DNA of 64,000 nt, taken from Anadara kagoshimensis. Its lineage: Eukaryota; Mollusca; Bivalvia; Arcoida; Arcidae. Shown here piece after piece: positions 1 through 64,000 of the stretch. The stretch is from assembly GCA_021292105.1 (NCBI GenBank), contig CM037864.1, positions 13,253,898-13,317,897 of the forward strand. Direction: 5' to 3'. The translations under genes and the position numbers were made by a program. Position 1 is the stretch's first letter, and each line of letters begins with the position of its first letter. The notes below the pieces were generated by a model, which worked only from the letters and a program-made list of their open reading frames with translations, made no database searches and was not told the DNA's origin.

Positions 1-654
1 AAAACAACATTCAACCAAGAAACTAACCAACAAGAACAACTTGACATTGCAACATAAATGAAATGAACAGCTAAACAATCTAATGAACTGAAATCAATTA
101 TCTAGACAAGCCATCCGGTTATGATGTTTCCATGGTAGCGCGATAAATATATGGAACAATCTACTGAACATTGCATTTGAAGGCAAATCTAGATAAGCAT
201 TCTATAAGGGTTTCTCCATGAGAGCGATAAAAGGAACATATTGAACAATCTAATATATATGATTTTATTTTATTGTCTACAACTAAATCTTGGTATCAAA
301 ATAATTGCAAAATTAACAATCAACAAATGTCTACATTTATTTCTACTTATTATATATAGGAAACTAGTTCAAAACGAGTCCGTGTTACATACAGTTTGTA
401 TTTACAGAATATTCTTATTCGTTCACAAGTACAGAAACACTATTTATTAAACCAAATATAATCTTCCATACATACCTTAAAATATTCTTAAATTTAAAGT
501 TTATACAACTTGACCATCTTTAAAATAAACATGTTTTAATTAGTGTAATTCACCAGCTTATTGCTCAACAAGTGACACAAAACAAGTGACAAAAAATCAT
601 ACATGTTTGACATGGCCAAGACAAGAATGACCATGAAAATTCCAAAATAAAAAC

Positions 655-932
655 AAACTAGAACTGTCTCTTGAGAGCCAAATATCCCCGCCCCAACATT
701 TAATGTTTTACCGCGACCTTTTATTTTAAGATAAGACCTTGGTTCAAGGTCATGGCACACCTTTGGACCTTTGAAATTACTCATGTGACGTTTTATGACA
801 TTCGTTCAAAGCAGCTATGAGATATGGCCGGACACGATTTTACAAGACCAGACAGACAGACAGATGGGCGCACGGACAGACATGGTGATTCCAATATACT
901 TCCCTCAAACTAGTTTGCAGAGGTGTAAATAT
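655..932. repeat. Dispersed repeat, family A (copy 1)
   Basis: The segment begins AACTAGAACTGTCTCTTGAG and ends with the AAACTAGTTTGCAG region. Related copies are at 15268-15533, 38170-38365, 38828-39075 and 40100-40345. Shared blocks include TTGGTTCAAGGTCATG, GATGAGATAT-like and ACAGACAGACAGA. Non-coding; type not identified. The remaining bases 1-654 and 933-952 show nothing I can assign. Confidence 0.75.
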
Positions 933-952
933 GGATGATGTTTATTACCCCT

Positions 953-1435
953 GTTGAATCCCTATATATAGTAACATCGCTTTATGTAGTAACTACGCTA
1001 TATGTATGAAGTAACATCGCTATATGATGTAAGAAATGTACGCCAAATGTAGTAAGGACACGTTATATGTAGTAAACATTTCCAACATATGTAATAAGGA
1101 CACGCTATATGCAGTGACATTTTTGGTAGCTATATGTAGTAATTGCTAGGTCACGTTATTTAGTGATATCTTCATTCACCCAATCACTATTTTTTTTAAT
1201 GTTTCTAGAAGAGTCGAATCCATTAACATTATGAACATTTAATGGATAACCATTAGTTACTAGATGCAGCTACCAAAAATGTTGCCACATATAACGTAAC
1301 CTAGCAGTTACTACATATAGCTACAAAAACGTTACTACATATAGCGCGTCCTTACCACATGGCGGAATTTTATTTATTTCATATAATGGTAGCGTAGTAA
1401 TGTAGCGTAGTTACTACATATAGGGGTTCGATAAC
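953..1435. repeat. Foldback element with long inverted arms
   Basis: The left end CCCTATATATAGTAAC and the right end GTTACTACATATAGGG are near-inverted. The TATGTAGTAA motif recurs along the left arm and its complement TTACTACATATA along the right arm, with a spacer at about 1160-1260. The whole segment could fold on itself. It looks like a MITE or foldback transposon without coding capacity. Confidence 0.7.
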
Positions 1436-1551
1436 CTCTCAAATTGTTATATTACAGAATATATTTGTTATGCATAAAAAATTACGAAAATTCGTGAAAA
1501 TGGAAACACTGGGTTGGTTATAAGTGGAACAACATTTAAAAGTTTAGGTTG

Positions 1552-1739
1552 TACAGCCCAACCTGCCTTAAAGGTCACCTCTATATAAGGGTCACCTGCT
1601 TATAAAGGCCAGCAGAATTGTATCCCAACTGTTCTTCATTAATATTATTTGAACCTGTATATAAAGGTACCCTGTCCATAAAGGCCACTTTTACTGGTTC
1701 CCTTGGGTGGCCTTTATAGATAGGCTAGACTTGACTGTA
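1552..1739. mobile_element. MITE family TACAGT (copy 1)
   Basis: A 188-bp element starting TACAGCCCAACCTGCCTTAA and ending AGGCTAGACTTGACTGTA, so the ends are inverted. Full-length relatives of 183 bp are at 16846-17028 and 63097-63279. All contain the TATAAAGG(T/C)CACC motif several times. The TA ends suggest a TA target site, as in Tc1/mariner-derived MITEs. Confidence 0.8.
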
Positions 1740-2404
1740 GTATTCAAATTTATTTTTATACATGTACTCAACAATTATATGATTCTCACGATGGTAAAAC
1801 CGTCAAATCTTAAAAAAAATTGTTTATTATCCAAATACAGGTACACAATTCCCTCAATTATATGTTATGATATATTGTAGTAAGTGCACAGTTGAACTGG
1901 GAACTGGGAACTGGTTTTTGCTTTTAGTTCCACGCTGACAACTGTAATCACGAAAGAAATTTCACCAAATGTTCATTTACTTCCATTGAACTGATTTATC
2001 TCCCTTTAATCATTACATAATTCATTAAATTAGACAGCAATTATTATCATCTAATAAAAATATAAATAAAATCTACACAAATTCCAAACCACAGTATGAT
2101 CAAACCCTGACAAGAGTACTCACAGGAAGAAGCGAAATACTTACAAAACCATCTCCCATACAAGCCACTTATTGAAAACAAAGGTACACTCATATATATG
2201 TTATCATCACAAAAACTTCTCTTACAGCAAAGATTAAAGAAAACATTCCAGTTGTCGACATAAATAAATTTGTTTAAGGCTCAAAACAGAGGAACATTAT
2301 TATTTTAAATATTCACTTAAAACCAGATTTCAAATTAATGAAATTGACTGAAAATGGTATGACCCATTATTAGTTGTTATTCAGACTTTGTATCTATCTA
2401 CCCA
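1740..2404. other. Intronic or downstream AT-rich sequence
   Basis: No exon, RNA gene or repeat that I can recognise. Confidence 0.5.
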
Positions 2405-3111
2405 TCATGTAATAATCACCCACAAAAATTATTTTCATCGTATAAGTCTGCAACCAACGGCAAAGAAATGTTGTTTAATTGCTGTTTTCACTTTATATAT
2501 GTGCTGATCCATCGATTATGCCTCAATCACCCGCAACATTCTTTTCATGGTGGCACAACGAAAAAGTCTGCAACCAATGGCAAAGAAATGTTCGTAATAG
2601 CTGTTTAAAGTAAATATTATATTTGTCTATCCATACAGCATGCTCGAATCGCCCACAATATTCGTTCCATCGTGTACGACGAAAAACTCTGCAACCCACG
2701 CAAAGAAACGGTCCATGCTGTCAACAATTCATATATTTGTCTATCCATCCAGCATGACGAAATCACATGCAACATTCTTTTCATCCTGTACAACGAAACA
2801 GTCGAACAATCTGCAACCAATGGCAAAAATGGTCCCTAATTGCTCTTTACAATTCATATATAAACCAATCACCTTCAACATTTATTAACATCATAATATA
2901 ACCTAAAACAACATAAACATTCCGGATATCCGATGCCACTAGTGACCCCTATTTGTTTGCTGTTTCCAATATCTATCTGTGTCTCTCCATCTAGCATATC
3001 CCAATGTTCCACAACATCTCTTTCATCATGGCACAGCATAAATCCGTCTCCAATCGCCATTGCCAATAAAATGGCCCATAGTTCATAACTGCTTACATTT
3101 AATATATGGGT
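2405..3111 (-). repeat. Tandem decayed copies of the 3' end of the 3112 exon
   Basis: Six degenerate units, about 115-135 bp apart, repeat the DNA that encodes the exon's last ligands and tail. The block corresponding to CATTCTTTTCATCATGG of the exon recurs near 2430, 2532, 2650, 2770, 2885 and 3010. The unit at about 2990-3060 still reads GFMLCHDERD...DMLDG, which is recognisably CFTLYHDEKN...MMDG of the exon. Frames are otherwise broken. Confidence 0.78.
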
Positions 3112-3425
3112 CTATCCATCCATCATATTCCATTCCCCTGTCACATTCTTTTCATCATGGTACAATGTGAAACAGCCTTTATTGATGCACAGAGGAACGT
3201 CACAAGTGTCGCACTTGTATGTCGTATAAACATGCCAGCCGGATTTAGTTTTTAACCTCTTTAGCTGACAATATAGGCATATTTTACGCTTATGATGTAA
3301 GGTATGCACGGCTTTGTGTGTACCCCCTCCTTCTCTCGACTCCCAAGCTGTGCTAAAAGTCATACCGACTTTATCACGAATTACTGGATGTTTCAGTGAC
3401 CTCACAGACGTTATTTGACCAAAAT
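3112..3425 (-). CDS. Alternative 3'-terminal exon, piggyBac-type zinc finger (most distal)
   Basis: The exon starts after a minus-strand acceptor TTTGCAG at about 3426-3432; the first two bases (AT) finish a split codon, and the frame stays open for 103 further codons to a stop at 3112. It encodes a cysteine-rich zinc-binding module with Cys at about residues 50/53, 72/75, 80 and 85 and His at 90. The loop reads RLKTKSGW and the core CDTCDVPLC then CFTLYH. The loop between the fifth and sixth Cys is the shortest of the set (four residues). The leader contains a GGG and basic stretch. It is the last exon of the array in transcription order. The 3' portion recurs as decayed copies at 2405-3110. 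A possible ATTAAA poly(A) signal lies just past the stop (3096-3101). Function as a DNA- or protein-binding C-terminus is inferred from the module only. Confidence 0.82.
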
Positions 3426-4319
3426 CTGCAAAGATAAACAAAATCAACAACCATATAATTCATAATTTTATTGAGGAATTCTAATACAAATAATATAATA
3501 CATTATCTAAATAAGTTCGTCTACTATTGGTATCACTCCGTTTGTGAAAGTGAAATAGTCTTTTTTTTCCATAAAAATCAAATAAACTTGAATAAAATGC
3601 GATGTTGACACAAGTTTTCAGTTAAGACTAGGAACAAGTAACTGAAAAATCTTTATTCAAGTTTATACTTTCTATGAAAAAACAAGCATTTCACTGTCAC
3701 AAACAGAGTGATTCCAATACAAAGTTATTACTAAAACTAAAAATCAACATCACACATTTTGTTTAGTTTTCAGGTTATTTTGTTCCTACATGTCATAAAA
3801 TTAATGGGTTCCACCATACATACTTTAGATTTACAATGCCTCATCAACTGTGTTCAACATGCTACACACACGCGTGTTACAAAAGTGGTTAACAGACTAC
3901 TGTAATTTCCAAATAAAGTATATTTACACCAGTTTGCACAAGTGTGCGTTACAAATATCGTAACAGGCTACTCTACAAAGAATCCATGGTTATTTTATTA
4001 CTAACAAATGAAACAACAGCAGTTACAACTAAATTTCTGTTTTAATTTAAATTCGTAATTTGCAAGTATATTTACACAATTGCATCCTGTATCGGCATTC
4101 TTTAGCAAAATCGATAAAGAGTCAACTTTCTAATAAAAAACTAACATCCGTACCCCTTTTAATTTCAATTTGTAATTTACAACGAAAGTATATTTACACG
4201 TATTAAAACACACGTGCGTGATACAAACTTCGTTTACAGACTAATGTACACAAATGCTCCAGGTCCTGGCTTTCTTTACCCAGGATCTATACAGACTGAA
4301 TTTCTTCTACTACCAAATT
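3426..4319. other. Intronic AT-rich sequence
   Basis: Poorly defined relatives of the 4320-6020 repeat appear from about 3840 onwards (TATATTTACACxxxTTTGCACA). I see no exon. Confidence 0.5.
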
Positions 4320-6480
4320 TATTAATGGCTTTACACTAACATTCAGTTCCCCTGTAACTTAAAATTGTAATTTGCAACAAAAGCATATATACACTAACTA
4401 CAATGGCCGTTAACAGGATGATGTCCAGACATGCAAAAGGTACTCAAATTCTTTACGTATGATCTAAACATAATTAATTCTACTGTAGATGGAACAAACA
4501 GCTTAAAATTAAAATTCGAACACCTTGTAATTTAAATTTGTTATTTGTAACTAAAGAGTATTTACTCTATTTGCAAACAACTGCATCAGGTACTGGCATT
4601 CTTAGCGTGAGAACTACACAGAGTCAATGTCTTCAACAACAAAAGGAACCAACGTCTAACATTAAAATCCAAACACCTTGAACTTTGCGAAGAATGTATA
4701 TTTACACTAATTTGAAAATGCTGTATACTAGTACAACTGCATCAGACACTGGTATTCCATAAGTAAGATCTATACAGAATCAATGTCTTATATTACACAA
4801 TGAAACAACGGCTTCACATTAAAATCCACAACCCTTGTAATTTAATTTTGTAATTAGTATATTTACATTATTTTTACAAGTGTGTGTTTTCAAAGAACTG
4901 CATCAGGAACTGCCATTCTTTAAGTTAGATCTACAGAATCAATGTCTTCTATTAAATGAAACAGCGTCTAACATTAAACTCGAATCATGTAACCATGTAA
5001 AATTTGAACTTTGCAACGAAAGTATATTTACATAAATGTGCACATATTGTACGCAACTGCATCAGACACTTGCATTTCTTAAGTAAGATCTATACAGAAT
5101 CAATGTCGTATACTACCCAATGGAACAACGGCTTCACAATAAAATCCACAACCCTTGTAATTCAAATTTGTAATTAGTATATTTACATTATTTGTACACG
5201 CGTGTTTTCAAACAACTGTATCAGGAACTGGCATTCTTTAAGTTAGATCTACAGAGAATCAATCTCTCCTATTAAATTAAACGTTTCGCATTAAAATCGA
5301 ATCGCGTAACCATGTCACTTACACTTGAACTTTGCAACGAAAGCATATTCACATTAGTTTGCACATGTCGTACACAACTGCATCAGATACTTGCATTTCT
5401 AAGTAAGATCTATATAGAATTTATGCCTTATTCTACCCAAATGAAACAACGGCGTCACATTAAAATCCATAACCCTTGTAATTTAATTTTTGTAACTAGT
5501 ATATTTACAATTTTTTTTACAAGTGTGTGTTTTCAAACAACTGCATCAGGAACTGGCATTCTTTAAGTTAGATCTACAGAGAATCAATGTCTTCTATTAA
5601 ATTAAACGTCTCGCATTAAAATGGAATCATGTAACCATGTAAAATTTGAATTTTGCAACGAAAGTATATTTCCATTAATTTGCACATATTGTAACTGCAT
5701 CAGATACTGGCATTTCTTAAGTAAGATCTATACAAAATCAATGTCTAATACTATCCAACGAAACAACGGCTTCACATTAAAATCCACAACCCTTGTAATT
5801 CAATTTTGTAACTAGTATATTTACATTATTTTTTACAAGTGTGTGTTTTCAAACAACTGCATCAGGAACTGTAATTATGTCACTTACACTTGAACTTTGC
5901 AACGAAAGCATATTCACATTAGTTTGCACATGTCGTACACAACAGCAACAGATACTTGCATTTCTAAGTAAGATCTATACAGAAATTTAAGTAAGATCTA
6001 TACAGAAATTAAGTCTTATACTAGCAGACGAAACAACGGCTTTTCATTAAAATCCATTCCCCCTTTTAAAATTTCAAGCTAAAGTATATTCACATGACTT
6101 TTCACACGTGTTACAATATCCGTTATAAGGTTGTTGTCCACACATGCATCAACTACTGCAATTCGAAATCAATGTCTTCTAGCAAAATGAAACAACGTCT
6201 TCACATTTAAATTCGACCATCTTGTAATTTCAATTTAAATTAAAAATTGCAACGAAATTATATTTAAATAACAATTTCATGTACATCAGCCACTGGCATT
6301 CTTCACGTAAGATATAATATCTTCTACTACCAAATGAAGCACCGTCTTCACATTAAAATCCAATCATTTTTTTTAATTAAAATTTGAAATTTGCGACGAA
6401 ATTATATTTACACTAATTTACACATTAGCATCAGGTCATGGCTTTCTTCACGCAAGATCTATACAGAATCAATTCCTTCT
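4320..6480. repeat. Tandem array with about 160-bp monomers and about 320-bp higher-order dimers
   Basis: The CATCAG(G/A)xACTGGCATTC box recurs at about 4740, 4901, 5060, 5220, 5381, 5544, 5698 and 5860. Alternate units share features: ACACTTGCATTTCTTAAGTAAG-like versions at 4740/5060/5381/5698 and GGAACTGGCATTCTTTAAGTTAG-like versions at 4901/5220/5544/5860. Alternate-unit spacing is 316-324 bp. Flanking units at 4320-4580 and 6020-6480 are more diverged. Confidence 0.8.
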
Positions 6481-6484
6481 ACTA

Positions 6485-6886
6485 CCGTTGGAAGAAATGG
6501 ACTGCCCTTCTGTTTTGATTCGAATTTGTATTCAAGATGTCCATTCAGTTGAATTGCTCTTATACAAAATGTCCATACAGCTGAATCCCTCTAACATAGG
6601 GACTTTTGGAAGTTCCATAGGAAGAATTGGACTGCCAACCTTTTTTGATAGAAATTGTATTTAAAATGCTGTTGAATTGATAAATTGACATGTGTTCGAA
6701 CTTCTGAATAAGGATTTGTTTTTATTCAAAATGTTACTCTTGTTGAATAGCAATGTATCTCAAGTTTTGAATTAGGAATTTTTTGGAAATTCCGTTAGAA
6801 AAATTAGACAGTCCCTATCTTTCGATTAGAATTGATTAAAAATATCAATACAGTTGAATCACGATGTATCCTCTAATTTAAAAATT
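6485..6886 (-). repeat. Decayed tandem copies of the 3' end of the 6887 exon
   Basis: The string GTTCCGTTGGACGAATTGG, next to the exon stop at about 6893, has degenerate relatives near 6488 (GTTGGAAGAAATGGACTG), 6612 (GTTCCATAGGAAGAATTGG) and 6788 (ATTCCGTTAGAAAAATTAG). Each is followed by a TCTTTTGAT-like block. Spacing is roughly 105-175 bp. Confidence 0.65.
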
Positions 6887-7203
6887 TTAAGAAGTTCCGT
6901 TGGACGAATTGGTCTGTCCATCTCTTTTGATACCGCGATAGTAATTCTTAAGTTCTTGGTGGTAGTTGTCAAAACAGCCTCTCTCCACGATACAAAGCGG
7001 GACGTCACAAGCATTACACTTATACGTCGTATACACAAGCCAGCCTGATTTCGTTTTCGTCTTGTTGGCTTGGCAATGGACGCACATTTTCCGTTTACTT
7101 TCGGCCGTGTGTACAGGATAATGGCCCATCATTCTAAGAACCGGTGATGAGGACGATTCTGGGGTCTGTACTCTCGTCTGTGTAAAAGTCTGTCGTATTA
7201 GAT
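6887..7203 (-). CDS. Alternative 3'-terminal exon, piggyBac-type zinc finger
   Basis: The acceptor is TTCTTTCAG at 7204-7212. Two bases (AT) complete the split codon and the frame is then open through a Ser-rich leader (residues about 2-24, with four Ser in a row) that lies upstream of the first Met, so the exon is longer than a Met-initiated reading would suggest. Zinc ligands are Cys 41/44, 63/66, 71, 77 and His 82, with the loop KTKTKSGW and core CNACDVPLC. The protein matches the 3112 exon closely (TTYKC, CDVPLC), so these two are probably recent paralogues. The C-terminal tail is polar and charged. Fragments similar to its 3' end recur at 6485-6886, immediately past the stop. Confidence 0.82.
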
Positions 7204-7664
7204 CTGAAAGAATAAAAGGTCAAGCATTTTTAATATATTACTTGGCAAATTCGTCTTTCAGATCTAATACGGCGTACCTAAATACTACAATGCGTTAACT
7301 TTTTGAATATTTTGTTATATGTTAGTTTTGAAATACTTAAACAATCCATTATTAGCAGTGACAATACTATTTTCTTCTTTCAGATATAATACGGGGATCC
7401 CAAATACTTGGCACTTTTATCATCAAAAGTTATATTCTAAAACTATATGTTTTAAAACCTTACCCTAAAACAAAACGTAAAAGATATAGATTTCACATAG
7501 TAAAGTTGAATGCGTGACCATAAATGAACCAGTACTTTCCACACAAAATTCCCTGCAATTTTACCATTATCGCATCACCAAGATAATTCTAAGAATGGGT
7601 TTAATTTTTAAATAATAAATTCCATTTTTTTTTCAACATATTCAAGGATTTAACGCGTCATTTA

Positions 7665-7780
7665 GAGGAAGTGCTTACCCTTTCGGAGCACCTGGCCTCA
7701 CTCCCATGGTGGAAGTTCACGTGTATAGCTAACTTTGTCAGTTGTCAAAGTGTTTACTTTGTATTTTTAGATTTTGATAT
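7665..7780. repeat. Dispersed repeat, family B (copy 1)
   Basis: Contains GAGGAAGTGCTTACCCTTTC, GGAGCACCTGGCCTCACT and GGTGGAAGTTCACGTGT. A close copy is at 43803-43915. Origin unknown. Confidence 0.7.
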
Positions 7781-7984
7781 AGACAGCATGATATGATTAT
7801 GTTCGATTTGAAGTTGATATCTGTATTCTGTTCTAGACTTGACAAGCATTTATTCAAGGTACCATTACAAACTTCAGTGAAAATTCTTATATCAACACTC
7901 ATGAATGTGTAGGTCTGGGTTCCTTTTGATGGGATGTGGGCTAATAAAAAGCGAGCACTGTAACGCATGACATAATGGTATTCG

Positions 7985-8800
7985 GGATCGGTTGATTACA
8001 TGTGGGTTTAAATCTCAGTTAAGAAAATTCCCATACATCGGGACGTCGCAATGGAGCTATAGATGCAGTGACAGAATTTTTTACTTTACAGATCGATAAG
8101 GGCAATATACAGGGAGGTTCTTTAACGTGTTGAGTCAACAGTTTTTAAGATCTCTTCAGAAGAAACCCATGACTTTTATTTCTCGATTCTAAGAAATGTG
8201 CGGCGAAGGAAGTCATTAGCTATTTTCAAGCCTTGATCAGACCCAGTCATGTTTGAATCCCGACCTTCCTCAAATGAAGCAAGAACTATATAAGCTGTGC
8301 TCCCGTAGTGGCCACTGATATCCATTAATGAGGTTAATTTAAATCCTCGGTAGTGACCTTTTAAACAGTCATATTAGGTCAGTCTAAATATGCGTTTATT
8401 CCGCCTTGTTTGCCTTATCGGTCAACTAAACAATAACAGGAACCTCCCGTTGCGATAAATAGGTCCGTTCTATCTGACTGGGAAATAAAATTCACGTTTT
8501 CATGTCAAGACATATCTTTTTAACAGCTCTGGCGAAATAGATCAAAACCACAGACAGCCCAAACCTGTCGAAGATATAAGCAGGTGAGTGATTCATTGAA
8601 TGGGGTTTTACGTCCAAATAGAGAATATTTTACTCATATCGAGACGCCATAAGCTATATGTAAAGTGGCAAAAATAACCTTTGCAGTGTGCTCAAGGCAA
8701 TGTTCTTTAACGTGTCACACTTGCCGTGTCATGGGACATCTGTTTTTAAAGTCTCTTCAGAGGGACCCCAATGACCTTCCTTTTTAAATGTCAAAACATA
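7985..8800. repeat. Two old SINE-like remnants
   Basis: At 7990-8200 and 8595-8790 are blocks such as GGGTTTTACGTCC, ATTTTACTCATATCGAGAC and GTTCTTTAACGTGT that match parts of the SINE bodies at 16414-16740 and 48786-49130. No tRNA-like head or target duplications remain. The bases between show nothing else. Confidence 0.5.
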
Positions 8801-9159
8801 GGTGTCGAAAATTTCAAACGTCGATTACCGTTAAATGAGCGATATTTGGCGTTTGGTCTACGCTTCAGATTTGTTTCGTTTATAAAGCCCTAGTTCATCG
8901 CTACATGAATAATAATGTGTAACTGTTTAAATCAGAAAAAACAAGGAAAATTAAACTCTTCTATTTCCGCGTCCGCCATCTTGAGATGAGGGTACCTGCA
9001 GTTATGACATCAGCTTAACCCCTGTGATATATCGCACACCTGTCGAAATTCTAGGATGGTGAAAACAGCCATTGACCTTCAGCTAGCGAACTGACAAACA
9101 TCCTTACATTTGTTGATTAGGATAAAATCCTTGGCGATGGTAGACACTAAGTTTATAAG

Positions 9160-9765
9160 GTAGGTATACGACATTTTAGACAACCCGTTCATCGAGGCCC
9201 CGATTGTTTTCTGGACTATCCTTCCAAGTGCGGAAATACCCCAGAACTATCAACATACAAAACCATTAAAATAATGTTTTTAAGCCCCAAATACTTTTCA
9301 ACTGATAGATTGGTAGGTCGACATTTTAGATAACTCGGTTATTGAGACCTCGATATGTTTTCTGGACTATCATTCCAAGTGCGGAAATACCCCAGAACTA
9401 TCAAAATACAAAACCATTAAAATAATGTTTTTAAGCCCCAAATAAGTTTCAATTAATTGGTTGTTGGCCGACATTTCAGACAATTCGTTCATCGAGGCCA
9501 CAATTCTTTTTTTTTTTTCACTATCCTTCCCAGTACGGAAATTACCCTGAACTATCGGCACACAAATCAATTTTTAAAAAATCATGTTTTTAAGTCCCAA
9601 ATACGTTTCATTTGATAGGCCGACATTTTAGATAACTCCGTCATCGAGACCCCGATTACTTTTCCAGACTATACTTCCAAGTACGGAAATACTCCTGCAA
9701 ACAATACTATTTTTAAAAATAATTCTTTTAAGCCCCAAATAGATCTCAATTTGATTTATTTTGAC
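9160..9765. repeat. Four tandem units of about 150 bp
   Basis: The CGACATTTTAGA box recurs at about 9169, 9319, 9469 and 9621. Each unit also has ATCGAGGCCCCGATT, CTTCCAAGTGCGGAAATA and AATGTTTTTAAGCCCCAAAT. No coding frame spans them convincingly. The flanks 8801-9159 and 9766-10005 hold nothing recognised. Confidence 0.85.
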
Positions 9766-10004
9766 ATTTATTTATTTCATTCGTTTACAACATTACATAA
9801 AAATTATTTATAGAATATATGAGTAACTTGTTTAATATATACATTAGGTATTTAAACATCACCATAGATCTATTTACGAATAAATGTGAAATTAACAGTT
9901 TGATATATGCTACAAACAATTGTACATCCGAATAATCCAATCCTTTGTTTCAAATATTTTAATTGGTCAGACTCAACTGACTCAACGTCATATTGTTCTG
10001 GATG

Positions 10005-10005
<1 letters not shown>

Positions 10006-10056
<51 letters not shown>
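10006..10056. repeat. (CA)n microsatellite
   Basis: An uninterrupted dinucleotide run of about 50 bp. The long reading frames crossing it on both strands are artefacts of the repeat. Confidence 0.97.
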
Positions 10057-10058
<2 letters not shown>

Positions 10059-10887
10059 ATTCCTATGACATAATGATGTTACAAGATGAATTTCGACAAA
10101 GACTTAAGAGTCTTCACCTTCCAAAGATATCGACCGGCGATATTTTAATTTTTCCAAGATCAATTTTTAATTTTAAGGTTCTTGCAAACAAAGTTTTCTC
10201 TTTACTTTTGACAACTAATTTGAATCTCTTGTAAATGAGACCCCTTGTCACGTTTGGCGTGGCACCATAACACCCCCTGCTGTATAATGCCATCAGTGCT
10301 ACGCACAGGCAAAATTTGTGCACCTTGGCTTATAGCTGTCGACGTCTCGATATTAATGAAATATTTTTGACAGGAACGTTAAACACCAATACTCAACTCT
10401 TGCACATCACTACAATATATAGGTAGGTATCCTGTATGTTTTAACGTTGTGATAAATTCTGATAAATGTACACTTCACAGTCTCAAACGATGGGTGTTTT
10501 GTCTTTAACTCAAAACAACGATGAAACACCAATTGGTTGTTAAATTTATACGAATGTAAATGACAAAATTAATATTAACACTTCTATTATGATTGTGACA
10601 AGAACAATATAAGAAGTCACTCGCAATCCTTGAAAACACTCGAGCATGAAAAGTAGGTCAAGTTCATACATGCAACTGTACAAATAATGCTAACACGGTA
10701 TCAAAACTGTAACCAATAACAATGTCTATTTTGTCATGTGACCAGTAGTCAAGGAAACAAAAATGAAAAGCACATCTACAACAATCATAAAATTCCTTAA
10801 GAATCAACCGATAAATACCGAAGAAAGACGATGGACAAACATTTTGTTCTAAACCATACATTAGGGAAGGCCAATACTATGTCTTCC

Positions 10888-11110
10888 ACTAAATTTACGG
10901 ATTGCCGGCCACGCCCACAATGTTCCGACAAAGGCCGCCATCACGGTACCAAAGCAGCGTCACGGCAACTAATGACGTACTAGTGTCAGTGACGTCATTA
11001 AATGGCGCTATTCAGGCCGAGTTTTCATTCTTTTTTGCGTGTAAATCAAGCGTCCGGCCATTTGACGGAACATTGTGGTCGTGGCCGGCGATACGTCAAT
11101 TACAATTCCC
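10888..11110. mobile_element. MITE with GCCGGCCACG inverted ends (copy 1)
   Basis: The left end ATTGCCGGCCACGCCCACAA and the right end TTGTGGTCGTGGCCGGCGAT are inverted over about 27 bp or more. The second copy is at 62571-62790, with the interior also conserved (for example ACCAAAGCAGCG, CAACTAATGA). About 220 bp; no transposase. The region 10057-10887 holds nothing recognised. Confidence 0.85.
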
Positions 11111-11159
11111 ATGACACTTAACAAATACAGTGTTTATATTGTATATTGCACTTTAGTTT

Positions 11160-11695
11160 TTACTCTGCATCTTTTTGTTGACTTTCGACTTTTGGATATT
11201 GAACCAAAACAGGTAATTTGAAACGGTCAGATGCCGTAGGTTCCATTGCACTTGAATCTCTAGCTCCTAAAGACGGTGCTGTTGTCAAAAGCGGCAATTT
11301 AAAATTGTCTGACGTCCGTTCTACGTTTCCGAAGTCCGATGATGCCGATGATGTTGCTAAGGATCCCATGGTCTCGGTTTGAGAAGACGGGTATATCTCC
11401 CCTGTACCTGTAACAAGATTTGACGGGTGTACCAGACCAGGGTTGCCAAATTGCATAAGGTGATACTCTTGGAAGCAATCCCGATCGGTCCCCCTTGTTC
11501 CGCAACACAACGCGATGTCACAAACGGAACATTTATGCCGTGACCGTATCTTATTTCCCGCTCGGGTCTTAGTCCGTCTCACTGCACACAACATGCACTT
11601 CTTCTGGCCTTTGATCCTTGCCACTCGGTGTTCTCTATAAGATTCGGAGTAAAAACCTTCCTTGCCATTGACTATCAGAGGGGTTGCAATTCTTT
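11160..11695 (-). CDS. Alternative 3'-terminal exon, piggyBac-type zinc finger with long Ser/Thr tail
   Basis: The acceptor is CCTTTCAG at 11696-11703; AA completes the split codon. This is the longest exon in the set, about 178 residues. Cys 34/37, 56/59, 64, 74 and His 79 form the module; the core is CSVCDIALC and the loop before CFQEYH is the longest seen (nine residues). About 100 residues of Ser/Thr/Pro-rich tail follow, in which a short motif (DNFKLPLL, then DRFKLPVL) occurs twice and could be a linear binding motif. Open reading continues upstream of the acceptor with a hydrophobic stretch that mimics a signal peptide; since every sister exon begins at this acceptor I treat that stretch as intron. 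A MITE ends about 50 bp past the stop. A TATAAA-like poly(A) variant is at about 11133. Confidence 0.82.
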
Positions 11696-11703
11696 CTGAA
11701 AGG

Positions 11704-13298
11704 TAAAATAGGCAAGAAAGCATGAGTAACGGCAACCAATTCTGTATTTCTGAAATCATGCAGCAAAATTTATTCTAATCTGTCACAAACTATTCAACAT
11801 CAATATGTTTAGTGCTTAGCTCATTTGAACAGTAATTCAGTTGTAATTGGCTATTTTAAATATTGTATAATAAATATTTTAATATTACATACAGTTGTGT
11901 TTTAATTTCCTCCATTTTTAATGAAATAACATACTACAAAATACCTTTAAAGAAAAATATATTCCAGCCCTATTAAACAGCATAAACAGCTCTGAATAAC
12001 CAATTTGTTGAAAGGCTTCTGTCTTAAACACCTAAATACACCTCTTATCTTTGAAACATTCCAAAGGATGTCACAGGTATAAAGTATTATACAGAATCAC
12101 GCCTTATAACGCGGTTTTACATGCTTGTAGATTGACTTGGCACACATAATACAGCATATTCATGATATGTAAAATTTGCATTTGTTGAACCTAAAACTTT
12201 TTAAGGATAGAAAAGTTTTAATAAATTAAAATGAAAGATAAATTAAGATAAATTTAAGGTGAGCTGATTTAATGATGCTAAAATATCTCAGAATCCGTAT
12301 ACTTCTCAATGTAAAAATAAAGGTAACAAATTTAATAATTTACAAGAATTTGAAATCATTTTCATTTTAGTCTCACCCAGGTAACAAAAGTCTATTAGAT
12401 TATCAATTTCTACTGTAGAACTAAAATACTGTGTTTAAATACGCATTTATTCTGTATAATACAAGTCTTACAACAAATTGGATCCTCCAAGAACATGGAA
12501 ATCTCAAAAAGATATAGGAACGAAGGCATAGATCCAATTACCAACGTTATATTCTTTTTCTATATTACTTATGCAGTGGAGAGTAAGAGTTTTATGTTCA
12601 TGTCAAGATTTGTCTACTTATAATGAAGCGATAAGTTCTTGGGTGGGGTGGGGGCGGATCGGAATAAACCACTACCACTGACCTTCGCCAATCGAAATAA
12701 CAAACTTTAAAAGCAGGATCTACCCCGAGTGGGATATGAACCTAGACAAAGAGCCTCTGTGATCCGTACGCCTATCCTTTAGATCATTTGGTCACTGAGC
12801 TCTTTATGCAGTGCAGAACAGTGGAAACTGGTTCCCGTGAAAAACAAACCCCAGAAACAATTTAATCTTCTGAAATTTGTTAAGTTAACCACGCTATAGC
12901 CGCTCAATTACGAAGCTTTCCCTTCATCAGTACCATCAGGTTGTACACTCCACATGACCCTTGACAACTAGTGCTAGAATATTACTTCTTCTTGAAGTAT
13001 TTCCACTTTTTCTGTATCGCCTTCAATTTTTTCACCAATGCGTTTAGAAAAGCGCCAAGACCAAATTTCCACTGACATACGGCTTACATACTTCTTAACT
13101 TGGAAGGCAAGGGGGCGTCTAGTTGCTAGCTATAGAATACACCAACTAGATGAACGTCTTCAATCAAACCAGAGATCATAAGCTTTTGGGTTTACATTTT
13201 TTTAATTATGGCGTAAGTTTAGTCGCTTGAAATGGAATAACCAAGTCGATGAACGCCTCCAATTGAACCAGAGATAAGTTTGTTTGTTTGTTTGTTGT
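11704..13298. other. Intron, no recognised gene
   Basis: AT-rich. At 12650-12795 is a weak SINE-like stretch (ACCTTCGCCAATCGAAATAAC, CCCCGAGTGGGATATGAACC) resembling the remnant at 63325-63550. Poly-T then poly-G at 13296-13320. Confidence 0.45.
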
Positions 13299-13374
13299 TT
13301 TTTTTTTTTGGGGGGGGGGGTTTACATGATTAAAACTGTTTCTGATCAATATTTTTCAGAAGGTTTATATCGAT

Positions 13375-13565
13375 AACAAGTACTGTAATTTCGCGTGAAT
13401 TTATTTTCGCGATATAGAAATTTAGACATATCTGCGCCGTTGAATTTTCGCGTTTTTGAAATATCCACAATAACACAATAACCAAATACAGTTTTCTCGA
13501 AAAAAAAACGACCATGAAATAAGCGATAATAATACACCGCGAAAATAAATACGTTTACAGTATTT
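13375..13565. mobile_element. MITE with TACTGTAA / TTACAGTA ends and CGCG motifs
   Basis: Starts at about TACTGTAATTTCGCG and ends CGCGAAAATAAATACGTTTA then CAGTA; the ends are inverted. Related elements lie at 23205-23445, 36857-37068, 41311-41523 and 52266-52437. Confidence 0.7.
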
Positions 13566-13719
13566 AATTATCAGATAAAACTCAAAAAAAGGCACAAATA
13601 CTTAACAACCATCACCTTTATTCTAAACTCTTAAACGTCAAATACAACTAAATAATTACCAAATCTAAATAACTACTTTGATTCGAAATTCTCTAAACAA
13701 TAAACAAACTGTAAAACTA

Positions 13720-13951
13720 TAGTACATCAAGATGGACCTGGCTGTTTGACCTTTAATAATTTAAATATATATGCCCATTGTGTAATTATGGAGTTATATA
13801 ACGTTGCTATACAAGGATAGATTAAAGTATAACTGGGTACCAGGTGTTTATGGTAATGAAACATGCTGTCTTAGCTATATCACCCAGTCTTATTAGCCCA
13901 ATCTAATTTTTAAATTAAAGGTCAAATGGACAGGTCCAACTTGACGCACTA
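13720..13951. mobile_element. MITE with TAGTGTGTCAAGT ends (copy 1)
   Basis: A 232-bp element whose ends carry TTTGACCTTTAAT and its complement ATTAAAGGTCAAA. The cleaner copy at 36028-36263 has inverted ends of about 38 bp and runs TAGTGTGTCAAG to CTTGACACACTA. Confidence 0.8.
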
Positions 13952-14766
13952 CACACTGAAACTAATAAATCAATTCAACGATCAAGCAATGATCTGCGTC
14001 TTCCACAACACAAACATTCATAGCACCAATTCTATTTCATATTCAGAACTCCGTTGTTTCTTTTCAAGTAAGAGACATTAATATTCGCGCGACACATAGA
14101 GGACAGAAATATCCACAATGAGTATCTTCAATGGAATTTTTCTACATTACATGGCTTGTCATAGGGGAAATTACATTACATGGCTTGTCATAGGAGAAAT
14201 TAATATTCATCTATATATGTTACACTGTTATTCATTTTCGCGAGCCCTTAATTAAATTATGTGTCTTATTTTCACAAGCTCTTATTTTCGTAATTTACTT
14301 ATAATTGGAACTGGAACAATTTTAGTGTGCTTTCAATTTTTCGCGAGGCTTTTATTTTCGTGTGTAATTTTCGCAAGCACTACAACTTTTAACTTAAACA
14401 AATTTGATGTGCTTTCACTTGGATAAGATGGAAAATTAAACATGTTATAGTACATTTCAATGCTTTTGGTGCCCACTACAATTCGATATACTGATACAAT
14501 CTCAAAAATTGTGTATCCAAAGTGCCTGCTGAGTTCGGCAAGTTAGCAGTCAACATAATTATTTCTGTGATATTTTGGAAACATTTTCTATCAAGTATTT
14601 ACTATTGTTACACAGAGGGGCAATATGATTGTCCTGTATGACGTCACGACGATATACCTGCCGTCATTTGTGAAAAACGACAGGAGACCAGTCTAGTTGT
14701 AATTAACCAATGAAATCCTTATGTATCCTGACAGGGAATCCAGATGTCATTCTGGTCACACCCCGT
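13952..14766. other. Downstream sequence of the 14767 exon
   Basis: No gene. A short direct repeat (TTACATTACATGGCTTGTCA) occurs twice at about 14150-14195, and CG-containing blocks at 14060-14380 resemble the CGCG MITE family in poor condition. Confidence 0.4.
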
Positions 14767-15065
14767 TTACGAGCCTGGGTTTGGAAAAATGGCAGCAGGG
14801 TTAAACGGTAAACCACCGATGTCCATCAATCTGTGATACTCCTGGAAACAGTTCCTATCCGTGTCACTGCAACACAGTGGCACCTCACAGAGGGAACACT
14901 TCTGACGTGTTCTGACGTGGTATCCAGCAGCCGTTCTAGTCTTCCTCATGTTACAGATAACGCAGTAGCCTTGTTTAATCAACCGCTGTGCTTGGTGGAT
15001 TTTTAAATCGAGGGTTTGGTATTCCTCCTTTTGACGTGAAATTCTGCGAATGGTTGGCGGAAATT
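14767..15065 (-). CDS. Alternative 3'-terminal exon, piggyBac-type zinc finger
   Basis: The acceptor is CCTTTCAG at 15066-15073; AA completes the split codon and 27 codons lead into the module. There is no internal ATG before the zinc finger, which itself argues that the peptide is made only as a spliced C-terminus. Ligands are Cys 35/38, 57/60, 65, 73 and His 78; the loop reads KTRTAAGY and the core CSLCEVPLC, then CFQEYH. The leader is Arg/Gln/Lys-rich (residues about 6-28). The tail is short, Pro/Gly-rich and ends about 20 residues after the last ligand. It is closest in the CFQEYH region to the 11160 exon. I see no 3' tandem copies here. Confidence 0.82.
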
Positions 15066-15267
15066 CTGAAAGGGAAAAATTATCACCAAATTTATTTTAT
15101 TGCTTATTTATACTGCTTAGTTACATTGTAACTTAACAGAAAACAGACATTGTACTAAACTAAAACCTGAAAATTATGTAAAACTATTATTTCATGCTTC
15201 TAGTATCATCATTGTAATTTGACATCATTTTTGCAAGCGGTGTTGTAAGTAGAGCTTTAAAAGTTGT

Positions 15268-15533
15268 TCAAAACTAGAACTGCCTTTTTAGAGCCAAATA
15301 CCCCTGCCCCCAATACCTACAAGGGTTTTGTTTTTCTCGCAACATTGACTTTTGTGATATGACCTTGGTTCAAGGTCATAACACACATTTGGACCTGTGA
15401 AGTTTTATGACAGTTGTCCAAAACAATATGAGATATAACCCTGACACGATTTAACACGGACTGACAGAACGACAGAATGGTCATTCCTATTATCCTTTAC
15501 ACCCCCTTAAACTAGTTTGCAGGGGATCAAAAT
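15268..15533. repeat. Dispersed repeat, family A (copy 2)
   Basis: Begins AACTAGAACTGCCTTTTTAG and retains TTGGTTCAAGGTCATA and AAACTAGTTTGCAGGGG. Diverged relative of 655-932. Confidence 0.75.
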
Positions 15534-15914
15534 GTTTAACAATTACACATGTATACTAGCATTGTATATTGGGATCCATTATTTTCGAAATGCCATGTTC
15601 TATATCTTCAACTTTTTATTTAACCCAACCTTAAGTTTTTAGATTTTGCAATGTTTCGACAGACATATCTTAATGACAGAAATAAGCTGGTACAAGTCTT
15701 GCTTTATACCATATTTCTGTCGCCATTTAGCGGAGATTCTGTCACTTAAATTTTTATATAAATTAACTAGGACTGTATTTGATATCTAGAACCACATTGT
15801 TATTACATTGTCACGGCTTAGTGGTAGATCGGTTGGTTGAATGCTTCTTTTATTTTTTTTTTTTTGTTTTTAATTTTGTTTGGCTGATCAACACTTTACC
15901 TGAATCTAAATTTT

Positions 15915-16145
15915 ATTACACCCCCGCTTAAAAAGTAACGTCCTTCCGTTACACCTTAGGGTACCTATCTCTTATCCGCAACTCCCCCTAAACCCTTCAA
16001 TGGATTTTCATGAAACTTTCACACAATCTTTGCGATATAATGTAGATGTGCACTGCCTATTTAAAAATTTGATCCGTTGGATTTTTTCGTATGTGGGGGT
16101 AGGGGGTATTTTTGTGAGCTTGTGGCTCACAGTTTTTCTAGTTTC
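15915..16145. repeat. Dispersed repeat, family C (copy 1)
   Basis: Contains GTAACGTCCTTCCGTTACAC, ACCTATCTCTTATCCGCAAC and TGAGCTTGTGGCTCACAG. The inverse-orientation copy is at 53315-53570. Origin unknown. Confidence 0.8.
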
Positions 16146-16402
16146 ATTTTAGATCAATGTATGATTCCACAATCAAACTTAAGACTTAACTAATGTACAG
16201 TTTACATGACTTATACAACCAGTTTTAGCGTAGTATTGCTAAAGTGTTTCTGTCTTGTTTGCAGGTGTTCAGAAAATATGTAAAGAGTTCTATTATTATT
16301 TTCAATTTTCGATGCTGCTCTACTATGAGTCATCTAACCGTCGCAGTGCTAAAATTGTAGATATATTGACGATAGCTACCAACAAGATGATTATTTATTA
16401 TC

Positions 16403-16751
16403 AAACAGGAGAGTTGGATAATTGTGTTTAACGTCCAAGTCAAGAATATTTAACTTATATCGAAACGTCGCCAGGTATGGGCGAAGGTGCAGAAATTTTG
16501 CCTGTGTGTTGCGCTCATCGCATTATACAGCACGGATCTTTATTGTGCCAAGCCTACGAAGACACAGGGCCTCGTTTATTTTACGTTCTCATCCAAAAGA
16601 TTCGTGACCTTCATTTCGTAATGCCGAGTGCCTGGAGAAAGCACAGTCACTACCCACTTTTATGTCTTAGGTCAGACTTGACCGGGGTTCGATACCACTT
16701 ACGGAGCGAGCACTCTACCAACTGAGCTACCGCAGTGGTCAAACAAGAGAG
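16403..16751 (-). mobile_element. tRNA-derived SINE (copy 1) with target duplications
   Basis: On the minus strand the element opens with a tRNA-like head, GGTAGCTCAGTTGGTAGAGT (box A region), near 16730 and a box B-like CGAACCCCGG-type stretch near 16690, followed by a body of about 270 bp. Flanks AAACAGGAGAG (16403-16413) and AAACAAGAGAG (16741-16751) form an 11-bp target duplication with one mismatch. A second copy is at 48770-49144. Confidence 0.85.
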
Positions 16752-16845
16752 GGTAAGGTGTTAAGTTTACACTATATTTTACGGTTCCAGTCCATAAGAG
16801 ACTTTTCAGAATATCTTTATAATTCACAAAAAAGATATCAATATA

Positions 16846-17028
16846 TACAGTCAACCCTGTCTATAAAGGTCATCCAAGGGAAACAATTAAAGTGGCCTTT
16901 ATGGACAGGTCACCTTTATACACGGGTTCAAATAATATGAATAAAGAACAATTAGGATACAATTCTACAGGCCTTTATAAGCATGTGTCTCTTATAAAGA
17001 GGTGGCCTTTAAGGCAGGTTGGACTGTA
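16846..17028. mobile_element. MITE family TACAGT (copy 2)
   Basis: 183 bp, TACAGTCAACCCTGTCTATA at the left and GGCAGGTTGGACTGTA at the right. Orientation is opposite to copies 1 and 3. Confidence 0.8.
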
Positions 17029-17974
17029 CATAAGCCCCATCATGTCACACTATCGAGTGAAAAAAGTGAAAGCAGATGTTCAAGAAAAAAAGAATCACAT
17101 CATAAGTGTTGTAGTTCAGTAAGTAAACCTTGTCTTAAGTTTTCTTATTCCGTTTTGACTGCCATATCATATTTTGTTCTTTGAAGTTTTGGATATTGCC
17201 CAAGTATATATTTTTCAATTACATATACAGGCCTTGTGGTCCTAATACTCTTTAAATCATGTGCCAATGCTTGTTTCCAAGTGCGAACCACAAAACATCA
17301 TCAGGGAGATTAACGAAAATAATAACCCTCGGTTGATATCTATGGTTTTTTTTTTACCTGGATATAAAAGTGCTTCCCATATTTGACGTCAGAGAACATA
17401 TGTTGACGTCAGTTACGTGAAATGATCAATGCTTTAGTTATGCGTGTACCCAGAAATCTAGTTTCAGATATACCCTACTCAACCACAGACTCTCTCTGGC
17501 CTAATCAAACACTGTCCTAGTCTTTGGGTTAACTGAGATCAACAATTTTGCAATCCATTTTCAATGTCTTTTGTACAATATGACATAGGGTAAAACCTTG
17601 ATCTTTAACAAGCTCGACAAAGAGGCTATCTATAGTTCAAGCCTACTATACTAGTACTATTCATGAATTAGCTTCAAATCTAACTCGTGCGAATAGTTTA
17701 CCAATACAATATAATATGTAATTACCATTACGCTAGCTGGATTTATGCGAGTTTTTTTCTGGGTGGTTCGTTTACATTCACCATCCCAGAACTGATAATT
17801 AGTGAAATAACCTTGAATGGGCCATAAAGCATCATTATCTCCCTTTTCACTAAGTACACCCCATTCCGTTCTCCACTTCAGTAATTTGGGAAGAAGATCT
17901 TATCCCAAACCTTCAAAATCCAGCGTAGTGAACTAAGCTAACAAATGTATTAAATCGAAGATAGTTTATTATTT
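17029..17974. other. Intron, nothing recognised
   Basis: AT-rich unique-looking sequence without zinc-finger exons or RNA genes. Confidence 0.45.
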
Positions 17975-18325
17975 TTCTTTCTTCAAAATAATAATAATAA
18001 TAAAATAATAAAATAAAACATATAATTATAAAAAAAATAAAATAAAATAATTTTTTTCAAAAATAACAATAATAAAATAAAATAAAATAAAAAATATAAT
18101 TATAAAAAAAAAATAAATAAAAAATAAAATAAAATTATTTTTTTAAAAAATAATAATAATAAAATAAAATAATAAACATAGCACTGTCGTGCTGCTGTAC
18201 AGCGTAGTTGGGAAAATTGTGTTGTGGCAAGACAGAATATAACCGAAAATTCGGGGGGGGGGGGGGGGGGGGGGTGTCGTTGATCTATGCATATAGTCCG
18301 ACGGATGGGTTTTTTTTTTTTTTTG
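17975..18325. repeat. (TAAAA)n-like low-complexity tract with poly-G and poly-T
   Basis: A/T-only runs of AATAATAAAATAAAATAAAA type from 17975 to 18180, a run of 22 G at 18253-18274, and poly-T at 18309-18324. Reading frames across this region are composition artefacts. Confidence 0.9.
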
Positions 18326-19650
18326 GAAAAAGAAACAAATTTTTATGTACCAAACCATGTATTGCTGAATTAAATGGTAGAAAAAATTAATTTCATAAAT
18401 ATATGAAAAAGACAATCGGTAATTAAAATTTAAAAAAGTTGTACCCGATCGTTTTGTCATTTCGGATAGAGAGAAAGTAGAGTTTGCAGATCCTACCGTC
18501 GCTATGAGGGGGACATTCTAGCGGTTGTATGCATAACTGGATCATTTAGTTGTTTTACCAGTTCCGAATTTTTACTACCGAATAATCTAAAATTTCAATC
18601 CCGTTCAATTAAAGGAATCGCAAAATAACTTTCTCAATTTGCTGTTTCTTCAACCGCTTCCTAAATGTACGACAGATTGTTGGTGACCTAGTTTAACGAT
18701 GTAAACAAATCGTGATCACGGAAATGCTTTTTTCAAGAAAACATACTACCACGTGTTTTTGAGGACAGGTGTCAATATTTTGGAATCAGTAAACATTTGT
18801 ATTATTACACCACATAAATTTTATTTCCTCTGCTTGTGGATGACGTCTGCAGCAGCGCTTATATGAAACCCTGTTCGGAACTGGTAAAACGACTGTATTT
18901 AAAATTTGCATACAACACTGTACGAATTATCTCCCTTTCACGAAAGTAAAATCTAATCGATAAACATTTTAAAATATGACACAATTGCCTCAAAACATTA
19001 AAATACGTTATCATAACCTTCAAAATAAATTTAAATTTCCGTAGATTTCACGAAGAATTAATTAACAACCTGCCGTTGCTGTTCATTTCTTAAAAAGTTA
19101 TGATTTTACATCGTAGGACGCAAACTTCTCGAACTACTTTTTATTGTAAACATGAGATCAGTTCGCCATATTGCAGAAATTATTAGATGCATCCCGTCGC
19201 AATATTTTACTAGATTCTGAAATGTATTCCGAAAATTTATTCCAAATGTGCATATGTAACCAAATGCATACCCGTCTCAGAATACATATCTCACGATAAA
19301 ACAGATATACTTCTTTCACGCTCATTTATCAGGCGCACTATTTCCAGGTGTACTCATATCTTATAATTTCATAGCAAAGAAGCTCGATATCTTGGAAGAA
19401 AGCGATGACAAAGTACAGGTTCACTTTGTTCACGCTGTACAATAAAAAACCCACGGTGTATAACGTAATTGTTTTTTTTCATTAAATACATAAAGCACAA
19501 TATAAACTTACATGTATTTACAATCATTTATTAAATGAACACGCAGCAATATACATATATAATCAAGTTAAAATATAATCATATATACAGTTCCGAAAAA
19601 AACATTGTCTAATAAAATCAATTACATAAATTTGTTCAAATTAAATTAAA
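18326..19650. other. Intron, nothing recognised
   Basis: No exon or repeat family that I can name. Confidence 0.45.
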
Positions 19651-19739
19651 ACTTTAGTAGTTGATGGTTTCAAATAATTTTACAAGTTTAGTCCAGTTAT
19701 CCAGTTCATCTGGGTTATTACCTTTCACTTGTATTGCAA

Positions 19740-20160
19740 AATAATTGTGAAACTCAACAAAGCAGTTTCTTCCAAAATCAAAGCAACAAAGCCACCGTGA
19801 CAATGCGCTACCACTTAAAATAAAATTTACCTGGAAAATCATTTTGCATTTGTTGTGCAAAATAATTATGAATCTCGTCAAAGCAGTTTCGTCCAGATTT
19901 CAGACTACAAATTTAAAGTGGTACCCTTAAATCAATTCAGCTGGGAAGATCGCTTTGCATTTGTTGTGCGAAATAGTTGTGAAACTCAACAAAGCAGTTT
20001 CGTCCTGATTTCAGACTACAAATTTAAAGTGGTACCCTTAAATCAATTCAGCTGGGAAGATGACTTTGCATTTGTTGTGCGAAATAGTTGTGAAACTCAA
20101 CAAAGCAGTTTCGTCCAGATTTCAGACTACAAAGTGGTACATTACACTGTCCACATTTCA
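19740..20160 (-). repeat. 111-bp tandem duplications of the 3' end of the 20048 exon
   Basis: The block GAAACTCAACAAAGCAGTTT occurs at 20092 (the functional exon), 19981 and, as GAATCTCGTCAAAGCAGTTT, at 19870, giving an exact 111-bp period. A more diverged fourth copy is at 19749. Each unit re-encodes the GRNCFVEFHNYF region and its stop. The three newer units are nearly identical, so the expansion is recent. Confidence 0.9.
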
Positions 20161-20316
20161 CCCTGGTATAGACCCACCAACCAGATTTAGTTTTAGTTCT
20201 CTTAGAGTGACAAACCACACAGATTTTACGTCCACCACTACCGACTTGTCTATGAAGTGATGAAGGATATGGTAAGCCTGTACCACTATCAATGTTCTGC
20301 AAACCCATCGTGTGTT
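20048..20316 (-). CDS. Alternative 3'-terminal exon, piggyBac-type zinc finger
   Basis: The acceptor is TCTTTCAG at 20317-20324, AA completes the split codon, and the exon encodes about 89 residues. Ligands are Cys 33/36, 55/58, 63, 71 and His 76, with the loop RTKTKSGWW and core CGQCNVPLC followed by CFVEFH. The leader contains a Gly-rich turn before the module (VGSGG). The tail is only 13 residues. The segment coding for the last two ligands and the stop is tandemly repeated downstream with a 111-bp period (19740-20160), so the true stop lies inside the first unit. The 33324 exon shares the RTKTxSGWWVxT loop and is a likely close paralogue. Confidence 0.82.
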
Positions 20317-20599
20317 CTGAAAGAATAAATAGGTACAAACGGTCATTTAGTGTGTCCGATTCCGAGCCTAAGTTCAAACTTAATTCCTAAAATCCTCACC
20401 ATAGATCAACACATAATAAATAAATAAATAAAATTAAATATTTTTATATAAAAAGTGCTAAATATCATACTTGACAATGGAATGATAAAAGCTATGCCTG
20501 CTGTCAGCTCCCTTTCATTTTTTCAATAAAATGTTATCTAAATTAAAAATATGTCTTTAGTTACTGTGCAGAAACCAATACTCTATTTGTAGTACAATC

Positions 20600-20837
20600 A
20601 TCCTGACGTTAACGGCTCTTCTTTTTCTAGAATACAATTACACACTCGGCCATTTAAGCCCTCTCTGGGGTACAAGTATACACTAGGTCACTGTGTCCCT
20701 CCATCTTTTGTATACACTAGGATACAACTATATGCTCAAGTTACTGAGAACCCTCCTCCTAGGATACAACTATACACGTGGTCAACAGAATCCTAACATC
20801 TCTAGGATACAACTATACATTCAGTCACTGAGGCCTG

Positions 20838-20872
<35 letters not shown>

Positions 20873-21110
20873 AATACTCTCGGCCATCGAGGTTTCTCTC
20901 TCCCTAGGCTTCAACTATACACACTTTGTCATAGAGGCCAAACCCTCTCTAAGATACAGCTTTACACACAGCAACCAAGACTCAACCCTCTGTAAGTCAC
21001 AAATATACACATAGCCACGAGGTCTCTCTCTCTCTCTCCAATTATACACAATACAAACAGCTACCCAGACTCCCTCTCTCTCTCTCTCACTCTCTCTCTC
21101 TCTCTCACTG
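20600..21110. repeat. Degenerate short repeats and (CT)n runs
   Basis: The motif AGGATACAACTATACAC recurs about every 45-60 bp between 20690 and 20990. CT dinucleotide runs are at 20839-20869, 21026-21038 and 21072-21106. Confidence 0.8.
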
Positions 21111-22403
21111 TTGTGTAAACATAATTTTCTGGCCGTTTATATCAAGTGTCTTCTCTAGTATCCGATTGCCAAATTATTAAAACTAAGCAGTGTATAAAAT
21201 TAATCAGATTGGCAAATGGCGCCAGACATCTCAATGATATGGTTGTATATTTACAGAGGCTGTTCCATTAACTTAACATCGAGCGATGGTGCTGAGGCAA
21301 GAACTGTGGACATGGCAATAGATCTTTTGTATTTCATGTAGGCTTGCTAAAATAAAGTGGGTATATTGTATATTTCTTTGAAACAATTATTTAAAACACC
21401 GCTACTTGAACAAAGCAACACGGCACTCCCCCAAACACTCCTCTCCGGATTTTAGACACATTCTTGTAGCAAAACAGAAAAGGGCAAAATCACAGGTTGA
21501 AAACATCCTGAGAGACCTGAAAGTGTCAAAATTGAATTAACCTATTGCATTGCAATGGAGGTTTTAATACCCCATTCAAGGTTATTTTACTTACACCAGG
21601 GTGGCCAATTCCGGGATGGTATGGGAAATTAAAGACACCAGAGAGAGACTGTGAAACACTAACCATCCTTTGGCAAGCAAACTGACAAAACATCCTCAAA
21701 CATTTTCCATCCCATATTTAATGTTAATTAATAAGGAACCATATATTTATGGAATGATTACATAAATTTTTACAAGTTCTTTTGTTCTTGCTTTGTTTTA
21801 AACTTCCTTTGCTTGTTTTTTATATTTAATTATTATAATTATTATTATTATGAATAATAATATTATTATGTTCTATAGTCAAGTACATTGTTTATTGGTG
21901 ACAAAAATTTAAAATACTTTTTTTGTGTTCAGTCCTGAGGCTTGGTGTTTAACAGCAAACTTACTATAAGAAACACATCTAATCTCGTAAAATCAATCTG
22001 AAGGCGGTTATTTAAAGCTAAAAGCAGTAGGTTATTGTTTTCATATCTCGGTTAAAATCTGTAGTTAAAAATCAAAGCAGTGAAGTTTCTGGATGGCAGA
22101 GGAAATGCAATTACCAAAAGAAAACAAGTAAATTTGGTGTATAAGGATCCCCCGCGTCACGTTCTTTATTGCAATTATGTTCAAAGGGCAATAACTCCCA
22201 GGAAAATGAGCAAACCAACTCGGGTTAACGATATACGCATATCCTATGAATGTTGGAGCTTTGCAACAGTTCTTTGTAGTTTTGGAGAATTTGCGCAGAC
22301 AAGAATTTCAGGCGGACGGAACCTACTCCCTCTCTATATTCATATACAATGTATCTGAAAGTCCATAAATTTACTGACAATTTAAGATCTTCATATATAG
22401 CCA
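21111..22403. other. Intron, dispersed-repeat fragments only
   Basis: A segment at 22175-22270 (GGGCAATAACTCCCAGGAAA, GAGCAAACCAACTCGGGTTA) is shared with 56770-56890. A SINE-like scrap lies at 21600-21720. No exon seen. Confidence 0.5.
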
Positions 22404-22640
22404 AGCTAATTTTGAAAGAACAATTTTGTGATATTCAGTGAAGCAATTTCTTTCTGATTTAGGACTACACAATCGAACCAAACATTCTGAGCATGGGTAT
22501 CTGACTTTAACATTGAGTCCGGGCTTAGTCCTTCCTTTCGTTAGTTTGCAGAATAAACAAATGCCTTGTTTTGGATCCTGTCAATGGATCTGTGGACGCT
22601 ATCACGTTCCCATGTTTCCTCTTAAACATCTATGAAAGCA
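22404..22640 (-). pseudogene. Decayed duplicate of the 22797-23038 zinc-finger exon
   Basis: This stretch is a clear copy of the neighbouring exon, offset by about 400 bp. The zinc-module frame can still be followed, including CLFC, CSEC, LC and CFTEYH, but three changes disable it. The acceptor TTTCAG has become TTTCAT; a 17-bp net deletion between the leader and the module breaks the frame; and an extra A after the last His shifts the original stop. Pro replaces Pro/Arg-type conserved positions elsewhere (TKPG for TKSG, VRLC for VPLC). I read it as a recently dead exon. It could only be used if the nearby CATAG were spliced, which would meet an early stop. Confidence 0.8.
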
Positions 22641-22796
22641 AAAACAAACTCTTCTGTGAACCAAGAGCCATAAGCAAACAACAATAACCTATCCACTTGA
22701 CCCATTATCATGAAGTAGTGCACTTATGTAACGTAAATGAATATTGGTGATTTATGGAATTCTGATATTTCATACATTCCTCTTTCGGTAGCCAAG

Positions 22797-23038
22797 CTAA
22801 TTTTTAAAGAACAATTTATGATATTCAGTGAAGCAATTTCTTTCTGATTTTGGACTACACAATGGAACCAAACATTCTGAACACTGGTGTCTGACTTTGA
22901 CATTGAGCCCGGACTTTGTTCTTCCCTTTGTTAGTTTGCAGAATACACAAATGCCTCGTTTTGGATTCTGGACAAGAACGTGTCCAGTCACCGGATCTGT
23001 AAATGCTATTATGTTCCCATGTTTCCTCTCAAACATCT
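22797..23038 (-). CDS. Alternative 3'-terminal exon, piggyBac-type zinc finger
   Basis: The acceptor is TGATTTCAG at 23039-23047; AG completes the split codon. About 80 residues are encoded, with Cys 31/34, 53/56, 61, 69 and His 74. The leader has the motif TDPVTGHVLVQNPKRG just before the first Cys, which is shared with the 25415 exon (TDPITGHSLVRNPKRG) and partly with the 31723 exon (NNPKRG), so these three form a subfamily. The loop is KGRTKSGLNV and the core CSECLVPLC. The tail is only five residues, so the module is essentially the C-terminus. A damaged second copy lies about 400 bp downstream (22404-22640). Confidence 0.83.
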
Positions 23039-23086
23039 CTGAAATCAAAAACAAAGTTTTTGTGAACCAAGATATGAATGGTAATA

Positions 23087-23481
23087 GCCATAGGCAAATA
23101 ACACTGACCTGTGTGCTTGACCAATTATAAAAAAGTAGTGTACCCTAAAGTAAGCTGCTATAGTTGCAAAGTTATAACACTACCGATGCAATGAATGGAT
23201 CCTACTAATGTAGATCACTTTTATTTCGCCAGATATTTATTTTCGCGTAAATTTGTGACTCATCCTATTCACGAATTTATGTATCACGCGAATATATCCA
23301 GCACACAGATATTTCTATGTTGACATACATATGCTGTATTCGGTAAGATTCCAACCGCGAATTCAAATATTCGCGTATAAGGCCAAGATGGTCTTGACGC
23401 GAAATTTTCTACTCGCTAAAAATAAGTGATCTACAGTATTTGAAAGGTCAAACAGACAGGTCAATGTTGTTTCTCTGTATT
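23087..23481. mobile_element. MITE with TGACCTGTCTGCTTGACC-type ends, containing a nested CGCG MITE
   Basis: The left end ATAGGCAAATAACACTGACC and the right end GGTCAATGTTGTTTCTCTGT are inverted. A CGCG-family element (23205-23445) is nested within. Related elements are at 24164-24382 and 36786-37236; the latter is also interrupted by a CGCG element. Confidence 0.7.
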
Positions 23482-24163
23482 ATTAAAAGGACAACTCATA
23501 AAGTTTATATTTAATATGGTTTTTTTATTCCAAAGTTTCAAATGAAAATGACATACAACATTGAACACATGCACATCACAAATATGATTGTTATGATACA
23601 GTAAACATTAAACATATCATAATATGGTTGCAAGAAAACTTGTACCCAACCTGAAACAATTTGTACTCATGTGATTTTTAAATCAAGACAACTTGTACCC
23701 AACAAGAGACAACTCGTACCCAGGAAAAGAATTTATTTTTTTTATTAAAAACTTACTTAGTATTAATTTCACCATCAAAGAACACACACAAACATCGAAG
23801 TTTACAAATATCCTCCAGGAATTCAGTTGGAAGAGAGGAAATATTAGCAGTAAGTGCATGTTCTTGATTGATAAAGAAATTATTTATGGGCGGTGATAGT
23901 GGTTTTCTAGTAATTGCTTATAATTTTCAAAGAAATAAATAATTCAAAGATAAAAACATGATTTAAATTTCCTTAGATTAAAAAGAACGCCATTAATTTT
24001 CTTCAATTGTTTTCTTGAATGTGTCTTATCTCGGTTGGGTATGAGATGTCTTGAGTATGAATTGTCTTGAAATTGGTACCAGTTGTTTTGGATAGAAGTT
24101 GTCTGATACTTCATAGTAATTATTATGAAGTATAAAGATCAAAAAGTTTCAATTTAATGTATA

Positions 24164-24382
24164 GGCAAACAACATTGACCTGTCTGCTTGACCTTTCATT
24201 AGGAATATTCATATATAATGATCAACCCAGTAAATGTGTAGTATTAAGATTCAACTTAAATACATATATATAAACAATGTAGGTTTCTCTATAGTGTAGA
24301 CTATATACCTAAATGAACTGAACCATGATAAAATATTTAATTCAAGGTCAATCAGACAAGTCAATGTTTTTTTCCTATACAG
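24164..24382. mobile_element. MITE with TGACCTGTCTGCTTGACC ends
   Basis: Left TATAGGCAAACAACATTGAC, right GTCAATGTTTTTTTCCTATA, inverted over about 38 bp; about 219 bp in all. Confidence 0.75.
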
Positions 24383-24399
24383 CAAAACCTTAACAATAA

Positions 24400-25414
24400 C
24401 TTTGCCTATTTGGTTATCACAACACTATTTTCATATGCTTCTCTATTACTTTGCCACTTCATTTATGTCCACACTAGTATTTTGCAACACCTCTCTGTAA
24501 CTTTCCCACTTTGCTTATCACCAAACTTTTTTGCAATGCCTCTGTAACTTTTCCACTTCACTAATCACTTCACCATTTTGTAGTTCCCCTCTATAACTTT
24601 CTACTTCATTTTCTGTCACACTATTTTGTAATGCCCCTCTATATAATTTTTCAACTTCATCTATCACCACACTATTTTGTAATGCCCCTCTATAACTTTG
24701 CTCATTACAATTTTATAATGCCCCACAATAACTGCAAAAACATCAATATTTCAATTCTATGAATGCAATTTGACATGACAATGATAATATAAACCTATAG
24801 CAAATAAAAATTTATACAGATATTTATGTATGGCAGTGTAATATTAATGTACCTAATTATCTTGAATTGTCTTTAATTTCAAAAGTCAAATATTTATTCT
24901 ACATAAGCATCCAATATAACTTTTCACTGCATTCAAAACAATCTTTTTTGCACATTAATATTGGAAAGGAGTATGTTTGTACTTCAATATCAGAACTTGT
25001 TTCAAATTTCATATGGTATAAACACTACCTACACAAATGACACCAAACACCACTGGCTTCACAACAAGCTGTTCAGTTTGTTCATTCTTTCCTTTTAGGC
25101 ACCTTACATCACACCAAAAGTCAATGTTATTACATTATTGACAGGATTAATTCTTTCTGAGCACCAAACATTGCTTATGATATTATAAAACATTAATCAA
25201 CTTGTAAAGGGTTCAATTTTCCTGTTTGGGCACCAAATTTTATAGCATTACCCCAAGAAATACATACATGTACTTTAATTTGAGCACCAAATATTGCTCT
25301 ATGGTATTCTAAAACATAATTGAATTTGTAATGAGTTCATTTTTCTTTTTAGGACACCACACATATTTTTATAGTACTACTTCAATAAGTTTATGTTCAA
25401 TTTGTCAACAACAG
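24400..25414 (-). repeat. Degenerate tandem repeats downstream of the 25415 exon
   Basis: From about 24410 to 24740 a unit of about 60 bp recurs (ACACTATTTTGTAATGCCCC, TCTATAACTTT). From about 25155 the box GAGCACCAAACATTGCTTAT is repeated at roughly 25160, 25217, 25285 and 25350, matching GGGCACCAAACATTGCTTTA within the exon tail (about 25427). The second part is clearly exon-derived; the origin of the first is unknown. Confidence 0.7.
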
Positions 25415-25677
25415 TTATTCTTTTGGGGCACCAAACATTGCTTTATGGTACTCCAAAAAGCAGTTTCTATCAGAAAGTGGACTACACAAGGGAGTATCAC
25501 ACTCTTCACATTTATGTCGGACTTTAACCGTATATCCACATTTAGTCCTCCCTTGGGTTAGTCTACAATACAAGCACCCTCCACGCTTCGGGTTCCGAAC
25601 CAGACTGTGGCCTGTTATTGGGTCCGTGTATAAGACAATATCGCTAGCCTGTTGTGGTTTCAACTTGGGATCCAAAG
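25415..25677 (-). CDS. Alternative 3'-terminal exon, piggyBac-type zinc finger
   Basis: The acceptor is GCTTTCAG at 25678-25685; CT completes the split codon, so with a donor exon ending in G the junction residue would be Ala rather than the usual Glu. About 87 residues follow, with Cys 35/38, 57/60, 65, 73 and His 78. An additional Cys sits in the loop (RTKCGY), where sister exons have Ser. The core is CEECDTPLC, with Thr in place of the usual Val. The leader matches the 22797 exon. The tail is AMFGAPKE; the DNA for this tail recurs in degenerate form downstream at 25150-25420. Confidence 0.83.
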
Positions 25678-25689
25678 CTGAAAGCAAAT

Positions 25690-26602
25690 AAAAGTTTTGA
25701 AATGAGTAGTGGCATACTTGTAATAATGCACTTTATATATTTTTTAAGGTCATGCAATACACAACTTTAAGTAAAATATTATATATATACAGGCTCATAA
25801 GTGGTTGACAGCTGTGGATGTTCACAGGCCCTTGATACCATAAAGAAATCATCCTATGTCTAAAGGATTGGGACATCAGATGATTTTTTTTATCGTATCA
25901 AGTGCCTGTGAATATAACTACTATAAATTAAGAAATTCTGTCTTTCACTGAGGTCATTTGCAATTTTTCACTATTTATTTTCTTTAATGGCAGTTTAAGC
26001 TTAATATCGCACAAAGTCTGATTCAAATTTAGCCCAATTTATCAAACAACTGTTAAATTTCCAATACAACTTTATAAGATCTTCAAGCTACATCTTTATG
26101 CATATTCTGTTATTGTCAATACTCAAAACCATGAAGTTTGACCTTACAACACACATCTCAAAACCCTAAGACATATGTAACAGTTATCACCACATTCACA
26201 TCTTATTTCTAAAATTTAAACTTAATATGTGTAAAAATATTTTTTCAACCACATTTCATTGAATGATCTATTACAGAATCCAAGCATTCTCATCATTTTT
26301 ATTTAGGAATTTTTAATTTTTTGTGTCACTGATCACTGTGGATTTTTTTGTCCATCATGGCAATGCCACAAGCAAAGTTTTAATTTTACTGACTCCTACA
26401 TGCCATTAAAAAGTTTTAGTAAAGTTGCTTTATAAATTGAAGCTGGGCTCAAGGCATAAGCTCACATGACTTTTAAGGGTGATTTTTAAAAATGACAGCA
26501 AGGTTGGCTCATAAATAATCACACATGGCTGTGTTACAGGGCGATGTAAAAAAAAGAGAAGGCAAAACTCATTTTATAACCTCAAAACCTACTATGTTAT
26601 CA
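25690..26602. other. Intron, nothing recognised
   Basis: An inverted pair of short segments, CAGGCCCTTGATACCAT-like at 25825 and ATCGTATCAAGTGCCTGTG at 25893, could form a hairpin of about 90 bp. Otherwise nothing. Confidence 0.45.
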
Positions 26603-27105
26603 TCACTGGTGGTGGTGCATGTGCAGTGTCAGCTGTATTTTCTGTGGATAAGCTTTCCCACATATCTCACATCGGTAAGGGCATTCTCCTGTGTGGAGCC
26701 TCATGTGAATCTTCAAACTTCCTTTGTGTGCAAATGTTTTCTTACAAATGTCACATTCAAAACCATCACAATTCTGACCTCCCATTCCAAATGGATCTGA
26801 ACTTTGACCTTTCATTCCAAACTGATTTGAACTTTGACCTCTGATCCCATGTTGACTGTCACCCCAGTAAGGTGATGCTGTTCTGGCTTTGTGTGACTGT
26901 GATATTTCAGAAGACTCGCCAACTGTATTCTCATTTCCTACATAACTAATGTTGCTGTTCTCAAACTCGTCCGAGGATAAACTAGACCCATGATGTCTTT
27001 GTCTTGATAGAAAGGTTGATGTATCCACGGCAACCAATGGCTGAGAATACCCGTCTCCGACAGCTTCCACTGTTTCTGGATACCTATATTCTTTTTTACA
27101 TTTAT
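26603..27105 (-). CDS. Alternative 3'-terminal exon, two classical C2H2 zinc fingers
   Basis: The acceptor is ATTACAG at 27106-27112 and AT completes the split codon, phase as in all other exons. It encodes about 167 residues. Residues 1-115 are polar and Ser-rich and include a degenerate 10-11-residue repeat (GQSSNQFGMK, GQSSDPFGMG, then GQNCDGF). Two fingers follow: CDIC...H-x3-H at about 118-138 and CEIC...H at about 146-166, joined by HTGECPY, close to the classical TGEKP linker. This differs from the other eleven C2H2 exons, which use an H-x-PP linker and a KFRW second finger, so it is a separate lineage or a different capture. The exon sits among piggyBac-type exons. A TATAAA-like signal is about 30 bp past the stop. 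The 31-bp minisatellite begins about 105 bp upstream of the acceptor, in the intron. Confidence 0.82.
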
Positions 27106-27209
27106 CTGTAATATAAATAACAAACCTTCTCTTTATTTCCAAATTATTTTTATGACGTGTGTGTATTTTGTGTAACAATGTTTATTATGTTTGCATATAT
27201 AAATCTAAT

Positions 27210-28264
27210 ATTACTTCACCAATTTGACAAGGATTAAGATATTACTTCACCAATTTGACAGGGATTCAGATATTACTTCACCAATTTGACAGGGATTAAG
27301 ATATTACTTCACCAATTGGACAGGGATTCAGATATTACTTCACCAATTGGACAGGGATTCAGATATTACTTCACCAATTGGACAGGGATTCAGATATTAC
27401 TTCACCAATTGGACAGGGATTCAGATATTACTTCACCAATTTGACAGGGATTAAGATATTACTTCACCAATTTGACAGGGATTAAGATATTACTTCACCA
27501 ATTGGACAGGGATTAAGGTATTACTTCACCAATTGGACAGGGATTCAGATATTACTTCACCAACTGGACAGGGATTCAGATATTACTTCACCAATTGGAC
27601 AGGGATTAAGGTATTACTTCACCAATTGGACAGGGATTAAGATATTACTTCACCAATTTGACAGGGATTAAGATATTACTTCACCAATTGGACAGGGATT
27701 AAGGTATTACTTCACCAATTGGACAGGGATTAAGATATTACTTCACCAATTAAACAGGGATTCAGATATTACTACACCAATTGGACAGGGATTAAGGTAT
27801 TACTTCACCAATTGGACAGGGATTAAGATATTACTTCACCAATTAAACAGGGATTCAGATATTACTTCACCAATTGGACAGGGATTAAGGTATTACTTCA
27901 CCAATTGGACAGGGATTAAGGTATTACTTCACCAATTGGACAGGGATTAAGATATTACTTCACCAATTTGACAGGGATTAAGATATTACTTCACCAATTG
28001 GACAGGGATTAAGATATTACTTCACCAATTGGACAGGGATTAAGATATTACTTCACCAATTGGACAGGGATTAAGGTATTACTTCAATAATTGGACAGGG
28101 ATTAAGATATTACTTCACCAATTGGACAGGGATTAAGACATTACTTCACCAATTGGACAGGGATTAAGGTATTACTTCAATAATTGGACAGGGATTTAGA
28201 TATTACTTCACTAATTGGACAGGGATTAAGACATTACTTCACCAATTGGACAGGGATTAAGATA
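27210..28264. repeat. 31-bp minisatellite, about 34 copies
   Basis: Unit ATTACTTCACCAATTGGACA plus GGGATTAAGAT, strictly 31 bp with point variants (TTGGACA/TTGACA/TAAACA, TTCAGAT/TTAAGGT). There are no spacers, so it is not a CRISPR array. It lies in the intron about 105 bp upstream of the 26603 exon's acceptor. Confidence 0.97.
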
Positions 28265-30959
28265 AAGTGGGACGCAGTAGCCCATGGTCTAGTATGTCTG
28301 TTCATTTATTAATATTATAACGTCTTTTCCGAAATATTTGCTATATGACTGCATCTCTCTTCAATGAAACATGCAGATGCAATTTGAATTTGGCACGCAC
28401 CACACTATCTTGCATTACCCCTTGAAATAAAATGCTCAGAATGTCATTTCTTAAATGAACTGAGCTCCAACTCAAAATAGTTAAGATTTATACCTGCCAA
28501 TGGTTCTTGACAATAGCTATTTACACCATAGCTGTAAAGAAGTGTTAATAAAACTAAATTTACTAATACATAAACAAAATATAATTCTGAGTAGTACAAA
28601 AGCTTTAACATTTTTAAAAAGTTTTAAAATTTGATGGCATTTTGATTACTATATTGACTACTTACAAAATCTTAAGATTTCTGGAAGAAATCATTGATGA
28701 ATTTAAAGTCATTTAGTCAGTTGTTCTATATCCTACTTATGCATTCACAGTGACAAAGCTACAAAACCTACATACACTCTAGCCAATCAACATCAGACCT
28801 GGGGGTCCAAATCAAGTATATTCAATAAAGGTCTATTTGTTCAGTTTTGGAAGGCTTTTTTCACAATATGTATAGTAACATCACTGATATATGTTATCAA
28901 GTGGTTAAAACTGCTGTCAATTTGATGATGTTAAGGACCATAGGTTTAAAACCCCTGCAACCAGGCTGTTTGGCATGTCCTTCAACAAGACAATGAATTT
29001 GACAGTACTTCAGTTTACCCAGCTTCTAAATTTACCAGCAAATACACTCAAGGTTACAGTAACTTTGGGTTGGATTGATGTTCCATCCAAGAAGACAATG
29101 TATACACTTTACATCACTAAAATCAACCACATACATACTGGTCCAAGTTCAAATCACAATCCCATAGGCAAAGTTAAAAATTTTGAAAACTTGCAAATTA
29201 AGTTAAACATGTCAACTTTCAGAAGGGAAATGAAGCCAGGTGCTTCAGAGTGGAAACCTCTGGGTGTTCCAGAATGGGAAACCCGAGATATGCATCATGA
29301 AGTATTTTTAACTTTTTAACAATAATTTCAAAAAAGGTTTTTGTATGTTTCATTTATTCATTAGAAAGCAAATACTAACAATAATACAATCATAAGCAGT
29401 TTATATATGTCATATGTAAGCAATACTACAATAATGAAAATACAAGCCAATTACAAAATATTGTCCTACAAACTCCATCTTACAAATACGAAAAATCTAC
29501 AAACGCCATCTTACAAATACCAAAAACCTATCACCATCTGTCTAAGATACACAAAAACACAATTACAAACAAGTAACAAGTTATTACTGAAATACGGTGG
29601 GTGTCCTCAAAACAAACCCCAGATGGTAAACCCCCAACCATATGCAGTTGAGGGGGGGGGGGGGCAAGGAGAGAGACAAAATAACTTGGTAACAAATACA
29701 TACATGTATGAAGAGCATATTTGATTTATCAAAATCTAACCCACTACAGGAACAAAACATATCTTTTCTACAACATATGAATGTATAAAACATATAAAAT
29801 AAGCATATTAAGATAATGATGAGATAATGATTGATCTTGAAAAAATAACAATAGCTACATATAATTAATTCCTGTACATATATATCTTTTTTTTATTTTC
29901 AATATTTCTTGTTTTTGTTTCTTTGAAAATTATTTAAATTTTAAGTAGTTTATAGACTATATACAGTGAAACCTGTTATGCCAAACACATGTGAAACTTT
30001 TCAAAAGAAAAGCATTTAAAAAACAACAAGAACTTCTACAGCCACTACCTTCATTTAAATTACCTTGAAGCCTCTCTAAACTGATAACAGTGCACATTCT
30101 GCTGAGACAGGTGTTTGTTTTATACAGGTTAACTGATTGAACCATGTAAATGGTCGGTATTAAAAAAGTTGTTCAGTTTATACATGTTTACCATTTCTTC
30201 AGGGTTTTGGTTTTCACAGGTTCCATGGCAGGGGTCAAAATTCCCCAAGCCCCAAGGTCTTGAACCTATTGATTTTACTCTGGGACCCTTTAAACTGCAA
30301 AAGTCTGATGGACCTGCCATTTTATCAGGATAAAACATGTACTTCTTTTTCTAATATGATAACATAATTGCGCATGGACCTTTCCATAATGATAATGGAC
30401 TTTCCAAACCTTACAATTGACTTTCCGAATTTAAGACAAAAGTTCCTGGACTTTCCATTAAAAAACATAATTTTAAACCCCTGAACTGTAGTTTTTTCCC
30501 ATTTATATGACTACAAAACAGCAATACCCAGTTAAAATCACAACATCATCAACATACAAAACATTTCTAGATCTAAAACTGACAATTTTAAATCAACTGA
30601 CTTTGGTTTATCTTACAAATCATTTTATTTTCTGACCCATAAAATATTATTCTTTACATGGCTCCATATACTGTATCTAGAGATTTATAGGTCGTCCACG
30701 ATCTGATAGCAAAGTATATAGCAAGTCTATTTCAATACTAGAGTAACTGTAACGAATAAAGCGCGAGACATCATGATTATACACATACAGTGATATGCTA
30801 CTTGCACCTATAACCCATCCATGTTTATAAACACTCTGCCATCAGATCATGGACAAACTATACAGATAATGCACCAAATACAAACAAAATATCATGGATT
30901 TGTTGCTGCAGTTTTGCACCAGGTTTGGAACTACAATATAAGGTACTAAATTGTTCTTA
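28265..30959. other. Intron, no convincing gene
   Basis: A plus-strand frame of 114 codons at 28975-29319 has no recognisable domain. Poly-G is at 29650-29664. A repeat at 30160-30345 (ACTGCAAAAGTCTGATGGAC) is the inverse of 56300-56400. Confidence 0.5.
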
Positions 30960-31680
30960 CAATAAGATTTGCAAAAAAAGTTTGCAGTATTTTTGCACCA
31001 AAATAAGCACAAAGGTCTTTGGATTCATTGCACCAATAAACAAAATTGTTGCATCAATATATGCACTTAAGTCTATGTAAATGGACCACTTATATATGTA
31101 CAAAAGTCTATGGAGTTGTTGCACCAATATATGAAAATACTGCACAAATATATGCACTTAAGTCTATTAAAATGGACCACTTATATATGTACAAAAGTCT
31201 ATGGAGTTGTTGCACCAATATATGAAAATGTTGCACCAATATTTGCACTAAACTCTATGGAAATGGCACATTTAAAGTATGTACAAAATCCTGAAAATGT
31301 TGCACCAATATTTGCACTAAACACTATGGAAATGGCACACTTAAAATATGTACAAAAGTCTATCGAGTTGTTGCACCAATATATGAAAATGTTGCACCAA
31401 TATTTACACTGAACTCTATGGAAATGGAATACTTAAAATATGTACAAAGTCTATGGAGTTGTTGCACCATATTATGAAAATGTTGCACAAATATATGCAC
31501 TAAACTCTATGGAAATGGCACATTTAAAACATGAACATATAAGATGATCCTGAAAATGTTGCACCAATATATGCACTAAAGTCGTTGGAAATAACACACT
31601 TAAAATATGTACAAAAGTCTATGAGGTTGTTGCACCAAATAAATGCACAAAATACTAAGGAATTGTTACACCAAGATATG
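30960..31680. repeat. Degenerate tandem repeats with GTTGCACCAATAT box
   Basis: The box TTGTTGCACCAATATATGAA and the block ACTCTATGGAAATGGCACA recur about ten times in roughly 90-100-bp units. The array directly follows the 31723 exon stop, but I could not show that it derives from the exon. Confidence 0.85.
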
Positions 31681-31722
31681 AAAAAAAACTTGTAGCTGAG
31701 GTCAGCTAAAATTACTGAGCCT

Positions 31723-31979
31723 TTACTTAGTAATAAAGGAGGTTTCTCCTAAGACTAACTTATGGTAGTCAATAAAACAACTCCGGCCTTGCCGAGGACT
31801 ACACAATGGTACCTCACACAGAGAACATTTACATCTGGGTATAACAAAATTTCCTGACTTAGTTTTGATGTTGTTTATTCGACACATGGCACATGGACCA
31901 CGTTTGGGGTTGTTGGTAATAACATGGTCTCCGTATTGTGTGGACAATGTAAGCTCCCTTGCTCTGGTAGGTATAATTT
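31723..31979 (-). CDS. Alternative 3'-terminal exon, piggyBac-type zinc finger
   Basis: The acceptor is CCTTTCAG at 31980-31987; AA completes the split codon. About 85 residues are encoded with Cys 30/33, 52/55, 60, 68 and His 73. The loop reads IKTKSGNFV, the core CSLCEVPLC then CFIDYH, and an extra Cys precedes the third ligand (RCKC). The NNPKRG motif before the first Cys links it to the 22797 and 25415 exons. Open reading runs about 60 codons upstream of the acceptor, but this part has the composition of intron and I exclude it. A repeat array (30960-31680) follows the stop but is not obviously derived from this exon. Confidence 0.82.
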
Positions 31980-31989
31980 CTGAAAGGAA

Positions 31990-32829
31990 ACCAAAAGGTA
32001 AAATTTTTACAAATATGCCATAAATTTTGGTTATTCTAACTACCAGTGTAAAGAAGTAGTCATTATATAATTTTTGAACACATACAATGAATCTTGGATA
32101 CAAATAATGAACTCTTGAATACAAGCAAGCTGGCATACATGTATATAGCATTTCAGCCAAGCAAATATACAGACAGATGCATGGTATAAAATATACATTT
32201 CTACTGAAATGCTAGTTGCTATCAGTTCATAAACTGTTTATTGTTGCAGTTAAAACTATTATATTGTTTCATTACACTCAATATTTAAATTGTCATTTAT
32301 TTTATTTTTCTGTCTTCTTGTGTCAAATCCTCAAAAAATTTAGTTTTATCTAGGAATATGCTGATGATAACTAATAATTGATTGTGACTAGTTTAACTGA
32401 TAAGTGCTTGATTCCAGTACTGAATAATTGATGATTGGTTCCCTGATTGGTAGGAAGAAACTAGGTGCAGAGAACAAGAAATAGCACAAGGTAATGGCTG
32501 CTGCAGTTCTAAGTGGAATGTTTTTCTCATTCCCTGGATCTAAAACTAGATGCAGGTACTGGCTGTGTTTTCATTATTGGCCAAAGTTAGACACATATTT
32601 CAAAATGGAAAATGCCATGATTTCACAACAATACCTAATCTAAAGTCTGAAATTCCACCATATTCCTGTTCTTTTTGTACATGTTCATTTTCTATGCCAT
32701 TATTACATAACCAATTATTTTCAATTATATTTACTTGAGACGTTTTGATCATCATACTTTGAAAACCCACCCAATATACCAATCACCAGTTTCATCACAA
32801 GCAATATCTTAATTCTCATTTATATAAGC
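31990..32829. other. Intron, nothing recognised
   Basis: AT-rich, no exon or named repeat. Confidence 0.45.
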
Positions 32830-33330
32830 AACACTGAATATCAACCACTGATCCTCAATTAATTTGAATTCTCACTACTGAATATCCATCACTGATCATC
32901 TTAAAGTATACGATTAATTTCATAGCGCACTAAATTTGAGTTCTCACTACTAAATATCCATCACTGATTCTCTTAAGTATATGATTAATTTCATAGCACA
33001 CTAAATTTGAGTTCTCACTACTGAATATCCATCACCGATTCTCTTAAGTATACGATTAATTTCATAGCACACTAAATTTGAATTCTCACTACTGAATATC
33101 CATCACTGATCATCTTAAAGTATACGATTAATTTCATAGCACACTAAATTTGAATTCTCACTACTGAATATCCATCACTGATCATCTTAAAGTATACGAT
33201 TAATTTCATAGCACACTAAATTTGAATTCTCACTACTGAATATCCATCACTGATCATCTTAAAGTATATGAATAAATTTTATAACACACTATATGAATTT
33301 GAATTCTCACTACTGAATATCCATCACCGA
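32830..33330 (-). repeat. 71-72-bp tandem array running into the 33324 exon
   Basis: The box ACTGAATATCCATCACTGAT recurs with AATATCC at 32881, 32953, 33024, 33095, 33167, 33239 and 33316. The last unit (CATCACCGATCCTCCTGTTT) contains the exon's stop codon and final codons. Confidence 0.92.
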
Positions 33331-33625
33331 TCCTCCTGTTTATACACTTCTGCTGGAAGATATTGCAAGGGCAGCGATTCACGATTCTCAAATATCATTT
33401 TATGGTACATGTAAAAACAGTTTCGGCATTTCTGACTACACAAGGGTACATCACAAACTGAACATTTTAAACTTGTCTTGACCCACCAGCCGGACCGTGT
33501 TTTAGTCCGACTAAGAGAACAAGCCAAACAGTGTTTCCGTCCCTCCAAGCTGACTAGTTTATGCTCTCGGATTGTGTTTATGGCCATTGCCGTACCGCCA
33601 ACATTTTCAATGGTCTGAACAGATT
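33324..33625 (-). CDS. Alternative 3'-terminal exon, piggyBac-type zinc finger
   Basis: The acceptor is GCTTTCAG at 33626-33633, AA completes the split codon, and about 100 residues are encoded. Ligands are Cys 33/36, 55/58, 63, 70 and His 75, with the loop RTKTRSGWW and core CSVCDVPLC. The loop before CFYMYH is six residues and carries an extra Cys (QKCRNC), giving a choice of ligand. The tail of about 25 residues ends in a charged stretch. The last codons and the stop lie inside the final unit of a 71-72-bp tandem array that continues downstream (32830-33330), so the array seems to have grown from the exon end, or the exon end was replaced by it. Confidence 0.83.
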
Positions 33626-33633
33626 CTGAAAGC

Positions 33634-36027
33634 ATAAACAAGTATCTGTATCAGAACTATAAATCTAGTATTTTCAAAATCCTTAAAACGATTTCTAAAC
33701 AAATTCACAAAGACTTCAATAAATATACTTTATCTATTTTTGAAAATTCTATACATCTATATATTGTCAAAAATAATTCAAATATGTATAACAAAATGTA
33801 TGTCGAAATGCCATGGGTCTATATGTTTTGCTCAAGAAGAACTTTTTGGGTTTTTTTTCAGGATGTATTTGAAAAGAGAATGATTTGGTGATATGTAAAA
33901 AGACTGTTGCAACACATACCAAAAATTCATTAATAGTCTAATCATTCTAGTAGAAAAATAACTAAACTCAGAACCAATTGCAACAGACTTTATTTTTGCA
34001 TCAGAATATTACCTATTTAGGGAAAAAATCCCCAGCAATCTAAGTATGGGGAATTGGGGAAAATAAATCCAATAGAGGTACTTGCAAATTATGGTCTGTA
34101 AAGTAGAAAATCAAACCAACTGTTCACAGTCCTTAAATCTCGTCTGTACCACCCCCCTCCCCAAATAGGATTTTAGATTCCACTTTACAAATGTGAGAAA
34201 AGAATTGAAGCAAAACCTTGTCACATTAATAATGGGATTTGCTAGCATACCATGTGACCAATGCCTCCTTAGTTTGTGTGAAATGTCTTAGTATAATGTT
34301 GTTTTTACCAGAAAAAGTTAAATGATAAATTATAGGAATATCCAATGGAAATAAGTTTCATATCCAATAGAAAAAACAGTTTCAAATAAATGTTACAGTG
34401 TGTCACATGGTATGCTGGCGAATCTCAATGACAGGATGGTTTCTTTCTCAAATATCTAAATTTCATCTGTCTGGCAAGGCATGGAAGTATCTAGTACTCA
34501 ATCTACATACATGACCATTGAAATGTTCATTGCAACATGCAAGATGAACATCAACAATAAGTATCATATAGTTATGAACTATATTATCATATGACGTTGA
34601 ATGTGCAAGTTTCATAGAAAATATTTTCAGAAACTTTTTTAATTTCAGAAATTAATATATGAAGGCAATGGTAGGGCAGAATAATATTTTATACCTCAGT
34701 CAAGATTATTTTGTCCAGGGACAGCTCTTGAATGGAGTGGAGAGTGCAGTAAGAGTTGTTTATGCCTTTAGTCACTTCTTTTACTTATATCAAAACAGTC
34801 AATTTTGGGGTGGCGGAGGAAGCAACAATGCCTTGAGAAAACCCATGACCTTTTAACAAGCAAATTGACATTTTTTTTTAATGTACTATGAACTGCCAAA
34901 GCTGGATTCAACATTAATTTAAATGCGAGAGGTACTTTTTATGTCTTGGTAATATCAATCCTTTGGTAGGCTTGTTGGTTCAATGTTGTTTTGCATCACA
35001 TCAACAATTTTTCAGCTATTCATAACAAAACAATTTTTATTAATCTTGAGGAAAAAACTAAACACAGGTTTGTGTGGTGTACAAGTTTGTTTAAGTGTTT
35101 ATGATCTCCATTGTAAAGTCTGTCAGCAATATTTTGACCGTGTGTTTATAAACATGGAAGAGTTTATATATAATGTCTATTAGATATAGATTAGTGTTTA
35201 TAAACACTGCCAAAATATTGCTGACGGACTATATAATGCTAGTGTTGAAGATAGAACTCGGACTACTCAGTCCATTATACTGGTACTGAGCCAAACAGTC
35301 CTACAGCAAAGAAACCCCCTTTCTCACTTGATGTCAACCAAGGGGAAAACTTACAGCAAAGAGACTTTAGTTCTGAAGGCTAACTCTTTAACAACTTTGC
35401 TACTCTGACCCCCACTTTGTCATTAGAGCCTCTGTAGAATACTGACATCGATACTGTGTCACTGTGATAATATGCCAGTGGGAACTTCATACCACCTCTC
35501 GAATATATCATTTTGTTACCCTTCAAAGAAATTTCTTGCATAGTGATTGGTTAACTTGCCGGGGTACATGGAACTATGTCCGGAACTCTGCCGGGGTACA
35601 TGAACACACGCGACGTTTAGGGGTAAAAGGGAAGTAACTCGTACATTGCAGTCGTCTAGTTATGGTAAACAAACATGGTGACAACATAAACAAGTCACAC
35701 AAAATATGAAAAGGCAGTTAAAAAGATCCAACTGGTAACGCTTTGAAGGGTGACAAAAACGTTATACGGGTCAGGGTATATAAATCTTTGACTGGGTACA
35801 TCGGGGCCGTGTAACCTGTCAAAGCCCTGTATAACTTATAATATAGTTTTATTATGTATAAAACATCCACAAAATACTTTATAAGCAATTTCTTTATTTA
35901 TCCCAACTATGATACAAGATACATGTATAAATTTTATTAAACAAAAACTATTTGTGCAAATGAAAAACAAGTAAATAGGTGATACAAATTATAGTTTACA
36001 AGAATTTCCACTTTAAGTTCACCTTTA
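33634..36027. other. Intron, nothing recognised
   Basis: No exon. A complementary pair, GTCTGTCAGCAATATTTTGA near 35115 and CAAAATATTGCTGACGGACT near 35211, could form a stem. Confidence 0.45.
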
Positions 36028-36263
36028 TAGTGTGTCAAGTATGACCTGGCTCTTTGACCTTTAATTTTGAAATCCAAACAGACATGTCCATTGTGTAATA
36101 TAGAGGCTATATAAAGTTGATATATAAGGATAGATGATAGTAATACTGGGTATCAGATGTTTATGGTAATGAAACACATTATCTTACCTAAATCACACAG
36201 TCTATTAGTCCAATCTAATATTTAAATTAAAGGTCAAACGGTCAGGTCAAACTTGACACACTA
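36028..36263. mobile_element. MITE with TAGTGTGTCAAGT ends (copy 2)
   Basis: 236 bp, from TAGTGTGTCAAG to CTTGACACACTA, with inverted ends of about 38 bp including TTTGACCTTTAATTT. Homologous throughout to 13720-13951. Confidence 0.88.
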
Positions 36264-36785
36264 TAACATAAATTCCCAAAACAATAGCAATATAAAAGCA
36301 ATGGTCAAACAAATTAAAGTATTAAAGCCAATTGTCCAATATTTTTCTGACCTACAAAAATATCAGATGTTGTCGTAAAATAAAATCTTTGATATAAAAA
36401 ATTCCAGCTATTACAAGCATGTCATATAATATTAATTATTTAAGAAATTTCTAATAACTCGTTAGTTTACTCCGACTAAATACTAAGCAAGTAAATTGGT
36501 CATTCAGACTCCTCTTGTAGATCCATATATCATCATTTTTTTCCCCTTATATACACGTATGACTATGTACAATGATACAAATAGCACATGTGTCCAAACT
36601 ATGTAATACACATCCAAAGGACTCAACTAAACCCAATGTCCTTGAGTCAAGTGGAATGGATAAGAGAATAGTGTTTTATTCTCCAGTCCAGTTTGCTATC
36701 ACTTATACCCAGACAGTTAGTTCTGGGATGGGTGAAGGGAACTGGAACTTATAGTGAGAACAAATACGATGGCTGGTTTGGTGCC

Positions 36786-37236
36786 TATAGTAGGCAAACA
36801 TTGACCTGTCCGCTTGAACTTTGATTTAAATATTCATTCTGGACAGGTTAATTTAAGTACTGTAAATTGGGAAATTTTCGCGATCGTTTTATTTTGGCGT
36901 AAATTCGCGAGTGAAACAAGTCATGAAAATAAAAGTTTCGCGAAAAATAAGCGTTAATTAAAATTATAATTACAGAGTCGCGATCACGTGAAAATTAACA
37001 TGCAAATAAATATTAAAGTGCATTCAAGCAAAAATTAGATGAAGCGAAAAATTCCAAATCTACAGTAATAGGGATCATGAGTGTATATTTTGTATACCTG
37101 TTGTGAACACTAATCATGGGCAATGTGTAAATGTATTAATGTCGAATCCTAACACTACCCATGTATTGGGTGGATCCTCCTATGTGAATATTCCTAATGA
37201 AAGGTCAAGCTGACAGGTCAATGTTGTTTGTCTATA
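36786..37236. mobile_element. MITE with TGACCTGTC ends interrupted by a CGCG MITE
   Basis: Left GTAGGCAAACATTGACCTGT, right GACAGGTCAATGTTGTTTGT. The interior element at 36857-37068 begins TACTGTAAATTGGGAAA and ends TCTACAGTA. Confidence 0.72.
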
Positions 37237-37481
37237 CCTGAAACCACTTTCATTTCATAGCACAGATTTACATACATTTTTTTATATTACCAGCAGTATT
37301 GTTGAATTTTATTGAGAAAACCCAAGATAATCACTTATGAGGACAAATGTGATGGGTGATCTAGCCAGGTGGTACCTTTTTTCATTATATGACACAGGAT
37401 GATTTTATTCAAAATTATAACAGCTGTGTTGTCATTTTTTACAGAGAAAAAACCATGATAACCACTTCGTTGGGATACTTT

Positions 37482-37747
37482 TCACTTATACCATTGCCAC
37501 AACTTTTCCTCGTTTCCACACAGCCTCACATGATTATTATAGGTCATTTTCCATCTAAATTTTTGCCCACATTTAGAACACACATATTTAGGTGGATCAT
37601 GTTTAGCACTGTGCTGTCTTAGGTATGATAACTTAGTAAAATTCTTTCCACAAACTTTACAACAAAATGACGCAGTGTTGTCAGTGGCTTGAGTTTCATT
37701 AGGATCTCGAATTACACCAAGTGTACTGGGTCCAAATCCTTGTCGTT
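37482..37747 (-). CDS. Alternative 3'-terminal exon, C2H2 + C2HC finger pair (duplicate copy 1)
   Basis: The acceptor is ATTTTTCAG at 37748-37756 and AA completes the split codon. Of about 88 residues, finger 1 spans 30-50 (Cys 30/33, His 46/50) and finger 2 spans 57-77 (Cys 57/60, His 73, Cys 77; a C2HC finger). The linker is DPPKYV and finger 2 has the family signature CGQKFRW. It belongs to a four-member duplicated set with the exons at 39376, 40626 and 41866. The leader is nearly the same as that of the 39376 exon, but the C-terminal tail is different and shorter (GNEEKLWQWYK against a 24-residue tail in the others). The duplicated block around it also carries non-coding repeats. Confidence 0.84.
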
Positions 37748-39375
37748 CTGAAAAATAACCAAGCGTCGAATTTAAACATTTTTTTTTATAAAACAAAACT
37801 TAATTGCTTAGTGCTATTTATATGCCAAACTACTCAATATTAATTAAGCGTTCGCTTCTAAAATACAACACAACTGTGTCACTTTTAACATATTCTTTAA
37901 ACTTAATTACAATTTTTAAACCAACACTGCTCAATAAAACGTGTATATTCTCTAAAATAGTGCTCAACTGTGTCAATAATAACCATGTTTTTTTTAAATA
38001 AATTATAATTTTTTCCCCTAAAATGTAATTGCTACTTCTAAAACAAACACTGCTAGATTTAGAATGCTTTATCCTACATATGTATGACCAATGTGCCACA
38101 AGATATCCAATAACATTTATTTCAATTTATTATGACAAACTGAAAAATTCTGTTGTCATAATGACAGAAGAAAACTAGAACCGTCTCTTGAGAGCCAAAT
38201 ACCCTTGCCCTACAACATTTAAAGTGTTCCTGTGACCTTGACCTTTCAGATGACCTTGATTCAAGGTCATGACACACCTTTGGACCATGATGAAGATTAT
38301 TCATGTGAAGTTTGATGGGAGTCTTCAAAAGCATTGATGAGATATGTCCCCGACACAATTTTAACATTTTTTATAAAGCAAAACTTAATTGTTTATTGCT
38401 ATTTATATGCCAAACTATTCAATATGAATTACGTATTTGGTTCTAAATTACAACACAACTGTGTCACTTTTAACATATTTTTTTAAAATTATTAAACATT
38501 AATTACATGTTCAATTCTAAAATACAACACAACTGTGTCACTTTTAACATATTCTTTAAACTTAATTACAATTTTTAAACCAACACTGCTCAATAAAACG
38601 TGTATATTCTCTAAAACAGTGCTCAACTGTGTCAATATTAACCATGTTTTTTTTTAAATAAATTATAATTTTTTCCCCTAAAATGTCATTGCTACTTCTA
38701 AAAAAACACTGCTGGATTTAGAATGCTTTATCCTACATATGTATGACCAATGTGCCACAAGATATCCAATAACATTTATTTCAATTTATTATGACAAACT
38801 GAAAATTCTGTTGTCATAATGACAGAAGAAAACTAGAACCGTCTCTTGAGAGCCAAATACCCTTGCCCTACAACATTTAAAGTTTTCCTGTGACTTTGAC
38901 CTTTCAGATGACCTTGGTTCAAGGTCATGACACACCTTTGGACCATGATGAAGATTATTCATGTGAAGTTTGATGGGAGTCTTTTAAAGCATTGATGAGA
39001 TATGGCCCCGACACAATTTTACACAGACAGACAGACAGACATAGTGATTTATATATACCCCCTCAAACTAGATTGCGGGAGTATAATAAAGTCTGAGATA
39101 CTGCTAATTATGTTCTTCAAGGTTTTTTAAAGATTTTCCCAATACTTTTTACTAATACACAATCTAACACAATTATTATATGTCAATTTCCCCAATTCAA
39201 TTTGAGTCTACAACTAATACATTGAAGTATCGTTTTACTGAAAAAGCCAGGATAATCAGCTTGTTGGGGTCATATACAACTGTTCTAGCTACACCTCTTT
39301 CCTTTTTCCTTTACACAAACAAACTTGTCAATTTTCCAGTTAAATTTAAGTCAATAACTAAAGCACTCAAATTTT

Positions 39376-39683
39376 TTACTGAGGAAAAAAATGATAATCA
39401 TTTTGTGAGGACATTTGTGATGGTTCCGGCCAAATTCTTTCCCTATTGCCATTACACAATCTGACATGATTATTATAGGTGATTCTCCATCTAAATTTAA
39501 GTCCACATTTAGAACACACATATTTAGGTGGATTATGTTTAGCACTGTGTTGTCTTAGGTATGATAACTTAGTAAAATTCTTTCCACAAACTTTACAACA
39601 AAATGACGCAGTGCTGTCAGTGGCTTGAGTTTCATTAGGATTCCGAGTAACGCCAAGTTTACTGGGTCCAAATCCTTGTCGTT
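39376..39683 (-). CDS. Alternative 3'-terminal exon, C2H2 + C2HC finger pair (duplicate copy 2)
   Basis: This exon has no usable early Met and is easy to miss. From the acceptor TTTTTCAG at 39684-39691, with AA completing the split codon, I can read 101 uninterrupted codons to TAA at 39376-39378. Finger 1 has Cys 30/33 and His 46/50; finger 2 (CGLKFRW) has Cys 57/60, His 73 and Cys 77. The tail contains RERIWPEPSQMSSQ and is nearly identical to those of the 40626 and 41866 exons. Exon length (308 bp) is the same in all three. The leader resembles copy 1. The absence of frameshifts in four paralogues argues for selection on the reading frame. Confidence 0.83.
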
Positions 39684-40625
39684 CTGAAAAATAACCAAGC
39701 GTCGAATTTAAACATTTTTTTTATAAAACAAAACTTAATTGCTTAGTGCTATTTATATGCCAAACTACTCAATATTAATTAAGAGTTCGCTTCTAAAATA
39801 CAACACAACTGTGTCACTTTTAACATATTCTTTAAACTTAATTACAATTTTTAAACCAACACTGCTCAATAAAACGTGTATATTCTCTAAAATAGTGCTC
39901 AACTGTGTCAATAATAACCATGTTTTTTTTAAATAAATTATAATTTTTTCCCCTAAAATGTCATTGCTACTTCTAAAAAAACACTGCTGGATTTAGAATG
40001 CTTTATCCTACATATGTATGACCAATGTGCCACAAGATATCCAACATTTATTTCAATTTATTATGACAAACTGAAAATTCTGTTGTCATAATGACAGAAG
40101 AAAACTAGAACCGTCTCTTGAGAGCCAAATACCCTTGCCCTACAACATTTAAAGTTTTCCTGTGACTTTGACCTTTCAGATGACCTTGGTTCAAGGTCAT
40201 GACACACCTTTGGACCATGATGAAGATTATTCATGTGAAGTTTGATGGGAGTCTTCCAAAGCATTGATGAGATATATCCCCGACACAATTTTACACAGAC
40301 AGACAGACATATATATACCCCCCTCAAACTAGTTTCCGGGGGTATAATAAAGGCTGAAAAACTGCTAATTATGTTCTTCAGCTTTCCCCAATACTTTTTA
40401 CTAATACACAATCTAACACAATTATTGTATGTCAATTTCCCACTTCAACTTGAGTGTACAATTAATACATCGGAGTATCGTTTTACAGAAAAAGCCAGGA
40501 TAATCAGCTTGTGGGGTCGTCATATACAAGTTTTCTAGCTACAACCCTTTCCTTTTTCCTTTACACAAACAAACTTGTCAATTTTCCAGTTAAATTTAAG
40601 TCAATAACTAAAGCACTCAAATTTT

Positions 40626-40933
40626 TTACTGAGGAAAAAAATGATAATGATCTTGTGAGGACATTTGTGATGGTTCCGGCCAAATTCTTTCCCTATTGCC
40701 ATTACACAATCTGACATGATTATTATAGGTGATTTTCCATCTAAATTTAAGTCCACATTTAGAACACGCATATTTAGGTGGATTATGTTTAGCACTGTGC
40801 TGTCTTAGGTATGAAAACTTAGTAAAATTCTTCCCACAAACTTTACAACAAAATGACGCAGTGTTGTCAGTGGTTTGAGTTTCATTATGATCTCGAATCA
40901 CGCCAAGTGTACTTGTTCCAAATCCTTGTGGTT
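40626..40933 (-). CDS. Alternative 3'-terminal exon, C2H2 + C2HC finger pair (duplicate copy 3)
   Basis: The acceptor is ATTTCAG at 40934-40940, with AA completing the split codon. About 102 residues are encoded. Finger 1 (CKVCGKNF) and finger 2 (CGLKFRWK) occupy the same positions as in copy 2, and the tail is nearly the same. Differences from copy 2 are scattered substitutions (for example TKFSYL for TKLSYL, and YAC for YVC), with no indels. The copy lies 1,250 bp from copy 2. The leader begins in frame before any Met, again consistent with use as a spliced terminal exon. Confidence 0.84.
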
Positions 40934-41865
40934 CTGAAATATAATCAAGTATCCAATTTTAACATTTTTTTTATAAAACAAAACTTAATTGCTCAGTGCT
41001 ATTTATATGCCAAACTACTCACTATTAATTAAGTGTTCAGTTCTAAAATACAACACAACTGTGTCACTTTTAACATATTTTTTAACTTAATTACAATTTT
41101 TAAACCAACACTGCTCAATAAAATATGTGTATATATTCTCTAAAATAGTACTCAACTGTGTCAATATAACCATGTTTTTTTAAATGAATTATAATATTAA
41201 TATTTTTCCTATAAATTGAATTGCTATTTCTACAACAAACACTGCTGGATTTAGAATGCTTTATCCTACATATGTATGACCAATGTGCCACAAGATACTC
41301 ATCATCATTTACTGCAAAACGTATTTAATTTCGTGTGTACTTATTTTCGGGGTATAGAAACTAGATATATTAGCGTAGTTACATTTTCACGTTTTGAAAT
41401 ATGCACTAAAACATAATAAGCATCATATAATTTTCCCTTAGTATTAATTTCTGTGCAAAACAATTGAGCGCCAAAAAAGCAAAAATTAGTACACCACGAA
41501 AATAAATGCGTTTTACAGTATTTCGTTTTATTATGACAATCTATAACTTCTGTTGTTATAATGACAGAATAGAATAAAGTCTGAGAAACTGCTAATCATG
41601 TTCTTCAAACTTTTTCCCCAATACTTTTTTTTAATACACAATCTAACACAATTACTATAAGTCAATTTCCCCAGAACAATTTGAGTCTACAACTAATGCA
41701 ATGGAGTATCATTTTACTGAAAACGCCACGATAATCAGCTTGTGGGGTCGTCATATACAAGTGTTCCATCTACACCCTTTTCCTTTTTCCTTTACACAAA
41801 CAAACATCATTATTTTGTCAATTTTCCACTTAAATTTAAGTTGATAACTAAAGTACTCAAATTTT

Positions 41866-42173
41866 TTACTGAGGAGAGTAATGGTAATGGTTTTGTGAGG
41901 ACATTTGTGATGGTTCTGGCCAAATTCTTTCCCTATTGCCATTACACAATCTGACATGATTATTATAGGTGATTTTCCATCTAAATTTGAGTCCACATTT
42001 AGAACACACATATTTGGGTGGATCATGTTTAGCACTGTGTTGCTTGAGATATTTCAATCTTGTAAAACACTTCCCACAAACTTTACAACAAAAAGTTGCA
42101 GTGCTGTCAGAGGCTAAGGATTCCTCGGGGACTGTGCCGCTAAATGTATGCCCATATCCATGACCTTGTTGCT
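41866..42173 (-). CDS. Alternative 3'-terminal exon, C2H2 + C2HC finger pair (duplicate copy 4, most diverged)
   Basis: The acceptor is TTTTTCAG at 42174-42181; AG completes the split codon. The exon is 308 bp, the same length as copies 2 and 3, at a spacing of 1,240 bp from copy 3. Finger 1 is CKVCGKCFTRLKYLKQH, differing in the helix from the TK(L/F)SYLRQH of the other three copies, while finger 2 (CGLKFRWK) and the tail are almost unchanged. The leader (QQGHGYGHTFSG) is clearly different. So sequence change is concentrated in the leader and in the finger 1 recognition helix. Confidence 0.84.
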
Positions 42174-42181
42174 CTGAAAAA

Positions 42182-43802
42182 ATAATCGAAGTGCCAATTT
42201 TAACATATTTTTGTAAACAAATGAAAAGTAATTTCTAAACCAACACAGCTCAACATGCCTTCCCTCTAAAACATCAATCTTAATGTGAAACAAATACTGT
42301 TCATTATTGTTCATATATCAACAAAACATAAGAAACTAATATTTATGCAGAATTGAGCTTGGTTTGACAACCAATTTTGAGTGTATTTTCCCTTCATAAA
42401 TATTGAACATTTATTTCGCTTCTAAAAAATACTAACTTTGTATATCTGAAAATTTCTATCTTTTTCTATAAAAGTTCTATTTCTTCTGAAATATTCTTTT
42501 TATCTGAAAAATTCTTTGTTTGCTCAGCAACTTATACCATGAACATTGATAGCTCTTAATGTTAAACTGATACTGTTCATTATTGCTCATACACCAGACA
42601 TACGACTATTGCTTCGGTCCCACTTAAAAACTTCATACTTTTAACTCTATATTGTTTGTGCAGAATCACAGCATTAATCAAGCTTCTTTTGAATGCTAAA
42701 TAAGAGTACATTTTCAATCCATAAAAATTTAACAATTTCCTTCTTCTTTTTTTTTAACAATTCCCCTTATTCGCCATGAAAAATTCTCCTTTAAACAATT
42801 TCCATTCTTATTCAAAACTAAAATTGTCAGTGAAGCTGACCCATCAAGTCATGACTCTTGATTTAAGTACCGAAATTTGGTATGCGACATATTTCATGTT
42901 GGTTTATATTTGTTTCAAGTTTGATCAAAATCCATCCATAGGCATTAAAGATTTGGAATGGACAAAATATTGGGACAGATTGCCGTAGGCTAGCGGTGCC
43001 TTTTACCCTCTAAACTTTCTTTCCCAGGAATTCAAGCTATTTTTACTACGTTTTCATTATTTTCAAATGTTATATGAGCTGTTATATGGTCACTCCCTAA
43101 TGATCTGTATGTTCTGAACAGTCCCAAACACTACATTTCCAAATTTGCAAAATTTTGTTGATCTACACAGAGTTCCATTATACCAATATATCCAAACTTG
43201 GATACTGCCATTTGGTAAGTCAAAATATCCATTGTTCAGTTACATTTATACAGTTTCTTATGATGCCTATTGTTCAAGTTTCTAATGATGCCTATTGTTT
43301 CTGTATCTGGGAATAATTATAATAAATGATAATAGTGAACAAGTGGTTTAAACTGCATACTTTCAGATCAGAGCCTCTTACCGGCCAAGGTTTAATTTTC
43401 ACTTTTAGAGATCCTTATGTGAAAAAGTCAGTAAATTCACTTGATAAATGTCAGTAGTTTCCTCTACCAACCCAGAGCTCAATTTAAGTGAAAGAATCTT
43501 GACTATGGCCTATAATACCATCACTCCAATCCAATCAACTAAAGAGTCATGACTGGGTCATAAGAATCTTCACTGGGCCGTAGAATATTATTACATCACA
43601 TTACACTCCTCTCCACTTAAAAATATTGCAAGCCTAGACTTATCAAGGCCCTCAAAAAGTTATATGGCCGTCATCTCAGTATTGTTGATAAGTTTGATGT
43701 CTCTGTGTCTAGGATTGTCCTGGATATATTTGAAGTCTCATAGTTCCATGTTCCTTTCACACAATTTTGATTACACACGTGGCTGGTGTAGCTAGCTAAA
43801 CA
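42182..43802. other. Intron, no convincing gene
   Basis: Contains weak repeats of TTCTATAAAAGTTCTATTTC type (42440-42800) that could be very old finger 2 copies. Nothing else. Confidence 0.4.
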
Positions 43803-43915
43803 GGAGGTGCTTACCCTTCCGGAGCACCCGGCCTCACTTCCCTGGTGGAAGTTCACGTGTCTAATCTAACTTGTCAGTGCCAAAGTTTTTACTTTGCTTC
43901 TGGATTGTGATTCGG
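43803..43915. repeat. Dispersed repeat, family B (copy 2)
   Basis: Contains GAGGTGCTTACCCTTCCGGA, GCACCCGGCCTCACTTCC and GGTGGAAGTTCACGTGT, as at 7665-7780. Confidence 0.75.
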
Positions 43916-44159
43916 ACATGGATTAGTATGTTTGTTTTTGATTAACTATACAGAAAGAAATACATTGATTGATTTTATTTCAACAAGTTTGATTTTCATA
44001 TTTACAAATATATATTCCAGGTATCAACATGAAACGCAGTATAAAAAAAATAAGTAATCACAACAAAAGAACAACTAAAATGAAATGAACAACAAAAGAG
44101 GAACTAATAAAGAAATTAACAACGAAAGAGCTGATAAACAAAACAAATGAACTAAAAGT

Positions 44160-45130
44160 GACATTTGAACAGAACCATAAGATTCATATTTTACATGAAA
44201 TTGATAGCCATACCAAGCCATAACCCATTACATTTCTGTATAACCTGAATAAATATAGCATTCTTTCTGATATTTTTCCATACTGTGGCATTACTACGGA
44301 CTTTTCCCCTATTTCTTACATTTTCCAACAAAATAGAATTATTTCTAAATTTTTTCTATAAAATGGTATGTCCAACATGTACCTGTAAAAACAATTGTTT
44401 CTGACATTTTACATAAAACCGTATAAATTTTAGGACATTTTCATATAAAATGAAATTATTTCTTGCAATTTGGGATGCACACATTTTCTAACATGTTATG
44501 GAATAGCATTAGTTCACATTTTCTCTCAAAATGTCTTAAATACTTTACCCAAAGTTATTGTGTACTGATCACATAATAAACTAACAAACCCCTTTTGTAG
44601 GTAAATAATGCTCTATACCTTGCTGAAAAGACCTTTTTGGTCCAAAACATACATTTTTCTTAATTTAATATTTCTACCCTATACTGGTATATGCAAACCA
44701 ACACCTAGGAATATATTTATTTTATATTTACAAGGAAAACTCATACAACAATAGATTCTCCATCAAATTTTTTTTTACCAATAACCAAAAACATAAACAA
44801 TGTTATAATACCAGTACATTCCAGTCACTGAACATGTAACAAGATTCACCACTGTACCACATAATATTACAAATCAAGATTTTTTTTGGCAGATTATTTA
44901 TGTGAAAATTGTCTTGTCAAGATATATACTCATGTAGTTTTATTTTTGCAATGTTAGATGGTACTCAGTGTTAATGCTAGTAAATTATACCAAATTAAAA
45001 TATTCACATGTTCTTACTCTCACAAAGATAAGCAAAATAAAATACAAAATTTCCCAATTTTTAGTAATGTTGATGTTTCTGGTAAAAACCATGTAATTCT
45101 GGGATTTTGTCATGTAAAACATTTTCCCAA
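44160..45130 (-). repeat. Weak repeats, possible ghost of a zinc-finger exon
   Basis: Blocks such as TTTCTGACATTTTACATAAA, GACATTTTCATATAAAATG and AAACATTTTCCCAAAATATT recur every 60-110 bp. They resemble the decayed finger 2 arrays at 46800-47640, where the matching block is GACATTTTCCACCTAA. No frame survives. Confidence 0.3.
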
Positions 45131-45224
45131 AATATTACATACAAGTGGTATGTTGGCAAACCTCATTCCAGATCAAATAACCACATCTATATACATTATC
45201 TGTTGTACAGGCAAGCACCTGTAG

Positions 45225-45547
45225 ACAAAATGCTTTAGTTAAGTTAAGTTAAAGTCTGTCCTGAGCCATTAGGCCCATCAGGCCGGAGCTTATCCCGGTT
45301 TCCGTGGTGTTAAGCGACCGGGAGTACAAGACTCTCCCCTGAATGGGACGCCGGTCCATCGCAGGGTTAACCCCCAGCATTTTGCTGGTACTCATTTATT
45401 TTTCAGCTGAGTGAACTGGAACAACGTGAAATTAGGTGTCTTGCTCAAAGACACAACACATCGCCCGGTCCAGGGATCGAACCCATGACCTTCGAATCAT
45501 GAGTCCAACGCCTTAATCACTAGGCCACGCGCTTCCACAAAATGCTT
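45225..45547 (-). mobile_element. tRNA-derived SINE, second family, with target duplications
   Basis: On the minus strand it opens GGAAGCGCGTGGCCTAGTGA, a tRNA-like head, with a box B-like GGTTCGATCCC near 45480. The body contains GAATGGGACGCCGGTCCATC and AGCGACCGGGAGTACAAG. The 11-bp target duplication ACAAAATGCTT is at 45225-45235 and 45537-45547. Confidence 0.88.
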
Positions 45548-45916
45548 ACATTATTGTAAGTGATAAGTTACTAACATAACGAGTCACCAGGTGCTTTGAA
45601 TCTAACCTATAGCTCCTTCCCCAATACACAGATCCCAAAGCACATCTGAACCTAGTTCAAAAAGCTAGATTAATATTGTTATTCAAGGGACATAAATGTA
45701 ACAATTTCACCATATTGACATCCTTCTACAAATTTCCCAAAGGGACATAACTGGAAAAAAAAATCCTTAATGGGCCCATAACAAACATGAGTGACTTTAT
45801 TTTGTGCGATTTTAAGCAGTATCCTGGCTCGTGAAAATTTTAGTTTTATCATGTGAGTTAGTTTTTCAAATAAAGAACAAACCATTTTCTCATGAATAAA
45901 ACTACTCTTGCGCAGG

Positions 45917-46209
45917 TTAAGATTTCAATGTGAACACTTTAGAAACAGTGTGATAAATATTAAAGCAATCCCTTCCAGATTTGTGGCTACACAGGGGTAT
46001 ATTGCAAACAGAACACTTGAAGCTGGTCAGAACCGGCCAGCCTCCTTTAGTTGTTTGGCCATGGATCTGACACGATTTACATTGTTTTCTTCCACCATTT
46101 GAATCAATAGGGATCAAGCTGTGTTCTGTAGAGCTGGGTGGGTTTATTGTGGTGTAACATGCAGATGTGTCACTCATGCCAGGATTTCTTGATAGCTGTG
46201 GAGCCCGAG
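45917..46209 (-). CDS. Alternative 3'-terminal exon, piggyBac-type zinc finger (most proximal of this class)
   Basis: The acceptor is TCCTTTCAG at 46210-46218 and CT completes the split codon. The first ten codons (RAPQLSRNPG) precede the first Met. Ligands are Cys 44/47, 66/69, 74, 82 and His 87, with the core CSVCNIPLC and CFNIYH. The basic loop is weaker than in sister exons (QTTKGGW in place of RTKSGW). It is the only exon of this class lying among the C2H2 exons (between those at 42.2 and 47.9 kb). About 97 residues are encoded and the tail ends nine residues after the last ligand. Confidence 0.82.
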
Positions 46210-46218
46210 CTGAAAGGA

Positions 46219-46799
46219 CAAATTGGACTCTTTATCAGTAAACTGGTTAATCAAATTATCTTTATACTTAAAAATAACTTTATAATATTTATTAATTACT
46301 ACAATATGTATTAATATTTTAACAATGTAAATAGAAAATATATTAATTCTCATATTAATTACTAAAAGTCATGGGAAGGGGTGTTGGGGAATCATATATT
46401 TAACCTATTTATAGAAAATATTACCAACACATTTCATCATGAATTACAAAATTCCTCTTAATAGTCAGTTCAAGATTCTACATAAATTCTCCATATTTTT
46501 AGGTAAAAATAATAACATTAATTGAATTTACGGAAAATAAAATATGAAAATGCCCAACAGACAAAAAGTCTAAACACAACCAAAAATTAAAATGATAAGA
46601 AACACATCATACAGTACCCTATATATCATGCAGAATAACATGCAAATTGTCAAATCTTAGATCAATTTTGTCCACTTATTATTATTGACAGTCAAGGAAA
46701 CAAAATGAAACCTTGGCTCAATCCTTCATAAATTCTATCAAACATCTTGCAAAAAACTAATAACTTTGCCAAATGGAATTCAGAGAGGCTTTTATTTGT
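46219..46799. other. Intron, nothing recognised
   Basis: AT-rich, no exon. Confidence 0.45.
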
Positions 46800-47633
46800 A
46801 TAACTGTACATATTGAACCTGCAACAATTTCCACTTAAACATGCGTTGGCATTTCACTGATGAAAATCTGATAAATTGTTTTGTATAAAATGCTTGCGCA
46901 TCCAACAAAAATTGTCACCACAATCTATATCCAGTTACTAATCTGGGAAACTAAAATCAAATGAATTGCTCTTGTCTATAAGTCTACACATCTAACATGA
47001 AACATTTTCCACCCAAGTCTGTGTCCACAAGATTCATATTGTTGTTCAAGGACTGTGAAGTTATTGGTGTGGCTGTGGGAAATTAGATAAGTTGCTTTGC
47101 TTTGCACATATTTCAAGATGTAAAATTTTCCATCAACATCTATTTTACTCTAGGAAATAAATGCATGCTTGCATGTGACATTTTCCACCTAACCCCGTGT
47201 CAACATGCTCGCATCTATTAATGCATATCAGATTAAATGGTTTGATATGCATGTAACATGCTAAATTATCCACCTGGCCCTGTATCGATTTGTGTCTCAC
47301 AGCTAGAAATAGAACTTAGCCCATTACTGTGTCTTGTGATTACACAAATCTAGTATGTGACATTTTCTACCTTAATCTACATCCAAAAACTTCACTCTGG
47401 GAAATGCAAACTGAGAAAAATTGCTGTGCTTAGCTTGTTTGCAAATGTGTAACATGTCACATTTTCCATCTAACCCTGTGTTAACATGCCAAATGTTTCC
47501 CCTAACCCTTTATAAATAAGTGCTCTTCTTGAAATGCAAATCGCTCAATTGTTGTGCTTTGCATGTTCGGACATTTCTAATATGCCACATTAGCTAACCT
47601 GCCGTCAACATGCTTCACATCTATAAATGCATA
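46800..47633 (-). repeat. Tandem array of decayed finger 2 copies of the 47634 exon
   Basis: The block GTGACATTTTCCACCTAAAT of the exon recurs in degenerate form about seven or eight times (for example near 47000, 47120, 47190, 47265, 47350, 47460 and 47580). Most are accompanied by GTGCTTTGCATGTTTGCACA-like sequence. Units are about 80-130 bp, frames are broken, and similarity rises towards the exon. Confidence 0.8.
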
Positions 47634-47893
47634 TCAGATAAACTGTTGTGCTTTGCATGTTTGCACATGTCTTATGTGTGACATTTTCCACCTAAATCTA
47701 CGTCCGCAAGCATTACACTGTAGTTTAGGGGGACTGTGAAGTCGTCTGTGCTGACTTAGGTTCTTGGCTCTGGCAAATGTTTTGCCGCAAACATTACAAT
47801 GATATGGTTCTTGTTTCAGAGCTGGAAGAGGAAGTAGACTAGATGATGATGATGTAGCGTTGGTGAAGAGGTATGATCCTTGATCGCCAAATT
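47634..47893 (-). CDS. Alternative 3'-terminal exon, C2H2 + C2HC finger pair
   Basis: The acceptor is ATTTTCAG at 47894-47901; AA completes the split codon. About 86 residues are encoded. The leader has a run of five Ser. Finger 1 is CNVCGKTFARAKNLSQH (Cys 33/36) and finger 2 is CNACGRRFRWKMSH with Cys as fourth ligand (HVQTC). The linker is HSPPKLQ, the family pattern H-x-PP. The exon is followed by about 830 bp of decayed copies of its finger 2 DNA (46800-47640). The tail is five residues. Confidence 0.84.
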
Positions 47894-47901
47894 CTGAAAA
47901 T

Positions 47902-48769
47902 ACATGTATAATGGTGGATTGAATAATTTTGAAATGACTGAAAATGGACAAAAATCCTTAAATGTTTTTTATTAACAACTAAATACCAACAAAAGCACCA
48001 ACCTAAGAAGTTCTAACAACCTATTATCACATTTTCCAGTTTTTCTCTTAATAAGTAGTGGCCAGCACTGTTTTGCTAACTCTTGGTACATGCATCCAAT
48101 TTATAACATTTACTCAGACATGCAATGCATCACATGCAAAATGTATTTTAATGTACTTTAACATTCCTACTACAGTAAAACCTATTTTATAGTGACTATC
48201 TCCATGTAAAGACTACCTCTACATACAGACCACTGTTTAAAAGTGCCTTTGCTTCATATATCAATCAAAAACAAAATCTAAACACCACCTGTCTATAATG
48301 TTAATATTGGGTAGGTCCAATGCGACTGCCTATAAAGTCAATGGTGTTTAAGTCCCATAAGGTAGTCTTTAACTGCACTTCAATTTCATTTAAAATAGTT
48401 GTTCTTGTTCACACTCTGCAAATTTTGCAGTAAATAACTAAGATGGAATGTCACTACAATTTTTTTCCTTTTTACACACATTTATTATTAGTATTAGTAC
48501 AAAATAACATACTTTTCTTTAACAATCGCAATATAAATTGTTCCTGAAACCATATATAGAACCAAATGACAACATAGACTAGTAAAAACTGACTACATTC
48601 ACTAGAACGATCTGACTTAACACAATAGAACAAAGAGACAAAATATCCTGAAGTCAACATTGTGATGGAGACTGGCATCTCTAATTCAGAGACAGGTCAT
48701 GCTTAGGTCTTTAAAATCTGATGACAACATATACAGCGAGTCTTTTTCTGATATTAAAATGGATTAGAC
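47902..48769. other. Intron with a possible old TACAGT-type MITE
   Basis: At about 48172-48400 weakly inverted ends (TACAGTAAAACCTATTTTAT and AAGGTAGTCTTTAACTGCA) and TATAAAG motifs suggest a degraded MITE. Confidence 0.35.
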
Positions 48770-49144
48770 AAATAAAGCATAGGAGTTGAGTTGAGTAATG
48801 GTGTTTAACGTCCCAGTCAAGAATATTTCACTTATATCGAGACATCGCCAGCTATAGGCAAAGGTGCAGAAATTTTGCCTGTGTGTTGCGCTGATGGTAT
48901 TATACAGCAGGGTTCTTTAGCCTGCCATGCCTACCGTGACGCAGGGCCTCGTTTATTTTAAGTTCCCAACTAAAAAAACCGTGACTTTCATTTCGTATTG
49001 CCGAGTACTTGGCGAAAGAACAGTCACTATCCACTTTTAAGTCTTGGGTCAGACCCGGCAGGGGTTCGAACCCACGACCTCCCACTTACGGAGCGAGCAC
49101 TCTACCAACTGAGCTACCCCAGTGGTCGAAAATAAAGCATAGGA
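48770..49144 (-). mobile_element. tRNA-derived SINE (copy 2) with perfect target duplications
   Basis: The 15-bp duplication AAATAAAGCATAGGA flanks the element exactly (48770-48784 and 49130-49144). The minus-strand head near 49122-49060 has GGTAGCTCAGTTGGTAGAGT and box B GGTTCGAACCC, followed by a body homologous to 16414-16740. The perfect duplication suggests a fairly young insertion. Confidence 0.93.
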
Positions 49145-49599
49145 TGGCATCATTTTATATAAATGCAACACTATTACAACTGAGTAGGAGGTATAGATGC
49201 TCTCATATCTATAAACACTCTGGAAACAGATCCTGAACACCTTATATGTTCAGTGCCTTCATTCAGTGAAACTGGATATAAGCATCTGTCTTAGAAGTAT
49301 ATATGTAGGCTTTTAAATCTTAGAGTTGTCAACATCTATAATGGAAAGAAGCCAATGCTTTTATCTCTACAAATCACTTGGGTTAAATACCGGTAGAATT
49401 GTTTTTGTTTTAAAGCACATCTTAAATATAGAAGTATGGTCCAAATATAATGTGAGAAACTTCAACATATTATGCTTTATGTTGTGGAAAATAAGATTCA
49501 GTCAAATTTACACTAGATCTTAAAATTGAAGAACTTTTATAGTTCCAGATCATTGATCATGATACAGTTCTCAGCTATTTTTTTATATACAAGTGTTAC

Positions 49600-49945
49600 A
49601 CTGAAGCTGCAGTGGCCCATGAAATTTCAGATGTTCTCGTTATAAAATTTAGAAAATGGGATTTTTACATTTTTACATTTTTTTATGTCATCTATGTGTA
49701 ATTTCCCATTAAAATTTGTTGTCATAAGTGTTACACTAGGGCCATGACGGCTGGCGTACGTTGCATTTTAAAACCGAGAAAATTTTTATTTTCTGTTCAT
49801 CACAAAATGCGAGAAACAGTCCTCTACAGCTTTTCTTATGTCTATGTGAGATTTCCCATAAGAATTTTTTCACACACATGTTACAATGATACCATGGAGG
49901 CTAGCATAACTTTATATGGAGTTGATTTTCTACACTGAGAAAAAA
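49600..49945 (-). repeat. Decayed finger 2 copies downstream of the 49946 exon
   Basis: The block AGATTTCCCAT(A/T)A(G/A)AATTTT occurs at about 49701 and 49851, and its exon counterpart (ACATTTCCCATCGGAATTTT) at about 50018. Neighbouring pieces CACAxxTGTTACAxTGA and ATGGAGGCT follow in order. Spacing is about 150 and 168 bp. Confidence 0.8.
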
Positions 49946-50220
49946 TTAAAATGTCGAAAATCCATCGCCATATGCCAGAAATGGCCCTTTGCAGCTTTTC
50001 ATATGGCGTCTGTGAGACATTTCCCATCGGAATTTTTTGCCACAAGTGTTACACTTGAGCTGAGGAGGCTCGTGTAATTTCAAATGCTGAGTTAAATACT
50101 GAGCTCGTTGGAAAGTCTTTCCACATTTTCCACAGGAATGTATCATGCTTTCTGCATCTCCTTCTAGACCCTCTTCCGCGTAGTAGTGATGGCCAGAGTC
50201 AAGATGATGTCCATATTTTT
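49946..50220 (-). CDS. Alternative 3'-terminal exon, C2H2 + C2HC finger pair
   Basis: The acceptor is TTATTTCAG at 50221-50229; AA completes the split codon. About 91 residues are encoded. The leader is His- and acid-rich. Finger 1 is CGKCGKTFQRAQYLTQH (Cys 30/33), finger 2 is CNTCGKKFRWEMSHRRH with Cys as the last ligand (MKSC). The linker is EPPQLK. Finger 2 shares RWxMSH with the 47634 exon and RWLMSY with 51286, so these three appear to form a subgroup. Two decayed copies of the finger 2 DNA follow the stop (49600-49945). Confidence 0.84.
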
Positions 50221-50229
50221 CTGAAATAA

Positions 50230-51285
50230 GAACCATGCTTTCATGTTAACTTAAAGACCAAAAGTTCAATTTGAAAATGAAATTTATTTATTAAAATTAT
50301 ATAATCTAAGTAACAAATTTTTAAACTAATTACAAACACCAAAAGAAAATGAAGTTCAATATATCAAAGTTCTGTTTGAACTATATCTACAACAAAATGA
50401 TGTCATAACACTGAAAAAAAATATGTCATAACAGCGAAAATAATGATTGAGGAATTACAATGATGACGGTGTAACAAAAATCCTCTACATATTAACCAAA
50501 AATCCAGTCCAGATCTAAATTGACACAAAAGTCCAGCCCATTGTCTGTTAGGTATAAAGTTTTTCTCAATGTGAATTCATATATACAGCTACTTAACAGT
50601 CACCATCATTCCCTAAACACTATTGCATCAACAGAAAAAAAATTAAACAAGTCAACAATTCCATTACTACAAACTATGATAAAATTTGAACAATAAACTG
50701 AAAATGACTTTTTCATAAAAAACATATAAGTTTAAAAGAATTCTATAATGACAAAATAATAAAGAAGTTGAACACCAAACACTTGAAACATAAAAAATCT
50801 GATTAAACATTCTTACACGTGTACCACATTATCAAGATAAACAGGTAACCCCCTGTATCATGTAATTGCCATGTGTTCAATATCCCTAAATGTTTGTGCC
50901 ATACATTTTTGATAACCTTTACATCCAAACCTCTAGAATAACTCTTTTAAGGGAAAACACCTATTGATATGATTCCATGTTAATGAAAACAATTGTTCCA
51001 CATAACTGTTGAGTATCTCCATTTATTTTAGTAAAACTGAGCTACTGACCTCAGTCGAGAAATCTATGCTCATAACATGAAAAAAAATCTTTCACCAATA
51101 TTTCATTTTGATATAATAACTCATTTGCACTTACTATTATCAAACAACATGAAAAAAAGTATTTCTCGCCAAAACTAGCCAATTTGAAAATTTCCTGAAA
51201 AAGCATTTTACTTTCTTTTTAACATCCAAAAGCAAGCATCTCTCCGTAAAAACTCAAGTTTCTATAAAACTCGGAACATTTAGAG
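50230..51285. other. Intron, nothing recognised
   Basis: AT-rich, no exon or repeat family. Confidence 0.45.
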
Positions 51286-51563
51286 TTAATCATTCGGATT
51301 TTGACCAGGAATCCATTGCATAAATGGTGATTTACATATCTTAGTATGCCGTTTATAGGACATAAGCCATCGGAATTTTTTTCCACACATTTTACATTGA
51401 AACTTGGGCGGTTTGTGAAGCTGCATATGTTGACTTAGATAGTCTCTTCTGGGAAAAGATTTTCCACATTCCACACAACTATATGACACGTTAGCAGAGG
51501 CCACAAATTCTGGTGTTGGTACTACATCACTAAGATGGCCGCTTTTGTGGAACAACATGTTTT
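51286..51563 (-). CDS. Alternative 3'-terminal exon, C2H2 + C2HC finger pair
   Basis: The acceptor is GTTTCAG at 51564-51570; AA completes the split codon. About 92 residues are encoded, with finger 1 CVECGKSFPRRDYLSQH (Cys 30/33) and finger 2 CKMCGKKFRWLMSYKRH with Cys as last ligand. The linker is KPPKFQ. The tail is about 18 residues and ends in a polar stretch. The helix residues of finger 1 (PRRDYLSQ) differ from the QRAQYLTQ of the 49946 exon, which would be expected to change target preference if finger 1 reads DNA. I see no 3' repeat array here. Confidence 0.84.
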
Positions 51564-51570
51564 CTGAAAC

Positions 51571-52796
51571 ATAAATCAGGTTTCAAAATTAAAACACTTG
51601 GCTGATTTAATATTTACATGTCATGACAATATTTATTAGTTACTATCGTAACAAAATTGTCTAGTAGCATGCTACTAAAAAAGTGTGGTTTTTTTTCATT
51701 ATCAAAAGTCTGGGAAATTTAGTCAGTTAGACATAACATTGACACATATTTTGGATAGACATTATCAATTATCATTAGTATAGATGCATTATATTAAAAG
51801 TTTGTTTGTTGTTGTTGTTTCTTTGTTTTTGTTTGTTTGTATCAATTATATTCTCGGAAATCCAGTCACCTGGAGAAAACTTGACACATATTGGGTAGCC
51901 ATAACCACATTTCAATATGTCTATTATCTAGGTTTCCACAATTCAAAAATTATTAGTAGCCAAATTTCCAAATTTTTTGAAAATATAGTGTTTTTTAAAG
52001 TAATTTTTCACAAATTTGCTAAAATAGGTTACTTTTTGAAAGAATTTCTCAGAAACTAGTAGCCAATGGCGATTTTGGCTACCAGGAATGGAAACATAGA
52101 TTATAGTCAATTCCTACGTGTTCAAGCTATTTGTAATCTCTCAAGACATAAAATGTTCAAGTTCCACTGCACATCTATTGTTTATGCTACAACTTTTCTA
52201 TATTCATCAAATTGATTATCATCAGTGTTCATGTCAATTTCTATACTCTCTCTCTCTCTCTCTCGTAAATTACTGTAAACATATTTAATTTTGCAGTATA
52301 GAAAATTAATCATATCTTCCCTTTTTAAAATCTGTACAATAACACAATAATATGCTTGGTATTAATTTTCGCACAAACAACCACAAAATAAGCGAAAATT
52401 AGTACACCACGAAAATAAATATAGCTTTTTGTATTTATATTTCAAGAGTGTTAAACTGTTAAGTAACATTACAATTAGAAATATAACATCACAATTCTCA
52501 ACATGTCTTCAGTTCTAGAATGAGACTTGTTCATGTTCAATACAGTATTTGAAGTCATTCATCTTCACCAAATAAAAATACAGAATAAGATATATTCATA
52601 ATTTAACTCCAGTTATGAAACTATTCATTTCTCTCCACTTTTTTCAAAACTTTAAAACAAAATATTTTCATCCCTTTCCACAATGCAACTAGATTTTCCA
52701 CAATGTAACTAGACTTTCCACAATGTAACTAGATTTTAAACCATAGCATAATTCTATGAGATCTCCCATTTTTTACAATGATTATCAATTAATTAT
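51571..52796. other. Intron with a CGCG-type MITE
   Basis: At 52266-52437 a degraded MITE (TTACTGTAAACATATTTAAT to CCACGAAAATAAATA). A CT run lies at 52246-52264. The rest is not recognised. Confidence 0.5.
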
Positions 52797-52860
52797 TGAT
52801 TGAATGGGGTTTTAAGTCCCAGTCAAGAATATTTCACATTTTTTTATCAAGACATCTCAT
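52797..52860. repeat. SINE-body fragment overlapping the end of the 52847 exon
   Basis: GGGGTTTTAAGTCCCAGTCA followed by AGAATATTTCAC and ATCAAGACATC matches the start of the SINE body at about 48808-48850 (TAACGTCCCAGTCAAGAATA, ATCGAGACATCGCC). Confidence 0.65.
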
Positions 52861-53109
52861 CCTGTTGTCCACCACATTTCCTGGTATGTTTAAGAAGTGA
52901 TTGTCTCCACCTAAACCTCCTACCACAAAACTGACAGAACAGCTGTGGGGGGTCATGTAATTTTAAATGATCCTTCAAATATCTGGCTTGTTGGAATGTT
53001 TTCCCACACTGAGGACAAGCCGTCAAAGATGTCCCGTCGTTCTGACTCTCCGCCGACATTTGTGTTTCAAAGGAATCCATCAATAAAGTGTCTTGATAAT
53101 TGTGCATTT
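52847..53109 (-). CDS. Alternative 3'-terminal exon, C2H2 + C2HC finger pair
   Basis: The acceptor is TTTTTTCAG at 53110-53118 and AA completes the split codon. About 87 residues: an acidic, polar leader, then finger 1 CPQCGKTFQQARYLKDH (Cys 32/35) and finger 2 CQFCGRRFRWRQSLLKH with Cys as last ligand (TRKC). The linker is DPPQLF. The last few codons and the TGA overlap a fragment of a SINE-like dispersed repeat (52797-52860), so the present stop seems to be repeat-derived. ARYLKDH is shared with the 56429 exon and ARYLKEH with 62209, marking a subgroup. Confidence 0.84.
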
Positions 53110-53314
53110 CTGAAAAAAATAAGGATTTTCATTCTATTATTAAAATTGCTCTCTGAATTTTTATTTTTCTAGTTACATCAAATGTTAATAGTAAATTTTA
53201 GCTGCAGTAATGGTAGATCAATATACAATGTGATTATATGTTGGTCAAACACGGGTATGAATCCTAGCTGCAAACTGTTCTCACTAGTCAAAACTTTTAG
53301 CAAACCCTTAATTG

Positions 53315-53570
53315 ACTAGAAAAACTGTGAGCCGCAAGCTCACAAAAAAATACCCCGCTCCCAAAAATCCATCGGATCAAATTTTAAAATAGGAGGTGCA
53401 CATCTACATTATACCACAAAGATTGTTTGAAAGTTTGATGAAAATCCATTGAAGGATTAAGGAGGAGTTGCGGATAAGAGATAGGTACCCTAAGGTGTAA
53501 CGGAAGGATGGACACACAGACACCCCTATCACTATATACCCCCCCAACTAGAAGTTACCAGCCCAGAGCT
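53315..53570. repeat. Dispersed repeat, family C (copy 2, inverted relative to copy 1)
   Basis: Shares CTGTGAGCCGCAAGCTCACA, GTTGCGGATAAGAGATAGGT and GGTGTAACGGAAGGA with 15915-16145. Ends near CCCCCCAACTAGAAGTT. Confidence 0.8.
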
Positions 53571-53684
53571 GGTTATTATTTTGAACTCTGTTTTTCTCCA
53601 TTATTTATTTTGATTCCATATCCCACTACTATTTTTATTGATTTCTTTCTGTCCATATCCTACTCACAAATTTTATAGAGGAGT

Positions 53685-54075
53685 TTTACACACCAGTCAA
53701 GACTCTTTCACTTACATTGAGTAAGTTAGTTCACAGATGATGGAGGAAACTTGAGTGCCCTCCATCTAGTGAACTGACAATTTTTTTCGCATGAGAATCT
53801 GCCTAGAGTAGGATTCAAACCTTGGCGATGAGATGTGCTGTGATCATTAAGTGCTCTGCCACCAAGGCAAGGTTGAACAAAATCATACCAAGTCAATATA
53901 TTTTTTTTTCACTTACATGTACATAAACTGAAAGTAACAAAATAACATAGAAAACCACCTTTAGAAAGTGGACAAACATTGCCATACCAGGATCTTCCCA
54001 GAATGGGATTCAAACATAGGCGATAAGATGCCCTGTGACCATTAAGTGCTCGGCCACCAAGACTCCTTCTTAGAT
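53685..54075 (-). repeat. Two SINE-like remnants with tRNA-like ends
   Basis: The blocks TAGGATTCAAACCTTGGCGA (53810) and TGGGATTCAAACATAGGCGA (54003) each precede GACCATTAAGTGCTC(T/G)G(C)CACCAAG, which resembles a box B to box A arrangement on the minus strand. Related scraps are at 63325-63550. Confidence 0.5.
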
Positions 54076-54259
54076 AAGGTTGAACAAAGTCATACCATAT
54101 TTACATAGACTTCAAATATGAAAAAGCGTTGAAAACCAGAAAGTTAACTGCCAAACTTTCTCAAACTAGGAACTGTTTATGATGGATTCAAATCTAGATG
54201 GTGAATCCTTAATTGTTCTGAAAATGTGGCATCTGTTTATTCCAAGATAATAACCACAT

Positions 54260-54425
54260 AAAGTAAAACCTTATTATATAATGCCTCTAGTAACTTTGTT
54301 ATCTTGTCATCTTGTTTGTTGACACACTATTTGAAAGTCCTGAAATCTATTACCAAACCCCTTAGTAACACCAAAATTGGACTAAACAAACGTTAGGCTA
54401 TGAATTAAGGTTTTACTGTGTTATA
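54260..54425. repeat. Small inverted-end element
   Basis: Ends AGTAAAACCTTATTATA and TTAAGGTTTTACTGTG are inverted over about 13 bp. Probably a degraded MITE. Confidence 0.45.
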
Positions 54426-54848
54426 TGATAGAACTGTTCAAATAATTTTATTCTTGTACCTCGGACAGAAAAATCTCACGCGCACACCAGTGCTAGATTT
54501 TTCTGTCTTGTCCAGTTTGTCTGGTACTGCCTCACACATTGAACAATCAGGATGACGTATCCGATCATTGTGCTTGACGTCATCAAAACAAAGCGTTTAT
54601 TTATTTTTCACATATATGTTTTATTTTACTTTTTATTCAAAATATTTCATTGTCAGAGTTTTTTATATTTGCATTGAATAAAAAATCGTTGATATTTTAA
54701 AATTTTGAAGAGTTGTCGATAGGATTATTTTCAAAGGGCGGATTTGTACAATGCATTAGGTGCCCAAAGTAATACAAAAGGTCCCATGAGGGTACGTGTT
54801 TTGTTTTGTATGTATCGCAGTTATAAACACTTGTCTTATGGTACGAGA

Positions 54849-55017
54849 AATAGAATCTATCACTTGTTTGTGACCGATACCGGTTGATCTCAGTCTCGGG
54901 TGCTGTGATGTAACATATCCCAATCGAGGCTTTGCTGAGATTGGGATATATGTTACATCACATCACCCTTGACTGAGATCAACCGGTATCGGTCACAAAC
55001 AGGTGACAGATTCTATT
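54849..55017. repeat. Long near-perfect hairpin
   Basis: The left arm (54849-54925) contains TTGTGACCGATACCGGTTGA and TGATGTAACATATCCCAATC. The right arm (54939-55017) contains the complements GATTGGGATATATGTTACAT and TCAACCGGTATCGGTCACAA. Arms are about 77 bp with few mismatches and the loop is 13 bases. Confidence 0.93.
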
Positions 55018-56428
55018 AATCTCAGAGCTATTTTTTTCCATTTTAGTTGATATGCTGTTTTACAACATTATTTTGTTTTTCCTGAATGAATGTCTCAAAG
55101 TGGATGATTTCATGGTCGATTCTTAATCAACAACTCTACAATAAATTTTTCCCTATAGATTTTATTATATATTGTACACCATAAGTTACATATAATTTGC
55201 AATAAATAGATGTTATATGTATACAATCTACGTTAAACCAATTTTTGTCTCCTGTCTTGCTACACCCGTCACATTTGAGATTAAAATTAAAAATGAAAGG
55301 AACATGGAACTATGGGACATCAAATGCATCCAAAATAATTTTGCATAAAGCGACATCATACCGATCAACAATATTGCTCAACGAAGATTAAAAAATGTAT
55401 TCATTTGTTATTTCTACTTCTCGGCCTCTAACAATGTTTTTTTTATACAAAAATGAGAATGAAGGGAACCTGGAACTATGAGATGTCATTGTTTTTGTGT
55501 GATTTACTTTCACATGTTTAGCCAGGACAAAATAAATTGCAAAATGCCATTGTTACAAACTTGTTTTTGAAAATGGTATAATTTATAACAAATATCTAGC
55601 TACAGTTCATATCGTGAATGTTAATAGTCTGGAAATGGTTTTGGTTACAGAATCACAAAAGTTAATATCCACGAATAAAACCAAGTTTACAGTATCTTAT
55701 TGTGAATATCCTTGTAGCGGGGCTCAAACTCAGAGCGATGATTAGACCCTGGATTTCGGGGCTCAAATTCAGAGCAATGATAGACCCTGGTTTTTTAGAC
55801 TGACGTCTTATCCATTAGACCATCGCAGTCTCTCCACGAGTGGTGATGAAATATGTGTACATCAGCTTAGTACTATCACCCGAAACCATTTTTAGATGCT
55901 ATATCACCAAGACAGCATTTGCTGATGCCAACTGAAACACTATGTACAAAATTCACATTCTACTAGAATCATTTTATTGCCTGAAGTACTGTTTACCAGT
56001 GAAAACTGAACCCCGAAAACTGTGTGTCAATTGAATTGTTTATACTGTTTCTTAACTCAAGTAAACCAGATAATTCTGTTAAAAAGATGTTGGGTTGACA
56101 GATTGATTGCACATATGTAAAACAAATGATAAACATGCTTCTTGATTCCCCAACATTTTGTCACTATGTTTTGTAAAGGAAGGTCCAGAAACTTTTGCAT
56201 TTTTTGGCAGGCCCCACAAAAAGTTTTGAAAGGCCAATATCAAAATTGAAATTGGGTTCATGTTAAATCACAGAAAAAATAGAAAAAAATCATTATCCTT
56301 CTAAAAATTAGTAGGTCCATCAGACTTTTACAGTTTAAATATCAAGGGTCCTAATGTAAAATCAGTAGGTCCCGGACCTCGGATCCATGCAGGGAATTTT
56401 GAACCCCTGCTACCTATGCATCCTCTAA
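55018..56428. other. Intron with one tRNA-like pseudogene or SINE head
   Basis: At 55725-55835 the minus strand reads GACTGCGATGGTCTAATGGA then TAAGACGTC, close to a tRNA-Arg 5' half. The anticodon arm is not convincing and the 3' half is degenerate and partly duplicated, so I do not call a tRNA. At 56165-56400 is a dispersed repeat inverted at 30160-30345. Confidence 0.5.
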
Positions 56429-56640
56429 TTACATAATATTGGGGCACTTTTCCATGTGTCTAGAATACGTCCTTTTCCATTTGAACTTTTCTCCACATGC
56501 TTTACACTCAAACTGAGGCGGATTATGTATGATCCGGATATGATCTTTGAGATAGCGCGCTACATCAAACGATTTGTGGCACAAATGACACTTATACTCG
56601 CCCTCCTTCTGAAAGCAGACATACGGTTTTCCATGCAACT
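56429..56640 (-). CDS. Alternative 3'-terminal exon, C2H2 + C2HC finger pair (short)
   Basis: The acceptor is TTTTTTCAG at 56641-56649; AG completes the split codon. About 70 residues are encoded, with a leader of only 17 residues, among the shortest in the array. Finger 1 is CHLCHKSFDVARYLKDH with an H-x4-H ending (HIRIIH), finger 2 CKACGEKFKWKRTYSRH with Cys as last ligand. The linker is NPPQFE. It has KFKW where others have KFRW. The tail is four residues. The flanking 3' DNA contains a dispersed repeat also found inverted at 30160-30345. Confidence 0.84.
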
Positions 56641-56649
56641 CTGAAAAAA

Positions 56650-58029
56650 CAATACAAAGTACTATTTAATCTTTTTTATTAAATATTTGAAATTTAAATC
56701 TTAAATATAAAAAAAAAATTTCAGTGAATTAATACTCCCCATCAGTTATGCATTTCAGAAAATTTAAGCGCTTTAGGTTTTTCAATAAAAGGACCATAAC
56801 TCCCAGAAAATTGAGCAAACCAACTCGGGTTAATGATATGAGCATCTCTATCTAATGTTGCTGCTTTGCACAAAGTTTCCTAAAATTTGGAAAATTTCTG
56901 TGGGCAGAACTGTATGAAAGGAAAACAAAAACTTCGAAAATAATAACCACTCTTTCTTCAAAAGACAGGATAAAACCAGTTTCTTACTGAAATGGGATGC
57001 CATTTTAAAAGTGCACCTAAACAAATTGCAACCAGGAAATCCCCAACTATGTACACAACAAAATAGAAATAGCTAATGGCTCGTCGACTTCATCCAAAGT
57101 TTCTTCCAGTGAAGTTTCACAAAGATCTGTTGAATAGTTTTCTAGAAAAGTTGAAGATAAAATGTTTTGGGGGTAGATATGGAAAAAAAAACAATATAAG
57201 CCTTAACTTTTTTGGGAGACATAAATTATAGTAGATGCTGATTAAACAGAACACCTTCTAAATTGAAGATATTGTTCTGATAAATACAGGTTTTCGGTTT
57301 ACTCAAGGTTCTGTTTTCACATGTTCTGCTGTGACTTTAAAATTGAATTGACATAACACAAAATTTGCTCGATTTTTGAAATCAAAAGGAGGCTATACTG
57401 TATCCTTTAGTGTAAATGAAGTCTCTGGTGTTTTAAACCGGTCCTAGTCACAATTATTTTCACTTTTATCAATATCCATTGTAGAAGAGATGGCAGAGGA
57501 GTACCTAGATGAAACCACCTAGCAATTTGACAAGTGATCAAGTGGTCTAAGGCATCCACTAAGAGCTCAAAGTGTCTCTCATCATCTAGGTTAAAATTTA
57601 ACTTTAAAAAGTTACTAATGTGAGAAAGTTTGTCAATTTCAATGCCAAAGGTGGGTTTCTCCGGGTATCATCCATGAATTGACCACCTCGATATAAGTGA
57701 AAGAATCTTTACTTTGGTGTAAAATACTACATTATTAGTAATATGGTATGGCCATCAAAATGTATATATTAGCAACAATAAAGACTGGTATACATTGTAT
57801 AAGAGAGGCAGGATCTGTGGCAAGGTACCTATCTGGTGTAATCAATAATTATCATCCAAGTTTCCCCACATCAAAAACACAACACACAACAAAATATTCA
57901 AAAAATTTGCTTTAATGTGCACCTTTGTTTATAAACATTTCTTAGTTTTAAAATCCATTTCAAACACTTCTTACTTCTATACAATTCTAATCTTCAACCC
58001 TAACATTGATGACTACCATCTACTATTTA
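56650..58029. other. Intron, nothing recognised beyond one dispersed segment
   Basis: At 56770-56890 is the segment shared with 22175-22270 (GAGCAAACCAACTCGGGTTA). Confidence 0.5.
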
Positions 58030-58034
58030 GAACA

Positions 58035-58375
58035 TTGTAATACACAAGTCTTTTGTTCTGTCATCAAATTTTAGAACCAAGGGTTTAATGTTCTGTCATC
58101 AAATTTTAGGACCAAGGTTTAATGTTCTGTCATCAAATTTTAGGACCAAATGTTCTGTCGTCAAATTTTAGGGCCAAGGGTTTCATGTTCTGTCGTCAAA
58201 TTTTAGGACCAAGGGTTAAATGTTTTGTCATCAAATTTTAGGACCAAATGTTCTGTCCTCAAATTTTAGGACCAAGGGTTTAATGTTCTGTCGTCAAATT
58301 TTAGGACCAAGGGTTTAATGTTGTCAAATTTTAGGACCAAGGGTTTAATGTTCTGTCGTCAAATTTAAGAATCCA
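58035..58375. repeat. Short tandem repeat, about 25-37-bp units
   Basis: TTCTGTC(A/G)TCAAATTTTAGGACC followed by AAGGGTTTAATG is repeated about ten times with some units shortened. Confidence 0.93.
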
Positions 58376-59432
58376 ACAACAGTAAGACAACACTAGACTG
58401 CATGCTAACAAAGCAAAGCATCTCTAATTATCCAAAAATATAAAGAAAGTTATGCAAGTTCGGACTTATTCAAAATTTTACAAATTGCTTTAAATCATTC
58501 AAACACTAATCAATCAAATGTAAATAACAATTAAATAATGGAACAAGGTAAATTAACAGGGTTCATACAGACATTTGGACTACAAATTTAAGGACTTTTT
58601 AGGGTCTTTTTAAGGGTCTTACTTGCAAATTTAAGGCCTAATCAAAGGGACAATTTTAGCAAAAAATATTGGTGCAAAGGCAATTAATTTAATAAAACCA
58701 TTAATTATGTGTCCATAGTAACAACACTTGAAGTGGAGATTGAAGTTAGGTGTTCAATAGGGTCAGGTATCTTTAAGTTTCCCATTTCAACGTAATTTAT
58801 TAATTAATTAATTTATTTATATACATCAGTCTATTCGCAACCACTTAATATCAAAATACAGACACCCAACTGGCCAAATTCAAGGGCTTTTTAGGGCCTT
58901 CAGGATAAATTCAAGGGCTTTTTAGGGTCAGACTTGTTTTTAGGGTCTTTTTAGGGCAAACCTCAAAATTTAAGGACTTTTCCAGGCCTGTACGAACCCT
59001 GATTAAGCAAATACTCAAATTACTAAATGAACAATATCAACTAAATTCAATAATAATCCAATTAAACAAACTTGAGAACTAACCATGCAACATAGCAACT
59101 TATACATAAATTGTCTATAACTTATTCCATATTTTGTCACACATATTTTGTTCGAACAAAAATTTATTTTAGTTTTAATAAATTAATGTAAATGTACTAG
59201 CATCCACAAATTTTAGTATGTATGCATATTAGTGTGTATACATTTTAGCACAAATTATAATTTGGAAAAATTTGTGTTGACTTGAATTACCTGATAAATC
59301 ACAAAAATCCCCATACGCACTATGACTGCATTTAATTATGTGATTAATTTAAACAATCATTACTGTATCAACACAAACATCACTAAAGTCAGTACACCAC
59401 TAAAAGTAATACATTCATGGAAATATCTGCAA
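58376..59432. other. Intron with weak TTTTTAGGG repeats
   Basis: TTTAAGGACTTTTTAGGGTC-like blocks recur at 58585-58630 and 58880-58985; no gene. Confidence 0.5.
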
Positions 59433-59922
59433 GTCTCTAGTTTCTGCCATCTGATATTTTGATGGCAATATCTTCCCATTGTTCAAACAAATGAACTTGA
59501 AATCAAACGTTCATTTTGCAGTCTGCCAAAGTCTCTAGTTTCTGCCATCTCATATTTTGATGGCAATATCTTCTCATTTTTCAAACAAATGAACTTGAAA
59601 TCAAACATTCATTTTGCAGTCTGCCAAAGTCTCTAGTTTCTGCCATCTAATATTTTGATGGCAATATCTTCCCATTGTTCAAACAAATGAACTTGAAATC
59701 AAACATTCATTTTGCAGTCTGCCAAAGTCTCTAGTTTTTGCCATCTGATATTTTGATGGCAATATCTTCCAATTGTTCAAACAAATGAACTTGAAATCAA
59801 ACATTTATTTTGCAGTCTGCCAAAGTCTCTAGTTTTTGCCATCTGATATTTTAATGGCAATATCTTCTCATTGTTCAAACAAATGAACTTGAAATCAAAC
59901 ATTCATTTTTCACAGTCTGCCT
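59433..59922 (-). repeat. 98-bp tandem array, five copies, partly zinc-finger-derived
   Basis: GTCTCTAGTTT recurs at 59433, 59531, 59629, 59727 and 59825. Each unit contains GGCAATATCTTCCCATTGTT then CAAAC. This resembles GGAGATATCTCCATTGTTCA in the 60708 exon, which encodes FEQWRYL of finger 1. Confidence 0.85.
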
Positions 59923-60020
59923 CAAGTAATGCCTCTTTACATACCCTTTTACATGTACCCAAACCATTTACATTCCAGATTTTCAAGAAAATATTGAATC
60001 CAAAGCATTATTAATAATCA

Positions 60021-60520
60021 ACTTAAAACAACAACTTTTTCAGGTATCACCTCTTGAAAATTTTCTCCATGGTGAGAATTATTATCAATAATCGACTTAA
60101 AACAACAACTTTTTCAGGTATCACCTCTTGAAAATTTTCTCCATGGTGAGAATTATTATCAATAATCGACTTAAAACAACAACTTTTTCAGGTATCACCT
60201 CTTGAAAATTTTCTCCATGGTGAGAATTATTATCAATAATCGACTTAAAACAACAACTTTTTAAGGTATCACCTCTTGAAAATTTTCTCCATGGTGAGAA
60301 TTATTATCAATAATCGACTTAAAACAACAACTTTTTAAGGTATCACCTCTTGAAAATTTTCTCCATGGTGAGAATTATTATCAATAATCGACTTAAAACA
60401 ACAACTTTTTAAGGTATCACCTCTTGAAAATTTTCTCCATGGTGAGAATTATTATCAATAATCGACTTAAAACAACAACTTTTTAAGGTATCACCTCTAG
60501 AAAATTTTCTCCATGGTGAC
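60021..60520 (-). repeat. 74-bp tandem array, seven copies, partly zinc-finger-derived
   Basis: ACTTAAAACAACAACTTTTT recurs at 60021 and then every 74 bp to 60465. Each unit has TATCACCTCTTGAAAATTTT then CTCCATGGTGA, similar in order to GTCTGCCTCCAGCGGAATTT then CTCTCCACACTGA of finger 2 in the 60708 exon. The units are nearly identical, so expansion is recent. Confidence 0.88.
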
Positions 60521-60579
60521 GACATAGATATTGTCTGTTAGATATAGAGTAAGTTTGTTCAGGGAGAAATCTCAGTTGT

Positions 60580-60707
60580 TCAAACAGTTATGGACTTTCA
60601 AATAGTGATTTTTCAAGGTCTGCCTCATTAGATTCCACTTTCCACACTGATGACATTAGATAGTCATGGAGGTTTGTTAGGGAGAAATCTCCATTGTTCA
60701 AACTGTT
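60580..60707 (-). repeat. Decayed copy of the 3' half of the 60708 exon
   Basis: TGGACTTTCAAATAGTGATT then TTTCAAGGTCTGCCTC, then TTCCACTTTCCACACTGATG and GGGAGAAATCTCCATTGTTC, reproduce in order the stop, finger 2 and finger 1 blocks of the neighbouring exon with many substitutions and a deletion. Confidence 0.85.
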
Positions 60708-60928
60708 TCAATCATAATTATGGACTTTCAAACAGTGATTTTTCAAGGTCTGCCTCCAGCGGAATTTCTCTCCACACTGATTACATGTGTACTGTGGTGG
60801 ATTATGTCGTTTGACATGTTCGCGGAGATATCTCCATTGTTCAAACGATTTACCGCAGACTTTACAAATAATTCCTCCGTGAGATTGCTCCGAGTTGTCC
60901 ATCGGGATTGTAGGGATATTCCACATCT
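60708..60928 (-). CDS. Alternative 3'-terminal exon, two C2H2 fingers
   Basis: The acceptor is ATTTTTCAG at 60929-60937; AG completes the split codon. About 73 residues. Finger 1 is CKVCGKSFEQWRYLREH (Cys 22/25) and finger 2 CNQCGEKFRWRQTLKNH, ending H-x4-H (HCLKVH), so finger 2 is a true C2H2 rather than C2HC. The linker is NPPQYT. The 62209 exon would have the same H-x4-H ending if its frame were intact. The exon is followed by three kinds of tandem array, parts of which look derived from its finger DNA (59433-60707). Confidence 0.84.
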
Positions 60929-60937
60929 CTGAAAAAT

Positions 60938-61975
60938 AAAGGAACAACTGTCTAAAACTTATTGTCAGTAATCGGCTCCAATGATTGCGTTTTTCAAAAA
61001 TGTTTAAACTCCATACAGTTTTTTAGGGACTTAAAATACATGCATTATACGAAAAAGAAATTTGTAACTGAAAAACAATTACTTTGACAACAGTCACTGC
61101 AAACTTGACACAATATCAATTAACAACAGACACAGCCAACAAGAAATATTAGTTGATTTGAACTAATAAATATAAGTTTCCAATATTTTCAATCCTCCAA
61201 TTTAAAACATGAGAATCGACAGAACCGATGGATGCTCCTGAATAAAAGCTAGTTGTAAAAGGCTATTTCCCAATTCAAAAATATTTTTGTTTAAATAAAA
61301 TTTTGCAAAGGGCAATAACTCTTGAGTTATATAAAATAGATTTATGATTCGTGTGCACTGCATTCCGCCACCTATGACGTCTTATGCTACTACTACTCTT
61401 AAATGTTTTGAGTTATGCTCCACACAAAATGATGACGGACAGACACATGCATAGGTTGGGCAGACAAAACAGCAACTATAGGCTCTCCCTTTGAGCATAA
61501 AAATGTAATGGCAATGAATACAGATTACATATAACATACTAATGGTAATGAACCCTAATTATTACATCATGGAAATATGAAATTAAATCCACATAACTTC
61601 CACTACTGAATTCTACAAATACCATCTTCTACCAACTGGATATATTCCATACCAAGCAATGAACAAACCATTTCCCAGTGTTCAAAATAGGTCAAAATAC
61701 TGCCCCAGACCTTATTTTTATCATTTCATCATTTTCTATTGTGGTATATAGAAGACTATTGATGAGGTAACCAGTCCTTCCTAATGTTACCAGACTTGGG
61801 ACTGTTTTTTCAAACACTACATTTCCATATATCCATTAGTTTTCAACACACAAGTTAAGCAAACCGAGTAAAATGTAGAAATATATCTCCATATAACCAC
61901 ATTTTTTTTATATTTTCAATATTTTCGATTTAAGAGTCTATTGCAATTTCTGTGCAAGTCTGAATTTTCTTTCAA
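60938..61975. other. Intron, nothing recognised
   Basis: AT-rich sequence without exon or named repeat. Confidence 0.45.
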
Positions 61976-62161
61976 GTCGATTTTTTTCTTTCAAATGTAC
62001 TGAATTTACCCTTCAGTCCTGCTCACCATTGAAATTTTTACCCACACACAACACTGGTATTTAAAATACCTAAAATAATTTTAGGGGACTGATGCTTTTT
62101 AAGTGTCAAGTTAAGAGTCTCTTCTAAGTCTTCATTTTTTTTCTTTTGTCTACTGAAAGTG
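61976..62161 (-). repeat. Decayed partial copy of the frameshifted exon
   Basis: CCCTTCAGTCCTGCTCACCA (about 62009), ACCCACACACAACACTGGTA and GGGGACTGATGCTTTTTAAG follow the same order as TCGCTTCAGTCCTGCTCGCC, CCCCACACACGACGCAGTGG and GGGGGCTGATGCTGTTTTAA in the exon. Confidence 0.8.
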
Positions 62162-62402
62162 TTAATACATATTTTGGTTTTTGCCATGAATTCTAGCTTC
62201 ATGTCGCTTCAGTCCTGCTCGCCAGCGAATTTTTCCCCACACACGACGCAGTGGTATTTAGGGGGCTGATGCTGTTTTAAGTGCTCCTTCAAATAACGGG
62301 CCTGTTCGAATGTTTTACCGCAGTAAGCACATGTTTTCTGGACATCAATATCAGTTTGACCATAATCATAATTAGTGACCATCACCTTGTAACTCTGCGA
62401 TT
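62162..62402 (-). pseudogene. Alternative 3'-terminal exon, C2H2 finger pair, one-base frameshift in finger 2
   Basis: The acceptor is AATTTTTCAG at 62403-62412 and AA completes the split codon. The frame runs through finger 1, CAYCGKTFEQARYLKEH (Cys 25/28), the linker QPPKYH and the start of finger 2, CVVCGEKF. It then leaves the family consensus and stops at 62209. At 62225-62228 the plus strand has CAGCGA where the 60708 exon has CAGCGGA, so one base is missing. Past that point the other frame continues with RW, a His pair spaced H-x4-H as in the 60708 exon, and TAA at 62162. I therefore see a single-base deletion that removes finger 2, either a real lesion or an assembly error. The exon is the first of the array in transcription order. 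Confidence 0.75.
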
Positions 62403-62570
62403 CTGAAAAATTCAAAATATAAGCTGAATAACTCTCATGAAATAAATTATTTTTTTTATTTTTATTTTTTTTACAAATGCTTGCTTATAAACTCTATTTA
62501 AACTTCTATCACAGCTTATCTTTTGAATTTAGCCTTAACTGTCTCAAAGAAAAGGTGAAGAAAGGGGTTA

Positions 62571-62790
62571 AGAAAATTGACGTATTGCCGGCCACGCCCA
62601 CAATGTTCCGACAAAGGCCACCATCGCAGTACCAAAGCAGCGGCATGGCAACTAATGATGTTCTAGTATCAGTGACGTAATTAAATGACACAATTCAGAC
62701 CGAGCTTTCATTTTTTTTGTGTGTAATTCAAGCATGACAGGCATTTGTCGGAACATTGTGGGCGTAGCCAGCGATCTGTCAATTGTTAAA
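62571..62790. mobile_element. MITE with GCCGGCCACG inverted ends (copy 2)
   Basis: Left ATTGACGTATTGCCGGCCAC, right GTGGGCGTAGCCAGCGATCT. The interior matches 10888-11110. Confidence 0.85.
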
Positions 62791-63096
62791 ACAAGACAAC
62801 TCTACTTCTGTCAAAAGGTCTATAAATCTATAGTGGAACTTCTATAGCTATAGAAAAAGATGTTCCTTTTTTAGATTCTGCAGATTTGGTTTGTAATATC
62901 AAGATGTCACCAGCTATAAGGAAGTTGAAAATATTGTTACCCATAAATAAACATTCATGGTTAACCCTAGTACCTGTCTTAAATCAGGGGTTTAATAATC
63001 AGGTCCACCCCAATGCTATTTCACTGTCTTGTTTTTATATTTTCTATGCTTAACTTATATTGTGGTATGTTTTTGTTCGTGTTTGCTTTTGCTAAG

Positions 63097-63279
63097 TACA
63101 GTCCAACCTGCCTTAAAGACCAACTCTCTATAAGGGCCACCTGCTTATAAAAACCAGTAAAATTGTATCCAAATCGTTCTTTATTCATATTATTTGAACC
63201 TGTTTATAAAGGCCACCTGCCCATAAAGGCCACTTTTACTGGTTTCATTGGGTGGCCTTTATAGACAGGTTCGACTGTA
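63097..63279. mobile_element. MITE family TACAGT (copy 3)
   Basis: 183 bp from TACAGTCCAACCTGCCTTAA to ATAGACAGGTTCGACTGTA, with the same orientation as copy 1 and inverted ends of about 28 bp. Confidence 0.88.
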
Positions 63280-63324
63280 CACATTTTCCAATTACAAATT
63301 TCTTCTATTTTAAGGTCTAATTCA

Positions 63325-63550
63325 AAGAAGTTGAGTAATACTCTTTAACTGTCCAGTCAAGATGCTTACACTTTTATCAAGGTTGTTAGGTTGTTAGTTC
63401 ATGGATGGTTGAGGAAACTAGAGTACCTGGAGAAAGCCATTGACCTTTGGCAAACAAACTGACAAGGCTTCCAACACTAGGAGGATCTGTCCCGAGTGGG
63501 GTTTCAAATCAAAGCAGTGAGAGGCACTGTGTTCTGTAAGCACTCTTGTT
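63325..63550. repeat. SINE-like remnant
   Basis: AACTGTCCAGTCAAGATGCT, TAGTTCATGGATGGTTGAGG and TCCCGAGTGGGGTTTCAAAT resemble 53690-53880 and 12650-12795. The bases from 63551 to 64000 show nothing recognised; presumably the rest of the intron leading to the shared 5' exons. Confidence 0.5.
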
Positions 63551-64000
63551 CAAAACTGTGCAATGGAGGAGGGTTAATTAATTTCTACATAATAATCATC
63601 TTACTCCTGTCATATTCAATTGCTTGTTCCATCTTTTCATGATATATAGAAAAATGTCCTCGAAAAGAACCTCATTCAATTATTCACTACAGTTTTTAAT
63701 ACTACAAATTTCTATGGTTTTAAAGTACATGTGTATTGGAACAATTGAAACCAAGAAAGTTTTGTTTTTTGTTTGTTTAAAATTCATTTATTTTCAAACT
63801 AATTTTTGGTGACAGCAAATTACATGTATGTACACATTATATACATAGTTGTGTATTGAAACTTAAACAAGTTTTTAGTGAACAATTCATTTATTTTCAA
63901 ATTAATTTTTTTGTATAAGACAATAAATGACAGGTAAGTACACATTATCATTACAAATATTTATTTGACATATATAGTTCAATATAAAATCTTTGCACCT

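Follow-up and report, generated by a model that had tools for sequence, protein, structure and literature searches.

The window, the 64-kb stretch of DNA analysed here, carries 22 usable zinc-finger coding blocks between positions 3112 and 62402 (Table 1). As originally noted, all 22 have minus-strand orientation; each follows a 3′ splice acceptor and has a stop of its own. One of them, 62209–62402, is shortened because the frame breaks in its second finger; an unbroken counterpart stands at the matching place in a second copy of the locus. Three more fragments (19654–19899, 22371–22580 and 49736–49900) are relics. The blocks had been taken as one sort of finger; instead, several domain types are present, with a piggyBac-type zinc domain in 10 of 22 and C2H2 types in the rest.

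Table 1. Terminal exons and a relic fragment of the array (window coordinates; junction residue given for a donor ending in G).
Feature	Position	Strand	Evidence	Junction
Terminal exon, zf-Tnp_2 (piggyBac-type zinc domain)	3112..3425	-	PF13842 E 2e-11; acceptor 3425	D
Terminal exon, zf-Tnp_2	6887..7203	-	PF13842 E 7e-12; acceptor 7203	D
Terminal exon, zf-Tnp_2	11160..11695	-	21.8 bits, slightly below cut-off 24	E
Terminal exon, zf-Tnp_2	14767..15065	-	21.2 bits, slightly below cut-off 24	E
Terminal exon, zf-Tnp_2	20048..20316	-	PF13842 E 1.4e-7; right-phase acceptor ranks 2nd	E
Relic fragment of zf-Tnp_2 exon	22371..22580	-	good acceptor not found	
Terminal exon, zf-Tnp_2	22797..23038	-	Pfam scan and acceptor	E
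Terminal exon, zf-Tnp_2	25415..25677	-	Pfam scan and acceptor	A
Terminal exon, two canonical C2H2 fingers	26603..27105	-	PF00096 E 4.8e-12	D
Terminal exon, zf-Tnp_2	31723..31979	-	Pfam scan and acceptor	E
Terminal exon, zf-Tnp_2	33324..33625	-	Pfam scan and acceptor; structure modelled	E
Terminal exon, C2H2+C2HC pair	37482..37747	-	Pfam scan and acceptor	E
Terminal exon, C2H2+C2HC pair, tandem duplicate	39376..39683	-	Pfam scan and acceptor	E
Terminal exon, C2H2+C2HC pair, tandem duplicate	40626..40933	-	alignment (no Pfam scan) and acceptor	E
Terminal exon, C2H2+C2HC pair, tandem duplicate	41866..42173	-	Pfam scan and acceptor	E
Terminal exon, zf-Tnp_2	45917..46209	-	PF13842 E 4e-8	A
Terminal exon, C2H2+C2HC pair	47634..47893	-	same-phase acceptor 47821 outscores 47893	E
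Terminal exon, C2H2+C2HC pair	49946..50220	-	zf-C2H2 22.2 bits, below cut-off 25.2	E
Terminal exon, C2H2+C2HC pair	51286..51563	-	Pfam scan and acceptor	E
Terminal exon, C2H2+C2HC pair	52847..53109	-	Pfam scan and acceptor	E
Terminal exon, C2H2+C2HC pair	56429..56640	-	Pfam scan and acceptor	E
Terminal exon, C2H2 pair	60708..60928	-	Pfam scan and acceptor	E
Terminal exon, finger pair	62209..62402	-	alignment (no Pfam scan); frame break in 2nd finger shortens block	E

The BTB/POZ exon that had been expected in the 5′ flank was found outside the window on the array strand (PF00651, E 7.4e-11), together with an acidic exon. This 5′ part comprises exon 1, with the start of the BTB domain; exon 2, with the remaining BTB and a long Ser/Pro-rich linker; and exon 3, which is very acidic and ends in G at phase 1. 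The five units that were read (A, A′, B, C and D) all have the predicted donor, ending in G at the matching phase, each with ..AAG|GTAGG at the end of exon 3. The array in the window's genome extends over about 300 kb behind two BTB units, A and B, and counts some 89 blocks with relics: locus A holds about 67 blocks, of which the window is a slice, and the second unit, B, lies behind A with 22. The predicted array of 22 exons over about 59 kb is thus real, but its size was understated. A and B share strand and phase, A being the downstream one, and every unit is immediately followed by an array of its own.

Three further BTB units lie about 26 Mb away. In a genome search, close copies of exons 2 and 3 were paired at seven sites and found nowhere else. 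All seven are on chromosome C8, and we resolve them into five paralogous units and a probable second haplotype copy; the exon search also returned three distant BTB genes at 30–39% identity. The second copy (cluster 2) is probably a second haplotype, the alternative being a recent duplication. In this assembly, a frame break of one base interrupts the BTB exon of unit A, and the counterpart A′ is unbroken; in B′, as found in the search, the exon 2 frame is shorter and exon 3 is split. Per presumed haploid genome, the five BTB units carry about 135 array blocks (89 + 44 + 2), a count that includes relics and in which most of the last 46 (44 + 2) are unread. By reading, 9 of the 79 blocks in the window and the 200 kb upstream are relics, halves or broken.

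The commonest block encodes the cysteine-rich domain of piggyBac transposases (zf-Tnp_2, PF13842), with no catalytic core detected; other blocks encode C2H2 pairs, a four-finger C2H2 type and, once, a BEN domain. Pfam scans of 26 array proteins gave zf-Tnp_2, C2H2 or BEN as the best family, and FLYWCH was not listed for any of the 26. The piggyBac assignment draws on both a profile match and eight zinc ligands, with blocks 11160 and 14767 slightly below the curated cut-off. The ligands, two His and six Cys, are those of the domain in piggyBat (9c0f) and PiggyMac; piggyBat transposase is the nearest solved relative by profile (E 0.0026) and also the first fold match of the predicted structure, though at E 0.065. 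In a tree set from which broken blocks were excluded, all 57 zf-Tnp_2 domains keep the eight ligands and all are basic, with a median charge of +8. The structure model of a C2H2 pair reached a pTM of 0.37.

Across the genome, 148 zf-Tnp_2 matches were obtained (150 of 195 candidates scored), 112 of them on C8. Every one of these 112 lies 3′ of a BTB unit and on that unit's strand, which the domain follows even at the strand flip between units C and D. By contrast with a piggyBac transposase, the domain here recurs in many exons of a BTB gene and a core was not detected nearby: 126 matches to the catalytic core (PF13843) were scored and all fall outside the clusters, a count from 116 of 432 candidates, so that a decayed core could be missed.

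Arrays and 5′ parts agree in splice phase. Acceptors upstream of each domain were ranked by a home-made score, the phase under study being that in which two bases complete a split codon. The single acceptor phase of the original prediction is borne out by the top-scoring acceptor in 21 of 22 window blocks, the exception being block 20048 (right-phase acceptor 9.9, best in another phase 11.0); for block 51286, an other-phase AG beside the first finger was best in a wider scan and lies outside the final scoring region. Over the window and the 200 kb upstream, where all 79 blocks have minus-strand orientation, the best acceptor is in this phase for 71 of 74 non-fragment blocks and 73 of all 79. 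Five blocks were set aside as fragments by a script pattern; three of these, two relics and block 66554, a tie, were in another phase. Donor and acceptors of the array share one phase, save for the 3 of 74 blocks with a top score in another, compared with 53 of 145 control ORFs without a zinc finger in the same stretch that show it. Out of sample, the phase was right in six of six blocks within the 40 kb below the window and in eight of eight within 9.6 kb of sequence of the paralogous unit D. We give no P value for these counts because tandem duplicates are not independent. Poly(A) signals follow the stop in 49 of 79 blocks, against 57% in controls, a null result. The predicted junction residues, Glu in 17 blocks, Asp in 3 and Ala in 2, hold if block 31723 takes acceptor 31979 and block 47634 takes 47893; the former scores best, and the latter, although in the right phase, scores below 47821, also in the right phase. 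The scoring rule itself yields Glu 16, Asp 3, Ala 2 and Val 1.

Both units and exons show signs of purifying selection. Between A and A′, exon 2 has a dN of 0.002 and a dS of 0.039 over 416 codons, and four zf-Tnp_2 exons differ between the two copies at two nonsynonymous and five synonymous positions in 429 codons. Among paralogous exon pairs, dS is unsaturated in 16 of 36, with dN/dS of 0.14–0.71; in the other 20 it is saturated, which makes them uninformative on selection.

These features make it very likely, as judged from genomic sequence, that the window belongs to a BTB transcription-factor locus, of which it covers the 3′ middle, and that one 5′ part of this locus is spliced to one of dozens of alternative last exons, the design known from lola and mod(mdg4). 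The original reading of one 5′ part serving many C-termini is supported to that extent. We propose that exons 1–3 form a shared 5′ part with a long tandem array behind it; every array exon would supply a phase-matched acceptor, one basic zinc-binding module (once BEN) and a stop. In a given transcript, exon 3 would be joined to one array exon, probably in cis. The products would combine a constant dimerization domain with one of dozens of putative DNA-binding ends. On this view the array grew by tandem duplication, and the unit as a whole was duplicated too, giving five.

The same proteins could arise by trans-splicing, with array exons that have promoters of their own and whose transcripts are joined to a BTB pre-mRNA made separately. 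From the BTB exon to the farthest zf-Tnp_2 match is 188 kb in A and 199 kb in A′, long for one pre-mRNA, and trans-splicing is reported for mod(mdg4) and lola (PMC11426971, PMC4667647). We nevertheless consider it unlikely, in view of the strand agreement of all 112 zf-Tnp_2 matches on C8: nine Drosophila mod(mdg4) isoforms join exons on opposite strands (PMC4667647). A and B might also not be separate, with transcripts from B running past an A whose BTB is dead, leaving one BTB for about 89 blocks. The order of the units, their common strand and phase, and the frame break in A would suit such read-through, but A′ is unbroken, constraint between A and A′ is strong and each unit is directly followed by its own array; we regard this arrangement as quite improbable. 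That the blocks are piggyBac copies or dead exon relics with no common 5′ part seems very improbable: the main domain is transposase-derived and some blocks are broken, but their single acceptor phase, constraint, co-occurrence with BTB units and the lack of a catalytic core in the clusters among the 116 of 432 candidates scored all argue against it.

We rejected live piggyBac copies, given that the 116 core candidates scored, of 432, placed none inside the clusters, and independent single-exon zinc-finger genes, since the blocks need no start codon, share one phase and are linked to BTB units. A mod(mdg4) orthologue was set aside because FLYWCH is absent from the 26 scanned blocks.

Insects are known to have loci in which a single BTB domain is combined with dozens of DNA-binding ends; FLYWCH itself has a transposon origin, and the piggyBac part of CSB-PGBD3, a single element with the whole transposase and not an array, acts as an alternative terminal exon. 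In lola, a BTB 5′ part is likewise combined with alternative terminal exons, mostly C2H2, and finger pairs also occur here. For lola, PMC11426971 gives 20 isoforms, 17 with C2H2 fingers, and a TTK-type BTB reported from arthropods only; here most ends are piggyBac-type, with about 67 blocks at locus A alone, and the closest solved BTBs among the PDB matches listed are MIZ1/BCL6 and BACH1. The 60 of 76 PDB matches listed are named ZBTB, BCL6, BACH, kelch-type, myoneurin and similar, with none of the tramtrack group, as judged by names. According to PMC4667647, mod(mdg4) has 31 isoforms in Drosophila and between 9 and 41 in each of four other insects, and similarly joins a BTB part to many 3′ ends that share one recurrent zinc domain; that domain is FLYWCH, with exons on both strands and trans-splicing, whereas here it is the piggyBac domain, on one strand per unit. 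In human CSB-PGBD3, too, piggyBac-derived sequence is joined to a host gene (PMC12062965). The present locus most likely departs from lola and mod(mdg4) in its DNA-binding domains, its greater number of exons and its occurrence outside arthropods; no such locus outside arthropods is described in the titles and abstract openings surveyed, a set with few subscription journals and without preprints.

If confirmed, the arrangement would allow dozens of different DNA-binding proteins from one gene in a probable bivalve, and would mean that the insect design arose in animals far removed from insects, on a larger scale, the repeated part being a DNA-binding module from a transposase. Having five units in one genome offers a natural experiment on array growth, decay and splice-partner choice, and on how transposon domains turn into regulators. 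A role in host defence or identity, in which BTB repressors with captured piggyBac domains would bind and silence transposon ends or repeats while exon duplication renews the targets, is a doubtful but conceivable reading. Mammalian KRAB zinc-finger genes have a comparable repeat-silencing role, with targets renewed by duplication. Were it true, the five units and roughly 135 blocks would constitute a single-family repertoire for DNA recognition.

The source of the DNA had been called a probable mollusc. A search for an insect-cuticle domain found no candidate, a weak negative as the controls lacked the family. The window's genome holds a very large C1q set, with which that assignment fits; bivalves are rich in C1q.

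The window corresponds to bases 13253898–13317897 of contig C8 in a 1.115-Gb genome, and reading 200 kb past its high end and 40 kb under its low end showed that the array of candidate terminal exons (blocks) extends beyond it on both sides. The whole locus, A, totals 67 blocks: 57 in the window and the 200-kb upstream stretch, six below the window, one BEN-domain exon that is the array exon closest to the BTB part (PF10523, E = 6e-7, right acceptor phase), and three matches to zf-Tnp_2 (PF13842, a piggyBac-transposase-type zinc domain) farther down, from family search alone. A second locus, B, holds 22 blocks. The shared 5′ BTB part postulated from the window was found as a three-exon unit 5′ of each array, with BTB and linker in exons 1 and 2 and an acidic exon 3. 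The exon 1/exon 2 junction is in phase 0, the exon 2/exon 3 junction divides a codon as two bases plus one where readable (units A′, B and D) and exon 3 ends in phase 1 on the anticipated G in units A, A′, B, C and D. The usual start codon of unit B is out of frame, with an in-frame ATG a few codons later. Between locus A and the array of B lies a 323-aa frame (L013:5121–6089, minus strand) matching DUF3504 and, with a score below its cut-off, QRICH1; reverse-transcriptase-like frames, judged from translations, lie between the two loci (L012:4429–5788, minus strand).

All 22 zinc-finger blocks of the original prediction were located on the minus strand, alongside three relic fragments. The proposed common acceptor phase scored best in 21 of them by a simple, home-made measure, compared with 53 of 145 zinc-finger-less ORFs from the same region, and the junction residues expected with a G-ending donor were reproduced once the acceptor choice was specified for two blocks. 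By eye, nine of the 79 blocks of the window and the 200-kb upstream stretch are relics, halves or broken (19657, 22374, 49739, 62212, 73306, 88188, 88385, 194934 and 219244); at 62212, 73306 and 219244 the corresponding place in the second copy of the locus has a match with an unbroken frame. Decayed finger copies at 60590–60655 and about 62010–62090, just 3′ of better kept exons, are, on sequence grounds, traces of exon birth and death. The window also contains a 111-bp unit (19833–20133, 2.7 copies) that overlaps the exon at 20048–20316 and repeats its 3′ end, and a 31-bp minisatellite (27208–28264, 34 copies, 94% matches).

BTB units and finger types (positions in window numbering)
Feature	Position	Description	zf-Tnp_2 matches
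BTB unit A	124.3–120.6 kb	three exons	16
BTB unit B	247.1–239.9 kb	three exons	17
BTB unit A′			17
BTB unit B′			18
BTB unit C			14
BTB unit D			17
BTB unit E			13
C2H2 + C2HC pair		nine window blocks	
C2H2 pair	60708	same kind as the C2H2 + C2HC pairs	
Cut-short finger pair	62209		
Two canonical fingers	26603		

Pfam scanning covered 20 of the 22 window blocks; ten matched PF13842, a DDE_Tnp_1-like zinc finger (11160 and 14767 slightly below the curated cut-off), and ten contained C2H2 fingers (49946 below cut-off), while 40626 and 62209 were placed by alignment with finger pairs rather than by Pfam. Against solved proteins, a profile of the zf-Tnp_2 blocks had one match at E ≤ 0.1, the piggyBat transposase (E = 0.0026). 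The predicted structure of one such block (mean pLDDT 74; pLDDT ≥ 90 for 45 of its 99 residues) ranked piggyBat transposase first and second by fold (probabilities 0.98 and 0.97; E = 0.065 and 0.079), with nothing at E 0.001 or better. The invariant ligands, two His and six Cys, are those of the PiggyMac cross-brace domain, which is described in the available text as acidic and histone-binding, the piggyBac domain being basic and DNA-binding (PMC8086355). All 57 domains compared are basic and carry the eight ligands; because they were chosen by the six Cys and last His, with broken blocks excluded, the independent evidence here is confined to the first His and the charge.

Paired close copies of exons 2 and 3 occur at seven places, all on C8. 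Genome-wide there are at least 148 zf-Tnp_2 matches (150 of 195 candidates scored); 112 are on C8, every one 3′ of a BTB unit and on its strand. Units C and D stand head to head with diverging arrays, so orientation follows each BTB unit rather than the chromosome. Units A′ and B′ with their arrays (cluster 2) repeat A and B (cluster 1) some 780–796 kb away; 25 of the 33 cluster 1 zf-Tnp_2 matches have an equal-score partner in the other cluster, and alignment of A and A′ with their surroundings gives pieces of 95–99% identity. Because equal-score pairs are frequent among BTB matches of this assembly, a retained second haplotype seems the likelier explanation, ahead of a true duplication. The 21 best matches of the C2H2-pair type are confined to these clusters, and the four-finger type also has two matches at unit C, between its BTB unit and zf-Tnp_2 exons. 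Together with two zf-Tnp_2 tree groups that mix exons of A, B and D (support 96/92 and 87/82, in a tree with 12 of 54 inner branches well supported), the matches at C suggest that the exon types predate the split of the units.

This anatomy fits a mechanism in which one donor, exon 3, would be alternatively spliced to many terminal exons. By analogy, and not as a demonstrated orthologue, the locus would work like lola and mod(mdg4). mod(mdg4) draws on exons of both strands, according to the available part of PMC4667647, whereas here each unit has one strand; that agreement across all 112 matches favours cis-splicing, with trans-splicing of array exons to the BTB part an unlikely alternative. 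A poly(A)-signal test after block stops was null (49/79 versus 57% in controls). Exon 3 of unit B is acidic (net charge −19 over 96 residues) and the ends are basic, as would be expected of a regulator with a constant protein-contacting half and a changing DNA-contacting half. Counting against the one-donor reading, the unit A BTB exon has one base fewer than A′, breaking its frame, and in B′ the exon 2 frame is shorter and exon 3 split, from the search alone. One unit per cluster is disturbed (A in the cluster at 13.19–13.50 Mb of C8, B′ in that at 13.97–14.29 Mb), its counterpart being open; such single breaks in otherwise open exons with unbroken counterparts look like assembly errors or alleles.

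Of the 36 exon pairs with 50% or greater similarity, 16 had unsaturated dS, and in all 16 dN/dS was below 1 (0.14–0.71); the pairs are partly overlapping in membership, and one of the exons, 88393, is a broken half. In a comparison of the two locus copies, exon 2 differs by 2 nonsynonymous and 11 synonymous changes over 416 codons, and four zf-Tnp_2 exons by 2 and 5 over 429, the DNA surrounding these four exons being 96–97% identical. These sequence counts, though small, all point to constraint.

Among solved structures, the BTB is most closely matched by MIZ1/BCL6 (E = 4e-14) and BACH1. The FLYWCH domain of mod(mdg4) is absent from the 26 array proteins scanned with Pfam. As far as the accessible sections go, TTK-type BTBs, including lola and mod(mdg4), are reported from arthropods only (PMC11426971), the BTB clusters of oysters consist of separate genes (PMC12111275), and no piggyBac–BTB array is mentioned in reviews surveying regulators derived from transposons (PMC10027918) or transposon domain fusions (PMC12062965). 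The genome is probably that of a bivalve: a search gave no Chitin_bind_4 candidate, a weak negative given controls without that family, and 625 C1q candidates, of which all 150 scored exceeded the cut-off. Ten BEN-domain matches, all at 37.9 bits in a 175-aa frame, are spread over several chromosomes (C17:50081892, C18:15225487, C14:66585015 and others), in some cases only tens of kb away from a piggyBac match, and may represent a BEN-carrying mobile element.
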